From Nereocystis luetkeana (Eukaryota > Sar > Phaeophyceae > Laminariales > Laminariaceae), in the NCBI GenBank assembly GCA_031213475.1, contig JARUPZ010000014.1, positions 7,825,491 to 7,889,490 on the forward strand: DNA of 64,000 nt, read 5' to 3'. Shown in pieces: positions 1 to 64,000 of the stretch. Under the pieces are notes generated by a model. That model ran no database searches, had not been told where the DNA came from, and was given only the letters and a program-made list of their open reading frames with translations. Both the position numbers and the translations under genes were made by a program. Positions within the stretch are counted from its first letter, which is position 1. The number at the start of each line of letters is the position of its first letter.

Positions 1-1725
1 TTTCTTTTTCTGATACACTGTATGTACGAAATTAAAAGCACAACACGGCACAGCAGCAGCGCAAGAAACATGAAGATATAACCTACAGTTCCGAGAAAAA
101 AAAATGCCCCCTCTCCTGTAATCATTGTCTGCCTGATTGGAACACCTCGCACCGGTCAGATAGAAAAAATAAACAGCAGAGCTTTCCTCTCAACCTCGAA
201 CGCCTCCCGCTCGTCTCGCAACCACCTCAGCACCTACTCGGTTCGCTCAAGGCTTTTCTCCTTCTCTGCCACAGTGAGACCCGTCGCCCGTCTCGAGTGA
301 AACCCGGTGATCACGGTGAACCGCGTTTACCCGCCTAACAATGTTGGCGCTCAGACCGCGTAGCTCTGTCTATGATCTTCAGCTTATTCGCAAAAATGAG
401 CACCGCTTGGATGATATTTGGGAATCCCGAACGACCCTCCTTATAGACCCGTACAGTACTATCCAATTCTACAGATGGGGGCCAGACACAGCTTACTCAT
501 GTTTCCCTCATATGGCGGGGCACACGCGACGCCACGCCTAACCACGAAAAAGGCGACCGCGCTCCTTGCAAACCCCCCTCTACTCGCCTGCACCCGCTGA
601 CACTCGCGACGGCGCCAGGCTCACTCGCGGTGCCGTGCTTTGAGTACACGAACGCACACGAAACGAAAGAGGGTTCCTTCGAGGACAGAAGCTACGATTG
701 GCTATCCGCATGAATACGAGTACGAGAAAGCGCTTGTATTCACAAACGCGGTTTTAATTCGAAATTATACACTACCCCTTGAAATTTTGTCAGAAAATGG
801 TGGTACCATGACAGTAAACGTCATACCTGGTATAGCTTGGATTCGGTCTGCCCTGATAACCTTGGGCTTTTTCTATAATGGTCATCCAGGGATATTTATA
901 CACCTCAACTTTCCGCTATTTGAGGGTATAGGCAAAAGGCGCCCGCGGGAGGCGTTCCCACGTGCCCCAACCGGCTCCGAATTCGATTGTGGCGCTGGCA
1001 AGGTGCCCGCAGGCCATGCATAGCCCGCCCGCCTTTGCGTTTTTTTTCGGGCATGATGTAGGGGCTAACGGCACCGCCGCGCAGGAAGGGTCTAACGAAT
1101 TCCTTCTACTGACCAAATATTGCGGGGGGTGCTCCCCCGAAACTGTACTAAATTTAGGCAGTATTCCCGCGCGACAACAATCTTAGGCTCATTCTTATCG
1201 GAGCGGGCTTTCTCCTTAATTTCCAAAGTTTGGAAGTTATTGGGGATATGTATTATTATACGGAGGCGTTGTCACTATTCGTGAAATTATCGAGAAGCAA
1301 AAAACTCAAGTTCGTTGAATTTCACACATAGAGAAAATAAAACAGGAAAATATGAAAGATTGAAAAATTGCGCGAAAAACATGTCAAAACTTTGGAAAAA
1401 ACAACTGTCAGATAAAAATGACCCTTGAACCCCCTTTGACCGAGTGCACTACCCCGCGATGACCCCTTTTCAAGGCCGCAGAAACAAGCATAAACACTTG
1501 TGCACATCACCCTATTCAGCAGTCCGAACAGCCCAAGGGCAGAACATACAGCAGTTGCGAGGGGTCACCAAAATTATTCGGTGGGAAATCTACGGGGCAG
1601 CAAGTGACATGGGAAATCAAATCTTCATATTCTACATAAACATGTCAAACATTGGAGTGGGTCGTCTGTTACAGGTCTAAATTGAGACACTATTGATACT
1701 TTGACGTCGGCAGAGAACCCCCTCG
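1..1725. other. Intergenic stretch, no supported gene
   Basis: Several short reading frames cross this stretch, the longest on the + strand at 640-1023 (127 codons, opening on TTG rather than ATG). None shows a recognisable domain or a convincing exon boundary. I see no repeats of note. Treated as non-coding. Confidence 0.5.
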
Positions 1726-1733
1726 ATTTTTTC

Positions 1734-2055
1734 GAGTAGGTTTAGCAGTCTGGGAGAAGGGATCTTTAGGGATGTTGTTTACTTGAAAAATGTGTAGCGT
1801 GGTCTGCAATTCGGAATCGTCGTCCGCATCTGATAAATTTCCTGGTTCGATGCAAACTCGGCGTAGCCGCGTTTATGGCGAGTTTTGGCCCGTTTTGGCT
1901 TCGTTTGGGGTCAGGGTTAGGGTTAGGGTTAGGGTTAGGGTTAGAGTCTGGGGTTGGGTTGGGTCTTCGTCCGTATCTTGATCCCAACGGGAACCATAAC
2001 ATCCCAACAGCCTACCAACCTAAAGATCCCTTCTCCCAGATTGCTAAAGGTCCTC
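1734..2055 (+). mobile_element. Telomere-repeat MITE, copy 1 (8-bp TSD)
   Basis: A 322-bp non-autonomous element. Its ends are inverted repeats of about 36 bp: one end opens GAGTAGGTTTAGCAGTCTGG, the other, read inward, opens GAGGACCTTTAGCAATCTGG, and both continue into GAGAAGGGATCTTTAGG. It is flanked by near-identical 8-bp direct repeats, ATTTTTTC at 1726-1733 and ATTTTTTT at 2056-2063. An 8-bp target duplication is the hAT signature, so this is probably a hAT-type MITE. The interior carries a short telomere-like array and no coding capacity. Three more copies lie at 2716, 11473 and 57638. Confidence 0.9.
1911..1946 (+). repeat. Interstitial TTAGGG block inside MITE copy 1
   Basis: Four perfect TTAGGG units at 1917-1940, bordered by the variants TCAGGG and TTAGAG. 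The same variant units border the block in the other copies, so the array is an inherited part of the element rather than a local expansion. Confidence 0.95.
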
Positions 2056-2063
2056 ATTTTTTT

Positions 2064-2707
2064 AGACAAACAGCAGTGATATAATTATCAATGCTTCTTA
2101 CGCTATGCAGTAAACTCTGCACTTGACGTACGTAGTATATTTGCCGCGTCACACCCGAGTACTACATACAGAGACGCCAAAGCCCCTCATCTAGGCGGTG
2201 GGGCCCCATTTTACACCCTGATACAGATTTTCTACTCCGTTTACTGTCGTACTACTTTTACCACTGATCCTATTTATACTACACTACCACTGCTACTAGT
2301 ACTTATACCTCTCTTAACTCGTACTCCTCCTACTACTGTTACTACCATTACCACTACTACGACTGTCACTACTACTAGAATTGTAGTACCACAACGACTA
2401 CTACTGTACCACCACTACTACAGTCAGGGGTGGGACTGGATTCCTGTTTTGAACAAACAAAGCGGCAGGCTATTCGAAACGACTATTAAAAAAAAAAAAT
2501 GAAAAAGTGAAACTACAGCAGAAAAAAAAAATTGAAAAAGTTAAACTACCGACAACCTCACACAGGCCCATACCTTTCGGATGCTTATCTCGTTTTAGCA
2601 CAGAAGTAAAAATCAACTTACTTATAGAGTAAAAGGTGCGGAGAAACATGTTTTTGTTCGGTGTTTTTCGCCTCTTACACTATGAGTGTTTTCGAGTAGT
2701 GCGCAGA
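2064..2707. repeat. Non-coding stretch with degenerate TAC/ACC triplet repeat
   Basis: From about 2235 to 2425 the + strand is a decayed trinucleotide repeat built from TAC, ACC and ACT. At about 2484-2550 an A-rich unit of roughly 37 bp is repeated twice, each copy being an A run followed by a GAAAAAGT-type core. No gene is visible. Confidence 0.7.
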
Positions 2708-2715
2708 CTTAAGTA

Positions 2716-3021
2716 GAGGACCTTTAACAATCTGGGAGAAGGGATCTTTAGGTTGGTAGGCTGTTCGGATGTTTTGGTTCCTGTTGGGATCGAAGTACGG
2801 CGGAAGACCCAACCCAACCCCTGAGTCTAACCCTAACCCTAACCCTAACCCTGACCCCAAACCGCAGCCGAAACGGGCCAAACTCGCTATAAACGCGGTT
2901 TGCATCGAACCAGGAAATTTCTCAGATGCGAGCGACGATTCCGAAGTGCAGACCACGCTACACATTTTTCAAGTAAAAAACATCTCTCAAGACCCCTTCT
3001 CCCAGACTGCTGAACCTACTC
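2716..3021 (-). mobile_element. Telomere-repeat MITE, copy 2 (8-bp TSD)
   Basis: A 306-bp copy in the opposite orientation to copy 1, starting GAGGACC and ending CCTACTC. Perfect 8-bp target duplications CTTAAGTA lie at 2708-2715 and 3022-3029. The interior has three perfect CCCTAA units near 2828-2850. It lies about 140 bp upstream of a hAT-like transposase relic. No common ends with that relic were found, so adjacency does not prove that the relic's family mobilised it. Confidence 0.92.
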
Positions 3022-3834
3022 CTTAAGTATACCCTACATTGAGATGTGTGGCAAAAAACGAAAAAACCCCGCTCGAATCGACGCACTATCCGCAGAGAAC
3101 GATTCGACAAAAAATCACCCTTTGAGTAACGTGTTGGGGACCACGACAATCAATTTCGTGATGGGTAATTCGAAAAAAAAGGAACCTCGGCGAAGAGCAA
3201 AAAGAAAAAAGATGTCCAAGCGAACCGAGAGGCATATCTGCAGCGTACGGGTCGTAGTGTCCACAAGGCCGGGGCGATCGCGTGCCGAGCGAGTGCTGTT
3301 ATCCACCGTGGCATCGCGGGGGCGGAGGTCAGCCGCGACCGGGCTTCGCAGCAGCGAGATGCCAGTCCTGTCGAGGCTGCTCAGGCCAAGGAATCTCTGG
3401 AATCACCCGCTCGTACGCTTTGCGACCAAATCTCGAAGCTCAACCTGGAGCAGGAGCTCAGGCGCGAGACGGAGGAGGCCCTCGCTCAAGCCCAAGCTGA
3501 CCTGCGCGAACAACAGAAATCTGCGCATCGGCAAGAGGTGAAGCGTGTGGCCGCCGAGGCGCGGTCGGCAGAGCTGGCAGAGAGCTTGTCCAAGTTGCGT
3601 CACCGAGGAAGAGAGCTGGCAAAGCAAAATACCACCCTCCTGCAGGAATTTGTTATAACGGCTAGCGAACGGGTTCCATCTCGTATTGGAGGGGCAGGGG
3701 AGGTGAGCGAGAGGTCGCTCGAACTCGACCTCATGCACGAGAAAATCAAAGTGACACAGCTCGAGCGGAAGGCTAAGAACATGGAACCCTTGCTCGTCAA
3801 GTTGAAGGCCAAGACTGGGAGTCTCCAGAAACAG

Positions 3835-4129
3835 GTGAGCCAGGCTTCCATTCCGGCTATTTTTAAGGGCTATTTTGTTGGAATAATAAAGACAAGGCTG
3901 ATACACTCACTGATACACCACACACAACCTTCACGTACGAGTATCGTGGCTCATTGTTTCTGGTACGCAAACGATTTTATTCGTTTCTCTTTGTTTCGTA
4001 CCTGCTGCCTGCTGCTGCCAAGTCCAATACACCATATACAACGCAATGCAATGTTCTACCAGGTATGTTTTCTAGCAATATGTTGCAAAAAAACAAATCT
4101 TGCCTCGCTGATGCTGCCGGTACTTCCAG
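3835..4129 (+). other. Predicted intron in the hAT-like relic
   Basis: The donor follows CAG as GTGAGC at 3835 and the acceptor TTCCAG ends at 4129. The exon before ends in phase 0 and the exon after opens in phase 0 with V-A-R-K, so the reading frame passes cleanly. Length is 295 bp. Confidence 0.6.
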
Positions 4130-4199
4130 GTGGCACGGAAAAGCGAGAGGCTGGCGGTTCACAGGGCGAACGCTTCTCAGGAGAAAGTGGGCGAGGGGG

Positions 4200-4267
4200 G
4201 CGGGGGGGGTAGTGGTGTGGTGGCGGGGGCGGGAAGTTGTGTGATGGCGGGGGCGGGAAGTTGTGTG
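4200..4267 (+). repeat. Short G-rich duplication inside exon 2
   Basis: A unit of about 24 bp with core GGCGGGGGCGGGAAGTTGTG is repeated twice, preceded by a run of G. It codes for Gly-Ala-Gly-Ser-Cys-Val repeats, so it looks like a slippage expansion in a linker. Confidence 0.7.
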
Positions 4268-4869
4268 GTTCCATCTGATGACGGCCTCGACCTGACCGAG
4301 GAGCAGCGGCACAGCGTGGTGCTGGGTCAGATTCGGTTCTGTCTAAAACCCGACGGTCATTTCGGCGAGAATGTAGCCCGCGCATTCCAGAATCTCCTCC
4401 AGCTCGGAACTTCGCTCAACCAAGTCGGGTCAGTTCTTCAGACCTCAGTCCTCCATTGCACTGGCGTCAGCATGCGCAACGAGCTTAAGATGATCTTTGC
4501 TCGCAAAACCGTGAAGCTTCACGCCCTCGGCATCACTAAGCTCGATAGTGAGGAGCTGACTGCGGCAATACTCCGAGCACCATTTTTTGCGTTGCAGCGG
4601 ACGAGTCTCTGCGGAACGGTGATAAAAAGTATCCGATCTTAGTTGCGTTTGGGGATGTCGAGGCTGATGACCCATGGTGGGGAGCTTTCCGCATCTGCGT
4701 AATGAAGGATAAGACGGCCGAGACTCAGGTCCAGCTGTTCTGAGAGACCATCGTCGACGTTCTCGGGTACCCGCGGGAGCGAGTTCTCTATGTGCTGAGC
4801 GCTAACACTGCTTCGGTTTCGGGTCAGGTGGGGGGGTGCGTCGCGCTGCTGCAGAGGAAGCTCAGAGGG

Positions 4870-5105
4870 GAAAACACCACGCAACGTGGGGCGAGAGCTG
4901 GAGCAGCACGTGGCGGGCGGGGACGGGCGAGGGGTGGTGCGGCACGCCGAGGACGAGGCGTAGCGGCACGGGGCGGACGAACGGGGCAGGAAGAGGCGGA
5001 CGGGGCGGAGCGGCAAGGGGCAGGGGGGTAGGACGGGGCGGAGCGGCACGCGGAACACGAAGCGGGGCGGCTGGCGGGGGGCGGACTGGGGTGGTCGAGC
5101 AGGCA
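4870..5105 (+). repeat. G-rich degenerate minisatellite (GGGGCGGA-like)
   Basis: Imperfect repeats with cores GGGGCGGA and GGCACG fill this stretch of the transposon relic. It breaks the relic's protein-like sequence and gives spurious long frames on both strands. Confidence 0.7.
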
Positions 5106-5224
5106 TGAACTTTGACTCTGACAGCGTCGCCGAGGGCAGTGGTGTTTTTTTTTACGGCAAAGGCAAGCAGGCGTTGAACGTTTTTTTCCCTGGGATGATA
5201 CGACTTCGAGCACGATGTATTTAG

Positions 5225-7130
5225 TCTTTCATTTTGTCCGGTGTTGATTCACCCCAAAAGTCGGTATTGACACGCGGCTCGCTGCTACTGCTGCTGCTGC
5301 TGCTCCTTTCGCGCTCAGGATTAGCAGGAGCAGAAATATGATATCGAACACACGTTCTGCGGTGCACGTTATCGTCATATTTTGCTCCTGCCAATCCTGT
5401 TCGCGGAAGGAGCACCAGCAGCAGTAGGCTTTGAAGCAAGTCTGGTTCATTAACACCCGGGACGAAATCTGAACATGATTGTAACGATCGTTTGGATTTC
5501 ATCTTTATTATTCACCGTTGCTTACATTTCCGGCCAAAGCTTACGCATCTTGCTTTCTTCATCTGATTTCTCGATACGGAAGTGATTTTATCTTCCTCCG
5601 CTCTGTAACTTCGCCCGACAAGCGTGTGTCGATCGGCGCTTTGCTGCTACTGTTGGGGCGGAACCATACTGATAACGAACACGACAAGCTTTGTGACTCG
5701 TTGGCAGCAGTTGCAGCAGCAGCAGCAGCAGCAGCAGGGGCGGTAGGGGTTGTAGAAGAGCTGGTTTATTGATACCTGGTATGATACGAGTTCAAGTATA
5801 TCGGGTATATTGTGTTTTGTTTATCTGGTTTCTCGATTCCAGGTACCATTACGGGGGATCATAGTTAACAGGACCTATGGTAAACATGAAAACCTATATG
5901 TTTAACCATTTTACTAACAATATTTGGTCCTGTTAACTATGGCCCCCCGTAATAGTAGGCGATTTTGTCCTTGACGGCTTTTCACACGACAAGTGTGTGT
6001 TGATCCGCGCGTTGCTGCTGCTGCTGCTGCTGGGGCAGAAACATACTGATAACGAACACAACAAGCTTCACGATTCGCCCGCTGCAGTTGCCGAAGCAGC
6101 AGGCAGTACCAGTAGGATTTGCAGCAAGGGTCATTGATACCTGGTGTGATACGAGTATGATACGAGTAAACGTGTTAATTTTGCATTTTTGACGTCATTT
6201 GATTTTTTGATCGGTGATTTTGTGGATTGTTTTTGTGTTCCCTCTCTGCAAATTAGGGCGAGAAACATTTCTTGACACGCGGTTTGCTTCTGCGGCTGCC
6301 GCGTTCATGATCGACTGGCGCGGATAAATACGGGTAACGAACACGACAGGCTTCGTGCCCTGTCGCCGGCAGTTGAAGCAGCAGCGGGTAGAGAGTGTAA
6401 GGGATGACTAAGATACGAGTACGAGTATGTACCAGCTTACGATAACGGTATACATACTTTGTCATCGGATTTCTCGATAGGTGATCTTGTGTATTTTTTT
6501 GTTCTCTCGCTCTGAATTTCAAGCGACAAGCATTTGTTGACACGCGGGGTGTTTCTGCTGCTGCCGCGCTCACGATCGGTTGGCGTGGAAACGTACTGAA
6601 AACGAGGACAAGTTTCGTGCCTGGTCGGGGGCAGTTGCAGCAGCAGCAGCAGCAGCAGCGAGTGGAGTGTGTAAGATACGACTACGACGAGTACGAGCAA
6701 AATATGTACCATGTTTCCGGCATGGATTTGTTTCTTTGCCTGATGTCTCCATCGGTGAATTGGGGTTCCTCTTACAATTTTGACACGAACATGAGTGCGT
6801 TGACGCGGTTTAGGGTTGCTGCTGCTGTACAAGAGACAAGTTCCCCGTCTCGTCGGCACCAATACTTACAGCAGCAGGCAACAGGGTCGGTAAATCGACT
6901 GGTTTGTCTGGTGTGATATGCATAGTAGACGAGCACGAGTACTCTGACAGAAAAAATCACCTGGTTCGCGTATTTTTCTAAACTTTCCATCTTGACCTGC
7001 CTTGACCGGCAATTTTGCGTCGTTCGTCTTCGGGCTATCGCGCGACATTCATGTGCTGACAAGCGGATTACGCTACGGCTGCCAAGCCCCATGATAAGCT
7101 GGGGCGGCAACGGCACGATATTGTACCAGC
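5225..7130. repeat. Diverged tandem array, seven units of about 265 bp
   Basis: A recurrent block resembling TTGACACGCGG followed by CTG/CAG triplets recurs at 5267, 5629, 6000, 6272, 6537, 6800 and 7056. Each unit then carries a motif like ACTGATAACGAACACGACAA, a CAG-rich run and a TACGAGTAC-like stretch. Spacing is 362, 371, 272, 265, 263 and 256 bp. The 371-bp interval drops to 265 once the 104-bp MITE at 5849 and its TA duplication are removed. The first interval stays about 97 bp too long. Short frames coding polyGln, polyAla or polyLeu here are by-products of the triplets. Confidence 0.8.
5849..5952. mobile_element. Hairpin MITE of the TTACGGGGG family, copy 1
   Basis: A 104-bp element with long inverted ends: TTACGGGGGATCATAGTTAA at the left and its near-complement at the right, ending CCCCCCGTAA. 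The right flank is TA; the left flank is CA where TA is expected. It sits inside the third interval of the 265-bp tandem array. The copy at 42316 shows a clean TA duplication. Confidence 0.85.
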
Positions 7131-7157
7131 AATAAGGCAACAATAATATTATCAGAA

Positions 7158-7250
7158 GCGGTGTGTAGAACTTCACACCGAATCAGACGCGGTGTGTAGA
7201 GCTTCACACCGAATCAGACGTGGTGTGTAGAATGTCACATACACCGAATC
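7158..7250. repeat. Three tandem units of 31 bp
   Basis: Units start at 7158, 7189 and 7220, each opening GYGGTGTGTAGA and ending ACACCGAATC. Each unit contains the inverted pair GGTGTG and CACACC, so each could form a small hairpin. The third unit is diverged. Confidence 0.9.
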
Positions 7251-8055
7251 ATTCCGGCTCAAATAAAAAAAGAGTCATGATCATCTCGCCCTCGGGAGGC
7301 ATTCTGTTACAAAAATACAACAAATTTGAATGGCTGGTCTTGATAGATATCACATTATTCAACGCTTCTCGTGCTTGCTGGAGTCGGCCGCCTGCCCCTT
7401 TTTTTCGCTATCAGGGCTTGCAGAGCATCCTGACCCTCGAGCGGTCGCTTCCGAAGGTCACGTGCCTTCGGCACTGCGCTGATCGCTCTAGTTCTCGCCG
7501 CGCGCGCATCGTTCTGCCTTCTCAAACCGGCCTTGCGAATCTCTGTGGGTGTGACGCTAACCTTAACAATCTTCCTAGAATCGAGAGATTTGTGCTGCCC
7601 TGTCCGTACTTCGTCTAGCTCCGAAAAGTCGGTCTTGCGAGCACACGAGTCGTACCTGGAGAAAAACGACTCCACAAGTTGCTGGTGTACGGGCGCCATG
7701 AAAAAAACGGTCGCAAAACTCCTTGTACAGCAGACCGCCAAACCCCGAAACCAATGGAAAGTTAGACTGACCCCTTGCCTCATCGACACCCAGCTCTACA
7801 TCACCCTTTGCGGATTCCGCGTATCGCTCCAACTCTGACATCAGCTCGGGAGAATTGTCAAACATCGAAGCAAGTCCAAGCGTTAACCTGTCCTTTTCGC
7901 TGTCTGTGTTGGCCCCATCGAGATCTGCCTCAAGAATTTTGCGATACGATGCCTCGCGTTCCGACACAGGTGTCTTGCGTTTCTCCCGAGGCCATACTAC
8001 CGCTAGAAAAGCACTCGCAAATTCATGTCCTACCGCTCGCTCCTAACGGCGAAGA

Positions 8056-8524
8056 CCCACCAGCCCATTTCCCCACGAAAAACGACGAGCACCCCAAGCG
8101 CGCCATCGACAGCGGCCGGTGCTGGTGCCTGCCCATCCACTTGTCCCAGCGAGCCGCGGCGACAACGAAGACGTCGAACTGCAGATAGCAAGCAAACAAA
8201 CATGATATTGCAGCAGGAACAAACGCAGTAGGAATCGAAGGGCGAAGTGGAATAGGTGAGGTTCCGCAGCAGGAAGCAGGGAACGGCATGGCAGCAGCAG
8301 GAGGGAAGGGAAAGGAATGCAGGGACACGACAAGGACAAAAGTATATAGCTCTCAGTACCGTAATATAGGGATTGCTTTTATATTAATATGTGATCCAAA
8401 CGGTCCTTATATATCGGTTGTATAATGGTAACATACAAAAAGAAGGCGGGAGAACAAGGACATACGACTCGCAACTTTCCGGCCACTTCTTTGGTACAAG
8501 TAGTACAACAAAAAAAAAACTCAC
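8056..8524 (-). other. Likely intron of the C-terminal hAT-like relic
   Basis: On the - strand the donor GTGAGT follows SKHE at 8524. Protein-like sequence resumes by about 8055 (SERAVGHEFASAFLAV). The exact acceptor is not clear. Confidence 0.4.
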
Positions 8525-9204
8525 TTCGTGCTTGCTGATTGTGGCTTTCGCAAACTCGATCAGGTCGTTGAAATAGACGTCTTTGATCGCTCGTTGCTCC
8601 TCGAAGCGCGCCCTCATCTCGATGAAGAAGTCGGCCACCTCCACAAAACCCATGCCGGGAGGAAGCTGGTGGCGTAGGCCTTCGCGCTCCACGGAGAACC
8701 CACCCTTGCCACGAAGCCAGTGATACGCCCAGTTCAGGACGAGTTCGGCCAGCCTTGTCGCAAAGCGTGCATGCACTCGAATGACCGGGTCCTGTAGCAT
8801 GTAGACCGCTTGCAACCAGTACACCTGGAACGGAGTACCAAGCAAATCCTCCGCCGCCCACGTGCAAAATACACACTTGAGTTCCACCCAGCGAACATCC
8901 AAAAGCACGGCGCCCTCCCAGATCACCATCCACCGAGTCTCTGCAGGCCCGACAAAGTTCTTCCCGGGGAAGCGCTCCGTCACCAGTTTTTGGAACTGCT
9001 GGAAGGTGGAATTGCATGTGTTGGATCTGCTGACGTTGTACCACACAGACCCCAGAAGCGCCATCAAGTGGTCCCCCTCCCAATCACGCCAACTGCCTAC
9101 ACCTAGAGGGCCCATGAAGCAAGAAGTTGTCAACCCCGCAGTCGCGGAGATGTACAGGATGTGCAATACGCAGCCGAGGCGATGTCCGTGGACGGGAACA
9201 TCTT

Positions 9205-9290
9205 GTACCGAAGCAGCAGCAGCAGCAAGATGAGCAGATCCAGCAGCAGCAGCAGCAGCCGGGTCAGGAACGCCAGCAGCCGCACCAGTA
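9205..9290. repeat. CAG/CTG triplet tract
   Basis: Interrupted (CAG)n on the + strand with two main runs. It lies at the N-terminal edge of the hAT-like half on the other strand, where it would read as Ala or Leu runs. Confidence 0.85.
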
Positions 9291-9350
9291 TCAGCAGATC
9301 CACCTCCAACGAGGCCCGGTAGGGGCTGCAATTCCGGCCTGTCAGCCATC

Positions 9351-11472
9351 GAGGCCGAGGGTCCACCAGTAAATCCCCCTCGAGCTCACGCGCCTGCTTG
9401 TGCGCCGCTTCTCAAGCACCCGTCGTGGTGTGCCGTGCGAGAAGGACACCAGATTTGTTTTCTGTGTGCTGCTCGGCCCTTTTGCAGCGTCTCCTCTACC
9501 ATCCATACCTGATATATGATACCACCTGAATAGGTTTCTATGTGACGTGTCCATTCTTTCCCCAGCGCTGATTGGTTACGTGCATAATATTCATTTCCTC
9601 CAGCTAACGACCGCGAACATTTTTTGTGGTTTGTTTACGTCTAAAAATATTTCAGTCCCACTCCTAACAGTACTATTACTACAAGCAAAACACCGACTTT
9701 CACAACGTGACGCCAATGCCACTATTCGTGATGGTGCTGCTTCTGCGAAAAACAAAAACCAGCACCAAGAGCAGAAACACGCCCACCAGCAGAAGCTCCA
9801 GCTGCAGCAGCGGTAACGACAGGACGACAACACTACAGTTCAGTGAGGAAGAGGGCAGGAGTACGAGTACCAGGTACATGTGTGACGCCGTCCGTTGGAA
9901 TTCGAGCGGTACCGCTAGGGAATGTTCTTGTCGATGGCGTCCAAGCCCATTTAATGTACTGGCAATGAGTACCAGTCGCTGCGACAGACGCCTTGAAGGC
10001 GGTTTTGGCCAGTTAAGAAACGACAGGCGAAGGTAGTCTGCGAAGCATCTACCTGGCAATGAAGATGACACTCGATGTTGTCGATTAGGACGACTGGGAT
10101 TAGATTGAGCAGTCCACTAGTCGGGTCGATCGAATGGCCAATGATGCAATGGTGCATATTGCTTGGGTGTTCGCATCACGGCCGTTGGAATACGACTTTT
10201 TGCAGTACTTTGGTAGTCAGACACAAGGATGGTCTTGACTCTCTTTAACAGGATGAGCTCGCAGGACTTGAGTTTGGCACACCAAGTGACCTTTACTTTC
10301 TACAAGCACAGCAATACTACTTATGTACTGCTGCTGTTCAGGAGCCGCGTCGGTGATTGAAAGAAATACTCCCGTTTTCTAAACACTTTCCCTGTGTATG
10401 ATACGGCAGCAATACTACTTAAGGCGTAGTAACGACATACCGCGGCCCCTTCTCGAAATCATCATAGCTCTATTGCTACTGTAGGCAGATAACCATCACC
10501 CGACCAACGTATAGTCTGTTCCCTATTGCCTCTAGGAAGGTTGAATCCCTTCGACCTGCCACCGAGAAGAGCCATTGCTGTAGTTGCAGCGAGAAACGAT
10601 AGTACTCAGCAGCGCAAACTTTGATACTCCCGGGGCTTCTGCATGGAATTTACACTCTGCTGTGGCCGGGTAGGATGCTATGGACGGTCACACGAGGGTC
10701 GTAGGTAGTGCGCCTGTGCTTCGTGCTATAGACAAAAATATGAGTTAAACAGTATCACCGGCCTGAGAGATGCATTATATATATATTCGTCTAAGGGTAG
10801 GACATGTATTAGAAGTTGAATTTTAGTAAGAGGCAATTTTCGTCATAACTAGACGTCGGGTCGATCCGGCACCGGAAAAAAAACGTATCGCGCATGACTT
10901 TCGCTCTATCAAAAGGCGGTAAGGGAGGTGGTTCGAGCACTAAAAAAACAGAAAAATCGTTGTTGGTACGTACGCAACGAAGGGGGTGATTTATAACAAA
11001 CGGGAAAAAGTCGAACAATTTTCCGAATTGAACCACGTTCGATAGCTCAAATGAAAGATATCGATGACGCAGTGTACCGAAAAGCTACATGTTTTATTTC
11101 AAATGTGGAATTTGAATGTGGAATTGGCAATTTTCGTGTTTATTCAGCTCTTGAGAAAATACCAGAAATCCGACTGCCACTACGGCGAGACACCAAATCT
11201 ATCCAATACTTAGGTTTGTACGGTGGTAGTTATTGATAGCGCTCACGATTGGCACGGGCACGACCGTTTCGTTAATATTGGGTTGAATATAATGCGAGAC
11301 GACTTGATCTAGAAATGGGCACTTTTCAACGTTTTTTTTCTTGAGATTGTGGAAAAAAAATGGGAAACAAGCAAAACCTCGACCGACTTCACTGCACGGC
11401 GCATACAGAAATGAGTTCAGAGTCATTTCAAACAACCAACGGCCCAAACGAACGACATTGGTCCAGCAGTTC
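9351..11472. other. Intergenic stretch, no supported gene
   Basis: Only short frames without recognisable domains. A CAG-rich patch lies near 9770-9815, a TACCAGGTA motif near 9868, and a direct repeat CAGCAATACTACTTA at about 10308 and 10409. Nothing else stands out. Confidence 0.5.
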
Positions 11473-11783
11473 GAGTAGGTTTAGCAGTCTGGGAGAAGGG
11501 ATCTTTAGGGATGTTTTTTACTTGAAAAATGTGTAGCGTGGTCTGCACTTCGGAATCGTCGTCGGCATCTGATAAATTTCCTGGTTCGATGCAAACTCGT
11601 CGTAGCCTCGTTCAAGGCGAGGTTTGGCCCGTTTTGGCTGCGGTTTGGGGTCAGGGTTAGGGTTAGGGTTAGAGTCGGGGGTTGGGTTGGGTCTTCGCCC
11701 GTGCCTTGATCCCAACAGGAACCAAAACATCCGAACAGCCTACCAACCTAAAGATCCCTTCTCCCAGATTGTTAAGGGTCCTC
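11473..11783 (+). mobile_element. Telomere-repeat MITE, copy 3 (8-bp TSD)
   Basis: A 311-bp copy with perfect 8-bp target duplications AGCAGTTC at 11465-11472 and 11784-11791. It has the same orientation as copy 1 and the same ends. The internal block holds only two perfect TTAGGG units, again bordered by TCAGGG and TTAGAG. Confidence 0.93.
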
Positions 11784-11791
11784 AGCAGTTC

Positions 11792-14786
11792 ATAAAATAT
11801 TTACTTGAACGACATAGGCAACAATTCATCGATATTCGGGCAATGTTCTGGAGCCACCGGTTTCGTGTTTGATCCGAAATCGAAGGTTTTGACTGACTCC
11901 ATGTTACGAGACGAAAACTGCATGTAGCATCATTATGTGCCTGGATTCGACGGTGGTCAAAACAACCCCCATTTTATGGGCCAGCTTCTGTTTAGTCTGC
12001 TGCGCTTCCTCCTATTCCTTAGCTCGATTCAGTCAGCGACTGCCGGCCTCCACTTCAGAAGGCGTATCGGCAGCTATGGCTGCAGGGTTAGCCGGCCTTG
12101 GCGAGTCTCGCAGCTCTCATCTGCTTTGCCTTGTTCTTCATTACCAGGTGCATGCGATGCCGATCTGCGTTATTATTTTTTTCCCGTCGTCATCCCCGAG
12201 CGCACGGCACAGCAGCAACGTCGCGACGAGCAGAACCGAGTAGCGCCAAGATCGTGCTGTAGGCCACAGCCAAACGAGGTGCCTTGCTTTGACCTGGCGT
12301 AGCTCAGTCGATACCGCGCCGATCGAGTAACGGTTTCTTGTGCTTGTTTTCCAGGATTATAGGGAGCTCCATGTGATTTGCATGTTTAAAAAAGGGGTTG
12401 AATTCATGAAATTATCCCGTTTACGAGGTACATTCATGTTAAGCGCTAACCCGTCTTCGCGAGTACGTCCTGAACGCCTTGTTGGGTCGTTGGGGGTGTA
12501 GACTCGGTCATTCGAACAGGCTCTACCAATACTTCCTGACTCCCCTTCAGCAGGTTGCCTACTTACCTCAGCTTTCTGTGATGCTACTGATTATTGGTGC
12601 AGGCATCGTAGGTGTTTCGTACGAGCACGCGATTTGCATAAAATATTTAGAGTGTTTCTTATTGAAAAAAGCAAAAAAGGGTATTTTTTTCTTGCAAACA
12701 ACCACCTTCCATAGGATTAGGATAGTAGGGAAAAATGTCCACTTTCTTGACAGTCCGGAACAACTATCTCCGCCGAAGAAACAAAGATGTATTGCCCCTA
12801 TGACAGTACTACTCGTATATGTTTTGCCCGAGGGGGTTCCGTAACAAGGTAGTTTCGATATGCAACGTAGACGGATTTTTTTTCATTGCATCAGAACTTT
12901 GTAACCGTTGCTCCCTCGGTAGATGGATCAATGGACGGTTTCCTCGTGATGCATACATAACAACGATTTTTCCAGAAATCAAATCAAGATCAGGCTAGGC
13001 TCTGTAGCTTCCCGGAATGCGGCGCAACCAGGTCTTTACGGTCAAGGTACCTTGGCATCTACATGGTAAATAACTGAGGGTGATTGCCAGTGAATTCTCG
13101 GGCTTGTTCTATGCGTACCTCGAAACGTCGCGCCTCGCGGTAATTTTGTGAGATTCTAGGCTGACGGGGCCGCCTTGGACCTTGTAGTTTGCTGAGAGTC
13201 GACGGGATCCGCTCGTGTGTGTGCTGTTCCGCGAGCGAGCGAACGTGGCATAGTGTATTCTCGTAGCGGGCGGGTAACAGCGCATTCTTTCTTGAGACGA
13301 AAATGGATATCCCGAAGCTTGAAGTATGGGTCCCGTTTTATCACAGAATAGAGGGGCGGCATAGCACCGATGCGTGGGGAGGACAGTGGTACGAGTATTC
13401 TCCCGAAAGACCGGCCTGACCCTCGCTGCTTATCGTAATGGGAACACCTCGAGATACGTAGTTGTGACATTTTCTCCCGGAGTGCGGTGACCGATATTTG
13501 AACACGAATCCACGCGAGATTCTGCTCAATTTTACCCAAATTTGATGAAAATAGCTCAGTTCAGCCATCACTATCCGGGTTACGGCCGATAGTAGCTTCC
13601 TACGCACACCATGACCACGAGTGTGGCTCGAGAGAAATATATGACTGATGCGCTTGGCATTCTCAGGTCCCCAAGCTTTATCAACTAGACGGTTCCATAA
13701 GAAAGGTTTCGTTACCGCGTCGTGCGTGTAAATTTTTTTCATCTAAATTTTTTGTTCGTTGTGCCGCTGCTGTACACAGCTGAAGAAGCAAATTTCAACG
13801 ACTCCTAAACGACTTCAGGCCTCGAAAGTTCTTTTGAGGGATTTACACCAAGTGCGATACAAAAAGAGAGCAAAAGCGAGAGATTACATACAACGGGTTT
13901 AAATACCCCCCGAGCTTACATTGATTGCACTGCAGTTGTATTCTAGCCGGACAGAAGAAGCACCAGCATATGTTCGCAGCACATTCAACCGGCACGACAA
14001 TTCATCGGCACTCTCTACAGCAGTACCAAGGAGGGAAATAGCAGTACTGACCCATTTTGTGGTACAATATAGCACCCCTCAGTTTTGTGCGGTATTGTGC
14101 CGCAGTGGAGTCAGTGTGACTTGAAAAAACATACCAGGTACCAGGTATCTCCTAAAAAATCATACTCCGACGAGAAACATTACACTGCCGGTTATCCTCC
14201 CGCTTCATTACCGCCGCTCCTACAGACGAGGAGCATTTCGTTATCATTCACGCTCGAGCTTTTTCAAATACTTTAGGAAAGTGTTTGTTTCGTCACTAAT
14301 TCCGAACTTCTGCTTTTGGTTATGTCTGCAGCATTACCGTAGTTATGTTTGGAAAGTGACGGTGTAACCCTGAAAGTTTTTTGTACACGTCGACATCGAC
14401 CACACTCACTTTCTGTTCCGATTCTCCATCCTAGAGAGATACAAGTTTGTGCTCACCACGCCACCAGGCAGAGACTTCAAAGCGCATAGTAATTCAGCAA
14501 GTTTTAGATATCGGAAATTACGTTATCGTACTGCTCGCGAATAGCGCACCACACACAAGCCAGCATTCCCGATGCAATGAGAGAGACAAAACACTACTGA
14601 GACGCATGTCGACGATTATTTGCGTCCTGCCCACTGGTCCGAAAGACACCGTCTGCCATTACGTGTATTGAATTGAGAGGTTATCGACACCCCGTGGGGT
14701 CTGCTACATTGTTTGGAGGCATTAGCCAAGGTACATGTCAAGAGTAACCAGCACGAACAAGGTGTCGACTGCTCATTTCGGTACGC
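11792..14786. other. Intergenic stretch, only weak ORFs
   Basis: The best frame is an ATG-started 133-codon ORF on the - strand at 13341-13742, basic and without a family I recognise. An exon-like - strand scrap near 11930-12180 (KNKAKQMRAARLAKAG) has no supported boundaries. A doubled TACCAGGTA lies near 14134. Treated as non-coding with doubt. Confidence 0.4.
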
Positions 14787-14790
14787 TTGA

Positions 14791-14880
14791 CCCCTTTAGA
14801 ACCGCAGTCCCGTTTTGGGGACAAACTACTTGAAATTTGAGTGGTTTGTCCCCAAAAACGGAACTGCGGTTCTAAAGGGG
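14791..14880. mobile_element. TTAA-flanked hairpin MITE, copy 1
   Basis: A 90-bp near-complete palindrome opening CCCCTTTAGAACCGCAG and closing with its complement. It is flanked by TTGA on the left (one mismatch to TTAA) and TTAA on the right. CCC at the end plus a TTAA target matches the piggyBac signature (family knowledge), so it is probably a piggyBac-type MITE. Confidence 0.85.
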
Positions 14881-14884
14881 TTAA

Positions 14885-15313
14885 TCGCGTGTTGTACATA
14901 CGTTTTTCTCCACAAGGAAAAAATGACACCTGCGTTGTGTGCAAGAGGGGTAAGAACAACCTGCGTACATTAATCAGGCACCCACGACTAGACATGGATA
15001 CGGACATTTTTCAGTCATCATGTGCCCACCACCCTGTGATAAGTTGGTGTTTTGACCTCGCAGTAGGCCCTTCCTTCAACTTCGCCAACCAGACCCCGAA
15101 AACATCACGATACTACTCTACTGTAGAATAATATCGTAAATATATTTTTGATACAGGTTGGTGATGAGCCAAAGTGCGAGGTGGGTCGCGGGCGGTCCGT
15201 CCGGGGTTTCCCTCTGTAACTTTTAAGGGGTTCTTACTCGCGTCTGGGCGCAGGTTACTTCAAACTGCCACATTTCTTAAGGCCGACGCAACCATATACT
15301 AAAAAAAAAACTT
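14885..15313. other. Non-coding stretch
   Basis: A short open frame runs out of the MITE on the + strand, but nothing in it is recognisable. I see nothing else here. Confidence 0.4.
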
Positions 15314-15422
15314 TTGCGGGGGACCATAGTAAATAGGACCCAATATTGTTATAATATATATCTCTATATATGCATAGGTTTATTTGTGTACGTTAGGTCC
15401 TCTTTACAATGGTCCCCCGTCA
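15314..15422. mobile_element. Hairpin MITE of the TTACGGGGG family, copy 2
   Basis: About 109 bp. The left end reads GCGGGGGACCATAG and the right end ATGGTCCCCCGTC. It shares the inner CAATATTG-like core with the other copies. The terminal bases have diverged, so its TA duplication can no longer be read. Confidence 0.8.
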
Positions 15423-16113
15423 GAACAAGTACATTATTGTGCAATACGGTTTGGAATCGCTTTAAGCGCCGCGCGGAAGAGCAGAGTCAATATGGTCGAC
15501 CTCGTTGTTCCTAAAACGAAATTCAATCGAGTACTTTCAACCCGCAGTTTGACTATTAATAGCACATTCGCCTCACCCGGAGGCAGTGTCCGATGGTCTT
15601 GGAACCGCCTTGACGAAGCGATGAACCGTCAGTCGCAAAGACCTTGTACCGGTACTCTTAAAAATAAGATTAATCAATAATAGATATCAGTACCTGGTAA
15701 GTGTTTGCGCTTTGTGAACAATTGACGACCATTTGTATTCCCCCGTTCCCGACGGATAGCAAATACCTGGTAGCATTTTCACAATTTTACACAAATACGG
15801 CCGACTTATAAACATTTATACCTGGTATTTGAAAGGTAAATAAAAACATACATAGAGCTGAAAACGACAACGCCCACGTTTGACAGTTGGTCTACACCTC
15901 CCCGAGCCTCCGTGGTTGGTCAAGCACACCCGACGAGTACTGTATAGGCGCGACCGAATGGAGCTGACCATCTCACCACACGCCCTTGGGTCGTTGCCTC
16001 GCGACATCGCTTGACCTTCGTGTGAACGGCACGTGTCGAGACGGCCCTCGTGTGATAAGTGTGCGGTCTGAGCTGTATGTCACGGTGGGGGAAAGGGCTG
16101 GTGCTTATGTGGT
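15423..16113. other. Non-coding stretch with three TACCTGGTA motifs
   Basis: TACCTGGTA occurs near 15689, 15766 and 15822. No gene is supported. Confidence 0.5.
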
Positions 16114-16497
16114 GATGGCAGATTCCCTGCGCTCTTTCGTTCTCTTTTGTTCGTTGACCTTGCTGTTCACAAGACCCGTAGGAGCAGCAGCAGCTACTCG
16201 TGTAATAGCTGTGTGCATAATCTCGATATGGCTGCGGAAAACCCTTCCTCGGCCGGCTCCGACGATACAGGTGAACCCCGGCTACCTGTTGTCGTCGAGT
16301 ACAGCTCCTCTGAGGATCAAAGACGCTTGTCCATTTTTTCTGTCTGGTGCTTCTCTTGCCTCTCTCTGTCTCGTTTCCCCGCGTGTAGTGTCTCTGAAGC
16401 CGCGATCTTCTATCGTGATCATATACCGGCACCTTGGTACCACGAAAACTACTTGGGTAAAAGCACGAGTACACACGTACATACAGTAGTAGTGTAA
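16114..16497 (+). CDS. Possible secreted-protein N-terminus (uncertain)
   Basis: Two overlapping + strand frames are open here. The more gene-like one starts at ATG 16114, whose first 26 residues look like a signal peptide: a short polar start, the hydrophobic core FVLFCSLTLLF, then a PVGAAA cleavage-like site. The remaining 100 or so residues show no domain and stop at 16489. I chose this ATG because the frame upstream has no hydrophobic start. No splice sites are convincing and the opposite strand is open too, so this may be chance. Confidence 0.22.
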   Translation, partial: DGRFPALFRSLLFVDLAVHKTRRSSSSYSCNSCVHNLDMAAENPSSAGSDDTGEPRLPVVVEYSSSEDQRRLSIFSVWCFSCLSLSRFPACSVSEAAIFYRDHIPAPWYHENYLGKSTSTHVHTVVV

Positions 16498-18009
16498 ATC
16501 ATCTTGCTGTTGTTTTGGGCTACATGTTTTTGTTCCTTGCTCGTACGTATTGGGAGAGCGGCAGGACACGGGGAAGCGATGAAACGCAGGCCGCCAGAAG
16601 GTTTACTGTACACTGCTGCGTTGCTGTGCTGATGTCGGGTTCGGCGCGGGGCCTTTGGAGGGCTCGCTTCAGCGCTGTGTATGAACTCACACACTCAGGA
16701 ACACCGCAACAGCGGCAGCAACGTTGGGTTCGGGTTCACAGCTCTCAGCGTATACGAGATTGTGATACAGCAAACCACGCACGGGACGTGCAAACCATTG
16801 CACACCGGCACCTATCGGTTCGTTTCACAAGAAGATACCAATATTAAAAAATTGATAAAGCGCAAGCCGGAGAGACTTCATTTTTAGGTAAGATTACCGA
16901 CGAAAAAAAAACAACTAAATTTTCGCTCTGCGCTATCATTGCACAGTGCAGCAAAGCAGAGCAGTAATACTGAACACTCAATCAATGAGGTACAAACCTG
17001 CCTTCAAAAAATGTACAAGGTATCATTTTCAGATATAAAAAAAAAACAATTTACAGCAAGTAAGTCCAACCAGCCATGCCCTCTACTACACTGCTGTACA
17101 GTACCAGGTAGGTTCATGCCAAAAGCACAACGCAAAGCTTAGACATCGCTGAACATATTTCTGCCGTGTATGTAGAAGGAATGGTCGAAACCCGCCGGAA
17201 GTCTCCGTGCGGAAGACATAGAAAAAAAACAAGCGCTTCCACCTGCTGAAAACAGCCCCCCCCCATAGATTATTACGTACGTGCCGCAAGCGAGTCTCAC
17301 CACTCACCACTGCTCAGCTCTTCCGAGGCGAAGAATTCACACAGGGCTGGCTGCCTTGTTGTGCGTTTACACGAGCCCACAGAGAGAGGGGTGGAAATGC
17401 AGGCACGAGCTGCTGCGCGTTGTCAAAGTTTTGTTTTCATGCAGATGGGTCGGCGCACGGGACAGGTAGGAGAGGAAGAGTGAGACAGAGATGAGGTGAA
17501 GCAGCTACTAACTACTGCAGGCAGTGACTTCGATTAATACCAGCAGGTATTTTCTAGTTTTGTCGGTAATGCGGAGGCGTTTATACAAGGGGGCCGGGGG
17601 CAGAAATTCCAGGTTTTCAGCTTACAGCAGCCGCTGCGCACCCTTTCGTGCCAGAAGTGCAGGGGCACCTCGCACAGGGCAAACAACCGGCTACTTTGGA
17701 ACACTGTTTTGTGCATCTGAGCGAATTACGATGGAGAGCATTGCGCGCATGTTGGCGAGGGTTGTAAAAACGTTTGTGAGTGATCTCCACGAAAATTGGT
17801 TATCGGCGATCATTTTCCCGTGTAGTACAGCAGCAGTAGTATTTGAGAGGTGGCGATAGCGCTGCGATTCGTTGTAATCCAGCCACGGCTCCGCCCGTAT
17901 GTAGACTGTCAATCAGTCGATACTGGAGTACACACACGTATAGACTATATGTTTTGCATCGATTTACTGTTGCGTCTACTCCGGAACTTGAAGCTGCCTA
18001 CAGTAGTGG
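16498..18009. other. Intergenic stretch, no supported gene
   Basis: Short unrecognised frames only, plus one TACCAGGTA motif near 17101. Nothing else is visible. Confidence 0.5.
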
Positions 18010-18117
18010 TCCCTCTATAGCGCCAGTCGATTAGCGCCGGTGCCCCGTTATCGCACCGTTCAAAAAGCTTGGCACAGACGGAACCCTCTATTAGACGAAA
18101 CCGGTGCTATAGAGGGA
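18010..18117. mobile_element. MITE-like hairpin with TCCCTCTATAGC ends
   Basis: About 108 bp bounded by TCCCTCTATAGCGCC on the left and GGTGCTATAGAGGGA on the right, an inverted pair of about 15 bp. The inner parts carry ATTAGCGCCGG and ATTAGACG, also roughly inverted. No target duplication is readable and no second copy was seen in this window, so the family is unknown. Confidence 0.55.
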
Positions 18118-18639
18118 TATGGCATCCCCATCGCAGGTATTGGCACTACCGCCGCCGGTTTCGCATTTTTTCATACCTGGTTACTGTACTGTACTGCTGT
18201 TAATACACCTTAAAAAACATGCCTCCCAATTACTCGTTGCCATTTATTTGTGCAGTGAGACGAGTACCTCATGTTATGCCCACGCCAGACCCGAGCACAG
18301 GTTACGTAGTATACCTTGCGGGATGATAGACATATGCTGGCCTCGTGTTACACCTGCGGCTGGATGGGGACTTTGTGCCCTCGAGAATCGTGCGCGTCTG
18401 CGTCGGCACCAGTGTCCGGTATGTATCCCGCGGATTATCCGTTCCCTGTACTCGGTTTTGCTTACCTAATTATGTGAACAAATCAACACAGGTTTTTATA
18501 GGACGCTCGTGTACGTATGCCGTTAATTCTTGCCGTTAATGATGCAGGCAATTAATGCATGACTTTCTTGTACCCCGTTAGAGCACCAGACCTGCTGCTT
18601 GTAGTAGCGTACGAGTATGCCTTGTGCGTCCAGACGTGC

Positions 18640-18945
18640 ATACACTTGATTTAAGTATGTAATATTGTTTCTGGGCATATCTCGCGATGGACAACGAATT
18701 GGGCAATGAAACTGACATCGATCTTCTCCTTGTATCCCCAGTAACGTCTCCAGCAAATTTCGCCTTGATCGGGAACGACGATTTCACGCATTACGGAATT
18801 TTGATCACTATTTTTTTTATAACTTTTGTTTTCGCATGTGCATGCACTGGTATGTCAGGGTCAGAGTGCCTCCAAATTTTGAGTCCTAATTCGCTGTAGT
18901 ATTCTGACTTGGTGTCCTGGATCATTTGATGTAAGTATTGGAATT
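18640..18945. repeat. Dispersed repeat family R1, copy 1
   Basis: Shares blocks with 54618-55045: AATTGGGCAATGAAA, CGCCTTGATCGGGA, and GTGCCTCCAAATTTTGAG followed by CCTAATTCG. Part of it also recurs at 19255-19460. No ends or target duplication are visible. Confidence 0.6.
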
Positions 18946-19254
18946 TTGGATCAGGCCTCCTGCGCGGCAGAGGTCTTCGTCCGGTTTTTCGCCCCGCGCT
19001 GAGTGGGCGAGCGCATCGCCTGCTCTGCGCGGGGCTGCAAATGATCTAGGAAACCAAGGCTTTAAATCATCCTTCTACTGCGGGGCGGGTGGGAGGTCTC
19101 AATAAATATGTCGTGCCCACCTCTGCTCACGATGTTTTGGGAACGAAATGACGAGTGATCGTAGGCGACCACTCCACGATACAAATTCAAGACATTCCTG
19201 ATGGCACACCCAGTTCCATGATTTGTACCAAATCATTTCTTCTGCTGTCATTGC

Positions 19255-19460
19255 CAATTTTACTGTAGTATTCTGACTCGATATCCTGGATCCTTTGATG
19301 TAAGTATTTGATTTTTGAATGAGGCCTCCTGCGTCGACCCGTGGTCTCGCACATACTTGGTTGCGTCGTTGGATAGTATCTTGTTGCGTTGTAATTTCGA
19401 GTCATAATTCGCAGTGTGGTTCACGAGATACGACTTCAGCACATGGTTGATTGTGTGCTT
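19255..19460. repeat. Dispersed repeat family R1, partial copy 2
   Basis: GTAGTATTCTGACT, CCTGGATC and TTTGATGTAAGTATT repeat the order seen at 18897-18945. Later, TTTCGAGTCATAATTCGCAG and CACGAGATACGACTT match the block near 54975-55020. Confidence 0.6.
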
Positions 19461-20399
19461 CATGGCTGCCTAAGCTCGCATACTATCCTGGTACCTGGTA
19501 TGTAGTTTGACACCTCGTGGTACCGGTGCGAGTATAGGATTGGGAAATAACCACAACGCCTCACGATGGGCTTCGAATGCGCGGTTGCTCCTTGGTGCGA
19601 AGTAACAGTTCATGGATGAAGCTGTCGCGTCCCACGCAAGACCTACTTCCAGGATTTACTCCCTTTTCCTCCCAGCTTGCCTCCTGAATCATGACCTATG
19701 CGGCGAAGCCTCGGCGACGGCGGTGATTCATACGTTGTGCAACAATATGAAACAGTAGACCCAATAGAACCAGCAGTACCAATGCTACTGAGACCTGCGT
19801 GCAGAGCAACTCTCTGTGCGCTATGCTAGTAATACACCTTGAAAAGCATGCCTCCCAACTCTCTACATAGAACGACCGAGACATTTCAAACGTTTGTACG
19901 CATATCTCGAGGGGAGTTCGACAGACCTACATAAGGGGAATTTGTTGAATGCGACGAGGGGATGGGGGGGAGCTCAGCTGTTGAGGGTGTATTTCGCCAG
20001 TAGTGATGCACTTAAAAAAAGGTTGTGCGGCAGCGTGTGAGCTACATGCAGCAGCAGGGGTGCCTGTGCCCAATTCAGTCCAAAAGGGGCTATTAATACC
20101 ACTACATTATTATTGATAATAATAAAGAGGTTGATCAGAAAGGCAGGCTGAGATTTTCCAAGGAGTAAGAAAGACGCGAGGCTGAGCCTCCGCCGCAATA
20201 TAAGAATGCCTATTGCCCCCCTGGGGCAAAGCGCCGATGACTTCGGGTCACCCTGCTGTCCGCCCCTGGTGGTCGCGAGGAACATTTTTCTGCTTTTCGG
20301 GGACGATTCAATTTTCATTTTCAACCCCGTACAGCAGTGTACTAGTATGTACCAGGTACGAAACTGTACTCGTAGGAGCTTTTTTATCGCATTTTGATT
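19461..20399. other. Non-coding stretch
   Basis: A block of about 30 bp with core CATGCCTCCCAA (near 19845) also occurs near 18220, so it is another small direct repeat. TACCTGGTA and TACCAGGTA occur near 19489 and 20350. No gene is supported. Confidence 0.5.
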
Positions 20400-21375
20400 T
20401 GCCGTTTCATGTTTCCAAACGTGTTTCCCGAGTGACGAGGATGACGAGGAGGAGACGGAGGGTGCTGACACCGGAAGAGTTCGTCGATCGGACGGCTGAG
20501 CTATGCTTGACGACGATGAAGACCTAGACCCTGGTGAAACAACACTGCCTCTGTAATGCCCACCGTGTTATGCTCTGTCCCGGTCAGCTCCTCCGGCCCT
20601 TGATTCATCACTTGTGAAGGAGCACATCATTCTGCGCCGCGGCTGAGGATGGGTGAAAAGATTCCTCACGCGATGGCCACAGGCCCGGACGCGCCAGAAC
20701 TACGACTACAGGGTGCTAATTGAGCGAACCGGTGCTACGCGTAGTACGAAGCTTCCCCTCGGGAAGTACACTGCTGTTGCCGACGTCGCGGCAGAAGGTT
20801 GTTGGGTGATACTGGAGAAGTTTACTGCGATTTCAAGAATCAACGTGAGCTATTGGCGGCACCGCAGGGAGCTGTCAGGCAGGACATCGCGGGCGACGGT
20901 GGCACTGATTGTGGCAAGGAGGACAACGAGGAGGGGAAGAATGGCGAAAAGTAGGGGAGAAAAGAGAGCGGGGGGGGGAGGAGAGGATTGTGACGTCGAA
21001 GGAAGCGGTTTGGAAGCAGACAGCAGCAGTGGTAGTGACAGTGGGGATGGGGAAGGCGCCGACAAAGAGGGGAAGAGGAACGACGACGAGGAAGGGAGGA
21101 AAGACTGGGGCGGGAGCGGACTAGATGGTGAAGACGATAGTGATCTCGGAGATAATAGCTTTAGCGATAGCAGTGTTAGCGAGGTAAAGGGTGAAGGCGG
21201 GCAAAGGGTTCCTGACGGCAGTGCTGGGAATCAGCACTCACGCGAAGCGAAGGGGCGTAAGCGGAAACGTTCCAACTTCGTTGCTGAGCACGTTTCCTCG
21301 GGGCCAGTGCCTACCAGCAAGAAGAGTACACGCGGAAGAGGTCGGACGCCGAACGTGCGCGTGCGTGACCAGTGA
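20400..21375 (+). pseudogene. Acidic-tailed protein relic with a GW...YDYRV...KLPLGKY module
   Basis: The + strand reads an acidic patch (DDEEETEGADTG), then LVKEHIILRRG, a TGA at 20644, then GWVKRFLTRWPQARTRQNYDYRVLIE and TRSTKLPLGKYTAVAD. After that comes a low-complexity acidic tail, rich in Ser, Gly, Asp and Glu, with a basic end (KGRKRKRSN). The order of Trp, aromatic and beta-prone segments recalls small Tudor/chromo-like folds, but that is only an impression. The frame from 20653 is open to 21375; upstream it carries stops. It may be the tail module of another decayed transposon protein. I do not recognise the family with confidence. Confidence 0.35.
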
Positions 21376-22222
21376 CGGGTATACAGTCAAACGCCGCATT
21401 AATATTTGTGGACACCGTTTCAAAACCAAAACAAGAAATCCGCTCGATTTATGTCCGGCGAATATAAGAAACAGAATCAATAAGAAAAAGGCTTAGAAAA
21501 TATATATGAATAGGAAACCAAGGATGAGCTCATATCCCTGGTTCTTATTTGGTGTCTTGTACTGTATTAAATATTGGCAATTATCATTTTTCCCGTCGAT
21601 TCTCTTGTCTTCCGTCTTTCTCAGACCACCCGCATGCTGATGTCACCGTCGGTTGAAAAGTGGCCGTCGTAGCGTGTCAGCAAAAGCAGGCGTACGATTT
21701 TTGTGTTGATATCCGTCCCGTTGGAAGTTTTTTTCCGGGGGGGGGGGGTTGGCGTCGGGGTAGTTGTTCGTGAAAAGCATTTACGTACGTACTGTATTTC
21801 GTTTGTATTTTTTTATGTGGTACGGTTTGTACCTCGTTCGTGGTACGGTACGGTAGCTTGTGACGGACGTCTTCTCTACCGAAGCAATAGCAGCACGCAC
21901 GTGACGTGGAGGTACAGTAAGCTTGATCGACGAGCAGAACCACTAAAAATGTGAAATTTGCAGTAACAAGACGGGCTCTGTATCCTCATATATTTTCGTA
22001 GCATCGTTGGCACTTTGTTGCTGTCGTAATCATTCCGCACCACAAATGTTTGCTGTTTAGTGTCCACGTACAGTACGCACTGCGATGATGCTGTGCCGCT
22101 TATCATGCGCACCCCTGCTGCTCTTCCGTGGCGAAGCACACGTCTCTGTTCTTATGTTACCGAGGTCCCTCCCTGCCGACACGCACTGCATTCCCCTTTC
22201 ATATGTCACTCCATTTGGCCTA
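21376..22222. other. Non-coding stretch
   Basis: A G run lies at about 21738-21750 and a TACGG-repeat patch near 21840-21855. No gene is supported. Confidence 0.5.
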
Positions 22223-22262
22223 TTATGGGGGACCATAGTAAAGAGCACCAAATATTGTTAGG
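22223..22262. mobile_element. Half copy of the TTACGGGGG MITE family
   Basis: One terminal repeat only, TTATGGGGGACCATAGTAAA, followed by the family's AATATTG core and then unrelated sequence. The right half is missing. Confidence 0.65.
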
Positions 22263-22513
22263 GTCGATCTTAACGACGAGTGTTTTTCAGTTTTTTTCGG
22301 TATTTACCTGAAATGTCGGTATTTTCCCGAAATATTTTCGGGAAAAGCCGAACATTTTCACCCCCCCAAAACGACGCCTCGACGTTTTTAGGTATTCCTT
22401 GCCTTTTTTGGGTTTTTAGGTACAAGGATCGGGCAGCTCCACCGTGCTAGCCGTGCCACCCCTCACGAGTAGACAAGGCCTTCCAGGGTTGTCCCTAAGG
22501 CTCTCCACAGACC

Positions 22514-22841
22514 ATGGCCGACCGCAGCAAGCGCAAAGTCTCCACGGGGCTCTCTTCTGCGCATCAACGGAGGCGCACCGACCAAGACCACGAAGGCCAC
22601 GTGATGAGAGCAGTCACCGCCATACGCGTAATGGTGGGTACCGTCGCACAAGGCGCTGCTCAGCAGAGCGCCCCCAACGTCAGGGTGCTCAACGACCTCC
22701 AGCGCCTCAGTTGGGACAAGCACCTAGACGACCTTCGCCACGGCGAGTTCTTTACACGGTTCTATCGGATGGAGGAGAGGTCTTTCGACAAACTGGATAA
22801 GCTTCTTCGTCCGCGTCTCCGACGAAACGAGCACTACGGGT
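22514..22841 (+). other. Exon 1 of the PIF/Harbinger-like gene
   Basis: ATG at 22514; the donor GTGAGT starts at 22842. It ends in phase 1, and the junction codon completes with the TT that opens exon 2. Confidence 0.7.
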
Positions 22842-24477
22842 GTGAGTCTTTTGCGTAGCATATGTATGTACTGTAGTACGATACCAGGTACATGGCAGCG
22901 CGGCCTATCTCCTGGCAGGGCACACTGTGTCTCCCTGCATAGGCGCCTGCCTACTACTCCTACGGTGCTATGATGGTAGACAGTCAAACTAGAGTAGCAT
23001 GTGGACGTGGTACTTTGGAGTACGCATGTTGCTGCTGCTAACGTACGAACGTACGAGTACATACCGTCACAGGATATCGAAGACCCTTTCAACATTCTGG
23101 CACCTCGCATCGGTACGTACCGGAGTTGTTCATATCGTACCTGGTCCGAAAATATGCAATGCCGTACATACCACCAACCACCATGTGTCACGGGTATTTA
23201 CGCGCGTCCTCGCGGTCGGATACAGCGGGGGTGCCGCGGACACGGCAGTCCTACGGTATGGCTACTGCATTTTTATGTTCGAAAGGAATCGTTTGTGGCG
23301 TTTCATGTTGATGAGGTTGCTGTCGCGTTTTGAGGTGTGACGACATCAACATACGTACCAGGTATGATATACCAGGCAGTGTTGTACGTACTACGAGCAG
23401 TACGAAAATGCTCACCCCCTCGTACGGGTTGTCCTACAGCCTACCGTTGGAGGTACTGATCACCTGTGTTTATCAGATATCCGCGTCTATCCTCTGGCTG
23501 CCGATATCTGAACAAATGCATTCCGTCAATGTTCGGATTAAACTATATATCCGTACTATTCTAAACCATGGTGTACCAGGTGAGTGACAAGACCAAAACC
23601 CAACGGTACTCATCGATCTGAAGAATCCACACAGGGGTAGTTTCGTTGCCCCGTCATACTTCATCACTGCCGTCGCTGGGTGCACTACCGTTCGTTTTAT
23701 CCTCCGTGGATTTTATCTCGACGTTCGTTCGACCGACATGGCGTCACTTACAGCTCAACAGCAGCAGCAATAGTTCACAACAGCACATACAAGCACTGGT
23801 TACGAAGGCACAACGACGAGCGACGCCGACCGGACATGTTTTTTTGTCGCCCGCCTGACCGGCCAGGGTCGGGTTCAGGATCGTACCGTCATGGTCGATT
23901 GGTCAGGGTCAGGCGGTATTTATTTTGGTCGCCCGCCTGCTTCGTGGATCGCACTGGCAGCCGCTGTCTCGGTCGATTATCCATCGTCCGTTCGGTCGAT
24001 CATCGTCCGGCAGCCGGCGGACAAATGCTGCCTCCCAAGCCCCGTCCCTTTGGTAGGCACATGCTTTAACGTGCGGCGGTCGATCAGTGCATGTACCCTC
24101 TTCATTTTAGTCGATTGTGATAGTGAAACAAACGTACGAGGTACCCGGTTGCGGCTCATATTACGAGCGGCCTCTCGTTGTGCATCAAATCTTCGCCATT
24201 TGGTTGTTCAATCGTGGCCAAGAGTAAAAAACAAGTACTTGTAGGCTCTGTCAGGACACCGCTGATCCGCTAGGGAAACATGGGGGGGGTATAAGGCATT
24301 GGGTGTTGATATTAATAGTTCAGCCTTTGGCGTTTACTCACTTCAGTCGAATGAGCTACACTGAAACATCGACGGCCGTTTGTACGTGTTCCAACGTGGA
24401 GTTTCGAAAGCGAGTATAGTTTCTGACACCATAATTATTTTTCTTTTGCGTGTTGCGCGTGTTGTTGCCCCCTGCAG
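22842..24477 (+). other. Long intron 1 of the PIF/Harbinger-like gene
   Basis: At 1636 bp this is by far the larger intron. It has two TACCAGGTA motifs (near 22881 and 23358) and many short frames without domains. No nested element was recognised. Confidence 0.55.
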
Positions 24478-24710
24478 TTGTGCGCTCTGCCGCTGGTGGG
24501 ATTTCGGTCGAATTACGCGTGGGCGTCGCCCTTCGACTGCTGGCCGGAGCTTCCTACTGCGACGTCTCTTTGGAGTTTAGATTGGGGCGTTCCACGGTAT
24601 ATTTTTTACTGTGGCAAGTGATCGACGCCATCAACAAGACGGACGGAATCGGGTCTTCCTTCTTCCCTCCAACGCCAGCAGAATGTCGAACAAACGAAGA
24701 TGGATTCCAG
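24478..24710 (+). other. Exon 2 of the PIF/Harbinger-like gene
   Basis: Acceptor CCTGCAG ends at 24477; the donor, CAG then GTGTGT, starts at 24711. It opens with VRSAAGG and VELRVGVALRL and ends in phase 0. Confidence 0.7.
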
Positions 24711-25141
24711 GTGTGTGACTTTTCATGCTACCGGAAGTACAACTGAGCGTCTTGTGCCTCTGTCAACGGCTTCGTCTCGCTCGGGCGTAAATCGCGGCCC
24801 GAAACGACATATTTTGTCCGACAACAATCCATGCGAATATATGTGTACTCGACTGCCTTGTATTTATCGAGTACACGCGGCGCACGTCTCTAGGTCCCGC
24901 CTGCATATGCTTAGGCTACTGTTCGCTGTAACAACACGCTGTGGCCGCAGCACTGCTTGTAACTCCCGGATGGCAACAACACAAAGAGATGACGCCGTAG
25001 CAACCCCTCTGGGTTGTAATTGTTGTGGATAGTATACATAAGAAGATCAGATCTATTCGTTTGGGAACCTCATTTTCCTCAGGTAGATCACCTTTTTTGT
25101 CGTGGTCGTGCGTCACACACTTTGGTTCTTATGCATGACAG

Positions 25142-25878
25142 GTAAAAAGCGACAATGGTATGTTCGATCATGTCCTGGCCGCCGCAGATGGTCTGTTCGT
25201 CAAGGGCATCGCGCCCACTAGGGCCGAAACTGCGAACGTCCTCTCTCACTACTCTGGCAGCAAGTGGAACAACGGCATCAACGTACAGGCAATGTGCGAT
25301 GCCAATTATCTTTTTTGCAACATTACCATCATATCTCCCGGTTCGACGAACGATTGGGGGTCATGGAATCGTTCTACGCTCTCCAAGGTCGTCCATGGAT
25401 AACCTACAGGCTACCACATCATCGCCGACGCCACATACCCGATCGGCGAAACCCTGCTGACGCCGTACCCGGGGAGAAACCTGCCACCGGGTGAAGACTC
25501 CTTCAACTCCCACCTCAGCCAGCTACGAGTGAAGATCGAACGGTCGTTCGGTATCCTCGTGTCCACGTGGGGATTTCTATGGCGGCCTCTCAGGGTGTCA
25601 CTGGCTGCACGCCCGGACGCCATCTTCGCCCTCTTCCGCCTACACAATTCTTGCAAGACGAAAAGGTCGATGTAATCCGTGTGGAAGAAGAAGATGCTGC
25701 GTCCGGGAAAGGCCGCTCTGCCCTGTCGCTTGAGCGCACGTTGGCACCAACCTGGAGGAGCCAGAAACTGCCCCTGTCGAGAAGTGGTGAAACTGCCGCG
25801 CGGGCGTTTCTTCGAATGAAGCTGGAGGCCGCGAAGCAGTGGCGCCCAGACCACAATACGGCCCGAAAAACTGCGTAG
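25142..25878 (+). other. Exon 3 of the PIF/Harbinger-like gene
   Basis: The acceptor ATGACAG ends at 25141, and the exon opens VKSDNGMFDHVLAAADG in phase 0. It contains all three candidate acidic catalytic residues, one nonsense codon at 25400 and one frame change near 25650. Confidence 0.7.
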
Positions 25879-27189
25879 ACCGCTAGGGAGTGTTTGATTC
25901 GAGGTGACTGTCCCGGCTGGGCAATGGGGGCGGTGGTCGTACATCGGGGGAAGGTGTGTGGTGGAAGGTCTTTGGGGAGGGGGGGGGGGGGGGGAGGGGG
26001 GGGGGGCGAGGGGTGGATGAAACAGGAGGGACTCCGTCATGTAGTTGAGCCCAAACATTGTTGTGTCGTGTTCGTCACTTAGTCCTGTGGTATGACATTG
26101 TTTTCGAGGAAAACTCGATCGAGTAGTAGGAATCCACACCAGACTTTGATTTGTGTGTTTTGGTATTTCCGAGCGTATTGTCTCGACAGTTCTTCGCCAC
26201 GTAGCTCTTATCGCAATGGTGTGCTGGCGACGTCGTGCGAAAGGGCAGCACGTGTCAACCTACCAACGTCTGCGTTGCGCCCCCCCCCCCCCCCGCTCGT
26301 TGATGAAGTAATATGTTGTGAAGGCATCGTTGTTGGTTGGGGCTACTACGCTCTGCAGTGCAGTTGACGCGGCCCTCGCGCTGGCCGTCGTCCACTTGCC
26401 AGTTTTTTGGTGTGCCTTCCGTGTGTCCTTTTCATGTATGCTATTTGTTGCGCTTTTTTCGTACGCGTGCGTCATGGCAGTAAATGGATTTGTGTTGCGT
26501 GTAGACGACCCCCCTCTGTTGTCGATATTCCACGTAATTGCGTTCCTTTGCGTCCTTCCTTAGTCTATTGTCTTTGGTGGACATTTATTACTCCTTACCA
26601 GGTAGATGGTATCTCTCGTGTTTTTTTTTTTTTTTCACTCGTGTTTAGTGCTACACACGGATACAACGTATAGGTGCCCAAACGTAATCCCCGAGCATGT
26701 TTTTGCCCGATGTTAAAGTTGTACTTCAGTTCCATGGGTATCACATCGCAGTTAGTTTCCCACCGGAGTTGCTCTTGCTGTGGTTTAGTACTAATATGTA
26801 CCGGCCTAATGACCATGGGCCGAATTATATCAGTACCATTTTGTGGGAACGTACATGACGGCGTGTGTTGGTCGCCCACGACGTCGATATTGTTGTTGTG
26901 GACGAAATAAATTTCGTTCGTACCCGTTCCTTTTTGTTGTTCTTTGGATAACGCTCAACTTCCTGCGAGGAAGCAAAACATAGAAGTGTCTTGTTCCCTA
27001 TGTTTTTGTTTACGTTATCGATCGTTTGCGGGACAACTATTTGATGAAGTCCGTCCACGTACGCGTGAGGAACAAACGTGTTCAATAATTGGGGTATACC
27101 ATGCAATTACGGTAATGTTACTGTCTTCGGGTTACGGATTGCATGATCATATCTGAAAGGCCGCCGGCCAATGCTATGTAGGGTCTCTT
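25879..27189. other. Intergenic stretch with G and C runs
   Basis: A G tract with a few A interruptions covers about 25977-26007, and a C run lies at 26280-26294. TACCAGGTA occurs near 26597. No gene is supported. Confidence 0.5.
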
Positions 27190-27269
27190 GAAATCGATTG
27201 AAGAGCGCGGGCAGAGCTCGCACGCTTGTTTTGGCATGGGCACTGCTTGTCAATTGGAGTCAAGACGGC

Positions 27270-28330
27270 GCGCTCAAGTACGAGCGCGGCTTCCCAGCAT
27301 AAAATATAGGGAGAAAAAAAACGTATTTTAAGCGTCGTTTGTTTTGTCTCCACCATTTCGCAAGCGCGACTTCCCGTCAAAGAGCGTAAAAAACACAAGC
27401 AACTACCCGCATTTGATGGCGCCACCTTTCGTTTTTCAGCTCCAAATGACAAGTGCGGCTTGTCAAACGTTGATTCATGACTGCCCCGATATGTCCACTG
27501 ACGGACGGGTGCCCAACCAGCACCTGCCACTACAAATAATACAGGCGTGGATTCGCCGCGAAAGTAGCCCATAATAAGTCACGAAATGGTGTGTTGCTAC
27601 CCCCGTCTTCCCGACCGTACAAGCGTGGCTTGTCATCATGAATATTCTGCATTAACGCCAGGTCCAGGCTTCTAATAAACAACCGGTTAACGAACGCCAG
27701 CTCAATTCCACCATTTCAGGCGCGTGTTCGCTCGAAAAAAACTAATGTATAGCAACAAACGGCCGTGGCATCAACAAAACACACCCCACCCCTCCCAACC
27801 AATTTACAAGCACGGCTTCGCGGCAAAATTCGAGTATAGTCAGGACAGTCTCTGACGGCGAACAAAGACGCTTATCGCAACTCACGTCTTCCTGATCATA
27901 CAAGCGCGGCTTCTCATCATGATTATTCTACATTAACGCCAGGCCCAGGCGTCTAATAAACAACCGGTTAACGAACGCCAGCTCAATTCCACCATTTCAG
28001 AATCGTGTTCGCTCGAAAACAAAAATGTATAATAACAAACGGCCGTGGCATCAACAAAAACACAACTCTCCCCCCCCAATCAATTTACAACCACGGCTTC
28101 GCGGCAAAAAAATACTATCAAAATGTCAGTCTCTGGCGGAAGAGAAAAAACACCCCTACCATCCCCCTCTCCATGTCGTGACAAGCACGACTGCGGCGAA
28201 TGTAGGCCAAACGACAGGCGGCTGGGAAACAAGCGTCTCACGGGGGGCCTCTTCCCCATGTTACAGGCGCGGCGGCGTTTCAAAACAAAACATTAAGCCA
28301 GGGTTCGTGAACGCCAACTCCCCCCCCCCC
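27270..28330. repeat. Repeat block with a recurring CAAGCGCGGCTTC motif and a 281-bp tandem pair
   Basis: A motif close to ACAAGCGYGGCTTC recurs near 27278, 27361, 27449, 27619, 27806, 27900 and 28088. The segment 27620-27835 is repeated at about 27900-28116. For example, CCGGTTAACGAACGCCAGCT occurs at 27683 and 27964, a period of 281 bp. A decayed third copy follows to about 28330, ending in C runs. No protein is encoded. Confidence 0.75.
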
Positions 28331-28401
28331 CCACCCGCAACCAAATTGCAATCCCCCCCCCGCCCCCCTGCCAACAGCAAACCCTGATCGCCTCGTCCAG
28401 C

Positions 28402-28990
28402 TCACGCTACTATACCGGCGGATTCCATTATATCGTCGTCTAGTTGTTTCATGTTTGCGTTAACAAAGCGCTCCCTCATGGAAATATGGCCGCCCTCGCC
28501 TGCCTGTTTGCGTGCCTTGAGCATTCTCTTCAGTTTCCGAGAGAAAGCCTTGTGCTGTTTCACCATCTTCCTGGTTTCACCCATCTTGATGGCTTTGTTT
28601 TTCTCCTTGTCTGTGCTCTCACGCCAGGTTAAACTTCCAGACGAAGAAGGCGCCACGAGAGGGCGCAAAGATTGAATGGCCTGATCGATGCTCTTATTCG
28701 TCGAGGCCTGCATAGAATTCGTCCTTTCGTCGTTCAATTTCTTCCTATGTCCTCGCTTTGTTGCCTCGAATTACTCCCTCTCCTTCCGCTTCGTCTCGGC
28801 CCTCCGTTCCGCGTCGCTCATCTCGGACTTTACACCTCCAGTTGACCCCCCTGCGTCACGAGTACCCGTGAATTCGGGGGGGAGAAGGTTTCCGCTGAGC
28901 GTTTTCGGGGAGGAGGCTGCTGCACACGTCGTGAAGATGCGGGAGTTTGGCGATCGGCTCTCTCATTGGGAGGACGCCCTTGCTGTCTGT
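28402..28990 (-). pseudogene. Basic helical protein relic, possible transposon partner ORF
   Basis: Read on the - strand: MSDAERRAETKRKERE, a TAA, then FEATKRGHRKKLNDERTNS and KSIDQAIQSLRPLVAPSS. A long Lys/Arg-rich helical tail follows (MVKQHKAFSRKLKRMLKAR), ending DDDIMESAGIVA at 28402. The charged-helix layout resembles the tail of SANT/trihelix proteins that form the second ORF of PIF/Harbinger elements (family knowledge). The DDE relic ends 2.5 kb away on the other strand. No SANT domain itself is visible, so the link is only a suggestion. Confidence 0.4.
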
Positions 28991-30763
28991 ACAGGCAGAC
29001 ACGGGTTGCGATACAGATTTGTTTTTAAACATTCAGAAGCTCTTATGTTACCGTCGAAAGCACTTACACGAGCCGTGGAGTGCCTCAATGCTAGGAAGGG
29101 ATTGCTCCGAAATCTATGTATTCGTATCAACATAGATAAGGGGAATCGACATATATATCGCGACCTGTCGCCTCCCACAGACGATCATGCTGGTGTTAAG
29201 ATATTTCCAGAAGCATTTCTGAAACAAAAAACGTAATTCATACCGTCTAAGACGCGCAAACATGGCGGAGTGGGGCGAGGATTAAACGCCATTAACGATA
29301 CCGTACATGATCAGGTTTGACGCTGCACCGTGCATGTGAAATAAGACGATGCCATGCAACTGGGGCAGGTGGGGACGCACCACCGCCCACGGACTGCCCG
29401 GAAGGCCAACGGCGGTAAAAGCCCCACGAGTTGACATGGAAAAACACGCGTGATTGCGAGAAAAAAGGCAACAGGCGTCCCATCGCTGAAACGAAGAGCT
29501 GGCAGGACAGAGACATCGCATATTCACGTGGAAGCACGCGTTCGTCCTTGAATTTACGAAGAGCCTGACAGTGTCACCATCAAACAAGAAGTTGGGACTA
29601 AACCAACACGTTGTCTGTGCCAAATGTTGCCCGCATTGTTTCGGAGCGATGCACGGTAAAAATGATACTGAAGTTGTTTTGTTGGTTGATCTCTATAGGT
29701 ATAGACGCAGCTGGCACGGGAACGCGTGGTTGACTCAAGACAATGACACGGACCTCCTCTTATATATTATATATCCGTGCTGTCGAGTGAAAGCAGGTGG
29801 CGGCGCATCCACGTGAATATCCATCACATTGCAGGCACAATATATCTCCCGCTTTTCCGCAGATTAACCGCCTAAATCTCCCGTCCTTATAATCCCACAT
29901 CAATATATGGAACTCCCTAATACTATATGGAACATCTCCGTCGTGTCTCTTGAGCACAGTCAATTTCCCCCCTGCTCACTATACACGGACCAGACTTCAA
30001 CATCCCCCCAGGTCGGTAACATGACAATGCACGACTTCGCTGGGTCGATACATCTCTTCTTTATGACAACTCATATAAACTTCAGAAACTCAAACATCCA
30101 ATATGTGACTCAAAAATCAAATTCTCGAATGAACACTCAAATTCTCAAACCAGTATTCAAATGCTCAAATCCATAGCCTCTCTGTTGCAAACAAATAAAA
30201 ATACCGAAATCCAATGCCAGGTAAAACGACATTCTTCTCGGATTCAGCCACGTAAAACGGCATTTTCTGCGGAATTGATTCAAATATATCAGTGTCTCTT
30301 CAGTCCTACCGACCTCTCTCTCAATTTCCGAATTACTATCCAGACCTTCCCTCGTCAGAAAACATTTTCATATATATATGGACCGCACACGCCCCCAGGC
30401 GCTTCCTGGCCTCTCTCCAGTCTCAACAAAAAGGTAAATCACGAAATCCATCAGAAACATACCACAGGAGTGGTCATGCCAATCAAAATAAATCAAGTCA
30501 AGAAACTTAATGCCAGAGATCGCGAGGAACCCCGTTCCTCCGGACAAGAGTCTTCCCTTATCCCCTACTCCCGCCATAGATACACAGATCGCGACGGTAA
30601 TGCGAGATAGCACATAGGTTTCCCCACTTGAAAATTATTTGACGTTGAGACCACTCGGAAAACACCAAAAACCCTCAAAATCCGTTACCAGAAACAAAAC
30701 GATTTATAGTTCAAACACATTCTTCACCCAAAAAATAAAATAAAACATCTCGGAAAGAAGGCG
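28991..30763. other. Non-coding stretch, C/A-rich on the + strand
   Basis: Short unrecognised frames. From about 29880 the + strand is markedly rich in C and A, with ACTCAAA-like short repeats near 30060-30170. A block near 30515-30600 (CCGTTCCTCCGGACA, CTACTCCCGCC) resembles one near 62810-62860. It could hold the downstream terminal repeat of the neighbouring Copia element, but no matching upstream repeat was found. Confidence 0.4.
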
Positions 30764-31749
30764 TCAAAGTTTCATCAGAAAATCCTGGTGGTAACGAAAA
30801 ACCATGTTGTTGAGCGGCTTTGTTAAGAAGTCTGCGCGCTTCTCCTCGGACTCTACATGGGTAATAACAAACTCCCCCTTGGAAATAAGCTCTCGCAAAA
30901 AGTGGTGTCGAACTTCGATGTGCTTAGAATTCGACGTGCACACTCGGTTTTGTGCCAGGTGCCTTCCCCCCTCGTTATCTTCGAAACCCGTATGCATCGC
31001 CCCCCAGACCCCGGAAAAATGAAACCCCAAACGTAGCGCAAGAACATCGCCTCCTTGATAGTGTCTGCTAGTGCTACATATTCAGCCTCAGTGGTCGAGA
31101 GCGTAACGCATTTCTGCGTCCTAGAAAACCAGCACACACACGCACCAGCACACATGATAGCCCCACCTGAAACTGACCTCCCGTCAGTGGCTTTGTTGGC
31201 GTAGTCCGCATCCGCAAACGCCACAAGATCAAGCCCGCTACCCTTCGGAAACGAAATACCGAAATCACTCGTAGAAAACACATATTCTAAAATACCGACC
31301 GCTGTCTCCCAGTGTACTTCCGTCGGCCTATTCGTGTACCTCGCTACCGCCCTCACCGCGTTCGCAATATCCGGTCGTGTTTGGTTCGCAAGCCACATCA
31401 AGCACCCCACCAACTCGCGGAAAGGCCAATCACCCACGGGTTCATTCTCGTCGAACTCTTCGAGCTTCGCACCAGTCGAAAGCGGATTATTCCTCCCAGA
31501 ACTAACACCAAACCTCGCCCCGGTCTTTTCAGCGAACGCCTGCTTCGAAATTGTCAAAGTACCAGCATCCCAATCCCTCGAAAACCAACAACCAGCATAC
31601 CACCGCAACTCGCCCAGATTGTTGATCGGAACAAGGCAGTTCAGGTCTTCACATAACTGATCGCACCTAGCCTTGCGCCCTACAGCAAACATATCATCCA
31701 CATGAACCACTGTTACTATGCAGACAGAGCCCGACTCGACCGACCTCAT
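30764..31749 (-). other. Copia RT C-terminal part and RNase H
   Basis: VHVDDMFAVG is the YVDD-type catalytic block. FADADYANKATDGRSVSG and TLSTTEAEYVALAD are the RNase H blocks. IEVRHHFLRELI and RADFLTKPLN mark the C-terminus. Confidence 0.92.
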
Positions 31750-31815
31750 GACACACGCATCAGCGGGGCTCTGCTCAAAGCCTATACACTTTATGTGAGT
31801 GAGAAGGTGGTTGTG

Positions 31816-32142
31816 TCACGACCTCGACGCTTGCTTCAAGCCATAGAGACTGCGGTTCAACCTGACTACCTTACCGGACATTTCGCCGCAGCCAGAGGGC
31901 AGTCGCATGAAAACATCCTCATCCAAACTCGACTGCACGAACGCTTGCTCTGCATCAAAATGACACAAATCCAGACCCAACTCGCACGCAACGGCACCCA
32001 ACAAACGAAAACAAGACGCTGCAGGGGTCGGAGCAAAATTCCCAAAGAAATCAATACCCCTTTGCTGCTTGAAACCTCGTGCCACCAGCCTTGCTTTCGC
32101 CCGCACCACATCACCATGCTCGTTGGACTTCCAGGCGAACAC
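31816..32142 (-). other. Copia reverse transcriptase, N-terminal part
   Basis: KARLVARGFKQQRGIDFF, HFDAEQAFVQSSLDEDVFM and SLYGLKQA are classic Copia RT blocks. Confidence 0.9.
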
Positions 32143-32399
32143 CCATGACGCCGAGATGACGTTGAGTCCCTCTGGTTGCTACGTCGCTCCAAACGTCCCC
32201 GCGTCCGCCAGTCCATGATATTCCTTGTCCATCGCCTGCCTCCAGATCGTCGAATACTCGTCTACACACGCTTCTGCCTACGAGTTCGGCGTCGAAAGTT
32301 CACTTGCCGGGCGCGTGGGAAGGGGAGAATTCTCGCGCGGTGGGGCTTGGTGGAAAAGTACATGGCCTATACCTTCCCGTGCTGCCATCAGCGATAGCA

Positions 32400-32650
32400 G
32401 CTCATGGCCCATAGCCTCGCGGTTCCGCGCGGTCTCCCCTCTTGTCCGCCCCCTCAGAACTTCACCTTCCTCCGGGTACCGTCCAGCTTCCCCCACTGTC
32501 CGACCACCCTGCACACCGCCACCACCCTCCTGGTGCCGTGCAGTCTCCCCCCTGGTCCGCCCCCTCAGTACGTCGCCATCCTCCGGGTCCGGGATATAAG
32601 AACCCAGTTCCCGGGCAGCACGCTGCGAAAGCTGTGGCTGCGAAGACTGC
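32400..32650. repeat. Pro-rich linker minisatellite in the Copia element
   Basis: Imperfect units of about 60 bp with cores CCGCCCCCTCAG and TCCTCCGGGT. They lie between the integrase-side triplication and the RT, where Copia elements carry a variable linker. Confidence 0.6.
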
Positions 32651-32689
32651 TGCGGCGGCGACGGCGATGATCTCGGCGGCGACGGCGAC

Positions 32690-34200
32690 GGCGGCGGCGG
32701 CGGCGACGGCGGTGGCGGTGACGGTGGCAGTGGCGGCGGCGGTGACGATGGCGGCGGCAGCGACGGCGACGGTGACGGCGGGGACGGTGGCGACGGCGAC
32801 GGCGGCGGCGGCTGCTGCGGTAGCGGCGGTGATGACGGCGGTAGCGGCGGCAGCAGTGGGGATAGGGACGGTCATCCGGGCCATACGTCAGGGCCTCTCA
32901 GAGGCTCCGGCGTACCCGGGGGCGGTGGTGGCGGCGACGGCGGCGGCGGGGAGCTTTCCTCCTCCGAAGGCAGTTACCCCACAAACGGCTTCCTCGGGTG
33001 CTCCCAAGTGAGGTCGCGGGAGAACGACATCCGGCCAGATGCCAGCAGAATCTTGCTGCAGTCAGCTGCGTGGTGGTTGCCGCCGTTGATGTAGAAACAA
33101 GCCTCCGCCTTCGGCTCGGTCTTCAAGTTCCTCCTGACGTGGTGGAAACCTGGCTTCATAAATGGGAGCAGCCGCGCAAACGGTGCTCTCCCGTAAAATT
33201 TGCGGTGACGGCAGTGGCGGTGACGGTGGCAGTGGCGGCGGTGGTGACGATTGCGGCGGCAGCGACGGCGACGGTGACGGCGGGGACGGTGGCGACGGCG
33301 ACGGCGGCGGAAGCTGCGGCGGTAGCGGCGGTGATGACGGCGGTAGCGGCGGCAGCAGTGGGGATGAGGACGGTCATCCGGGCCATACGTCAGGGCCTCT
33401 CAGAGGCTCCGGCGTACCCGGGGGCGGTGGTGACGGCGACGGCGGCGGCGGGGACCTCTCCTCCTCCGAAGGCAGTTACCCCACAAAAGGCTTCCTCGGG
33501 TGCTCCCAAGTGAGGTAGCGGGAGAACGACATCCGGCCAGATGCCAGCAGAATCTTGCTGCAGTCAGCTGCGTGGTGGTTGCCGCCGTTGAGGTAGAAAC
33601 AAGCCTCCGCCTTCGGCTCGGTCTTCAAGCTCCTCCTGACGTGGTGGAAACCTGGCCTTGAAAATGAGAGCAGCCGCGCAAACGGTGCTCTCCCGTAAAA
33701 TTTGCGGTGACGGCGGTGGCGGTGACGGTGGCAGTGGCGGCGGCGGTGACGATGGCGGCGGCAGCGACGGCGACGGTGACGGCGGGGACGGTGGCGACGG
33801 CGACGGCGGCGGCGGCTGCTGCGGTAGCGGCGGTGATGACGGCGGTAGCGGCGGCAGCAGTGGGGATAGGGACGGTCATCCGGGCCATACGTCAGGGCCT
33901 CTCAGAGGCTCCGGCGTACCCGGGGGCGGTGGTGGCGGCGACGGCGGCGGCGGGGAGCTTTCCTCCTCCGAAGGCAGTTACCCCACAAACGGCTTCCTCG
34001 GGTGCTCCCAAGTGAGGTCGCGGGAGAACGACATCCGGCCAGATGCCAGCAGAATCTTGCTGCAGTCAGCTGCGTGGTGGTTGCCGCCGTTGAGGTAGAA
34101 ACAAGCCTCCGCCTTCGGCTCGGTCTTCAAGCTCCTCCTGACGTGGTGGAAACCTGGCTTCAAAAATGGGAGCAGCCGCGCAAACGGTGCTCTCCCGTAA
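32690..34200. repeat. 502-bp tandem triplication inside the Copia element
   Basis: Three units with a constant 502-bp offset: GGTGACGGTGGCAG occurs at 32717, 33219 and 33721. Each unit joins a GGCGGT/GACGG minisatellite of about 290 bp to a copied integrase tail (on the - strand GFHHVRR, CFYLNGGNHHAADC). Units are nearly identical, so the triplication is recent. The minisatellite gives long false frames on both strands. Confidence 0.9.
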
Positions 34201-35003
34201 AATTTGCGGTACGGCGAGTGCATTTCCGGCTTGTCCCTCACCCTTGCCGTCATATTGATGACGTCGCTCGCGTACACGCAGGACTCAGCCCAAAGGGGCT
34301 GCGTCGCCGGCATCCTTGCATCGCCGAACAGGCGTGGGGCCTCCAGGCGGGACGCCATTGCAAGCTCCAGCGTCATCGAAATTCGCCGTTCGACCACGCC
34401 GTCATGCTTCGGAGAATCAACGGGCGTGTGCTCGCGGTGAATACCGTGATAGTTGAGCAGCTCCACGAACTCCGCCTTGGTGAACTCGGTGCCGTTGTCT
34501 GAGCGAAGGCACTCCACGGTGGACGGAACACCCTTGGCGTTGATGTCGGCCAGAAAACCAGCGAAGACCTTCGGGACGTCGTGCTCCCGCTTCAAGAAAT
34601 ACGGCCATCCCAGTTGCGAGTAGTCGTCGACGATCATCATCATATACTGCGCACCGCCAGCAGACGTCGACTGCTGTCCCGGCAGATCCACGAACAGACG
34701 TTCCAGAGGCCTGGTGGAGCGGCACTCGGTCGTTCACGGCACCGCCATCCTCCTCCCCTTCGCCTCAGAACACCCAGCACACAAAACCAACTCCCCAAAA
34801 ACCTTAATGCCCATCTGGCGTGCCGTCTCACGGAGAGTGTTAGCATGGGAGTGAGCAAGGGAAACGTGAAGGTCGTTAATATCAACCCTCCGCATTTTTC
34901 CGGGGGCCAAGACAGCGGCAACAATCGGGGTCTCTACAGTCCGCTTGGTGTCTACGTACGAAGCTGCGTCCTTATGCACAAAGGACAATTTCCCATCCAA
35001 CAA
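33978..35003 (-). other. Copia integrase
   Basis: The pre-integrase segment (HVSLAHSHANTLRETARQMG) leads to the core with MMIVDDYSQLGWPYF, SDNGTEFTKAEF and HDGVVERRISMTLELA, matching the D, D and E blocks of Copia integrases. Confidence 0.85.
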
Positions 35004-35009
35004 GTGAGC

Positions 35010-35315
35010 TCACCGGGAATCTAAAGTCACCGGGCATTTCAGCATTACTGCGTGAAGTGAAAACAGGTTGAACCGAACACCGGGCACGTAGGCTACGTCC
35101 AAAAGCCCAACTCGAACATCACACTGCGCGCTGTGCATCACCATCGGAATCTGTCCAAAGTACTCGACCTTCAGTGACCTCATGTCACCGACGACTAAAC
35201 TACTCTTGCCGGGGGGAGGGGGGTAACACCCTACCGTACCAAAGGGGTTACCAGTTACGTGAAAGGTTGCTCCCAAATCCGCTACCCACTCTTCCTTCCC
35301 ACTAGACAAAAACAA
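35010..35315 (-). other. Copia protease-like segment
   Basis: WVADLGATFHVTG occupies the place of the Asp-protease motif; DVAYVPGVRFNLFS is the typical Copia protease end. Confidence 0.75.
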
Positions 35316-35501
35316 ATCGTCGCTAAAAATACTCTTGCCTTGGTGCGCAAACTGCGCGGTGAAGAGGTGCGGGTCGAACGTAGGCGTAGGGTTGCCGTTG
35401 TTCGCTGGGCCAGGGGAAAGGAAAGTGCTCGAGGAGGGTTGTTGTGACGTGAAAGCTCCGGCTGAGGTATACCCACCACTGCCGTGGGGCGTCTCCTGCT
35501 G

Positions 35502-35819
35502 CTAGCCACCTCCGTAGTACATCTGTTGAGGGGGAGGGGCAGCAGTACTCGGGACCGCGACGTTCATCTGCGGGGCGGCTACCGGGCAAGCTGCGACGTA
35601 GTGGCCGTGTTTGCCACACCGAAAACAGACCCCGTTGCTCCTCGGTTGCGTGTTGCTCGGCGGGAGACCCCAGCCTGCCAGAGTCATTACGGGCGGCGGG
35701 GGCATAGGGGGCATTGCCCCTGGTGGTGGCTCGGTAGGTACCCAACCCATGGCCGGGACCGCCCCACCCGTACCGAAGGGGTCGGGACCGGAGTCATCCC
35801 AACGGTACCTGCAGGCCAC
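35502..35819 (-). other. Copia gag CCHC zinc knuckle
   Basis: CFRCGKHGHYVAAC fits the C-x2-C-x4-H-x4-C nucleocapsid knuckle. Flanks are Pro-rich. Confidence 0.85.
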
Positions 35820-35972
35820 GGCATCCCAACGCCATTTGGGGCCGGTGATTCCCCCCGGCGAATCTCCTCCCCGGTTGCCATCATGCTGACGGGCACGGTG
35901 CTGCTGCTGGTGGTACTGCTGCTGCTGGGATTGTTGTTGCTGCTGGTGCTGCTGTTGATGATACTGCTGCTG

Positions 35973-36780
35973 CTACTGGGGTCGCTGCCGCTGCTGCTGC
36001 TGCTGCTGCGGATACTGCTGCTGTTGCTGCTGCTGCTGCGGATACTGTTGCTGCTGCTGCTGCTGCGGCTGTTGCCCACCCTTGTACCTCCCGCCTCTCC
36101 TGTCCCTCCTTTCCTTTCGTGGACCCGCACCTCCACAACTGGCAGGCTGCGCACCTCCGGCGTACAAAGCATGCAGCTTTCCCATTCCCTGCACACCTAA
36201 CGCCTTGGAAACCACCTCTCTATCTGCCCTATCGTTTGCGTACGCATCGCGGATGATCTCATCGATCTCGGAACGGGGGATGGACGGGCGGTAAAGAACG
36301 GACTTACTTTGTATCATATATAGAGGCGAGAGGTTCGTCACGATATGCCGGTTCACCTCTTCCACACTCTTACCACAGCCAAGCATGGCCAGCTCATCCG
36401 CTGCCTTATCCACCCTACCTAGAAAAAGCACGGGGTTCTTGTCCTCGACCATTCTGATGGTCTCGAACTATCTCTTTAGCCTATGGGTGGCCGCTATCGT
36501 CCTTGGCATGTAGTAGTCCTCTAATTCCTTCCATGCACCACGTGGCGACATTGCCTTCTGCATTCTGAACTCAGCCATTGCGTATCCAGCCATTGCTTCC
36601 ATCATTAATCCATGAACTAATCGCGCATCCCTAATATCTTGGGGAGAGTGCCTGGATGCTAGCTCCTCCTCCGACACCCTCACGTCACCAACCATAACAG
36701 GGGTTGACGTGCTTAACACATGAAGGCACCCTAGGGATGACAGGTACGCTTCGAACTTACTACACCACATACTAAAGTGG
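35973..36780 (-). other. Copia gag region with polyGln tract
   Basis: Capsid-like helical sequence (FEAYLSSLGCLHVLS, AGYAMAEFRMQKAMS, GRVDKAADELAMLG), then a Gln-rich tail encoded by CTG/CAG repeats at about 35890-36075. Confidence 0.75.
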
Positions 36781-37013
36781 GCTTCTATGTTATCGAATTT
36801 GGAGGATCTCGACTGAGATAGGGAGGGCGGTACAAAGAAGTTAGCTTACACCTGATTTTGGCTCAAACGGATCAGGTATAATTGATTTAGGCATTTGCTC
36901 TTTTCAAAGTCTTCGTCAACTAAACTCATGCCAACTAACATATCTGTATTCAACACGTCTTACATGTCACCTTTGTGCTGTCGGTTTGTTGTCTATAAAC
37001 CATGTTTGCAGGT

Positions 37014-37184
37014 CCGTAAGGATTGTGTCTACTGCAAAGGAACTGTTAAGATCAAGGGCAACGGCATCTTGATCGGCCTGTGCAAGCCCCCCCTGCACTT
37101 CTCGGACTCCAAGCGCTCCAGGGAGCTCTTCATCGCCCACGACGAGCACGTGCAGGGCGAACGCCACGCGAAGTTCGACGAATA
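37014..37184 (+). CDS. Exon-like fragment with a C-x2-C motif
   Basis: After an acceptor-like TTTGCAG ending at 37013, the + strand reads VRKDCVYCKGTVKIKGNG, LIGLCKPPLHF and then KRSRELFIAHDEHVQ, stopping at 37184. C-x2-C followed by C...H might be a small zinc-binding tail such as those at the ends of some DDE transposases. I do not recognise the family. It lies just outside the Copia coding region. Confidence 0.3.
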
Positions 37185-38587
37185 GGCTCGGGTGGAACTG
37201 GAGAAAAGCGCCGCCAAGCGGGAAGGCTGTGTCGGTCGATCTCCTCGGTTCGGGCTCGGAATAGATATTCGCACTTTAAGAGTCTGTTCGCGTGCCAATC
37301 ATGATCTGCCGGTAGCGCATCATACACAGTTGATCTGCCTTTGGTCTGCGCCTGGTGTCTGAATATAGAGGTGTTCGCGGGCGTTTGGTTGCAGCGTGCG
37401 CCTGCGTCTTGTATATTTCAGTACTTTCAGCAAACATCCGTTGTGTGTGTACTTGCAAGTCTGCCAGCGGGTACCTTAAATTCAAGCGTGGGGAGCGGAC
37501 TGGTTCATTTTTTTTTCGGTGGGGGTTTCTTCACCGAAGAAGAGTGTCAGGTTTTGCATCGTCTTCATCACGCTAGTGCCTTGGCGAGTGACAAGGTCTA
37601 ACTGGCTTTTGGGCAACGATCCTGTTTTTTTCAATCTACCTTTGGTGTTTGCCAGGGTGCTGATTCCGTTGATATTAGCGACATTCGCGTTTGCGAGGGA
37701 ATTTTTGCTACCACTTACTCCCGTCGCTTCGACTTCTTTGCGTTTCACGCCGGCCCCGGGCCCTCTGCTACGCTTCGTTGAAGACGGTTTTCTTGAGGAA
37801 TTTCTGTTGTAGTTAGTTCGGGCGTCCGCCAAAGGTTCCGTTCGTTGTTGAATCGTTAGGTATCGCAGGACATGTGTCTACTGGCGCTGCGATTCGTCGA
37901 GCAAGCGCTTACTGTCGAAGTTGCATATCACGCTCATGTCGCGTTCATATATCATAACAGCTGTAATATATAATTACTACCGGCTTTTTCGGTCATTAGA
38001 ACTGCTCCCTTGCGTCACCCTCATCTGCATAGACCATTGTAGCAATCAAGGCGTGCAAGTGGTACTGTGAAATGCTCGAACTGACGAATGGTCAATGATC
38101 AGATGGCGCGACGATGAGGCGCAATAAATAGGGAGGAGGAGCTCGTCACACTCGTCCTGGGTACCGTCTGGAGGAAGGGTAGGGCAATGACCGTAGACAA
38201 ACTGCAGTTGAGGAACACTTGAGAGAGACGGCAGATAAAGTCGCATCGTACCAGACCGACTGGTGAATAGAAATTCTTCATGCTGCGAACTCGTGTCGCA
38301 AACTGATGATGCTATCTCGAAGGGTCTCTGTGTCTTGCTTTGCATTTTGTCTCGCATTTTGTTTTCATCCTTGTTTCTATTGTATAAAATGGGCCTGCCT
38401 TTGTGCGTGGCGATCAAGGCAAGCCTGGTGTTGGTGAAGCTTTCTGGTTACGGTTGGCTATTGATAAAATTTGGTATGTCTTGTCTCAGGAACCTGTGAC
38501 AAAGGGGGGGTGGGGCGAAAGTATTTTTTCTGACGTTGTTAGTGTATTCCTCCCTCCTGTCTTTCAGTTTATCGAGGTTGCTGGGGT
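37185..38587. other. Stretch without a supported gene
   Basis: The longest frame is on the - strand at 37482-37832 (basic, Lys/Ser/Asn-rich, TTG start, no domain). Nothing else is visible. Confidence 0.4.
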
Positions 38588-38816
38588 GTGTATGTTGTGC
38601 CTATCCTATCCAGTACGATAGCAGGGCCTTGCAATGCCTACGTGCCTTTCTTTATTGCACTACGCTGCAGTCTTTTGCGTACCTGCCTTTCCTTTCTGCA
38701 CTGCACTGGAGTCTTTCCGCGTCTCAGTTTGGTGCCCATGGCAATTGCATCTCTCTCGTATACCTGGTAAGAAACAGGTACACACACTGGGTGTGCTGAT
38801 TGATGTCGACGGGTAG
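38588..38816 (+). repeat. Old diverged copy of repeat family R2
   Basis: GTATGTTGTGCCTATC, CAGTACGATAGCAGGGC, TTGCAATGCC and, at the end, GATGTCGACGGGTAGAAA match the R2 copies at 50457, 51476 and 60398 in order. The middle has expanded and diverged. Confidence 0.65.
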
Positions 38817-39549
38817 AAAAACGCGCATACGATGAAAACCCCTCTAATGAATAACTCGTATCACGAGTACGTCTTACCTTCCCCTACTCGTTATCGTACA
38901 GACGGGAACACTATCTCAAAGAAACGTTACACGTCCGCAACCCAGTGATTTTCAATATTTCTCAAGAAACAAAAATGCTGCCATCCATCCCTGTGATAGG
39001 CGCATGACAGGATTAACCTCGTTCTTGGACGAAACATTGGAAGATTAAATCCTTGAATACTAGGAGAGTGCAAGGGCCGAGTGACGCGTCTAATTGGAAA
39101 CCTCTCAACGAGATCCTCGGATCATCGCCATTTACGGTATATGCACCCCTTTCGTTTTGGAATACCTCGACTATAAGCTGTGGGGGTTATGTGCTTTCTA
39201 GCGCTTTAGAAATAAATGCATGTTACAGCTCTATCTTGGGTATCGTTACCGTTACCAGAAGCGTAGATACCCGGTGGTATATCGTTGGCTTCCAAAGCTA
39301 CTAGACTTAGTGTTGACGCTCGATTGCCAAGGTAGCTAGATTTGAAAATTGTTTAGCTAAAGGTAGTAGGAATCAGCTCCTGAGAGCGCATACCGTAGTG
39401 GGAGGAAGCTACTAATCGCGATAATATCAGGGGAAAATGTCTCAAGTAACGAAAAGTAGTGGGAAGAAGGTAGGGTAGCCTGCTGTGTGACAGTGGACCT
39501 GAGTTACGACCAAGAGAGAGAGAAGGCGTTATAGAATACATTGCCCTCA
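38817..39549. other. Stretch without a supported gene
   Basis: No recognisable coding sequence, repeat or RNA. Confidence 0.4.
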
Positions 39550-39744
39550 ATGAAAGGCATTCTTGCGCTGTTTTTAGCTTGCTTGTCATTTTATATATGT
39601 GAAGTCGCAGTTGGGGTTGGTGAGAGCGTCAAGAAAGATGATCAACGGACGGGTAAGAAGCGCCCACTCGATTGCGATCCGCCCGGTGAACCCTGCGGCC
39701 CAGATCGCGCAAAACAAGAGATTCGCAACAAGCGGTCCCACTAG
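39550..39744 (+). CDS. Possible small secreted protein (64 aa)
   Basis: From ATG at 39550 the frame reads MKGILALFLACLSFYICEV, a short Lys start with a hydrophobic core as in signal peptides. A charged, Cys-containing tail follows (DCDPPGEPCGPDR), with a stop at 39744. Cleavage could fall after VAVGVG. There are no introns and no known family. Short ORFs with a hydrophobic start arise by chance, so this is tentative. Confidence 0.28.
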   Translation: MKGILALFLACLSFYICEVAVGVGESVKKDDQRTGKKRPLDCDPPGEPCGPDRAKQEIRNKRSH

Positions 39745-41100
39745 CCAATGAAAAACGTGTGGATCGTTTACAGATTAGACAGATTGACATGTATGTTCAA
39801 CTGCCGTGTTATATACGAATACCGAAACATACGACGAGGATGGCCACGTAATGGCAAAGTAAATTGAATCCACTGCTTTTTCAAAAGACCTATAGTATGT
39901 CAATCAATGGAAACGCGAAGTAAAAACGTATTCTTCCTAAACAACAGCGGAAACTATCACCAGAATGCCGCTGTGGGGATAAAGGGTAAATGTTTGATGA
40001 TTACTTTTTTTGTCTGCAGGCGGCCCGCCTCGGTGTTTTCGTTGTTAGTTTCCTGGTGTCAACATGCTGATAGAATTCAACTCATGCGACGATAGACGCT
40101 CGATCCCGACATAGGCTCAGCCCACGGCCAACCCGCTTGGTGGAGGCCAAGGTCAACGAGTATAAATGATGGGTCTCAACTAAATTAGGTGGATCCACGT
40201 TCTAGAGGGTAATAGCTTACCAACGGAGTCCTACAGTATCCTCCCAATCCAAACTAAATAGCATATTGTTTGCCATTCGAGATGGATATGAATTTCTCTC
40301 ATCTATTTTGTTCACACCAGCGGCCAATAGGTTTTGTATCATGTGCCTGGTAAGCGCCAGCAAACCGTCACCCAACATCGTGTGTTGTTGCTCAGATATA
40401 CGCTGCGCGCACAGATGCGAACAAACGCCGAGATTAACTGCTGTAGTTGTGGTCTGGTGCCGCGTAGAGACGGGTTGGGTGCGCTGCACTCCGCATAGGA
40501 CCTAAGCGTTCGACCCAACTTGGACGGCCTTTTGTTGGTCTGGCGCCGGAGAGACGTGTCGAGTCAACTTGTCCTGGTATTTGGGACCTATTCACAATGT
40601 GACTGACTGCTGCTACTGCTGCTGCTGTGCCGCTGCTGCTGCTGTAGTGTCTACGAGTACGTATTCACCGAGAGGTGCGCGCCGGGTGCGCTTCTCTTTG
40701 TCTCTAGGCCCAAACTCGGGCAAGCCGACTGTTGTAGTCTGAACACGGAGAGATGCGCTGGCCGCGCGTCGGGCGCGAATCAATGACGCATATACAGTTG
40801 TGTCACCCGTCCAACTCATCGACCGTTCTGCTGCTGTTTGTTGTCGTGAAGATATTGAAATCAGAGTCCTTTCTGATTTTCGATACGAAAAGCGGTTTGC
40901 CCAAGTGGTCGTATTCTATGTCTAAACAGGAGAAGGCATCGAAGTTTTGGATCTCCTGGATGTTCACCGGTGGAAAAAATAATATCACTCATCACCTCAT
41001 CACCTTGCATTTGAAACATGCTCTTCTTGTGTACTTGATGTGATATCGTTTGTTGGTATATAGTACCTGGTATGATGGTACTAGGGTTTGATATACTCTT
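39745..41100. other. Non-coding stretch with CTG tract and decayed repeats
   Basis: CTG repeats lie at about 40608-40642. Three diverged copies of a block like GAGAGACGYGTYGRGT occur near 40465, 40550 and 40750. TACCTGGTA occurs near 41064. No gene is supported. Confidence 0.45.
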
Positions 41101-41475
41101 CAGAAATAACACGGTATGGGATATATGGGATATATATGTTTGGTCTATGCTCTACGGGAAAAACACCGTATGTTGGTATTGTTGGCGGTATGGTAAGGAA
41201 AACCACAGTATGTGGTATGGTACGTTGGCGGTATGGTACGATGGTACGGTGTCGTGGACATATTATATTACTGAACACCGTATGTATGTGGTAGGGTATT
41301 AATGGCGGTATGGGACGCGAAAAACACAGTGTGGGGTATGGCACGTTGGCGGTATGGTACGATGGTACGGTGTCGTGGACATACTATATTACTAGTCACC
41401 GTATGTACGTGGTATGGTATTAATGGCGGTATGGTACGCGAAAAACACAGTGCGTGGTATGGTATTAAAGGCGGT
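41100..41475. repeat. Tandem repeat of about 121 bp, three units
   Basis: ACGTTGGCGGTATGGTACGA occurs at 41222 and 41343, 121 bp apart, with a less similar unit before. Each unit carries GTACGGTGTCGTGGACATA and an ACACAGT stretch. It abuts the (CAA)n tail of the LINE. Confidence 0.8.
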
Positions 41476-41484
41476 ATGGTTGTT

Positions 41485-41553
41485 GTTATTGTTGTTGTTG
41501 TTGTTGTTGTTGTTGTTATTGTTGTTGTTGCTGTTGTTGCTGTTGTTGTTTTC
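41485..41553 (-). repeat. (CAA)n tail of the LINE
   Basis: On the - strand the 3' end runs into (CAA)n with a few CAG and TAA variants. The second LINE copy near 52725 ends in the same repeat, so it is the family's tail rather than a chance microsatellite. Confidence 0.85.
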
Positions 41554-42315
41554 ACATTACCTCATCGCCACAATACAATGCAGTCCGCGGTCGCAGGACG
41601 GGCTCCAATAGCTCTGAAATGAAAGAAATACCTCTGTAAAAAATTAAAACAAGCAAAAGGTAGTCCACACGATACCTGAAGCACATCTACACTTCAGACA
41701 AAAACATGAAAAAAGGAGGTCCGCGCGCGTACGTATCAGATACATGCGGTACGCTGTACAAGTCGCTACATAAACTAAGAGGACCACATGCTACCCAGAA
41801 AAAATCGACAGGAGGATGAGAATAACAACTCGACGTCGAAAAATCGGGAAAAAAATAATAAAAAAACATCCAAGAGGGAAGACAGAGAGAAAAATGTCAA
41901 GTCAGGCAAGAAAGCACTATAAAGCCAGAAATCAAGAAAGGACACAAGAGAATGCGCACTTTTTCGAAGATTTCAGGTTCGCACGCATCGCGAGAGGTGT
42001 AAAACAGAGGCAAAAACAAAAAACAAGCATATGCACTCCACCACTAAGGACCCCAGGGAAGCAAAACGAGATTAGCCCACAAAAAACAAATAAAAATATG
42101 AGGCGAACCAAAAGGAAAAAAAAGCACTCAGCAAAAAGCAAAGAAAGCGAAACGTAAGTTACAAACAGAGGCACTAAAAGGTACAAACGGGAAAGAAAGA
42201 ATGATAAAAAAAGGAAGGACAAAAAGGGACAAACACGGGCGGGAGGGATTTTTTTTTCGAAAGCCAGGCACTGGAGCATGCAGATACGCAAAGTTGCCCA
42301 GGTGGCACCATGCTA

Positions 42316-42421
42316 TTACGGGGGGGTCATAGTTAATAGGACCTATCGTATACATAAACACCTATATTTTGTACAATTTATACTACCAATATTTAGCCCT
42401 ATTAACTATGGTCCCCCGTAA
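42316..42421. mobile_element. Hairpin MITE of the TTACGGGGG family, copy 3, TA duplication
   Basis: A 106-bp element from TTACGG to CCGTAA, with TA at 42314-42315 and 42422-42423. It splits the LINE 3' UTR between CACCATGC and GTTATTTTGG. The second LINE copy at 53165 shows the unbroken site, CACCATGCTAGTTACTTGG, with a single TA. This makes the ends and the TA target certain, a Tc1/mariner-like signature. Confidence 0.95.
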
Positions 42422-43184
42422 TAGTTATTTTGGTCCCAAAGAAGGGAGTGCATCATGACGATGATGGCCATCCCCCATCCCCCATCCCCAGGCTTCAGTC
42501 TGTAGGGCAGACCGCTTTCACCCCCCCCCCCCTCCCTCCCATTCCCCCTTGTCTCCCTTTCGCCCCCTGTTCCATGCCATTCTGCGCACACGCGTTATCG
42601 TCAAGGGTTGTGGTCGTGGTTGCAGCTATCCTATGCCGTTCAGCCGATGCCTCCTTGTCATCCTTATGCAACGTCCGCATGAAGCCCTTCACTCCGCCCC
42701 TTCCTCGACCCGTTGGAACCGTCTAATGGCTTTCTGAGCTGCCTCGCACCACCCTTCGAGCTTGATGCCGAACTCCTTGAGGTCCTCCTCAAGGTACCTC
42801 ATCCAGTCCCACTCCTGTTCTCCGGGGTACCTCTTACCCCCAACCACCTCCCCAAACATCACCCTCTTCGGCAGACGCTCCTCTCCCATGCGTGTCACAA
42901 AGCCCGCAATGAAGAGTCTGCGTCTGCGTACCGTCGTCTCAACGATCTCAGAGCTTGTCCTGAGAAGCGCGCTAGCATGATAGAATGTGGTCTTCGCGCT
43001 TTCGTTTTCGCCAGCCGATGCATCGGAGGAGCATCGTGTGGTGGACCTCCCGTAGCCGACCGTAATCAGTCTTGCTCGGGCTCCAAGTAACGAAACCGTA
43101 GAGCAACGTTTCCATCACCTCGGCTCTCAGCATTCGCACCTTCAGGCGTAGGCGCACACCCGGGCGGTCATTGATTTCCATCTT

Positions 43185-44521
43185 CTACCGCTCGAAGCAT
43201 GCCCATGCCCTCTGGAGTCGACGCGTTACCTCGACACTTCTGCTCGTCCAATCTGCGCCGATAGCCCCGCCCAAATGCACAAACTCGGTCGTTTGTTTGT
43301 ACACTTGGCCGGCTTCGGCGACGGTGAACGGCACGTTCCCCCTATCTTTCGTTTGCAGACACATTATCTCCGTCTTGGCCTCCGAGACCGTCACGCCGAA
43401 AGCGGCCCATGCAGACACGATCACCGTCATCATCCTCTCCAGGCCGTTAGGTGATCTCGATACTATGCCCGCAACGTCAGCATACGGTATAGCCCACAGT
43501 GTTCGGGCCTCTTTACCATTACCCTGTCCGTCGGCGTGGCCGGCCCGTGCCTTCCCCCTCTCCCGTTCCTTCTTCTCCTGCTTTCGTTGGAGTTGCACTA
43601 AGCTGTCCTAGATGAATTTATCACACGCGAACCGTTTCTCCGCCACACGCAACACCGCTGTGAAAAACATGTTGAACAACGAAGGCGCGACCATACACCC
43701 TTGCCGAAGGCCTTGTTTCTCGTCGAGCATATCTGAGCAGGCGCCGCCATCCAGCCGCACGCATGCTTGCATGCCGTGGTGGATTTGGCGGATAACGGTG
43801 ACAATTCTAGGTGGCACGCCAAAGCGGGCCAAGTAAGCCCACGGGAGGGTTCGGTCGACGGAGTCATAAGCTTTGATGAGGTCGAAGAAGCACATGAACA
43901 GCGGAGTGTCCTTCTTCCTTCCCAATTCCCGCAAGCCTCGCACCACGAACATCATGTCGACCGTCGACCGTTCGGGCCTAAAGTCACACTGCGCCTCTGG
44001 CAGGATGCCTTCCCGTTCGCAGTAGTCGCTGAAGCGGCGCGCGATGGCTTTGAGGAGTACTTTGCGGGCATGCGCGACAAGGGAAATGCCACGATAGTTA
44101 CCACATTCCGTCCTGTCTTTCTTCTTGGGCCATGACAGTTACCACATTCCGTCCTGTCTTTCTTCTTGTGCAGCACCTTAATCGATGCATCCTTCCGTTG
44201 CTGCGGCACGAGCCCTCCCCTCCTCACAGCGACGACAATCTCGTAGACGCTGCCCAAGGTGTCCGAGTCTCCTTCGTCGGCCAGGACCTTCAGAAGTTCC
44301 GCTGGGAGACCATCAGGCCCAACCGCCTTGCGGTTCGCCATCGCCCTGATTGCGTCTTCCACCTCGTATCTAGACGGGACGTCGTCCAGTGGACTGCACG
44401 AGGGCCAGACCGTGAGCTCGTCGACGATAATCGGGCCGAGGGTCGATGACTTGATGTTTAGCAGCTTATGGAACCACCTTACCCATCGTTCCCGGATGAG
44501 GCCTATGTCTCGCAGTAACAT
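43185..44521 (-). other. LINE reverse transcriptase core
   Basis: The fingers and palm blocks are readable across three frames. [12 protein letters not shown] holds the first palm Asp; PYADVAG replaces YADD. Confidence 0.88.
44088..44173. repeat. Direct duplication of about 43 bp inside the LINE RT
   Basis: AGTTACCACATTCCGTCCTG followed by TCTTTCTTCTTG occurs twice in tandem, joined by GGCCATGAC. Confidence 0.9.
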
Positions 44522-44956
44522 ACCTTCCTCGTCCCTGACGTACTGCGAATGGAAAGTCCTCTTTCTTCCACATCCATCCCCTTGAGGTATTTGCAGAACC
44601 CAAACTGATTGCCTTCTTGGATACGCCTTTCGAGTTGACGGAAATATTCTTCGAAGACTTTCTGCACTCCGTCCGTCCTCGCACGTTTGAGCTGTTTAGT
44701 GGCAATCTTCACACAGTTTTTCGCTGTTTTGTGTCGTTCGGGTTAGCACGTAGTTTCGTCCTCGCATTTTCCTTCTCCTGCCATCGTGAGTGCACCTCTG
44801 CTTTTACTTCTTCGGGCGTACACCAGACCAGCGGCCCTTGTATACGACTGGTATGAGGTGCCAGTTTTGCAGCAGTCCACAGCACGGTCTCTACTAGAGC
44901 AGTCGCCTTATCATCGACACTCCCAATTATACCAGGCGGTGGGGGGGGAAGTGTGG

Positions 44957-45215
44957 TTATCTCCCATTGAAGTCCGCTCGGAGACCGGGGTCTGCCATCA
45001 ACCGTTGTAGATCAATAGCTCGCTTTCCGCTGCCTACTTTCACCCTACGATTCGGCGCAAACCGACCCAAGAGGCGAATATTGCAGACCACGAGGTTGTG
45101 GTCAGATTCATGCCGATCCTCAGGTGGATTCCGTACTGTCATGTTGAGGACCAGGCGTCGATCAACTTCCCGAGTAAGGATGTACGATCGTACGGTGTCG
45201 TGGATATCATAGACG
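44957..45215 (-). other. LINE endonuclease, C-terminal end
   Basis: The SDH motif in HESDHNLVVCNI is the last catalytic block of apurinic-type LINE endonucleases. Upstream parts are absent. Confidence 0.75.
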
Positions 45216-45225
45216 GATAAATTCG

Positions 45226-46846
45226 CATAGTGTGTATGTTTCAGTATATAAGACCCGTAAGGGCTGCTTACGTCGTACGAATATCTTCTGTAATGACCCT
45301 ATATATCGACCATTCGAAAGTGTTCGAAACTACTACCCATGCGGACAGACAGACCGAAAAACAGACAGACAGACAGACGAGTTTGCCATTACCGCAGCTG
45401 ATACTCAGTTTTCCAAACTGAGACTAACATGGGGATATTTGAATATTTGCACATGCTTGCTGGTCAACGAAATTACGACGTGGTGGTGTTCTGCATTCGT
45501 TCATCTCGACCTATGTTCGAAAAACATTAAGTGCCAAGTCTACATTTTGAGTGCTCCTGCGGGGATACGAGCACTGTGGGAATTTGGCGATGGTGACTTT
45601 GGTAGACCTAACAGCAAAACTTGGATATATAGGGACATGAGGATAGCGGTTCATTAGATTGCATACAGCACATCAGTTATATAAATAGTCCCGCTGTTAC
45701 TGTATCGACTTGTTGGTCTCGTGGAACATGGACGAAGGACATTTATACACCGTATATAACACCACATTACTTGTATATAATTCACCGCATGTATGATTCT
45801 AATGTTCAGAATCTAGGCTCTGCAGGGTGCAGTGTAACGTAAAACATGAATATACAACTCTAGTGTCAGGTGTTTGGTATCATGGCTCATCCTCGGACGA
45901 TTTTGTAAAGGAAGTATTTGTGCCAAGCCACACGGCAACCCCTGCACCGTGCGTTTGTATATTTGTGGCTATTCATGCTTTTCAATACAATCACGTTCGC
46001 TCATAAATACACAACTTCCAATACCCATTCCAACGCACGCCTCCCAAGGGGTCGACCACACATGTGTCATCGTCTTGGGCTCATTTTACAGAGCGAGCCG
46101 TGTCAAAAACAAAATGAAGGTCAAGTATAACACCAACAGACGTGACCGTTGTCTTTGGGGTTATGCTTGTGAAAACGTCGTCATTGGCGGCGGCAGCGGC
46201 CACTACGATTGCCGCTCATCGAGACGTGTGAAGGATACGGAGTACGAAACCAAGACGATCCGTACTGTGTATGCAAGTTCTGGCACACAAAAACGCAACA
46301 CCGCAGCGGGGGGCCCAACGCCATGCTTCTGCAGCTGGGTATACCCGCCTCTTGTGTGTTCGTACTACAGTTCTTAGTTTGGTTTCTCGGAGCCTGCGCT
46401 TGGTCCCTTCAACAAGCTAGAACGTACCTGGTAGCGCCTACAGGTTTGCCGCCCGCATCTTCATTTACCCACTTGCCAGCGGCGCTTTTTTGTGTGCGTG
46501 CGTGTTACCAGATCGCAGCAGCATCAGCGGCAGAGTAAAATACCAGCAGCGGCAGTAACTTCGTCTCCGTGGCTTTGAGCCCCGGCGCTTGTCTGCAGCA
46601 ACTTGCAAACCCCATGCTTGCACGAAACAGTTCTTTCCCCTTGCTTTTTCACCCAGCAGCAGGACTGCACCAACAAAATGTCTTCTTGGCTGGGAATGTC
46701 GGGAGAGTTTGACCAATCCATTTTGCACCCAAACAAGTCTTTGAAAATCCATACACAGTGGTATCGTCTACGTGAGAAACAAAAAAACGGACACTTAGTC
46801 TAACACAATTTTCAACTAACAGTCACGTAAATAACCTCCAAGGAAA
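45226..46846. other. Stretch without a supported gene
   Basis: A GACA microsatellite lies at about 45350-45378, and a TACCTGGTA near 46425. No coding sequence is convincing. Confidence 0.45.
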
Positions 46847-47410
46847 ATGCAGACCTTAAGGAAAGTTCTCCATGGTAGAATGGCTCTGCGCTGTATCTAT
46901 TTTACACTCCACATGACGACCGTTTCCACGAATGCCCAACTTATTCCCTCGCAGCATGAAGCAACATTGCGTATATACCTGCTGCAAGGGGTCGCCGAAA
47001 GGCCCCATTGTGTACAAACTGGAGGTCTCATTGACCTCATCAAAGGAGAGCCCAGGATTGGCAACGAACAGGAGATAACCTTGTACTCCGAAGACGGCGA
47101 CGACGGCTGCCGGGCAAGGCTGGAAGAAGGGGGCGAGTATCTACTGGACCTCATCTAAACAGATGGTGGTCTCTTGGCCAGTTCGTGCGGCTTGGTCGAA
47201 GAGAGGAGCAACGCCCGGGCCGACGTCAAGGCGGCTGTGCAAGATGGGTGTGAGGTCAACATATATATGCGAGGCAGCTTGCGACGAGTTTCAGGCGAGA
47301 ATAATTTGTTTTTCGAAAATACGCGAGGGCATTATTTGACGATGCATACAAAGCGAATCCAATGTTATCAGGTTATGACGAGACTCTTTTGCTCAACGTC
47401 TCGACGCTGA
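46847..47410 (+). pseudogene. Possible NTR/TIMP-like secreted domain relic
   Basis: From ATG 46847 the frame reads a weakly hydrophobic start, then HCVQTGG, LIDLIKGEP, EITLYSEDGDDGCRARLEEG and GEYLLDL, a TAA at 47156-47158, then in the same frame TDGGLLASSCGLVEERSNA. The series (KG, a short strand, Cys, L-x2-G-x-EYLLDL, Gly-Gly-Leu, Cys) resembles the second half of NTR/TIMP-type domains. There the sequence -CG-x-L-x2-G-x2-YLL- is followed by a strand and a Cys (family pattern from memory). If so, the stop splits the domain. It may be an exon with missing partners or a pseudogene. The frame ends at 47410. Confidence 0.33.
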
Positions 47411-48626
47411 TTCCTCCTGAATGCCCTTCTGCCTCCTTTTTGTTCTCTCAGATGATCGGAGCCATGAGTACTGATATATATGTTCGCTAAAAAACGAGAT
47501 AGCTTGCACCTTGAATATCACAACGAACATGTTGTCCTCTTCCCAAACGTGCTGGGGCATGACTTCTCGTACCACTACCGCACTACTTCGTAAATATCGT
47601 ATGATTCTAGCGGTCGTTTTAGTTTTATTCACGCGCCGTGGTGAGCAAAATTATGAACGTCAATGAACAGCTTCGTGCACTCTATATATGTTGCGCGCCG
47701 CGCAATGTACATGTACCCCCCAATCCGGCAGCCTCTGGAGAAAATAGACAACTGCGACGATAATGCTAGGCAGACAATGATGGACAAAGTCAAGGAGTCC
47801 ATACTGTAATCAGAACGGAGCGCGCTCGTCAGGGTTTCCGACCCACCTTAGTGTCACAGTGCTCACACCGGTCGGTGATATTTAGCGTGGGTGTGCGAGA
47901 CGTCAGCTGCCTCGTGCAAATTTTGGCTTGCCCCGTGTCATTTTAGGTATGAACCACGGTGTGCGTCATCGAGGGTAGGGGGGAGAATCCCGCACGCCTT
48001 TGGCGGTTATGAGAAGGGGAAAACCGCACCGCCATCCCCGGCCGCAGGTTCATATAGAAGTAAGTATGTAACCATTTATATAGATATATTTTACTAGAAT
48101 GTCAGGCACGGGGCGACGCCACCCCCTCCTGTTCAATACAATAAATGGTATGGGAAAATAATTACGGAAGGTGTTTCAAAGCTCGAGATGGTCACCTGGT
48201 ACGCCCCTCTACCGGATACCCGAAATAAATGAAAAAAGGTAAAAACAAGTTGATTGGGGTAAATCCTGAAAAACTCTCTCTTATCAAACCTTATATATAT
48301 ATATATCGTATGCTCTGTGGGGATATATACTCGTATAGCTGCGCCATAGTGGGGACGGGAGAGGTGAGTATGTTTTGTGACCCGGATATTTTGACTAGGG
48401 GGCCCCAAACATATTTCAGCGACGGTGATACATGGGAAGAGAACGAAACAATATTTTGTGTCGTCCTCGTAGACTGGTTCATCCGATTTGCCTTCTCTTA
48501 AATAAATGCCTACTACCCGTGGGGCTCTTCTAGCGTGTCTTTAAGGGGACTCTGGCGCGCTCAGGAATGTGTCGTCAAGCACCCGCGCGTTACGGCAACA
48601 TATATATATATATATATGCGTACGAC
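47411..48626. other. Stretch without a supported gene
   Basis: Only (TA)n patches near 48293-48305 and 48600-48617. No gene or repeat family is recognised. Confidence 0.45.
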
Positions 48627-48630
48627 TTAA

Positions 48631-48719
48631 CCCTTTTAGAACCGCAGTCCCGTTTTGGGGACAAACTACTTGAAAATTGACTGATTTGTCCCTAAAACGG
48701 GACTGCGGTTCTAAAAGGG
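48631..48719. mobile_element. TTAA-flanked hairpin MITE, copy 2
   Basis: 89 bp, from CCCTTTTAGAACCGCAG to its complement. Perfect TTAA lies on both sides (48627-48630 and 48720-48723). Nearly the whole element is one palindrome around CTTGAAAATTGACTG. This is the best-preserved copy. Confidence 0.92.
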
Positions 48720-48813
48720 TTAAGAGTGAGGAATTTGCAGCGATGATCAGCATTTGATGGTTGTAGAATGGTTGACTCGAAAATACACGAGAGCCCTAAT
48801 TTTTGAAGCTCTG

Positions 48814-48902
48814 TACCACTGCGGTCCCGATTTATTTGGGGACGAATCACTCTAGTTCCAAGCGCTTTGTTCTTTCAACGGGACTGCAGTCCTAAACGGA
48901 AT
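48814..48902. mobile_element. TTAA-type MITE, diverged copy
   Basis: ACTGCGGTCCCGATTT at the left and ACGGGACTGCAGTCCTAAA at the right are the family's inverted ends in decayed form. The flanks no longer show TTAA. It lies about 90 bp from copy 2. Confidence 0.6.
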
Positions 48903-49740
48903 AAAATCATGTTTGCACTCTTTGGTGCCTAAACACTTACTACACGTGAACACAGCAGTTGTGGGACAAGACGCATGCTCCACGACGACCCCCAAAGTGG
49001 TACACCATTCGCCTGGAGAACAGCAAAACCGTCTACGAAGTGACGGCCTTTCTTTCATCGGTGATGTATCTATTATTATTGTGCTATGCCCCCTTTTTAA
49101 GCGAATTCTACCTTTTTTAAAACTTCGCGGGCATTTTATGCTACTTGCCCGCAACTTCAAAGACACGAGAAGAAGAACGACCCGCGACTCGTTTTTATCT
49201 GTCTACGCCTGCTGTCTGGCACACTATACGTCCTTACAGACCCTGTCATGAGCATCAGTCGGTTTTGCGGGCCATCATTTCCTGCGAAGAGCTGTAGCTG
49301 TCCGCAAGCGAAGTGCAAATCTTCAGTTTGTTGGGGATCCAGTTTTGTCTTCATCTTGAGCACCCCACATTTCAACCTATTTCCACCGCTGGAGCACCTT
49401 TCAGCCGAAGTGTAGGCCTGTCTTCAGAACCTGTGGGTGGTCAATCAAGGCCCTAGTGAATAAGTCATGCCTTAAAGAATGCCTTAGACGCTGTTTCGTG
49501 CCTCACGTACCTTACTCCCGTAGGGCGACGTACCTGCGCTTGAAAAGGGGCAATAAGGCACGTTTTGTGCACCAAAATAACGCCGTTAGATACGTACTCC
49601 CTGAAAACGGGGTTTGGGGTCACATAGCATAGGTCGCTCTGTCGCTCTGCTCAAAGCCAGGTCAGCGGTCAGCCATCTGCAGAGAGTCTCTAGGGACTTC
49701 TAGCTCTAGGGACTTCCAGCTGACCTAAAAGGAGCAATAT
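48903..49740. other. Stretch without a supported gene
   Basis: A cluster of TGCCTTA/TAAGGCA motifs lies at 49466-49556, resembling one at 50850-51000. No coding sequence. Confidence 0.45.
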
Positions 49741-49956
49741 CCCTTGTTGTTTGATCTGGTCCGCAACCGGTGGCTTTTTCAGCCATCATCGGAGATGATG
49801 AAACGCGTGTTCTCGGTCGTGAACATCGTGCTTGGCGCGCAGGAGACAACTTTCATCTTGAACGATCTGTTCGAGCTGACGGTCATGTGGCGCCACTACA
49901 GCGGGATTCGGCGCGGCACCAGAACGGATGCTCCCGAACCCGAACCCATCGCGTAG
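49741..49956 (+). pseudogene. hAT transposase C-terminal dimerisation fragment
   Basis: The frame reads LVRNRWLFQPSSEMMKRVFS, then LGAQETTFILNDLFELTVMW and RHYSG, and ends in an acidic tail. Pro-Ser-Ser followed by (E/K)RVFS and a later L-x-D/N-x2-E-x2-VM-x-RHY is the standard shape of the hAT C-terminal dimer domain (family knowledge). The rest of the transposase is not found within 2 kb upstream, so this is a stranded last exon or a truncated copy. It differs from the VESFFSRYD end at 7.6 kb, so at least two hAT-like lineages are present. Confidence 0.6.
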
Positions 49957-50456
49957 TAGGTTGCCACTAGTGGGGGGGGCAGTGGAGGGAGAAAAGAGTC
50001 TGTATGTTGTCTGCTGATGCTTGAGACAGTTCGTCCCAGTAAACATTTCGATGTGTCTGTCTCTTTTGCTTCCTCTTCCTTCTCTGTGTCCGGATTTGGG
50101 TTTGGCGTTCGCCCGTGAGCTTGACGTCAGGGGAAATTGGGTAATTGTAAGATAAGTATCATACGAATACGAACGAACTTGGTTTTGTTGGAGTTGGGTG
50201 GAGAGCACGCTTTATAATACGGAGAATACACTACAGGCGAATACCTGACCGTCGACCACAGCACCGCGGTAAGCTGAACGCGTACAGTCCGCTGTTGTTG
50301 TGCTGCTGTTGTACATATCCCTTTCCGCCGGTGTACGCACGCATTCACGCATCCGCACTATGGTTGATGTATGTTAAGCTGTGCTGGGGTATCTTTGAAA
50401 ATGCAAGCTGTGACGTTGGTTGAGATGTTCGTACTGGCACAGTGTTCACATTAACT

Positions 50457-50701
50457 CGTTTCACTATTTCATAGATTGCGTATGTCGTGCCTGTCGTATC
50501 TAGTATGATGACATGGCTTTGCATTGCCCACTGCAGTTCACACTGCACACGTGGCAACGTCGTATCTCTGTGGCGTAGCTTTGTGACCACAGAACTTGTA
50601 TCTCTTCTAGGATTGAAGAATCGGCACGGACACTGGTTGTGCTGGATGTCGACGGGTAGAAAGAACGGTTTAATGTGAAGAACACACACACACACACACA
50701 C
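50457..50701 (+). mobile_element. Repeat family R2, copy with (CA)n tail
   Basis: About 245 bp beginning CGTTTCACTATTTCATAG and ending TTTAATGTGAAGAA followed by (CA)n. It is almost identical, in inverted orientation, to 51476-51712. The constant 3' end with a simple-repeat tail and variable 5' ends in other copies resemble a SINE or LINE 3' end. A conserved frame of about 63 codons (CTRGNVVSLWRSFV) is shared by the copies, but that follows from their similarity. Confidence 0.8.
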
Positions 50702-51475
50702 TACTGCTACTCAGACAAGCGCATTTTATCCTACTGTGCTGCTGTATTTGCAGTCCAATCGTGCCCGACTCTTGTTGTATGTGAAGCATATACCGTAACT
50801 AACCTATGTGTCCACTCCTCTACGTATCAAGCGCGCTCTAGGGTGAAATAGGGCTGCAAGGCACTTCTAAGACATTTTTGAAGGCCTTTGCCTGGGCCAC
50901 ATAAGGCATTTAAGGCATGAAATGGGACTCAAGGCAAATGCCTTACAGCGTGCCTTACCCGGGGTTTTTTTGCCTACGGCGCACTTTAGGGCGTATGCCT
51001 TAACCCTTTTAGAACTGAAGTCTCATTTTGGGGACAATCCACTCAAATTTCAAGTAGTTTGCCCCCAAATTGGGACTGCGGTTCTAACCCGATTTCACCG
51101 TCCCTTACTCGCTACGGCTTAGGTCAATCTCAACCTCAAAACAAATCACCGTCGCTCTCCGGTGAGCTCGAACCAGACGAAATTCTTAATGAAGCGTGTT
51201 AACATAGCAGTGTGTTTTTTCTGTTTGTCATAAAACCTCTAAATATTTTGTGCGACCGGACCCGGCGACCAGGGGACGCCTGGGCGCCGGCGTCCCTTAA
51301 AGTCGGGGGGCACCCAAGTCTAACTTATAATTATTTATGTTACTATTACTAGGTATATCTCCGGAGAGGTCGGCAGGCCACTATGTCGTACGTCGTACAC
51401 ACGTGTCTCCGACCTTCCATCCAGTTGAATTTTCATCCTATCTGCAGGGATTTTTAAAAACAAATCTACTTGCTA
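50702..51475. other. Spacer between the inverted R2 copies
   Basis: Contains TAAGGCA/TGCCTTA motifs at about 50850-51000, then a TTAA MITE copy. No coding sequence. Confidence 0.5.
51004..51087. mobile_element. TTAA-flanked MITE, copy 3 (right end damaged)
   Basis: TTAA at 51000-51003, then CCCTTTTAGAACTGAAGTC, and the inverted half to GACTGCGGTTCTAA, after which the terminal AAGGG and TTAA are missing. Confidence 0.75.
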
Positions 51476-51712
51476 GTGTGTGTGTGTTCTTCACATTAAA
51501 CCGTTCTTTCTACCCGTCGACATCCAGCACAACCAGTGTCCGTGCCGATTCTTCAATCCTAGAAGAAATACAAGTTCTGTGGTCACAAAGCTACGCCACA
51601 GAGATACTACGTTGCCACGTGTGCAGTGTGAACTGCAGTGGGCAATGCAAAGCCATGTCATCAAACTAGATACGACAGGCACGACATACGCAATCTATGA
51701 AATAGTGAAACG
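51476..51712 (-). mobile_element. Repeat family R2, inverted partner copy
   Basis: Reverse orientation to the copy at 50457, with only a few differences (about 98% by eye). The pair encloses 775 bp. It could be two independent insertions or the arms of a 1.26-kb foldback element. No target duplication was recognised. Confidence 0.8.
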
Positions 51713-52515
51713 AAAAGAAACAACCAGAGAGAAAACAAAAACAAGGTAGACAAATCGAAAAAGAAAAAGAAGAAAAATGAAAGCAAAATCTAAGGGAAAC
51801 AATCTGTCGTGCCCCCCCCCCCGCAGGCGAGGTGGCCAACACTTGAAAAAGAACGAGCTGGAAAAAAGAAGAAATAACAAAAAACACCACTGCTTGTGAA
51901 CAGAGTAAGACAAAGAACCAAGGAGAAAGTAACAAGGAAAAATAACAAAGGGGAAATAACAGGCAGACCAAAGCCCAAAGCACCTTCCAGGTGGCGGCAG
52001 CAGCTTGTGGTACGAGTAGTATAGCCAGGTTCTCCCTGCTAATCCGCCCGGTACCTTGCTACCCAGACTGCCGTCTCCGCCCTGCGTTCGTCAACTATTC
52101 CCAGCCCCTTGGCGTCAGACAATACGAGCCGAGCAGAGCACGTTCGTCTTCCAACCACGCTCCTTGAGTACGGCTTATCAATCAGAAAAAGAAGAGGAAG
52201 AGAAAAAATGAAATGAAAATCACGGAGAGTCAGCGCAAGAAAGAAAAAAAAACAAAACTAAAAGAGAAGACAACCATCATTACTGGACTCTCTCGTTTTC
52301 AGTGCTTTCGTGTTCGCGGGTTTCGTCTACGCCGCCCTAAGGTTGTTTCATACATCGTACCAGGTACGTACGTGTCCACCATTATTAGTTGACTATATTG
52401 AGAGCTGAGAGTACACATATCTCCGATGACCGTGTGCCTCGAGAGTCCTGATGATAATATTGATGATGCTGTTCTCGCATCATTATCACTTTCTTGAGTC
52501 CCTGCGGAGTGATCA
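51713..52515. other. A-rich stretch, possibly another LINE 3' UTR
   Basis: From 51715 to about 51990 the + strand is strongly A/G-rich, like the 3' UTRs of the LINE copies, and ends at CTTCCAGGTGGCGGCAGC. The similarity is one of composition only. No gene is visible. Confidence 0.35.
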
Positions 52516-52670
52516 CATGTGTGTGTGTTCTTCACAATAAACCCTTCTTTCTACCCGTCGACATCCAGCACAACCAGTGTCCGTGCCGATTCTTCAATCC
52601 TATTAATAGAAAAGATAGAAGTTATGTGGTCACAAAACTACGCCACAAAGATGCTACGTAACAGGTTGTG
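52516..52670 (-). mobile_element. Repeat family R2, truncated copy
   Basis: Same orientation as 51476. It shares GTGTGTTCTTCACAATAAAC, CCGTCGACATCCAGCACAAC and the TACGCCACA block, then loses similarity. A small insertion near 52600 sets it apart. Confidence 0.75.
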
Positions 52671-52719
52671 ACTAAAAATGCATCTCGATGTGATAAACTA
52701 ACAATAAGCAATGGTTCGC

Positions 52720-53690
52720 ACTGCGGTTGTTGTTGTTGTTGTTGTTCTCACATTAACTCACAATTCAATGCAGTCCGTGGTCGCAGGACAGGCTCCAATA
52801 ACTCTGGAGTGGAAGAAATACCTCAAGTAAAAACAGAGGCAAAAAAAAACAAAAAACAAGCATACGCACTCCACCACTGCGGACACCAGGGAAGCAAAAA
52901 GGAGACTATTAATAGCAGACAAAAACCTAGAAAACGATGAAGCTAAGCAAAACAAAAACAAAAACAAAACTAAAACAGACGCAGATAGCAAAACGCAAAA
53001 CAAAAGGCAAAACGGACCATACTAACAAAGACACAAAGAGGTACAAACGGGAATGAAAGAAAAATGAAAGGGACAAAAAAGCGATAATCACGGGCGGGGG
53101 GGAAATAAAATACCAAAGGCAGGCACTGGAGCATACAGACACGCAAAGTTGCCCAGATGGCACCATGCTAGTTACTTGGGTCCCAAAGAAAGGAGTGCAT
53201 CATGACGATGATGGCCATAACCAGGCTTCAGTCTGTTGGGCAGACCGCCTCCCTTCCCCCCCCCCGCCATTCCTCCTCGTCCCCCTTTCGCCCCCCCCCT
53301 CTTCCCTGCCATTCTGCACACTCGCGTTGGCGTCAACGGCTGTGGTCGTGGTTGCAGCTATTCTATGCCGTTCTGCCGATGCCTCCTTCTCATCTGTATG
53401 CCATTTCCTCATGAAGGCCTCCGCCCCTTCCTCGACCCGTCGGAACCATCTGCCGGCTTTCTGTGCTGCCTCGCGCCACCCTTCGAGCTTGATGCCGAAC
53501 TCCTTGAGGTCCTCCTCAAGGTACCTCATCCAGTCCCACTCCTGTCCTCCGGAGTAACCCTTACCCCCAACCATCTCCCCAAACATCACCCTCTTCGGCA
53601 GACGCTCCTCTCCCATTCGTGTCACAAAGCCCGCAAACAAGAGCCTACGTCTGCGTACCGTCGTCTCAACGCTTTCAAATGTTGTCCTGC
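52720..53690 (-). mobile_element. LINE copy 2, 5'-truncated, with (CAA)n tail
   Basis: Matches the LINE at 41480-45225 over its (CAA)n tail, 3' UTR and the last 90 or so codons (RMGEERLPKRVMFGEMVGG, EWDWMRYLEEDLKEFGIK). Similarity stops at about 53690 (GTCTCAACG). Relative to copy 1 it lacks the segment matching about 41640-41995 and the MITE. Its C-terminal frame is open over 146 codons. Confidence 0.9.
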
Positions 53691-54119
53691 GGTATCAGGA
53701 CGTGGGGAAAACGATACTACCGACCTGTGATAGATGCCATCCGGCATCCCTGCCGCGGAACGAGACCAGGAACGTATTGCCGGCCTTATACTGACACCCG
53801 AATGAAAATCATAACAAAAAAAGAGAGTGCAACAAAAAATGAAACATAAAATGAAACATTTTTTTGTTTTTTTGCTTATCCCATTTTTTACCTTCGCACA
53901 TCGTCTTCTCTTTCTCCTTCCAACTCGTAACTCAGACCCGGGGTCACATAGCAGGCTCTTCTACCCCCTTCCCGCTACGATACGTACCTTCATTTGTATC
54001 GCGAGAAGATTTCAGCCTTTTCTTCCCTCGTCGACTCGCATCGAATTGTGCCTACCTACGCTGCAAGGCGCTCTCAAGAATTGATTTTTATTTTTATATA
54101 TTTTCAAATAAAGTCAAAT
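53691..54119. other. Non-coding stretch
   Basis: AT-rich towards 54110, which would be the 3' tail side of the tRNA-like sequence that follows on the - strand. No gene. Confidence 0.45.
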
Positions 54120-54200
54120 GTCCGACCCACGTGGGGCTCGAACCCCGGACTCAAACACAAGTACAATTTGAGGTTAAGCACTTGAACCACCGGGGCGACC
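54120..54200 (-). ncRNA. tRNA-like sequence (tRNA pseudogene or SINE head)
   Basis: On the - strand an A box (TGGTTCAAGTG, 54189-54179) and a B box (GGTTCGAGCCC, 54144-54134) stand at tRNA-like spacing. CTCAAA and TTTGAG between them form a 6-bp stem, but the loop has 11 bases rather than 7. The acceptor stem does not pair well. A long A/T-rich tail follows in the 3' direction. I judge it a tRNA-derived SINE head or a decayed tRNA rather than a working tRNA, so no amino acid is assigned. Confidence 0.55.
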
Positions 54201-54617
54201 GGCCCACAAAGTTAAGAAAAACCGAAATATGGAAATATTTCAAATAATACTGTTGGATATCGAAACCAGAGAGGTTTCGGCACGATAAGGCCGAAAAAGC
54301 TTCGATAACGATAACGATAACTAACTATCGTTACCGTACCGAAACACCCAAAACGTCGATAACGATAACGATAATGGAAGGCAAAAACCGCCGCACAAAG
54401 CCTGCAAAACAAACCCGCCCACTTCACTTGTTGTTGTCGCGTGGTCTACACGAGACCCTGGATGATTAGCGTGTCAAGCCTCACAACGTCTCTACCACGA
54501 GTCGATTGTCTGCATAATATTCTGTGCAAGTACGAGGTTCATTTTTCAGATCGAAACTCGCAATATGGAGCGCAGACAAATAAACAGGATTGATTCTCGT
54601 ACATACTTGTTTTACGT
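54201..54617. other. Non-coding stretch with GATAAC repeats
   Basis: CGATAACGATAACGATAA-type short repeats lie near 54302-54375 with the inverted form TATCGTTACCGT between them. No gene. Confidence 0.5.
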
Positions 54618-55045
54618 AGGTAGGTATGGAAATTGCGTTATGGTAATATCTCTTTATGGGTGGTGAAGTGGGCAATGAAAGTTATATATATGTATATATA
54701 ATATATATATATATATATGTATATCTATAATATATATATATATACATATCGGCCGTCTCGTAGGGTCTTCGGCCAAGTCTACGCTAGTAGTTTTCGCCCT
54801 GATCGGGATAGACGATTCGAATGCGAATTTCGTCTTCAACAGTTAGTTGGTAGTTTTGAGTTTTCGTTGATATCTTGTCGAGATCTCGTCGAATAACAAA
54901 AACGTCATTTTTGGTATACTCTCGTTGGGCACATACATTACATGCAGTATTGTGTGAGAGTTAGTGCCTCCAAATTTCAAGCCCTAATACGCAGTGAGTG
55001 CCTCACGAGATACGGCTTTCGGATGGTTTACCCATTTATTTTTCG
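54618..55045. repeat. Dispersed repeat family R1, copy 3, split by (TA)n
   Basis: Blocks GTGGGCAATGAAAG, CGCCCTGATCGGGAT and GTGCCTCCAAATTTCAAG match 18640-18945 in order. CACGAGATACGGCTT matches 19435. A palindromic (TA)n tract lies at about 54684-54746 between the first two blocks. Confidence 0.6.
54684..54746. repeat. (TA)n tract with ATGTATA breaks
   Basis: About 60 bp of alternating TA with a few G or C interruptions. It could extrude as a cruciform. Confidence 0.85.
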
Positions 55046-57637
55046 ACTTGCCCACCTCGTACACATACAGCTGATTCAGGTCGGGTGCGAAAAATGGAAA
55101 GATTTTTCAAGAAGATCCGTTTTCTGTGTTGTTTAAGATTTACCTCACAATGAGGTTACCATTCGGTGCACTGTTTCCTGTTCGCGCCTCACTTTGCTCG
55201 TCCCTCCAGTCTCTGCCAGGGATAACCACGGCCGCGCTCGCGTCGTGTGAGGGGGGGGGTTTCTGTTTAGTTTTTTGTTTTTTTTTCCAACATTGTTGTT
55301 TCGATGTCAACTGTCTAATCGTTCTGTGCATATATTTACAAGGTTCCCCTTCAGGATGTGGGTGGCATGAAATCCGGGGGGTGTCGCAAGTTGAAAACGG
55401 AGACGCAGGTAAAACCCTTGCACCTTTGTCTTGAGTAAAAATGATCTCGGAGAAAATTGAGTCATGGGCTACTGATCTATTGCTAAAAGCGAAGAGTAGT
55501 AGTCTAGTCTTCGCCGCTCTCGCATGTCTTGGCGCATACCTGGTAGGAGACATGGACTACTGTATTGCTTCAAGAAAAGCGTAGGACCGAAATTGAAGGG
55601 GTATGCATTATCCAGGTATTTATCGCCTGGGTGGGATCTGTATCATTGATCTAGGATGGGTGATCCTTGATGATCTGAACACCTCTACTGGGTACAGTCT
55701 GCACGATCTGCATGAACCTAACCCTAACCCTAATCGAACATACGTGTGCCGTCATTAACTAACTGATGAATAGCTTTGCGTGTGTGGGTCCGCATGATCC
55801 AAACGATCTGTACGATCTGCAAGGTCTGTATACTGTAGATGTATCACACTTTTCTTTGGCGGTGACATCTGCTTGGTCTTTATGATTACCATGTATGTGT
55901 GCATGATGTGGAGGATCTGCATGATCGAGTATCTACACACTCCAACTTGTAGTTTGCCTGGAGAGACAGGTATGTTCCGTATCAACTCCACTTGTATCCC
56001 AAGTGGGTTGGGGAGGCGTGTTCTCCACCAATCCCAGTAAAGAGACTACCCAATTTCTTATTTTCCTATAAATCTCAGCCTTCCTTTCTTTGTGCTCGTT
56101 TCCTTATTGCGTACCGGGTACGTACACACACCTGGTGCTGAATTTTTTAACCAAGTAAATTTGATGGTGTTATACCCATGGTCTGATATTATACCTGATA
56201 CGTGTACAGGTTATAGCAAATATATCGGGAGACATGCCAAGCAAGGCTAAACATGCGTTGTCAAGGGTGTAAGGCCGAAGTGTTCCACGGTAAAACCTAC
56301 TAGATTGGTGTCGGTCACGGCATGTCAAGGCAAAGCTGCTGTCTGTCAAGGGTTGAAAGTCCTGTCTCCCGACATATTTGGGTTATAGGGCATTATTTTG
56401 GTAGTGGGGCCTGGAAACAGTGGTGAAGAAGGAAGAAAAAAAAAATCAAGGCTTGATAAGGTGTTTTCGATACGGGGTTGATCTTGACGACACCTGACCG
56501 TTTTTGTATAAACCAAATTATGCGTTTGCAGCGCGCTGTTCGCTCGTCTGCTTGCCCTCGAGCGACCCACTTTGGCCTCTGTCTTTGTCCATCACCAACC
56601 CTCCAAAATATGGTTGATTTGTTTTGGTGATGCTACTGTTGTGCCCGTCCGTAGTATCATGTTTATGCAGCTACGAAAACAAAAAGAGGGGTCGTGTTAC
56701 CTGGTACCTAATTGGACGAAAAAGCTACCAAACTAAAGAGGTAGCGCGTTACCCGCTACCTCTTTGGACGAAAAATAGGGCCCGTGACGGTATTAAATTT
56801 AGCATCAAGTGATCCTTTAATTTTTGTCCATAGTTCTATCAAGGTGCTTACGTAATTGGATTACATAGTGTGACATTAAGTCTAAACAGTCGCGTGGTAT
56901 ATGCCACTACACGTGGAACTCTCGGGTAAAATAAAAATGTTATCGTTTGCTGGTACGATCGTATCATCCAGAGTGTTGTGTAGTACGATACCTCGTACAT
57001 TGCAAACCGCCATCCCCTGAGACGTGGAGGAATAACCGAGCAGCTGGTTCATGAAATGCAGAACACCTAGACGTATGACACGTCCTCTAGACCGACTACA
57101 GCAGTAAGTAGTGGACCGCTAACAATAGATAGTGTAATATTGATAGTCTAAGTGCGTCCACAAAATATATACCCAGCGGTATAAACGCATAGTATGACTG
57201 CTGCAACACGAGCGGGGCAGGCTACGGGCACAGATGATACGTCACACGAGCCCACCCAGAGCCAACCCATCCACTCACCCACCCACGAATCAACCCCAAC
57301 CAACGCATCCACTCTCCTATCCTTTCCTAACCCTACAAAAAATCAATGCACAGCTATTAATACAACCCAAGGAAAATTAATAGCAAGCGGGAAAATAACC
57401 GAGCAAAAAAAAGCAAACAAGCAAAAAATACGCAAAGCGAGGACGGGGCTATTCGAGCAAGTATTATTATGTTTGCCTTCCCACAAAATAGCGTACATGC
57501 ATATTCCAATCTAAACCTAATGTTCTTCCGTAAATCAGCAGTACTCCTCATACACTTCTCTGCCAGCCGATTCACAGTTTCCCTCCCCCACATCATTTCA
57601 TTCTATTGAAGATCCAAACGGACGTCACTACCTTAGC
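55046..57637. other. Intergenic stretch with GATCTG repeats and short telomere-like block
   Basis: A degenerate GATCTGCAYGATCTG pattern spans about 55640-55940. Inside it, near 55713-55735, lies CCTAACCCTAACCCTAA, a telomere-like block not surrounded by the MITE seen elsewhere. TACCTGGTA occurs near 55537 and 56699. The frame at 57194-57514 (Thr/Pro-rich) is not convincing. Confidence 0.45.
56735..56765. repeat. Perfect 12-bp hairpin
   Basis: AAAGAGGTAGCG, a 7-base loop, then CGCTACCTCTTT. TTGGACGAAAAA occurs directly before (56712) and after (56764), as if this were the remains of a small duplicated or inserted unit. Confidence 0.75.
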
Positions 57638-57953
57638 GAGGACCTTTAACAATCTGGGAGAAGGGATCTTTTGGTTGGTAGGCTGTTCGGATGTTTTGGT
57701 TCCTGTTGGGATCAAGGTACGGGCGAAGACCCAACCCAACGCCTGACTCTAACCCTAACCCTAACCCTGACCCCAAACCGCAGCCAAAACGGGCCAAAAC
57801 GGGCCAAAAACGCGGCTACGCTGAGTTTGCATCGAACCAGGAAATTTCTCAGAATAGATGCGGACGACGATTCCGAAGTGCAGACCACGCCACACATTTT
57901 TCAAGTAAAAAACATGCCTAAAGATCCCTTCTCCCAGACTGCTGAACCTACTC
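57638..57953 (-). mobile_element. Telomere-repeat MITE, copy 4 (8-bp TSD)
   Basis: A 316-bp copy with the orientation of copy 2. Perfect target duplications ACCTTAGC lie at 57630-57637 and 57954-57961. The ends are GAGGACC and CCTACTC. Two perfect CCCTAA units remain, with the same variant border units as the other copies. Confidence 0.93.
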
Positions 57954-58189
57954 ACCTTAGCGAAGTGCATAATACAGGTGCTTGGGTTATTGAATTATTA
58001 ATATTTCCGAAATTATTCGCGCTATCCGGCATACACGAGACGGAGGTCGTAAGTGCGTCCCCTTCTTTCCTAGCAAGTTCGTCCCATTCCTTCCTAGCCC
58101 TTGTCGCCTGGCACCTCTCTTGTCTTTCGTTGCTCGTTTGCGGTCGAGTCTTATGCTTTATTTGGGCTTCTACTCCCCCGAACCCAGCT

Positions 58190-58520
58190 GACCCAAGACC
58201 TTGCCAGCATCCCCCTGAACCCGATACGAGTCCGCCAAAACCAGGTGCGCGTCTCCCGACACCAGGTGCCGGTACGGGTCCTTCAAAACCCGGTAAAAGT
58301 CCCTCTACACCAGGTGCCGGTTGTTGTCTAAGACCCGGTAAGAGACCCCCGACACCCGGTGTCGGTCCGACTCCTCCAAGGCCTGGTAAAAGCCCCCCCA
58401 CACCAGGTGCCGGTACGAGTCCTCCAAACCCCGCAAAGAGCCCCCCCGACACCAGGTGTGGGTAAGCGTCCTCCATCACCCCGTAAGATCCCCATGACAA
58501 CAGGTGCCACTCCCCATGCG
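58190..58520. repeat. Minisatellite of about 48 bp
   Basis: CCAGGTGCCGG-like cores at 58262, 58310, 58355, 58403, 58452 and 58500. The unit is about 16 codons and would read on the + strand as Pro/Gly repeats such as PGKSPPTPGAG. Only short open frames flank it, so a real protein is unproven. Confidence 0.8.
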
Positions 58521-58599
58521 CCCTGCACCGCTCTACCCACACCCGCCGATCTGACAACAAATATCGACCTCCCGACAGCCACGGCCACCTCCCACCCAC

Positions 58600-59600
58600 T
58601 AGATGGAACCCCCTCCCGCACCCTGAGCAACCTGGCTCACATCCGTCGATCCGACACCATGCGCTACTCGTTGATCACCCGGCGTCGCCCCCCCTATACC
58701 AAGTGCAAAACGGCTCACACCCGATCCGGCGACTCTCTCAACGCCTGGTGCAACTCGACCGGAACCCGCCGCTCGGTGTTGTTCAGCGTAGCCGACCAAG
58801 CCGCCCATCGAGATTGGCTGTAGGTTAGCAGCAGCAAGAAGCCCTCTTTGCGTGTAGGACACCTGGCGCGCGTCCTCTTCAGCATCGCCCCCCGTTTTGG
58901 CATCCTTAACCGCCCCACCGGAGGTTTGTGCAGATGCCACACCTCATCCCCTGCCAGGCGAGGAAGAAGTGCTTGCAGTCGTGCTGCACCATGAGGAGCA
59001 CATGCCTGCCGAGTATGGTGCAACAGCGACCCATCCGTTGCTGCCGGTGCTGGCGTCGATCTGCGGCAAGGGTGGGTGCGCGCTAGGTGGAACGACAGTG
59101 GCGACATCGTCGAAAGTTTGGTACGAACCGCTTCGAAGTCTCTCCGTGAGTTCGAGGTAGACCTTGTCCTTGGTTCAGAGGTTTGACCACACAAGGACAT
59201 GCTTGGCAGCGCCGTCGACGAACTTCTTCGCAGCTGGTCCAAGCAAAAGAACGCCGCGTCGTAAAGCATGGGCAGGGTTGTGAGGAAACTGATCGCGACA
59301 GGCAGTATGCTGTAACAACCCCTCGACGTCACTAGCCGTGCTGAAACTTCGCAACCTTGTTCTTTCACACAGTCCTAGCATGCGTGCGAAGTACTCACCT
59401 GTCGGGGCTATCAAGAGCATGGATGAGCCCCCCTCCTTCATCACCACTGAGCGGGCTGGAGGTGCCGTTACCAAGTCAGCAGATGAGGAGTCCTTGCGGA
59501 AAGTCTTCACTACAGCAGCCAGGGCGAAGTGCAGCCCATTCCGCACAAGAGGGTCACGGTCCACGACAGTCCGATGGTGTCCAGGCAAAACCTGGACCAT
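58600..59600 (-). pseudogene. Decayed unknown protein gene
   Basis: One - strand frame runs through 59600-58600 with only two stops (TGA at 59177-59175 and 58946-58944). It reads LAAVVKTFRKDSSSADLV, GEYFARMLGLCERTRL, LLLGPAAKKFVDGAAKHVLV, TKDKVYLELTERLRSGSYQT and STGSNGWVAVAPYSAG, then a Gly/Val-rich tail. The segment character and codon regularity suggest former coding sequence, possibly of a transposon. I do not recognise the family. An acceptor or start upstream of 59600 was not found. Confidence 0.4.
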
Positions 59601-60397
59601 GACAATATATTGTATTTAGCGATTAAAAGTTCGACTAGATCGGATGCGAAACAGTATAGGCAGCAAGCCCGTAAGCCGGTTGCCAGGAATTATCTGTTCA
59701 GGGCACATACTTGAAATTGGAGACTCGACTTTCCAGCCAGCAGCTACGGATACGCATTTCTGACCGAACCGCGTCTCATTTGATAGGTAAAGCACGCAAA
59801 ACGCGCTGAGGCATGGCAACAATCGTACTTGGTTTTGCATGTCGCTGCGCTCAACCTGGTGTTCCACTGACGACGTCATAGAGTTGGTCGTACCGCTGTA
59901 GGTCGAAGTGGCCATAGTCTGGAACCAGGCCCTGGTTCCTCAACGCGTTAACGCACGACCTCCAGCCAAAGTCGTTCGTGGCCGCTTCATGGCAGCGCGG
60001 CAAAGCGTTATTTGCCCTCGCTCAGTCAGTCTGTGCGGACGGCAGTGGACAGGACACGTAATGCGTTAGAGACATCGGCGAGAAATGGCCACTTCAAATA
60101 TAATGTGCACATTGTTGAGTCTTCGCTCTTGAGAAAACTTGAAAACCGCGGTACACAATCTGCGCGATCGTGTGCTGCTCACCCTTCATCTCGTTGAACA
60201 GTTTCATCACGGAGTGGGGGGTCGATCCTGTAAAACGGTGAACAAATAACGTGCGCGGCGTGCGCGGTTAGTTATGAACACGGCCGCTTCATACTCAGTA
60301 CTGTACAATGACCATTGCTTTTTTCGGGAAAACTTGCCTGAAGCAATCAAACTCTTGAGCAAGAGTGGCAGATCGAGGGTCATGACCGTCTTGTTAG
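59601..60397. other. Stretch without a supported gene
   Basis: Short frames without recognisable content. It could contain introns of the decayed gene on the - strand. Confidence 0.4.
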
Positions 60398-60541
60398 TAC
60401 GTGGCAACGTAGTATCTCTGTGGCGTAGCTTTGTGACCAAAGAACTTGTATCTCTTCTAGGATTGAAGAATCGGCACGGACACTGGTTGTGCTGGATGTC
60501 GACGGGTAGAAAGAACGGTTTAATGTGAAGAACACACACAT
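60398..60541 (+). mobile_element. Repeat family R2, truncated copy
   Basis: It starts at CGTGGCAACG, so it is 5'-truncated relative to the full copy at 50457, and runs to TTTAATGTGAAGAACACACA. It is nearly identical to the 50.5-kb copy. Confidence 0.85.
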
Positions 60542-60720
60542 AAGACTACCAGATTTCTAGCCCCAATCCATGGCAACCGTTCACTGTAGATCTGCGTGAC
60601 GCCCGGGTCGTATGACGTGAACTTGTAGGAGTGCTCCTTCAATTCGACGACTAGCCGTTACTTCTCGTCGTCCTCGCCCTTTCACTCCTGCACACGGACC
60701 TGTACACAAAAACCCAGACG
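60542..60720 (-). other. Exon-like scrap beside R2
   Basis: On the - strand the sequence reads VELKEHSYKFTSYDPGVTQ and SERLPWIGARNL, with stops further upstream. It looks like former coding sequence cut by the R2 insertion. No family recognised. Confidence 0.3.
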
Positions 60721-62300
60721 CCGGGAGGATATTACTTGCAAAAAGTAGAGGATACCCGATATTATTTAGCACGTACAGAACGGTGTTGTGTATGGGACAC
60801 CATGCAGCACACCGGCACAGATTCACCCACTTTTCACTTGCCATGGTCAAGATGGCAGAGCCTGCAGATAGTCTAGTGCCAATCATCCACCAGTCCTCGG
60901 CCACGCCCGAGACCCGCCGACCTTACGTCCACCCCTTGCTGATCACCTGCTTTCCGAGAGCAATTGACCAGCGTCAGCGTCAACCGCGAACTCATCGACC
61001 TGAGTTCGTTATCCTGTACAGGGTTCGCACTTTCGAGTGCGTTTTCTTGTCCTTTCCACAGGGGCCGTCCAACAAATGGTTTTCCTACGAGTCATTACCT
61101 GCCCGTCGTCCACGGCCTTCCATCGGTACTTCTTGCACGGGGGTCGGTGTGGCACACCCTGTGAGGCGAAGTACAAAAGGTTGGCGTGTGCGTAGACGGT
61201 CGGATGAAGATACCCTCCCATGCGTGGGTTCGACGAGGATATTCGCGGGTCGGTAGATCGGACGACAGGTGACTGCATCTTCGCCAGCCCCCCATTTCGG
61301 CAAGCAACTGTAACTTGCACAGGGTAGTAGAGAGGAGACAAGTTCATCATGCTCCAATCGACTCTAAAGCGCGTGCAGACAACGGCATCATAAGTAAATC
61401 TGCCGTACAAGGTATATAGGTGTTGGTGAGCCTGACCGGGGAATACGTTCCACCTGCTGGCACCGTGCTTTCACCGCCGGCGACATGTTGAAGTAGAACG
61501 CTTCCCCGCCCTCCTTGTTCACCTTCGCCTCGCCTCCCCCATCCATGTTCCTCTCTTCCTTCTCCTCCTCCTCCTCCTCCCCCTATTCTTCCTGGTCCCA
61601 GCATTAATCGTACCCCCCTTCAGAATTTCTGGCTCCTGCTCCTCCACCATTGCCGTGTCCATCACGCAAACGGTCAGTCTGTTTGTCAACCTTCCTCGAA
61701 GCGCGTTGCGAGGGTTGTGAACGCCCACCCAGGCACACCGGCCGTATTCTCCTAGGGGCAGCCAGATGGCGAGAGAACACACTGGCTGCAAGGCTTCGCA
61801 ATCCATCCGCTGTCGGTTGTGGTTGATATGCCCGCCGGCCAGGTAGGATACCGTTCCGCAGGTCTATATCTCCCTCCTTCGCTCATAATAGAACCGCAAC
61901 GAGTTCGAATGGGACGGAAGATGAGAGCGATTTCGTACGTTCAGTCTGGAGTTTGAACGTTACACTTTGGGCACCAAAATAAATGCTGGGTTGGAGAGAA
62001 GCAATTGACTCTGAGCGAAGCGAAGGAGTCCATACATCTACTGCTGTGTGGACCTACCGTAGTAACATGCAACCACACGACATGACTACGACTACATACG
62101 TTTACGTAACAGGTAATGTTGCTGTGGGCACTGCTGCAGCTCTGGAGTACACCAGGTACTACACTGAAAAGACACACAATGGACGGGAATACAATCACCG
62201 TTTGATCTCTCATCAAAATATCAAACGGCATTTTTTTTTCCGGCTACAGTTGAATGCACAATATAATAACGTACCTGGTGACAAACAACGAACCTTCTAG
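60721..62300. other. Stretch of unassigned short ORFs
   Basis: Several - strand frames (for example CSLAIWLPLGEYGRCAW at about 61740-61790, and NLLYFASQGVPHRPPCKKY near 61150) look partly protein-like, with a GTAATG donor-like site near 61100. I cannot define exons or a family. A CTC/CCT-rich tract lies at 61555-61585. Confidence 0.35.
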
Positions 62301-63419
62301 TACTCCGTAAATTCAATCACGACAACGCCACAGACCAATGCACGCTCTTCTACTAGTCACTTGTAGCGTCCTTACTTGCCAGGTTTTGTTGATAAGTCCC
62401 AGGCGAAGAAAGATGATGCGTCAGCTTTTTTTAGTATTATTCACCCGGCAGAGTAGATGATACCGATGCAAGTGGTCGTGTGGGTATCACGTACACCCAC
62501 GGAAGGAACCACCAAGTAATTCATAATAAGCCAATATACCGAAGAGTCATGAAACCGTCAAAATACTGAACAAGCATATTTGAACACACTCCCTTCTTTT
62601 TCAGCGAAACAGCAATGACAATTCAAGATAACCGAATAAAACTCATCTCCACGATAAAAATCCAACTAAAATACTTCAAGATGAAATCTGTACCTTACAA
62701 GCAAAAACCCCTCCTTCCCGTATAAACCTACTGCAGATCCCCTTTGCAACAGTTCAATGCCGTAAAAACAAAAACTAAAGCGATAGATAAATGATATAGC
62801 GCATGAGAGGGACTCCGTTCCCCCGGGACACACGTCTCCCTGCGCCAACTACTCCCGCCCTAAACGATCTTTCCCTATAGAGTTTGCCCGGCGCGTACTA
62901 TTCCCGAAACAATTTCCGTTCGTGTCAGAACCAAAAAGAACAACACTCCCTGTTCCTGGTTCAGTTTACTAGCTATCCTTGTTCCCTGAGACAATTCGCC
63001 TTCTTCCTACTCGTGTACCGAGCTTTTGATCACCCTCAATCATGAATAATCATATACCCACTATATTTCATCTCCCAACTCGCGAACAAGATTGTTATCT
63101 CCCATCAAGTTCGGAAAAACGATGGTGATAGAAAACCATCATCCTGAATACGCATACCCTCCCTTGTTCTGTCACCACTAGACAGCACAAAGACAAATTC
63201 CTGCAGGCCCCAATAAAATCAGTATCCACCAACACCGCAGCATCTGTTGAACACCCCTGCTCAAGATGCGCACCCACCACGTACTCTTCATTCGCCAATC
63301 TGACAAATCAATAAATATCAGTTCCACCAGTCACCTTTTGGTCCTGTCTATATCCATAAGACTGTTTGATTTGAACATGGAATTACATTGCAAAACTCCA
63401 GACAAAAAAGAATCTACGT
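62301..63419. other. C/A-rich non-coding stretch
   Basis: The composition matches 29.9-30.7 kb, with one block (62810-62860: CCGTTCCCCCGGGACA, CTACTCCCGCC) resembling 30530-30585. No gene. Confidence 0.45.
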
Positions 63420-64000
63420 GTACCGTCGAGTAGACGATATTATACTATTAAATAGGCCTCCGTACCCTTTACGACTTTCCCGGGATAAAAAGTATATATT
63501 ATACTCCATACGATCATTCAGAAACCCGTATCCAGTGGCAAATTATACATATCCTACATGTCATCTACCACTTACTCGTGATGAAAACGATGAATACCAT
63601 ATAATTTTATCCCTAACACGTCGCAAACGGATTTTATCATACACGACTTATTAACCGGAATGAGTCCACACCCAGTCGAAAATGACACATCTCCATTTGA
63701 TGAACCTACAATAGTAGACGATACTATACCTTCTTCGTACCATTCACGACTCTCCCGGGATACAAAATATCATCCATACCATCCAGATCTCCGTAACCAG
63801 TGATAAACGATACACACATCATTTACCACTTACTTACCCAGGAAAAATGATAACCGCCATACAATTTAGTATTCCCTTACACGTCGCAACGGTATGTATC
63901 GAATACGACTTATTTCCCGGAACGAACCCAAACCCAGTCGAAAATGACATATCTCCATTTATTTGTACGATCAAAAACGTATTTCGACCGACAGGTGTAT
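63420..64000. repeat. Two tandem units of about 262-283 bp, running off the window
   Basis: AGTAGACGATAYTATAC occurs at about 63430 and 63713, TCCCGGGATA-type blocks at 63478 and 63755, and CCCAGTCGAAAATGACA at 63671 and 63933. Divergence is moderate. The array may continue beyond the window. Confidence 0.8.

Follow-up and report, generated by a model that had tools for sequence, protein, structure and literature searches.

Four copies of a MITE family with an internal telomere-type repeat in a 64-kb window of the Nereocystis luetkeana genome

The window analysed here, a 64-kb stretch of DNA from the kelp Nereocystis luetkeana, contains four copies of a short element with inverted ends and an internal block of TTAGGG units (Table 1), a density of four copies per 64 kb. 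The first-pass annotation had placed the four copies at these same intervals, which proved exact when the sequences in the window were read and compared. At 306-322 bp, all four copies are too short for transposase coding. Pairwise identity among them is 91.3-93.9% when gap columns are left out, and BLAST identity, with gaps counted, is 87.3-92.4%. Each copy diverges by 2.9-4.7% from the majority consensus of the four, to which copy 3 is the nearest of the four, a level of divergence that would fit a fairly young MITE family.

Table 1. Coordinates of the element copies, their target duplications and their telomere-like stretches in the 64-kb window
Feature	Position	Strand	Remarks
MITE copy 1	1734..2055	+	322 bp
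Copy 1 target duplication, left	1726..1733	+	ATTTTTTC; 7/8 match to 2056-2063
Copy 1 target duplication, right	2056..2063	+	ATTTTTTT
Copy 1 telomere-like stretch	1908..1963	+	exact core (TTAGGG)4 at 1917-1940
MITE copy 2	2716..3021	-	306 bp
Copy 2 target duplications	2708..2715, 3022..3029		CTTAAGTA on +; 8/8
Copy 2 telomere-like stretch	2808..2857	-	core (TTAGGG)3 at 2831-2848; right border TTAGAC
MITE copy 3	11473..11783	+	311 bp; nearest of the four to the consensus
Copy 3 target duplications	11465..11472, 11784..11791	+	AGCAGTTC; 8/8
Copy 3 telomere-like stretch	11648..11691	+	exact core (TTAGGG)2 at 11657-11668
MITE copy 4	57638..57953	-	316 bp
Copy 4 target duplications	57630..57637, 57954..57961		ACCTTAGC on +; 8/8
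Copy 4 telomere-like stretch	57730..57773	-	exact core (TTAGGG)2 at 57753-57764

The ends of the element are constant. As annotated, GAGTAGG stands at the left and GAGGACC at the right of all four copies, so oriented that each begins with GAGTAGG and finishes with the complement of GAGGACC. The inverted repeats, previously put at about 36 bp, were found in every copy as imperfect 37-bp inverted ends, with 33, 28, 31 and 30 matches over the 37 positions in copies 1, 2, 3 and 4, respectively. Within the first seven bases, three positions mismatch between the left and right ends, and these are the same three in every copy, while six of the eight ends have identical inner 21 bases, CTGGGAGAAGGGATCTTTAGG. 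Folding was applied to copy 3 alone; as single-stranded DNA, its ends pair from position 9 inwards (z = -5.1 relative to 100 shuffles).

Each copy is bordered by 8-bp target duplications, perfect in three of the four copies and matching at 7 of 8 positions in copy 1, in agreement with the earlier description. Read in the orientation of the element, the duplication of copy 2 is TACTTAAG and that of copy 4 is GCTAAGGT (8/8 in both). Among 200,000 draws of random site pairs at similar spacing, a match of at least 7/8 arose with a frequency of 0.0006, and an 8/8 match with a frequency of 0.00006. A window-wide scan for 8/8 duplications that adjoin inverted ends with 14/20 or more matching bases, no more than 12 kb apart, returned five pairs, copies 2, 3 and 4 included; the same scan of twenty Markov surrogates returned 6 pairs in total. 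An 8/8 pair within the long inverted repeat at 50456-51713 is probably no true target duplication. The 8/8 scan also picked up a second MITE-like element, at 56217-56380.

If the four copies were pieces of a single locally duplicated segment, they would represent no separate insertions at all, a reading to which the arrangement of copies 1 and 2, only 660 bp apart and in opposite orientation, lends some colour. It is nevertheless highly improbable: each copy has its own, different target duplication, and the 500-bp flanks, compared across copies, have only 11-24 nt matches (best E 0.006), none of which adjoins an insertion point. The sole strong flank match is DNA common to the neighbouring copies 1 and 2. 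We therefore reject local segmental duplication on the strength of the differing target duplications and unrelated flanks. Because the ends are constant, the duplications are 8 bp long and the flanks are unrelated, the copies derive from separate transposition events, and comparison at the sequence level confirms them as separate insertions of one non-autonomous, MITE-sized DNA transposon family. Three features of a MITE are present, namely short length without a transposase gene, terminal inverted repeats and a target duplication of fixed length; it is on size, inverted ends and fixed-length duplications that we assign the element to the non-autonomous, MITE-type DNA transposons.

The internal (TTAGGG)2-4 block reported in the first-pass annotation is present in all four copies, with 4, 3, 2 and 2 exact units in copies 1 to 4. 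When the sequence is scored for its fit to an ideal TTAGGG array, a degenerate telomere-like stretch of 44-56 bp emerges with the exact core inside it, longer than had been recognised; the block starts 164-180 bp into the element. The same two variant units had been said to border it throughout, and this holds for TCAGGG on the left of all four blocks, but for TTAGAG on the right of only three, copy 2 being the exception (Table 1). Telomere-like tracts scoring at least 11 number five in the window (scores 35, 29, 23, 23 and 17), and the four highest-scoring are the blocks of the four MITE copies; 20 Markov surrogates gave a mean of 0.25 tracts at a score of at least 11 and none at 14 or above. 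The window contains five (TTAGGG)2+ tracts; four sit within the element, and the fifth, a (TTAGGG)2 tract at 55717-55733, belongs to no MITE copy. When 12 + 4 bases of its flanks are joined, they match the tract-free sequence at 55913-55928 at 15/16 positions; with 12 + 6 flank bases, there is no match within 2 mismatches. The 15/16 match would be consistent with a short piece of telomeric sequence having been inserted into a local repeat, and we offer it only as a lead.

With regard to the origin of the block, we see about even chances for a telomeric patch and for slippage in G-rich DNA. In the patch version, which we rate no higher and no lower than its competitor, a patch of telomere or telomerase origin would have been captured when a longer parent element was deleted. 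The other version makes the block an ordinary microsatellite, expanded by slippage where the MITE is rich in G, with telomere and telomerase uninvolved and the match to the telomeric unit a coincidence; an even-handed judgement of this version has to set the variable unit number from copy to copy, the G-rich surroundings with their TTGGG and TTTGGGG motifs, and the published MITEs that carry other simple repeats, (GTCY)n in insects and Xstir in Xenopus (titles and table entries in PMC6947457), against the sequence on either side of the core. There, the 18 nt to the left and 24 nt to the right best fit TTAGGG in the phase of the core in all four copies (12-13/18 left and 17/24 right, compared with 9-11 and 12-13 for the next best phase), and a separate short TTAGGG tract occurs elsewhere in the window. 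The in-phase fit is itself weak, because shared ancestry reduces the four copies to one observation and the units adjoining the core could hardly be anything but in phase with it.

Another reading is that the block is functional and kept by selection, whether by binding telomere-type Myb proteins or by forming a quadruplex that helps the element in nuclear position, target choice or replication. Presence of the block in every copy, with a quadruplex motif in all four telomere-like stretches, might be expected on that reading. We regard it as improbable: quadruplex motifs also occur at seven further sites in the window, and at its present age the element is about equally conserved outside the block, so that no selection signal is readable. 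A wider claim, that this DNA transposon family is a main source of interstitial telomeric sequences in this genome, having captured a telomere or telomerase patch and then seeded many chromosome-internal sites by cut-and-paste transposition, is possible but in our judgement doubtful.

The superfamily to which the element belongs is a separate question, and the first-pass annotation had looked to hAT. Like hAT MITEs, the element is small and has 8-bp target duplications. The termini of hAT elements are of the type (C/T)A(A/G)NG, and the present ends, GAGTA and GAGGA, differ from this pattern at positions 1 and 5 in all four copies. The hAT target consensus is nTnnnnAn or nnnTAnnn, which none of the target sites fits, out of four sites only. 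Mutator-like elements (MULEs) usually have a target duplication of 9 bp, with a range of 8-11, and their ends often begin with G; in the present element the ends begin with G and the duplications are 8 bp. Zisupton and Dileera of the KDZ group also produce 8-bp target duplications, according to a passage in PMC12730594, and for this reason a duplication of that length does not by itself imply hAT. Like KDZ elements, the element has 8-bp duplications and terminal inverted repeats (PMC12730594), a likeness at the level of these two features. As context only, in a curated Ectocarpus library KDZ accounts for 6403 copies versus 128 for hAT, alongside 51 unclassified DNA families (PMC12477816). A hAT origin is not upheld: the duplication length is common to other superfamilies, the ends depart from the hAT pattern and no autonomous partner was found in the window.

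Several searches bear on relatives of the element. A 30-nt inner repeat, allowing up to 9 mismatches, matched in the window only the eight ends of the four copies, and no autonomous element with the ends of the MITE was found in the 64 kb. By the Repbase rule, a non-autonomous element is tied to an autonomous one whose ends match its own over the first 11 bp (PMC4455052). Two looser matches to the outer 18 nt, scored without a control, fall beyond the four copies, at 10098 with 4 mismatches and at 54399 with 5. When the window was scanned for GAG...CTC elements no longer than 20 kb that had 8/8 duplications and 10/20 or more end bases matching, copies 2, 3 and 4 were recovered and nothing further, copy 1 with its 7/8 duplication being missed by design. 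Pfam searches of 26 of the 49 listed ORFs in the window gave retroelement domains and no DNA transposase. One ORF, at 8384-9385, looked hAT-like by eye and was dropped when Pfam returned no match even at E = 1. Neither the Rfam scan nor the tRNA scan of the window returned a hit. Further copies were sought in viral contigs with three exact patterns, each of which hit 0 stretches, and in prokaryote genomes with one exact pattern, which hit 1 stretch, in a bacterial MAG. We set this stretch aside as a chance match, its 301 surrounding bases being, by eye, unlike the element. The LINE and other proteins encoded in the window resemble brown-algal ones. A pattern drawn from the LINE reverse transcriptase hit 2 stretches of viral contigs, neither of them coding for a relative, and a regular-expression search of the window for the EsV-1-7 motif of brown algae produced six loose matches, two of which are a single cysteine run within a simple repeat, and was uninformative about the host.

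In its general plan, the element resembles two kinds of MITE that carry tandem repeats, Xstir on a Xenopus MITE (Hikosaka and Kawahara 2004) and the (GTCY)n MITEs of insects (Coates 2011), both as cited in PMC6947457: all are short non-autonomous inverted-repeat elements with a tandem repeat. Here, unlike in those elements, the repeated unit is the telomere hexamer; the target duplication here is 8 bp, in a comparison that extends to the titles and table entries for the other two. TTAGGG units on mobile DNA also have a precedent in Mycosphaerella graminicola, where telomere-associated, putative Penelope-like retroelements carry between one and three TTAGGG units at their 3' ends, according to part of PMC4522978. 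Those, however, are retroelements at chromosome ends with a terminal repeat, whereas the present element is a DNA transposon with an internal one. Short interstitial telomeric sequences, as described in sections of PMC6410037 and PMC9693754, likewise consist of arrays of TTAGGG units; unlike the generic case, the repeat here lies inside a defined element with target duplications. Among the matches listed in searches of open-licence PMC papers, none was a MITE with internal TTAGGG. Our verdict is that the MITE family is real and has a telomere repeat as its passenger, and that structurally it is a variant of the known type of MITE that carries a simple repeat.

Any account of how the copies came about starts from what is directly seen in the window: four insertions, their duplications and ends, and a block that is always present and varies in length. 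We consider it very probable that these belong to one non-autonomous, cut-and-paste family of MITE size, mobilised by a transposase in trans through an 8-bp staggered cut, with an ancestral TTAGGG passenger whose core slips. A transposase made elsewhere in the genome would act in trans, presumably recognising the inner portion that the inverted ends have in common; excision would be followed by insertion with an 8-bp staggered cut, which would leave the 8-bp target duplications. The telomere-type block would have travelled as an internal passenger that the ancestor shared by all four copies already possessed, and the length of its exact core may since have changed by whole TTAGGG units, up or down, with replication slippage as the simplest cause. 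Each insertion would have taken the TTAGGG block to a new place. The sequence of four insertions directly supports this much of the proposal in the first-pass annotation, namely that a MITE family with 8-bp target duplications moves telomere-type repeats to new sites. The annotation had further described a spread to chromosome interiors, of which the part concerning new sites stands for the 64-kb window, but the interior location does not follow from evidence confined to that window.

Telomeric-repeat-carrying mobile elements have been proposed as one origin of interstitial telomeric sequences, insertion remnants being another (passages in PMC6410037 and PMC9693754). A MITE with TTAGGG is a sequence-level example of such a proposed route. 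Because the repeat lies in a defined element and each insertion is marked by a duplication, the proposal of a transposable-element origin becomes countable: in the full assembly, one can count the share of TTAGGG tracts that are located in the MITE. In Ectocarpus, a subtelomeric satellite contains TTAGGG motifs, and Chlamydomonas has satellites of a similar kind that have been hypothesised to act as seeds for telomere healing (both in parts of PMC11541908). Given this precedent, telomere motifs in mobile DNA such as those carried by the present family merit tests of breakage and healing.

The interval of the Copia-like retroelement carries an integrase core and a Pol beta-barrel that exceed Pfam cut-offs, together with a zinc knuckle and a reverse transcriptase that score under them, and within it a 300-nt stretch is present in three copies at a spacing of 502 nt (32700-34003). 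The arms of the long inverted repeat are 99% complementary, and portions of this structure are found again at 52518-52602 and 60399-60540. The short self-complementary repeats (TTAGAACCGCAGTCCCGTTTTGGGGACA...) perhaps represent a tiny foldback element.

Repeats and transposon-related features
Feature	Position	Strand	Details
Self-complementary short repeat family	14778-14874, 48618-48714, 50991-51087		
Copia-like retroelement	30853-36467	minus	Pfam domains
Reverse transcriptase fragment, LINE-like	43608-44138	minus	RVT_1 E = 7.7e-20
Inverted repeat	50456-51713		238-nt arms, 782 nt between arms
MITE-like element, 164 bp	56217-56380		inverted ends, 8-bp duplication

The 164-bp element is a second, different MITE-like element with an 8-bp duplication, distinct from the telomere-repeat MITE: its inverted ends (CAAATAT...) agree at 18 of 20 bases and its duplication, GGTTATAG, is perfect.

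A short tract of TTAGGG also lies at 55717-55733, in no copy of the telomere-repeat MITE. When joined, its flanks (12 + 4 bases) match tract-free sequence nearby (55913-55928) at 15 of 16 positions, a match that weakens once longer flanks are used. The arrangement looks as if telomeric repeats had been put in at a break.
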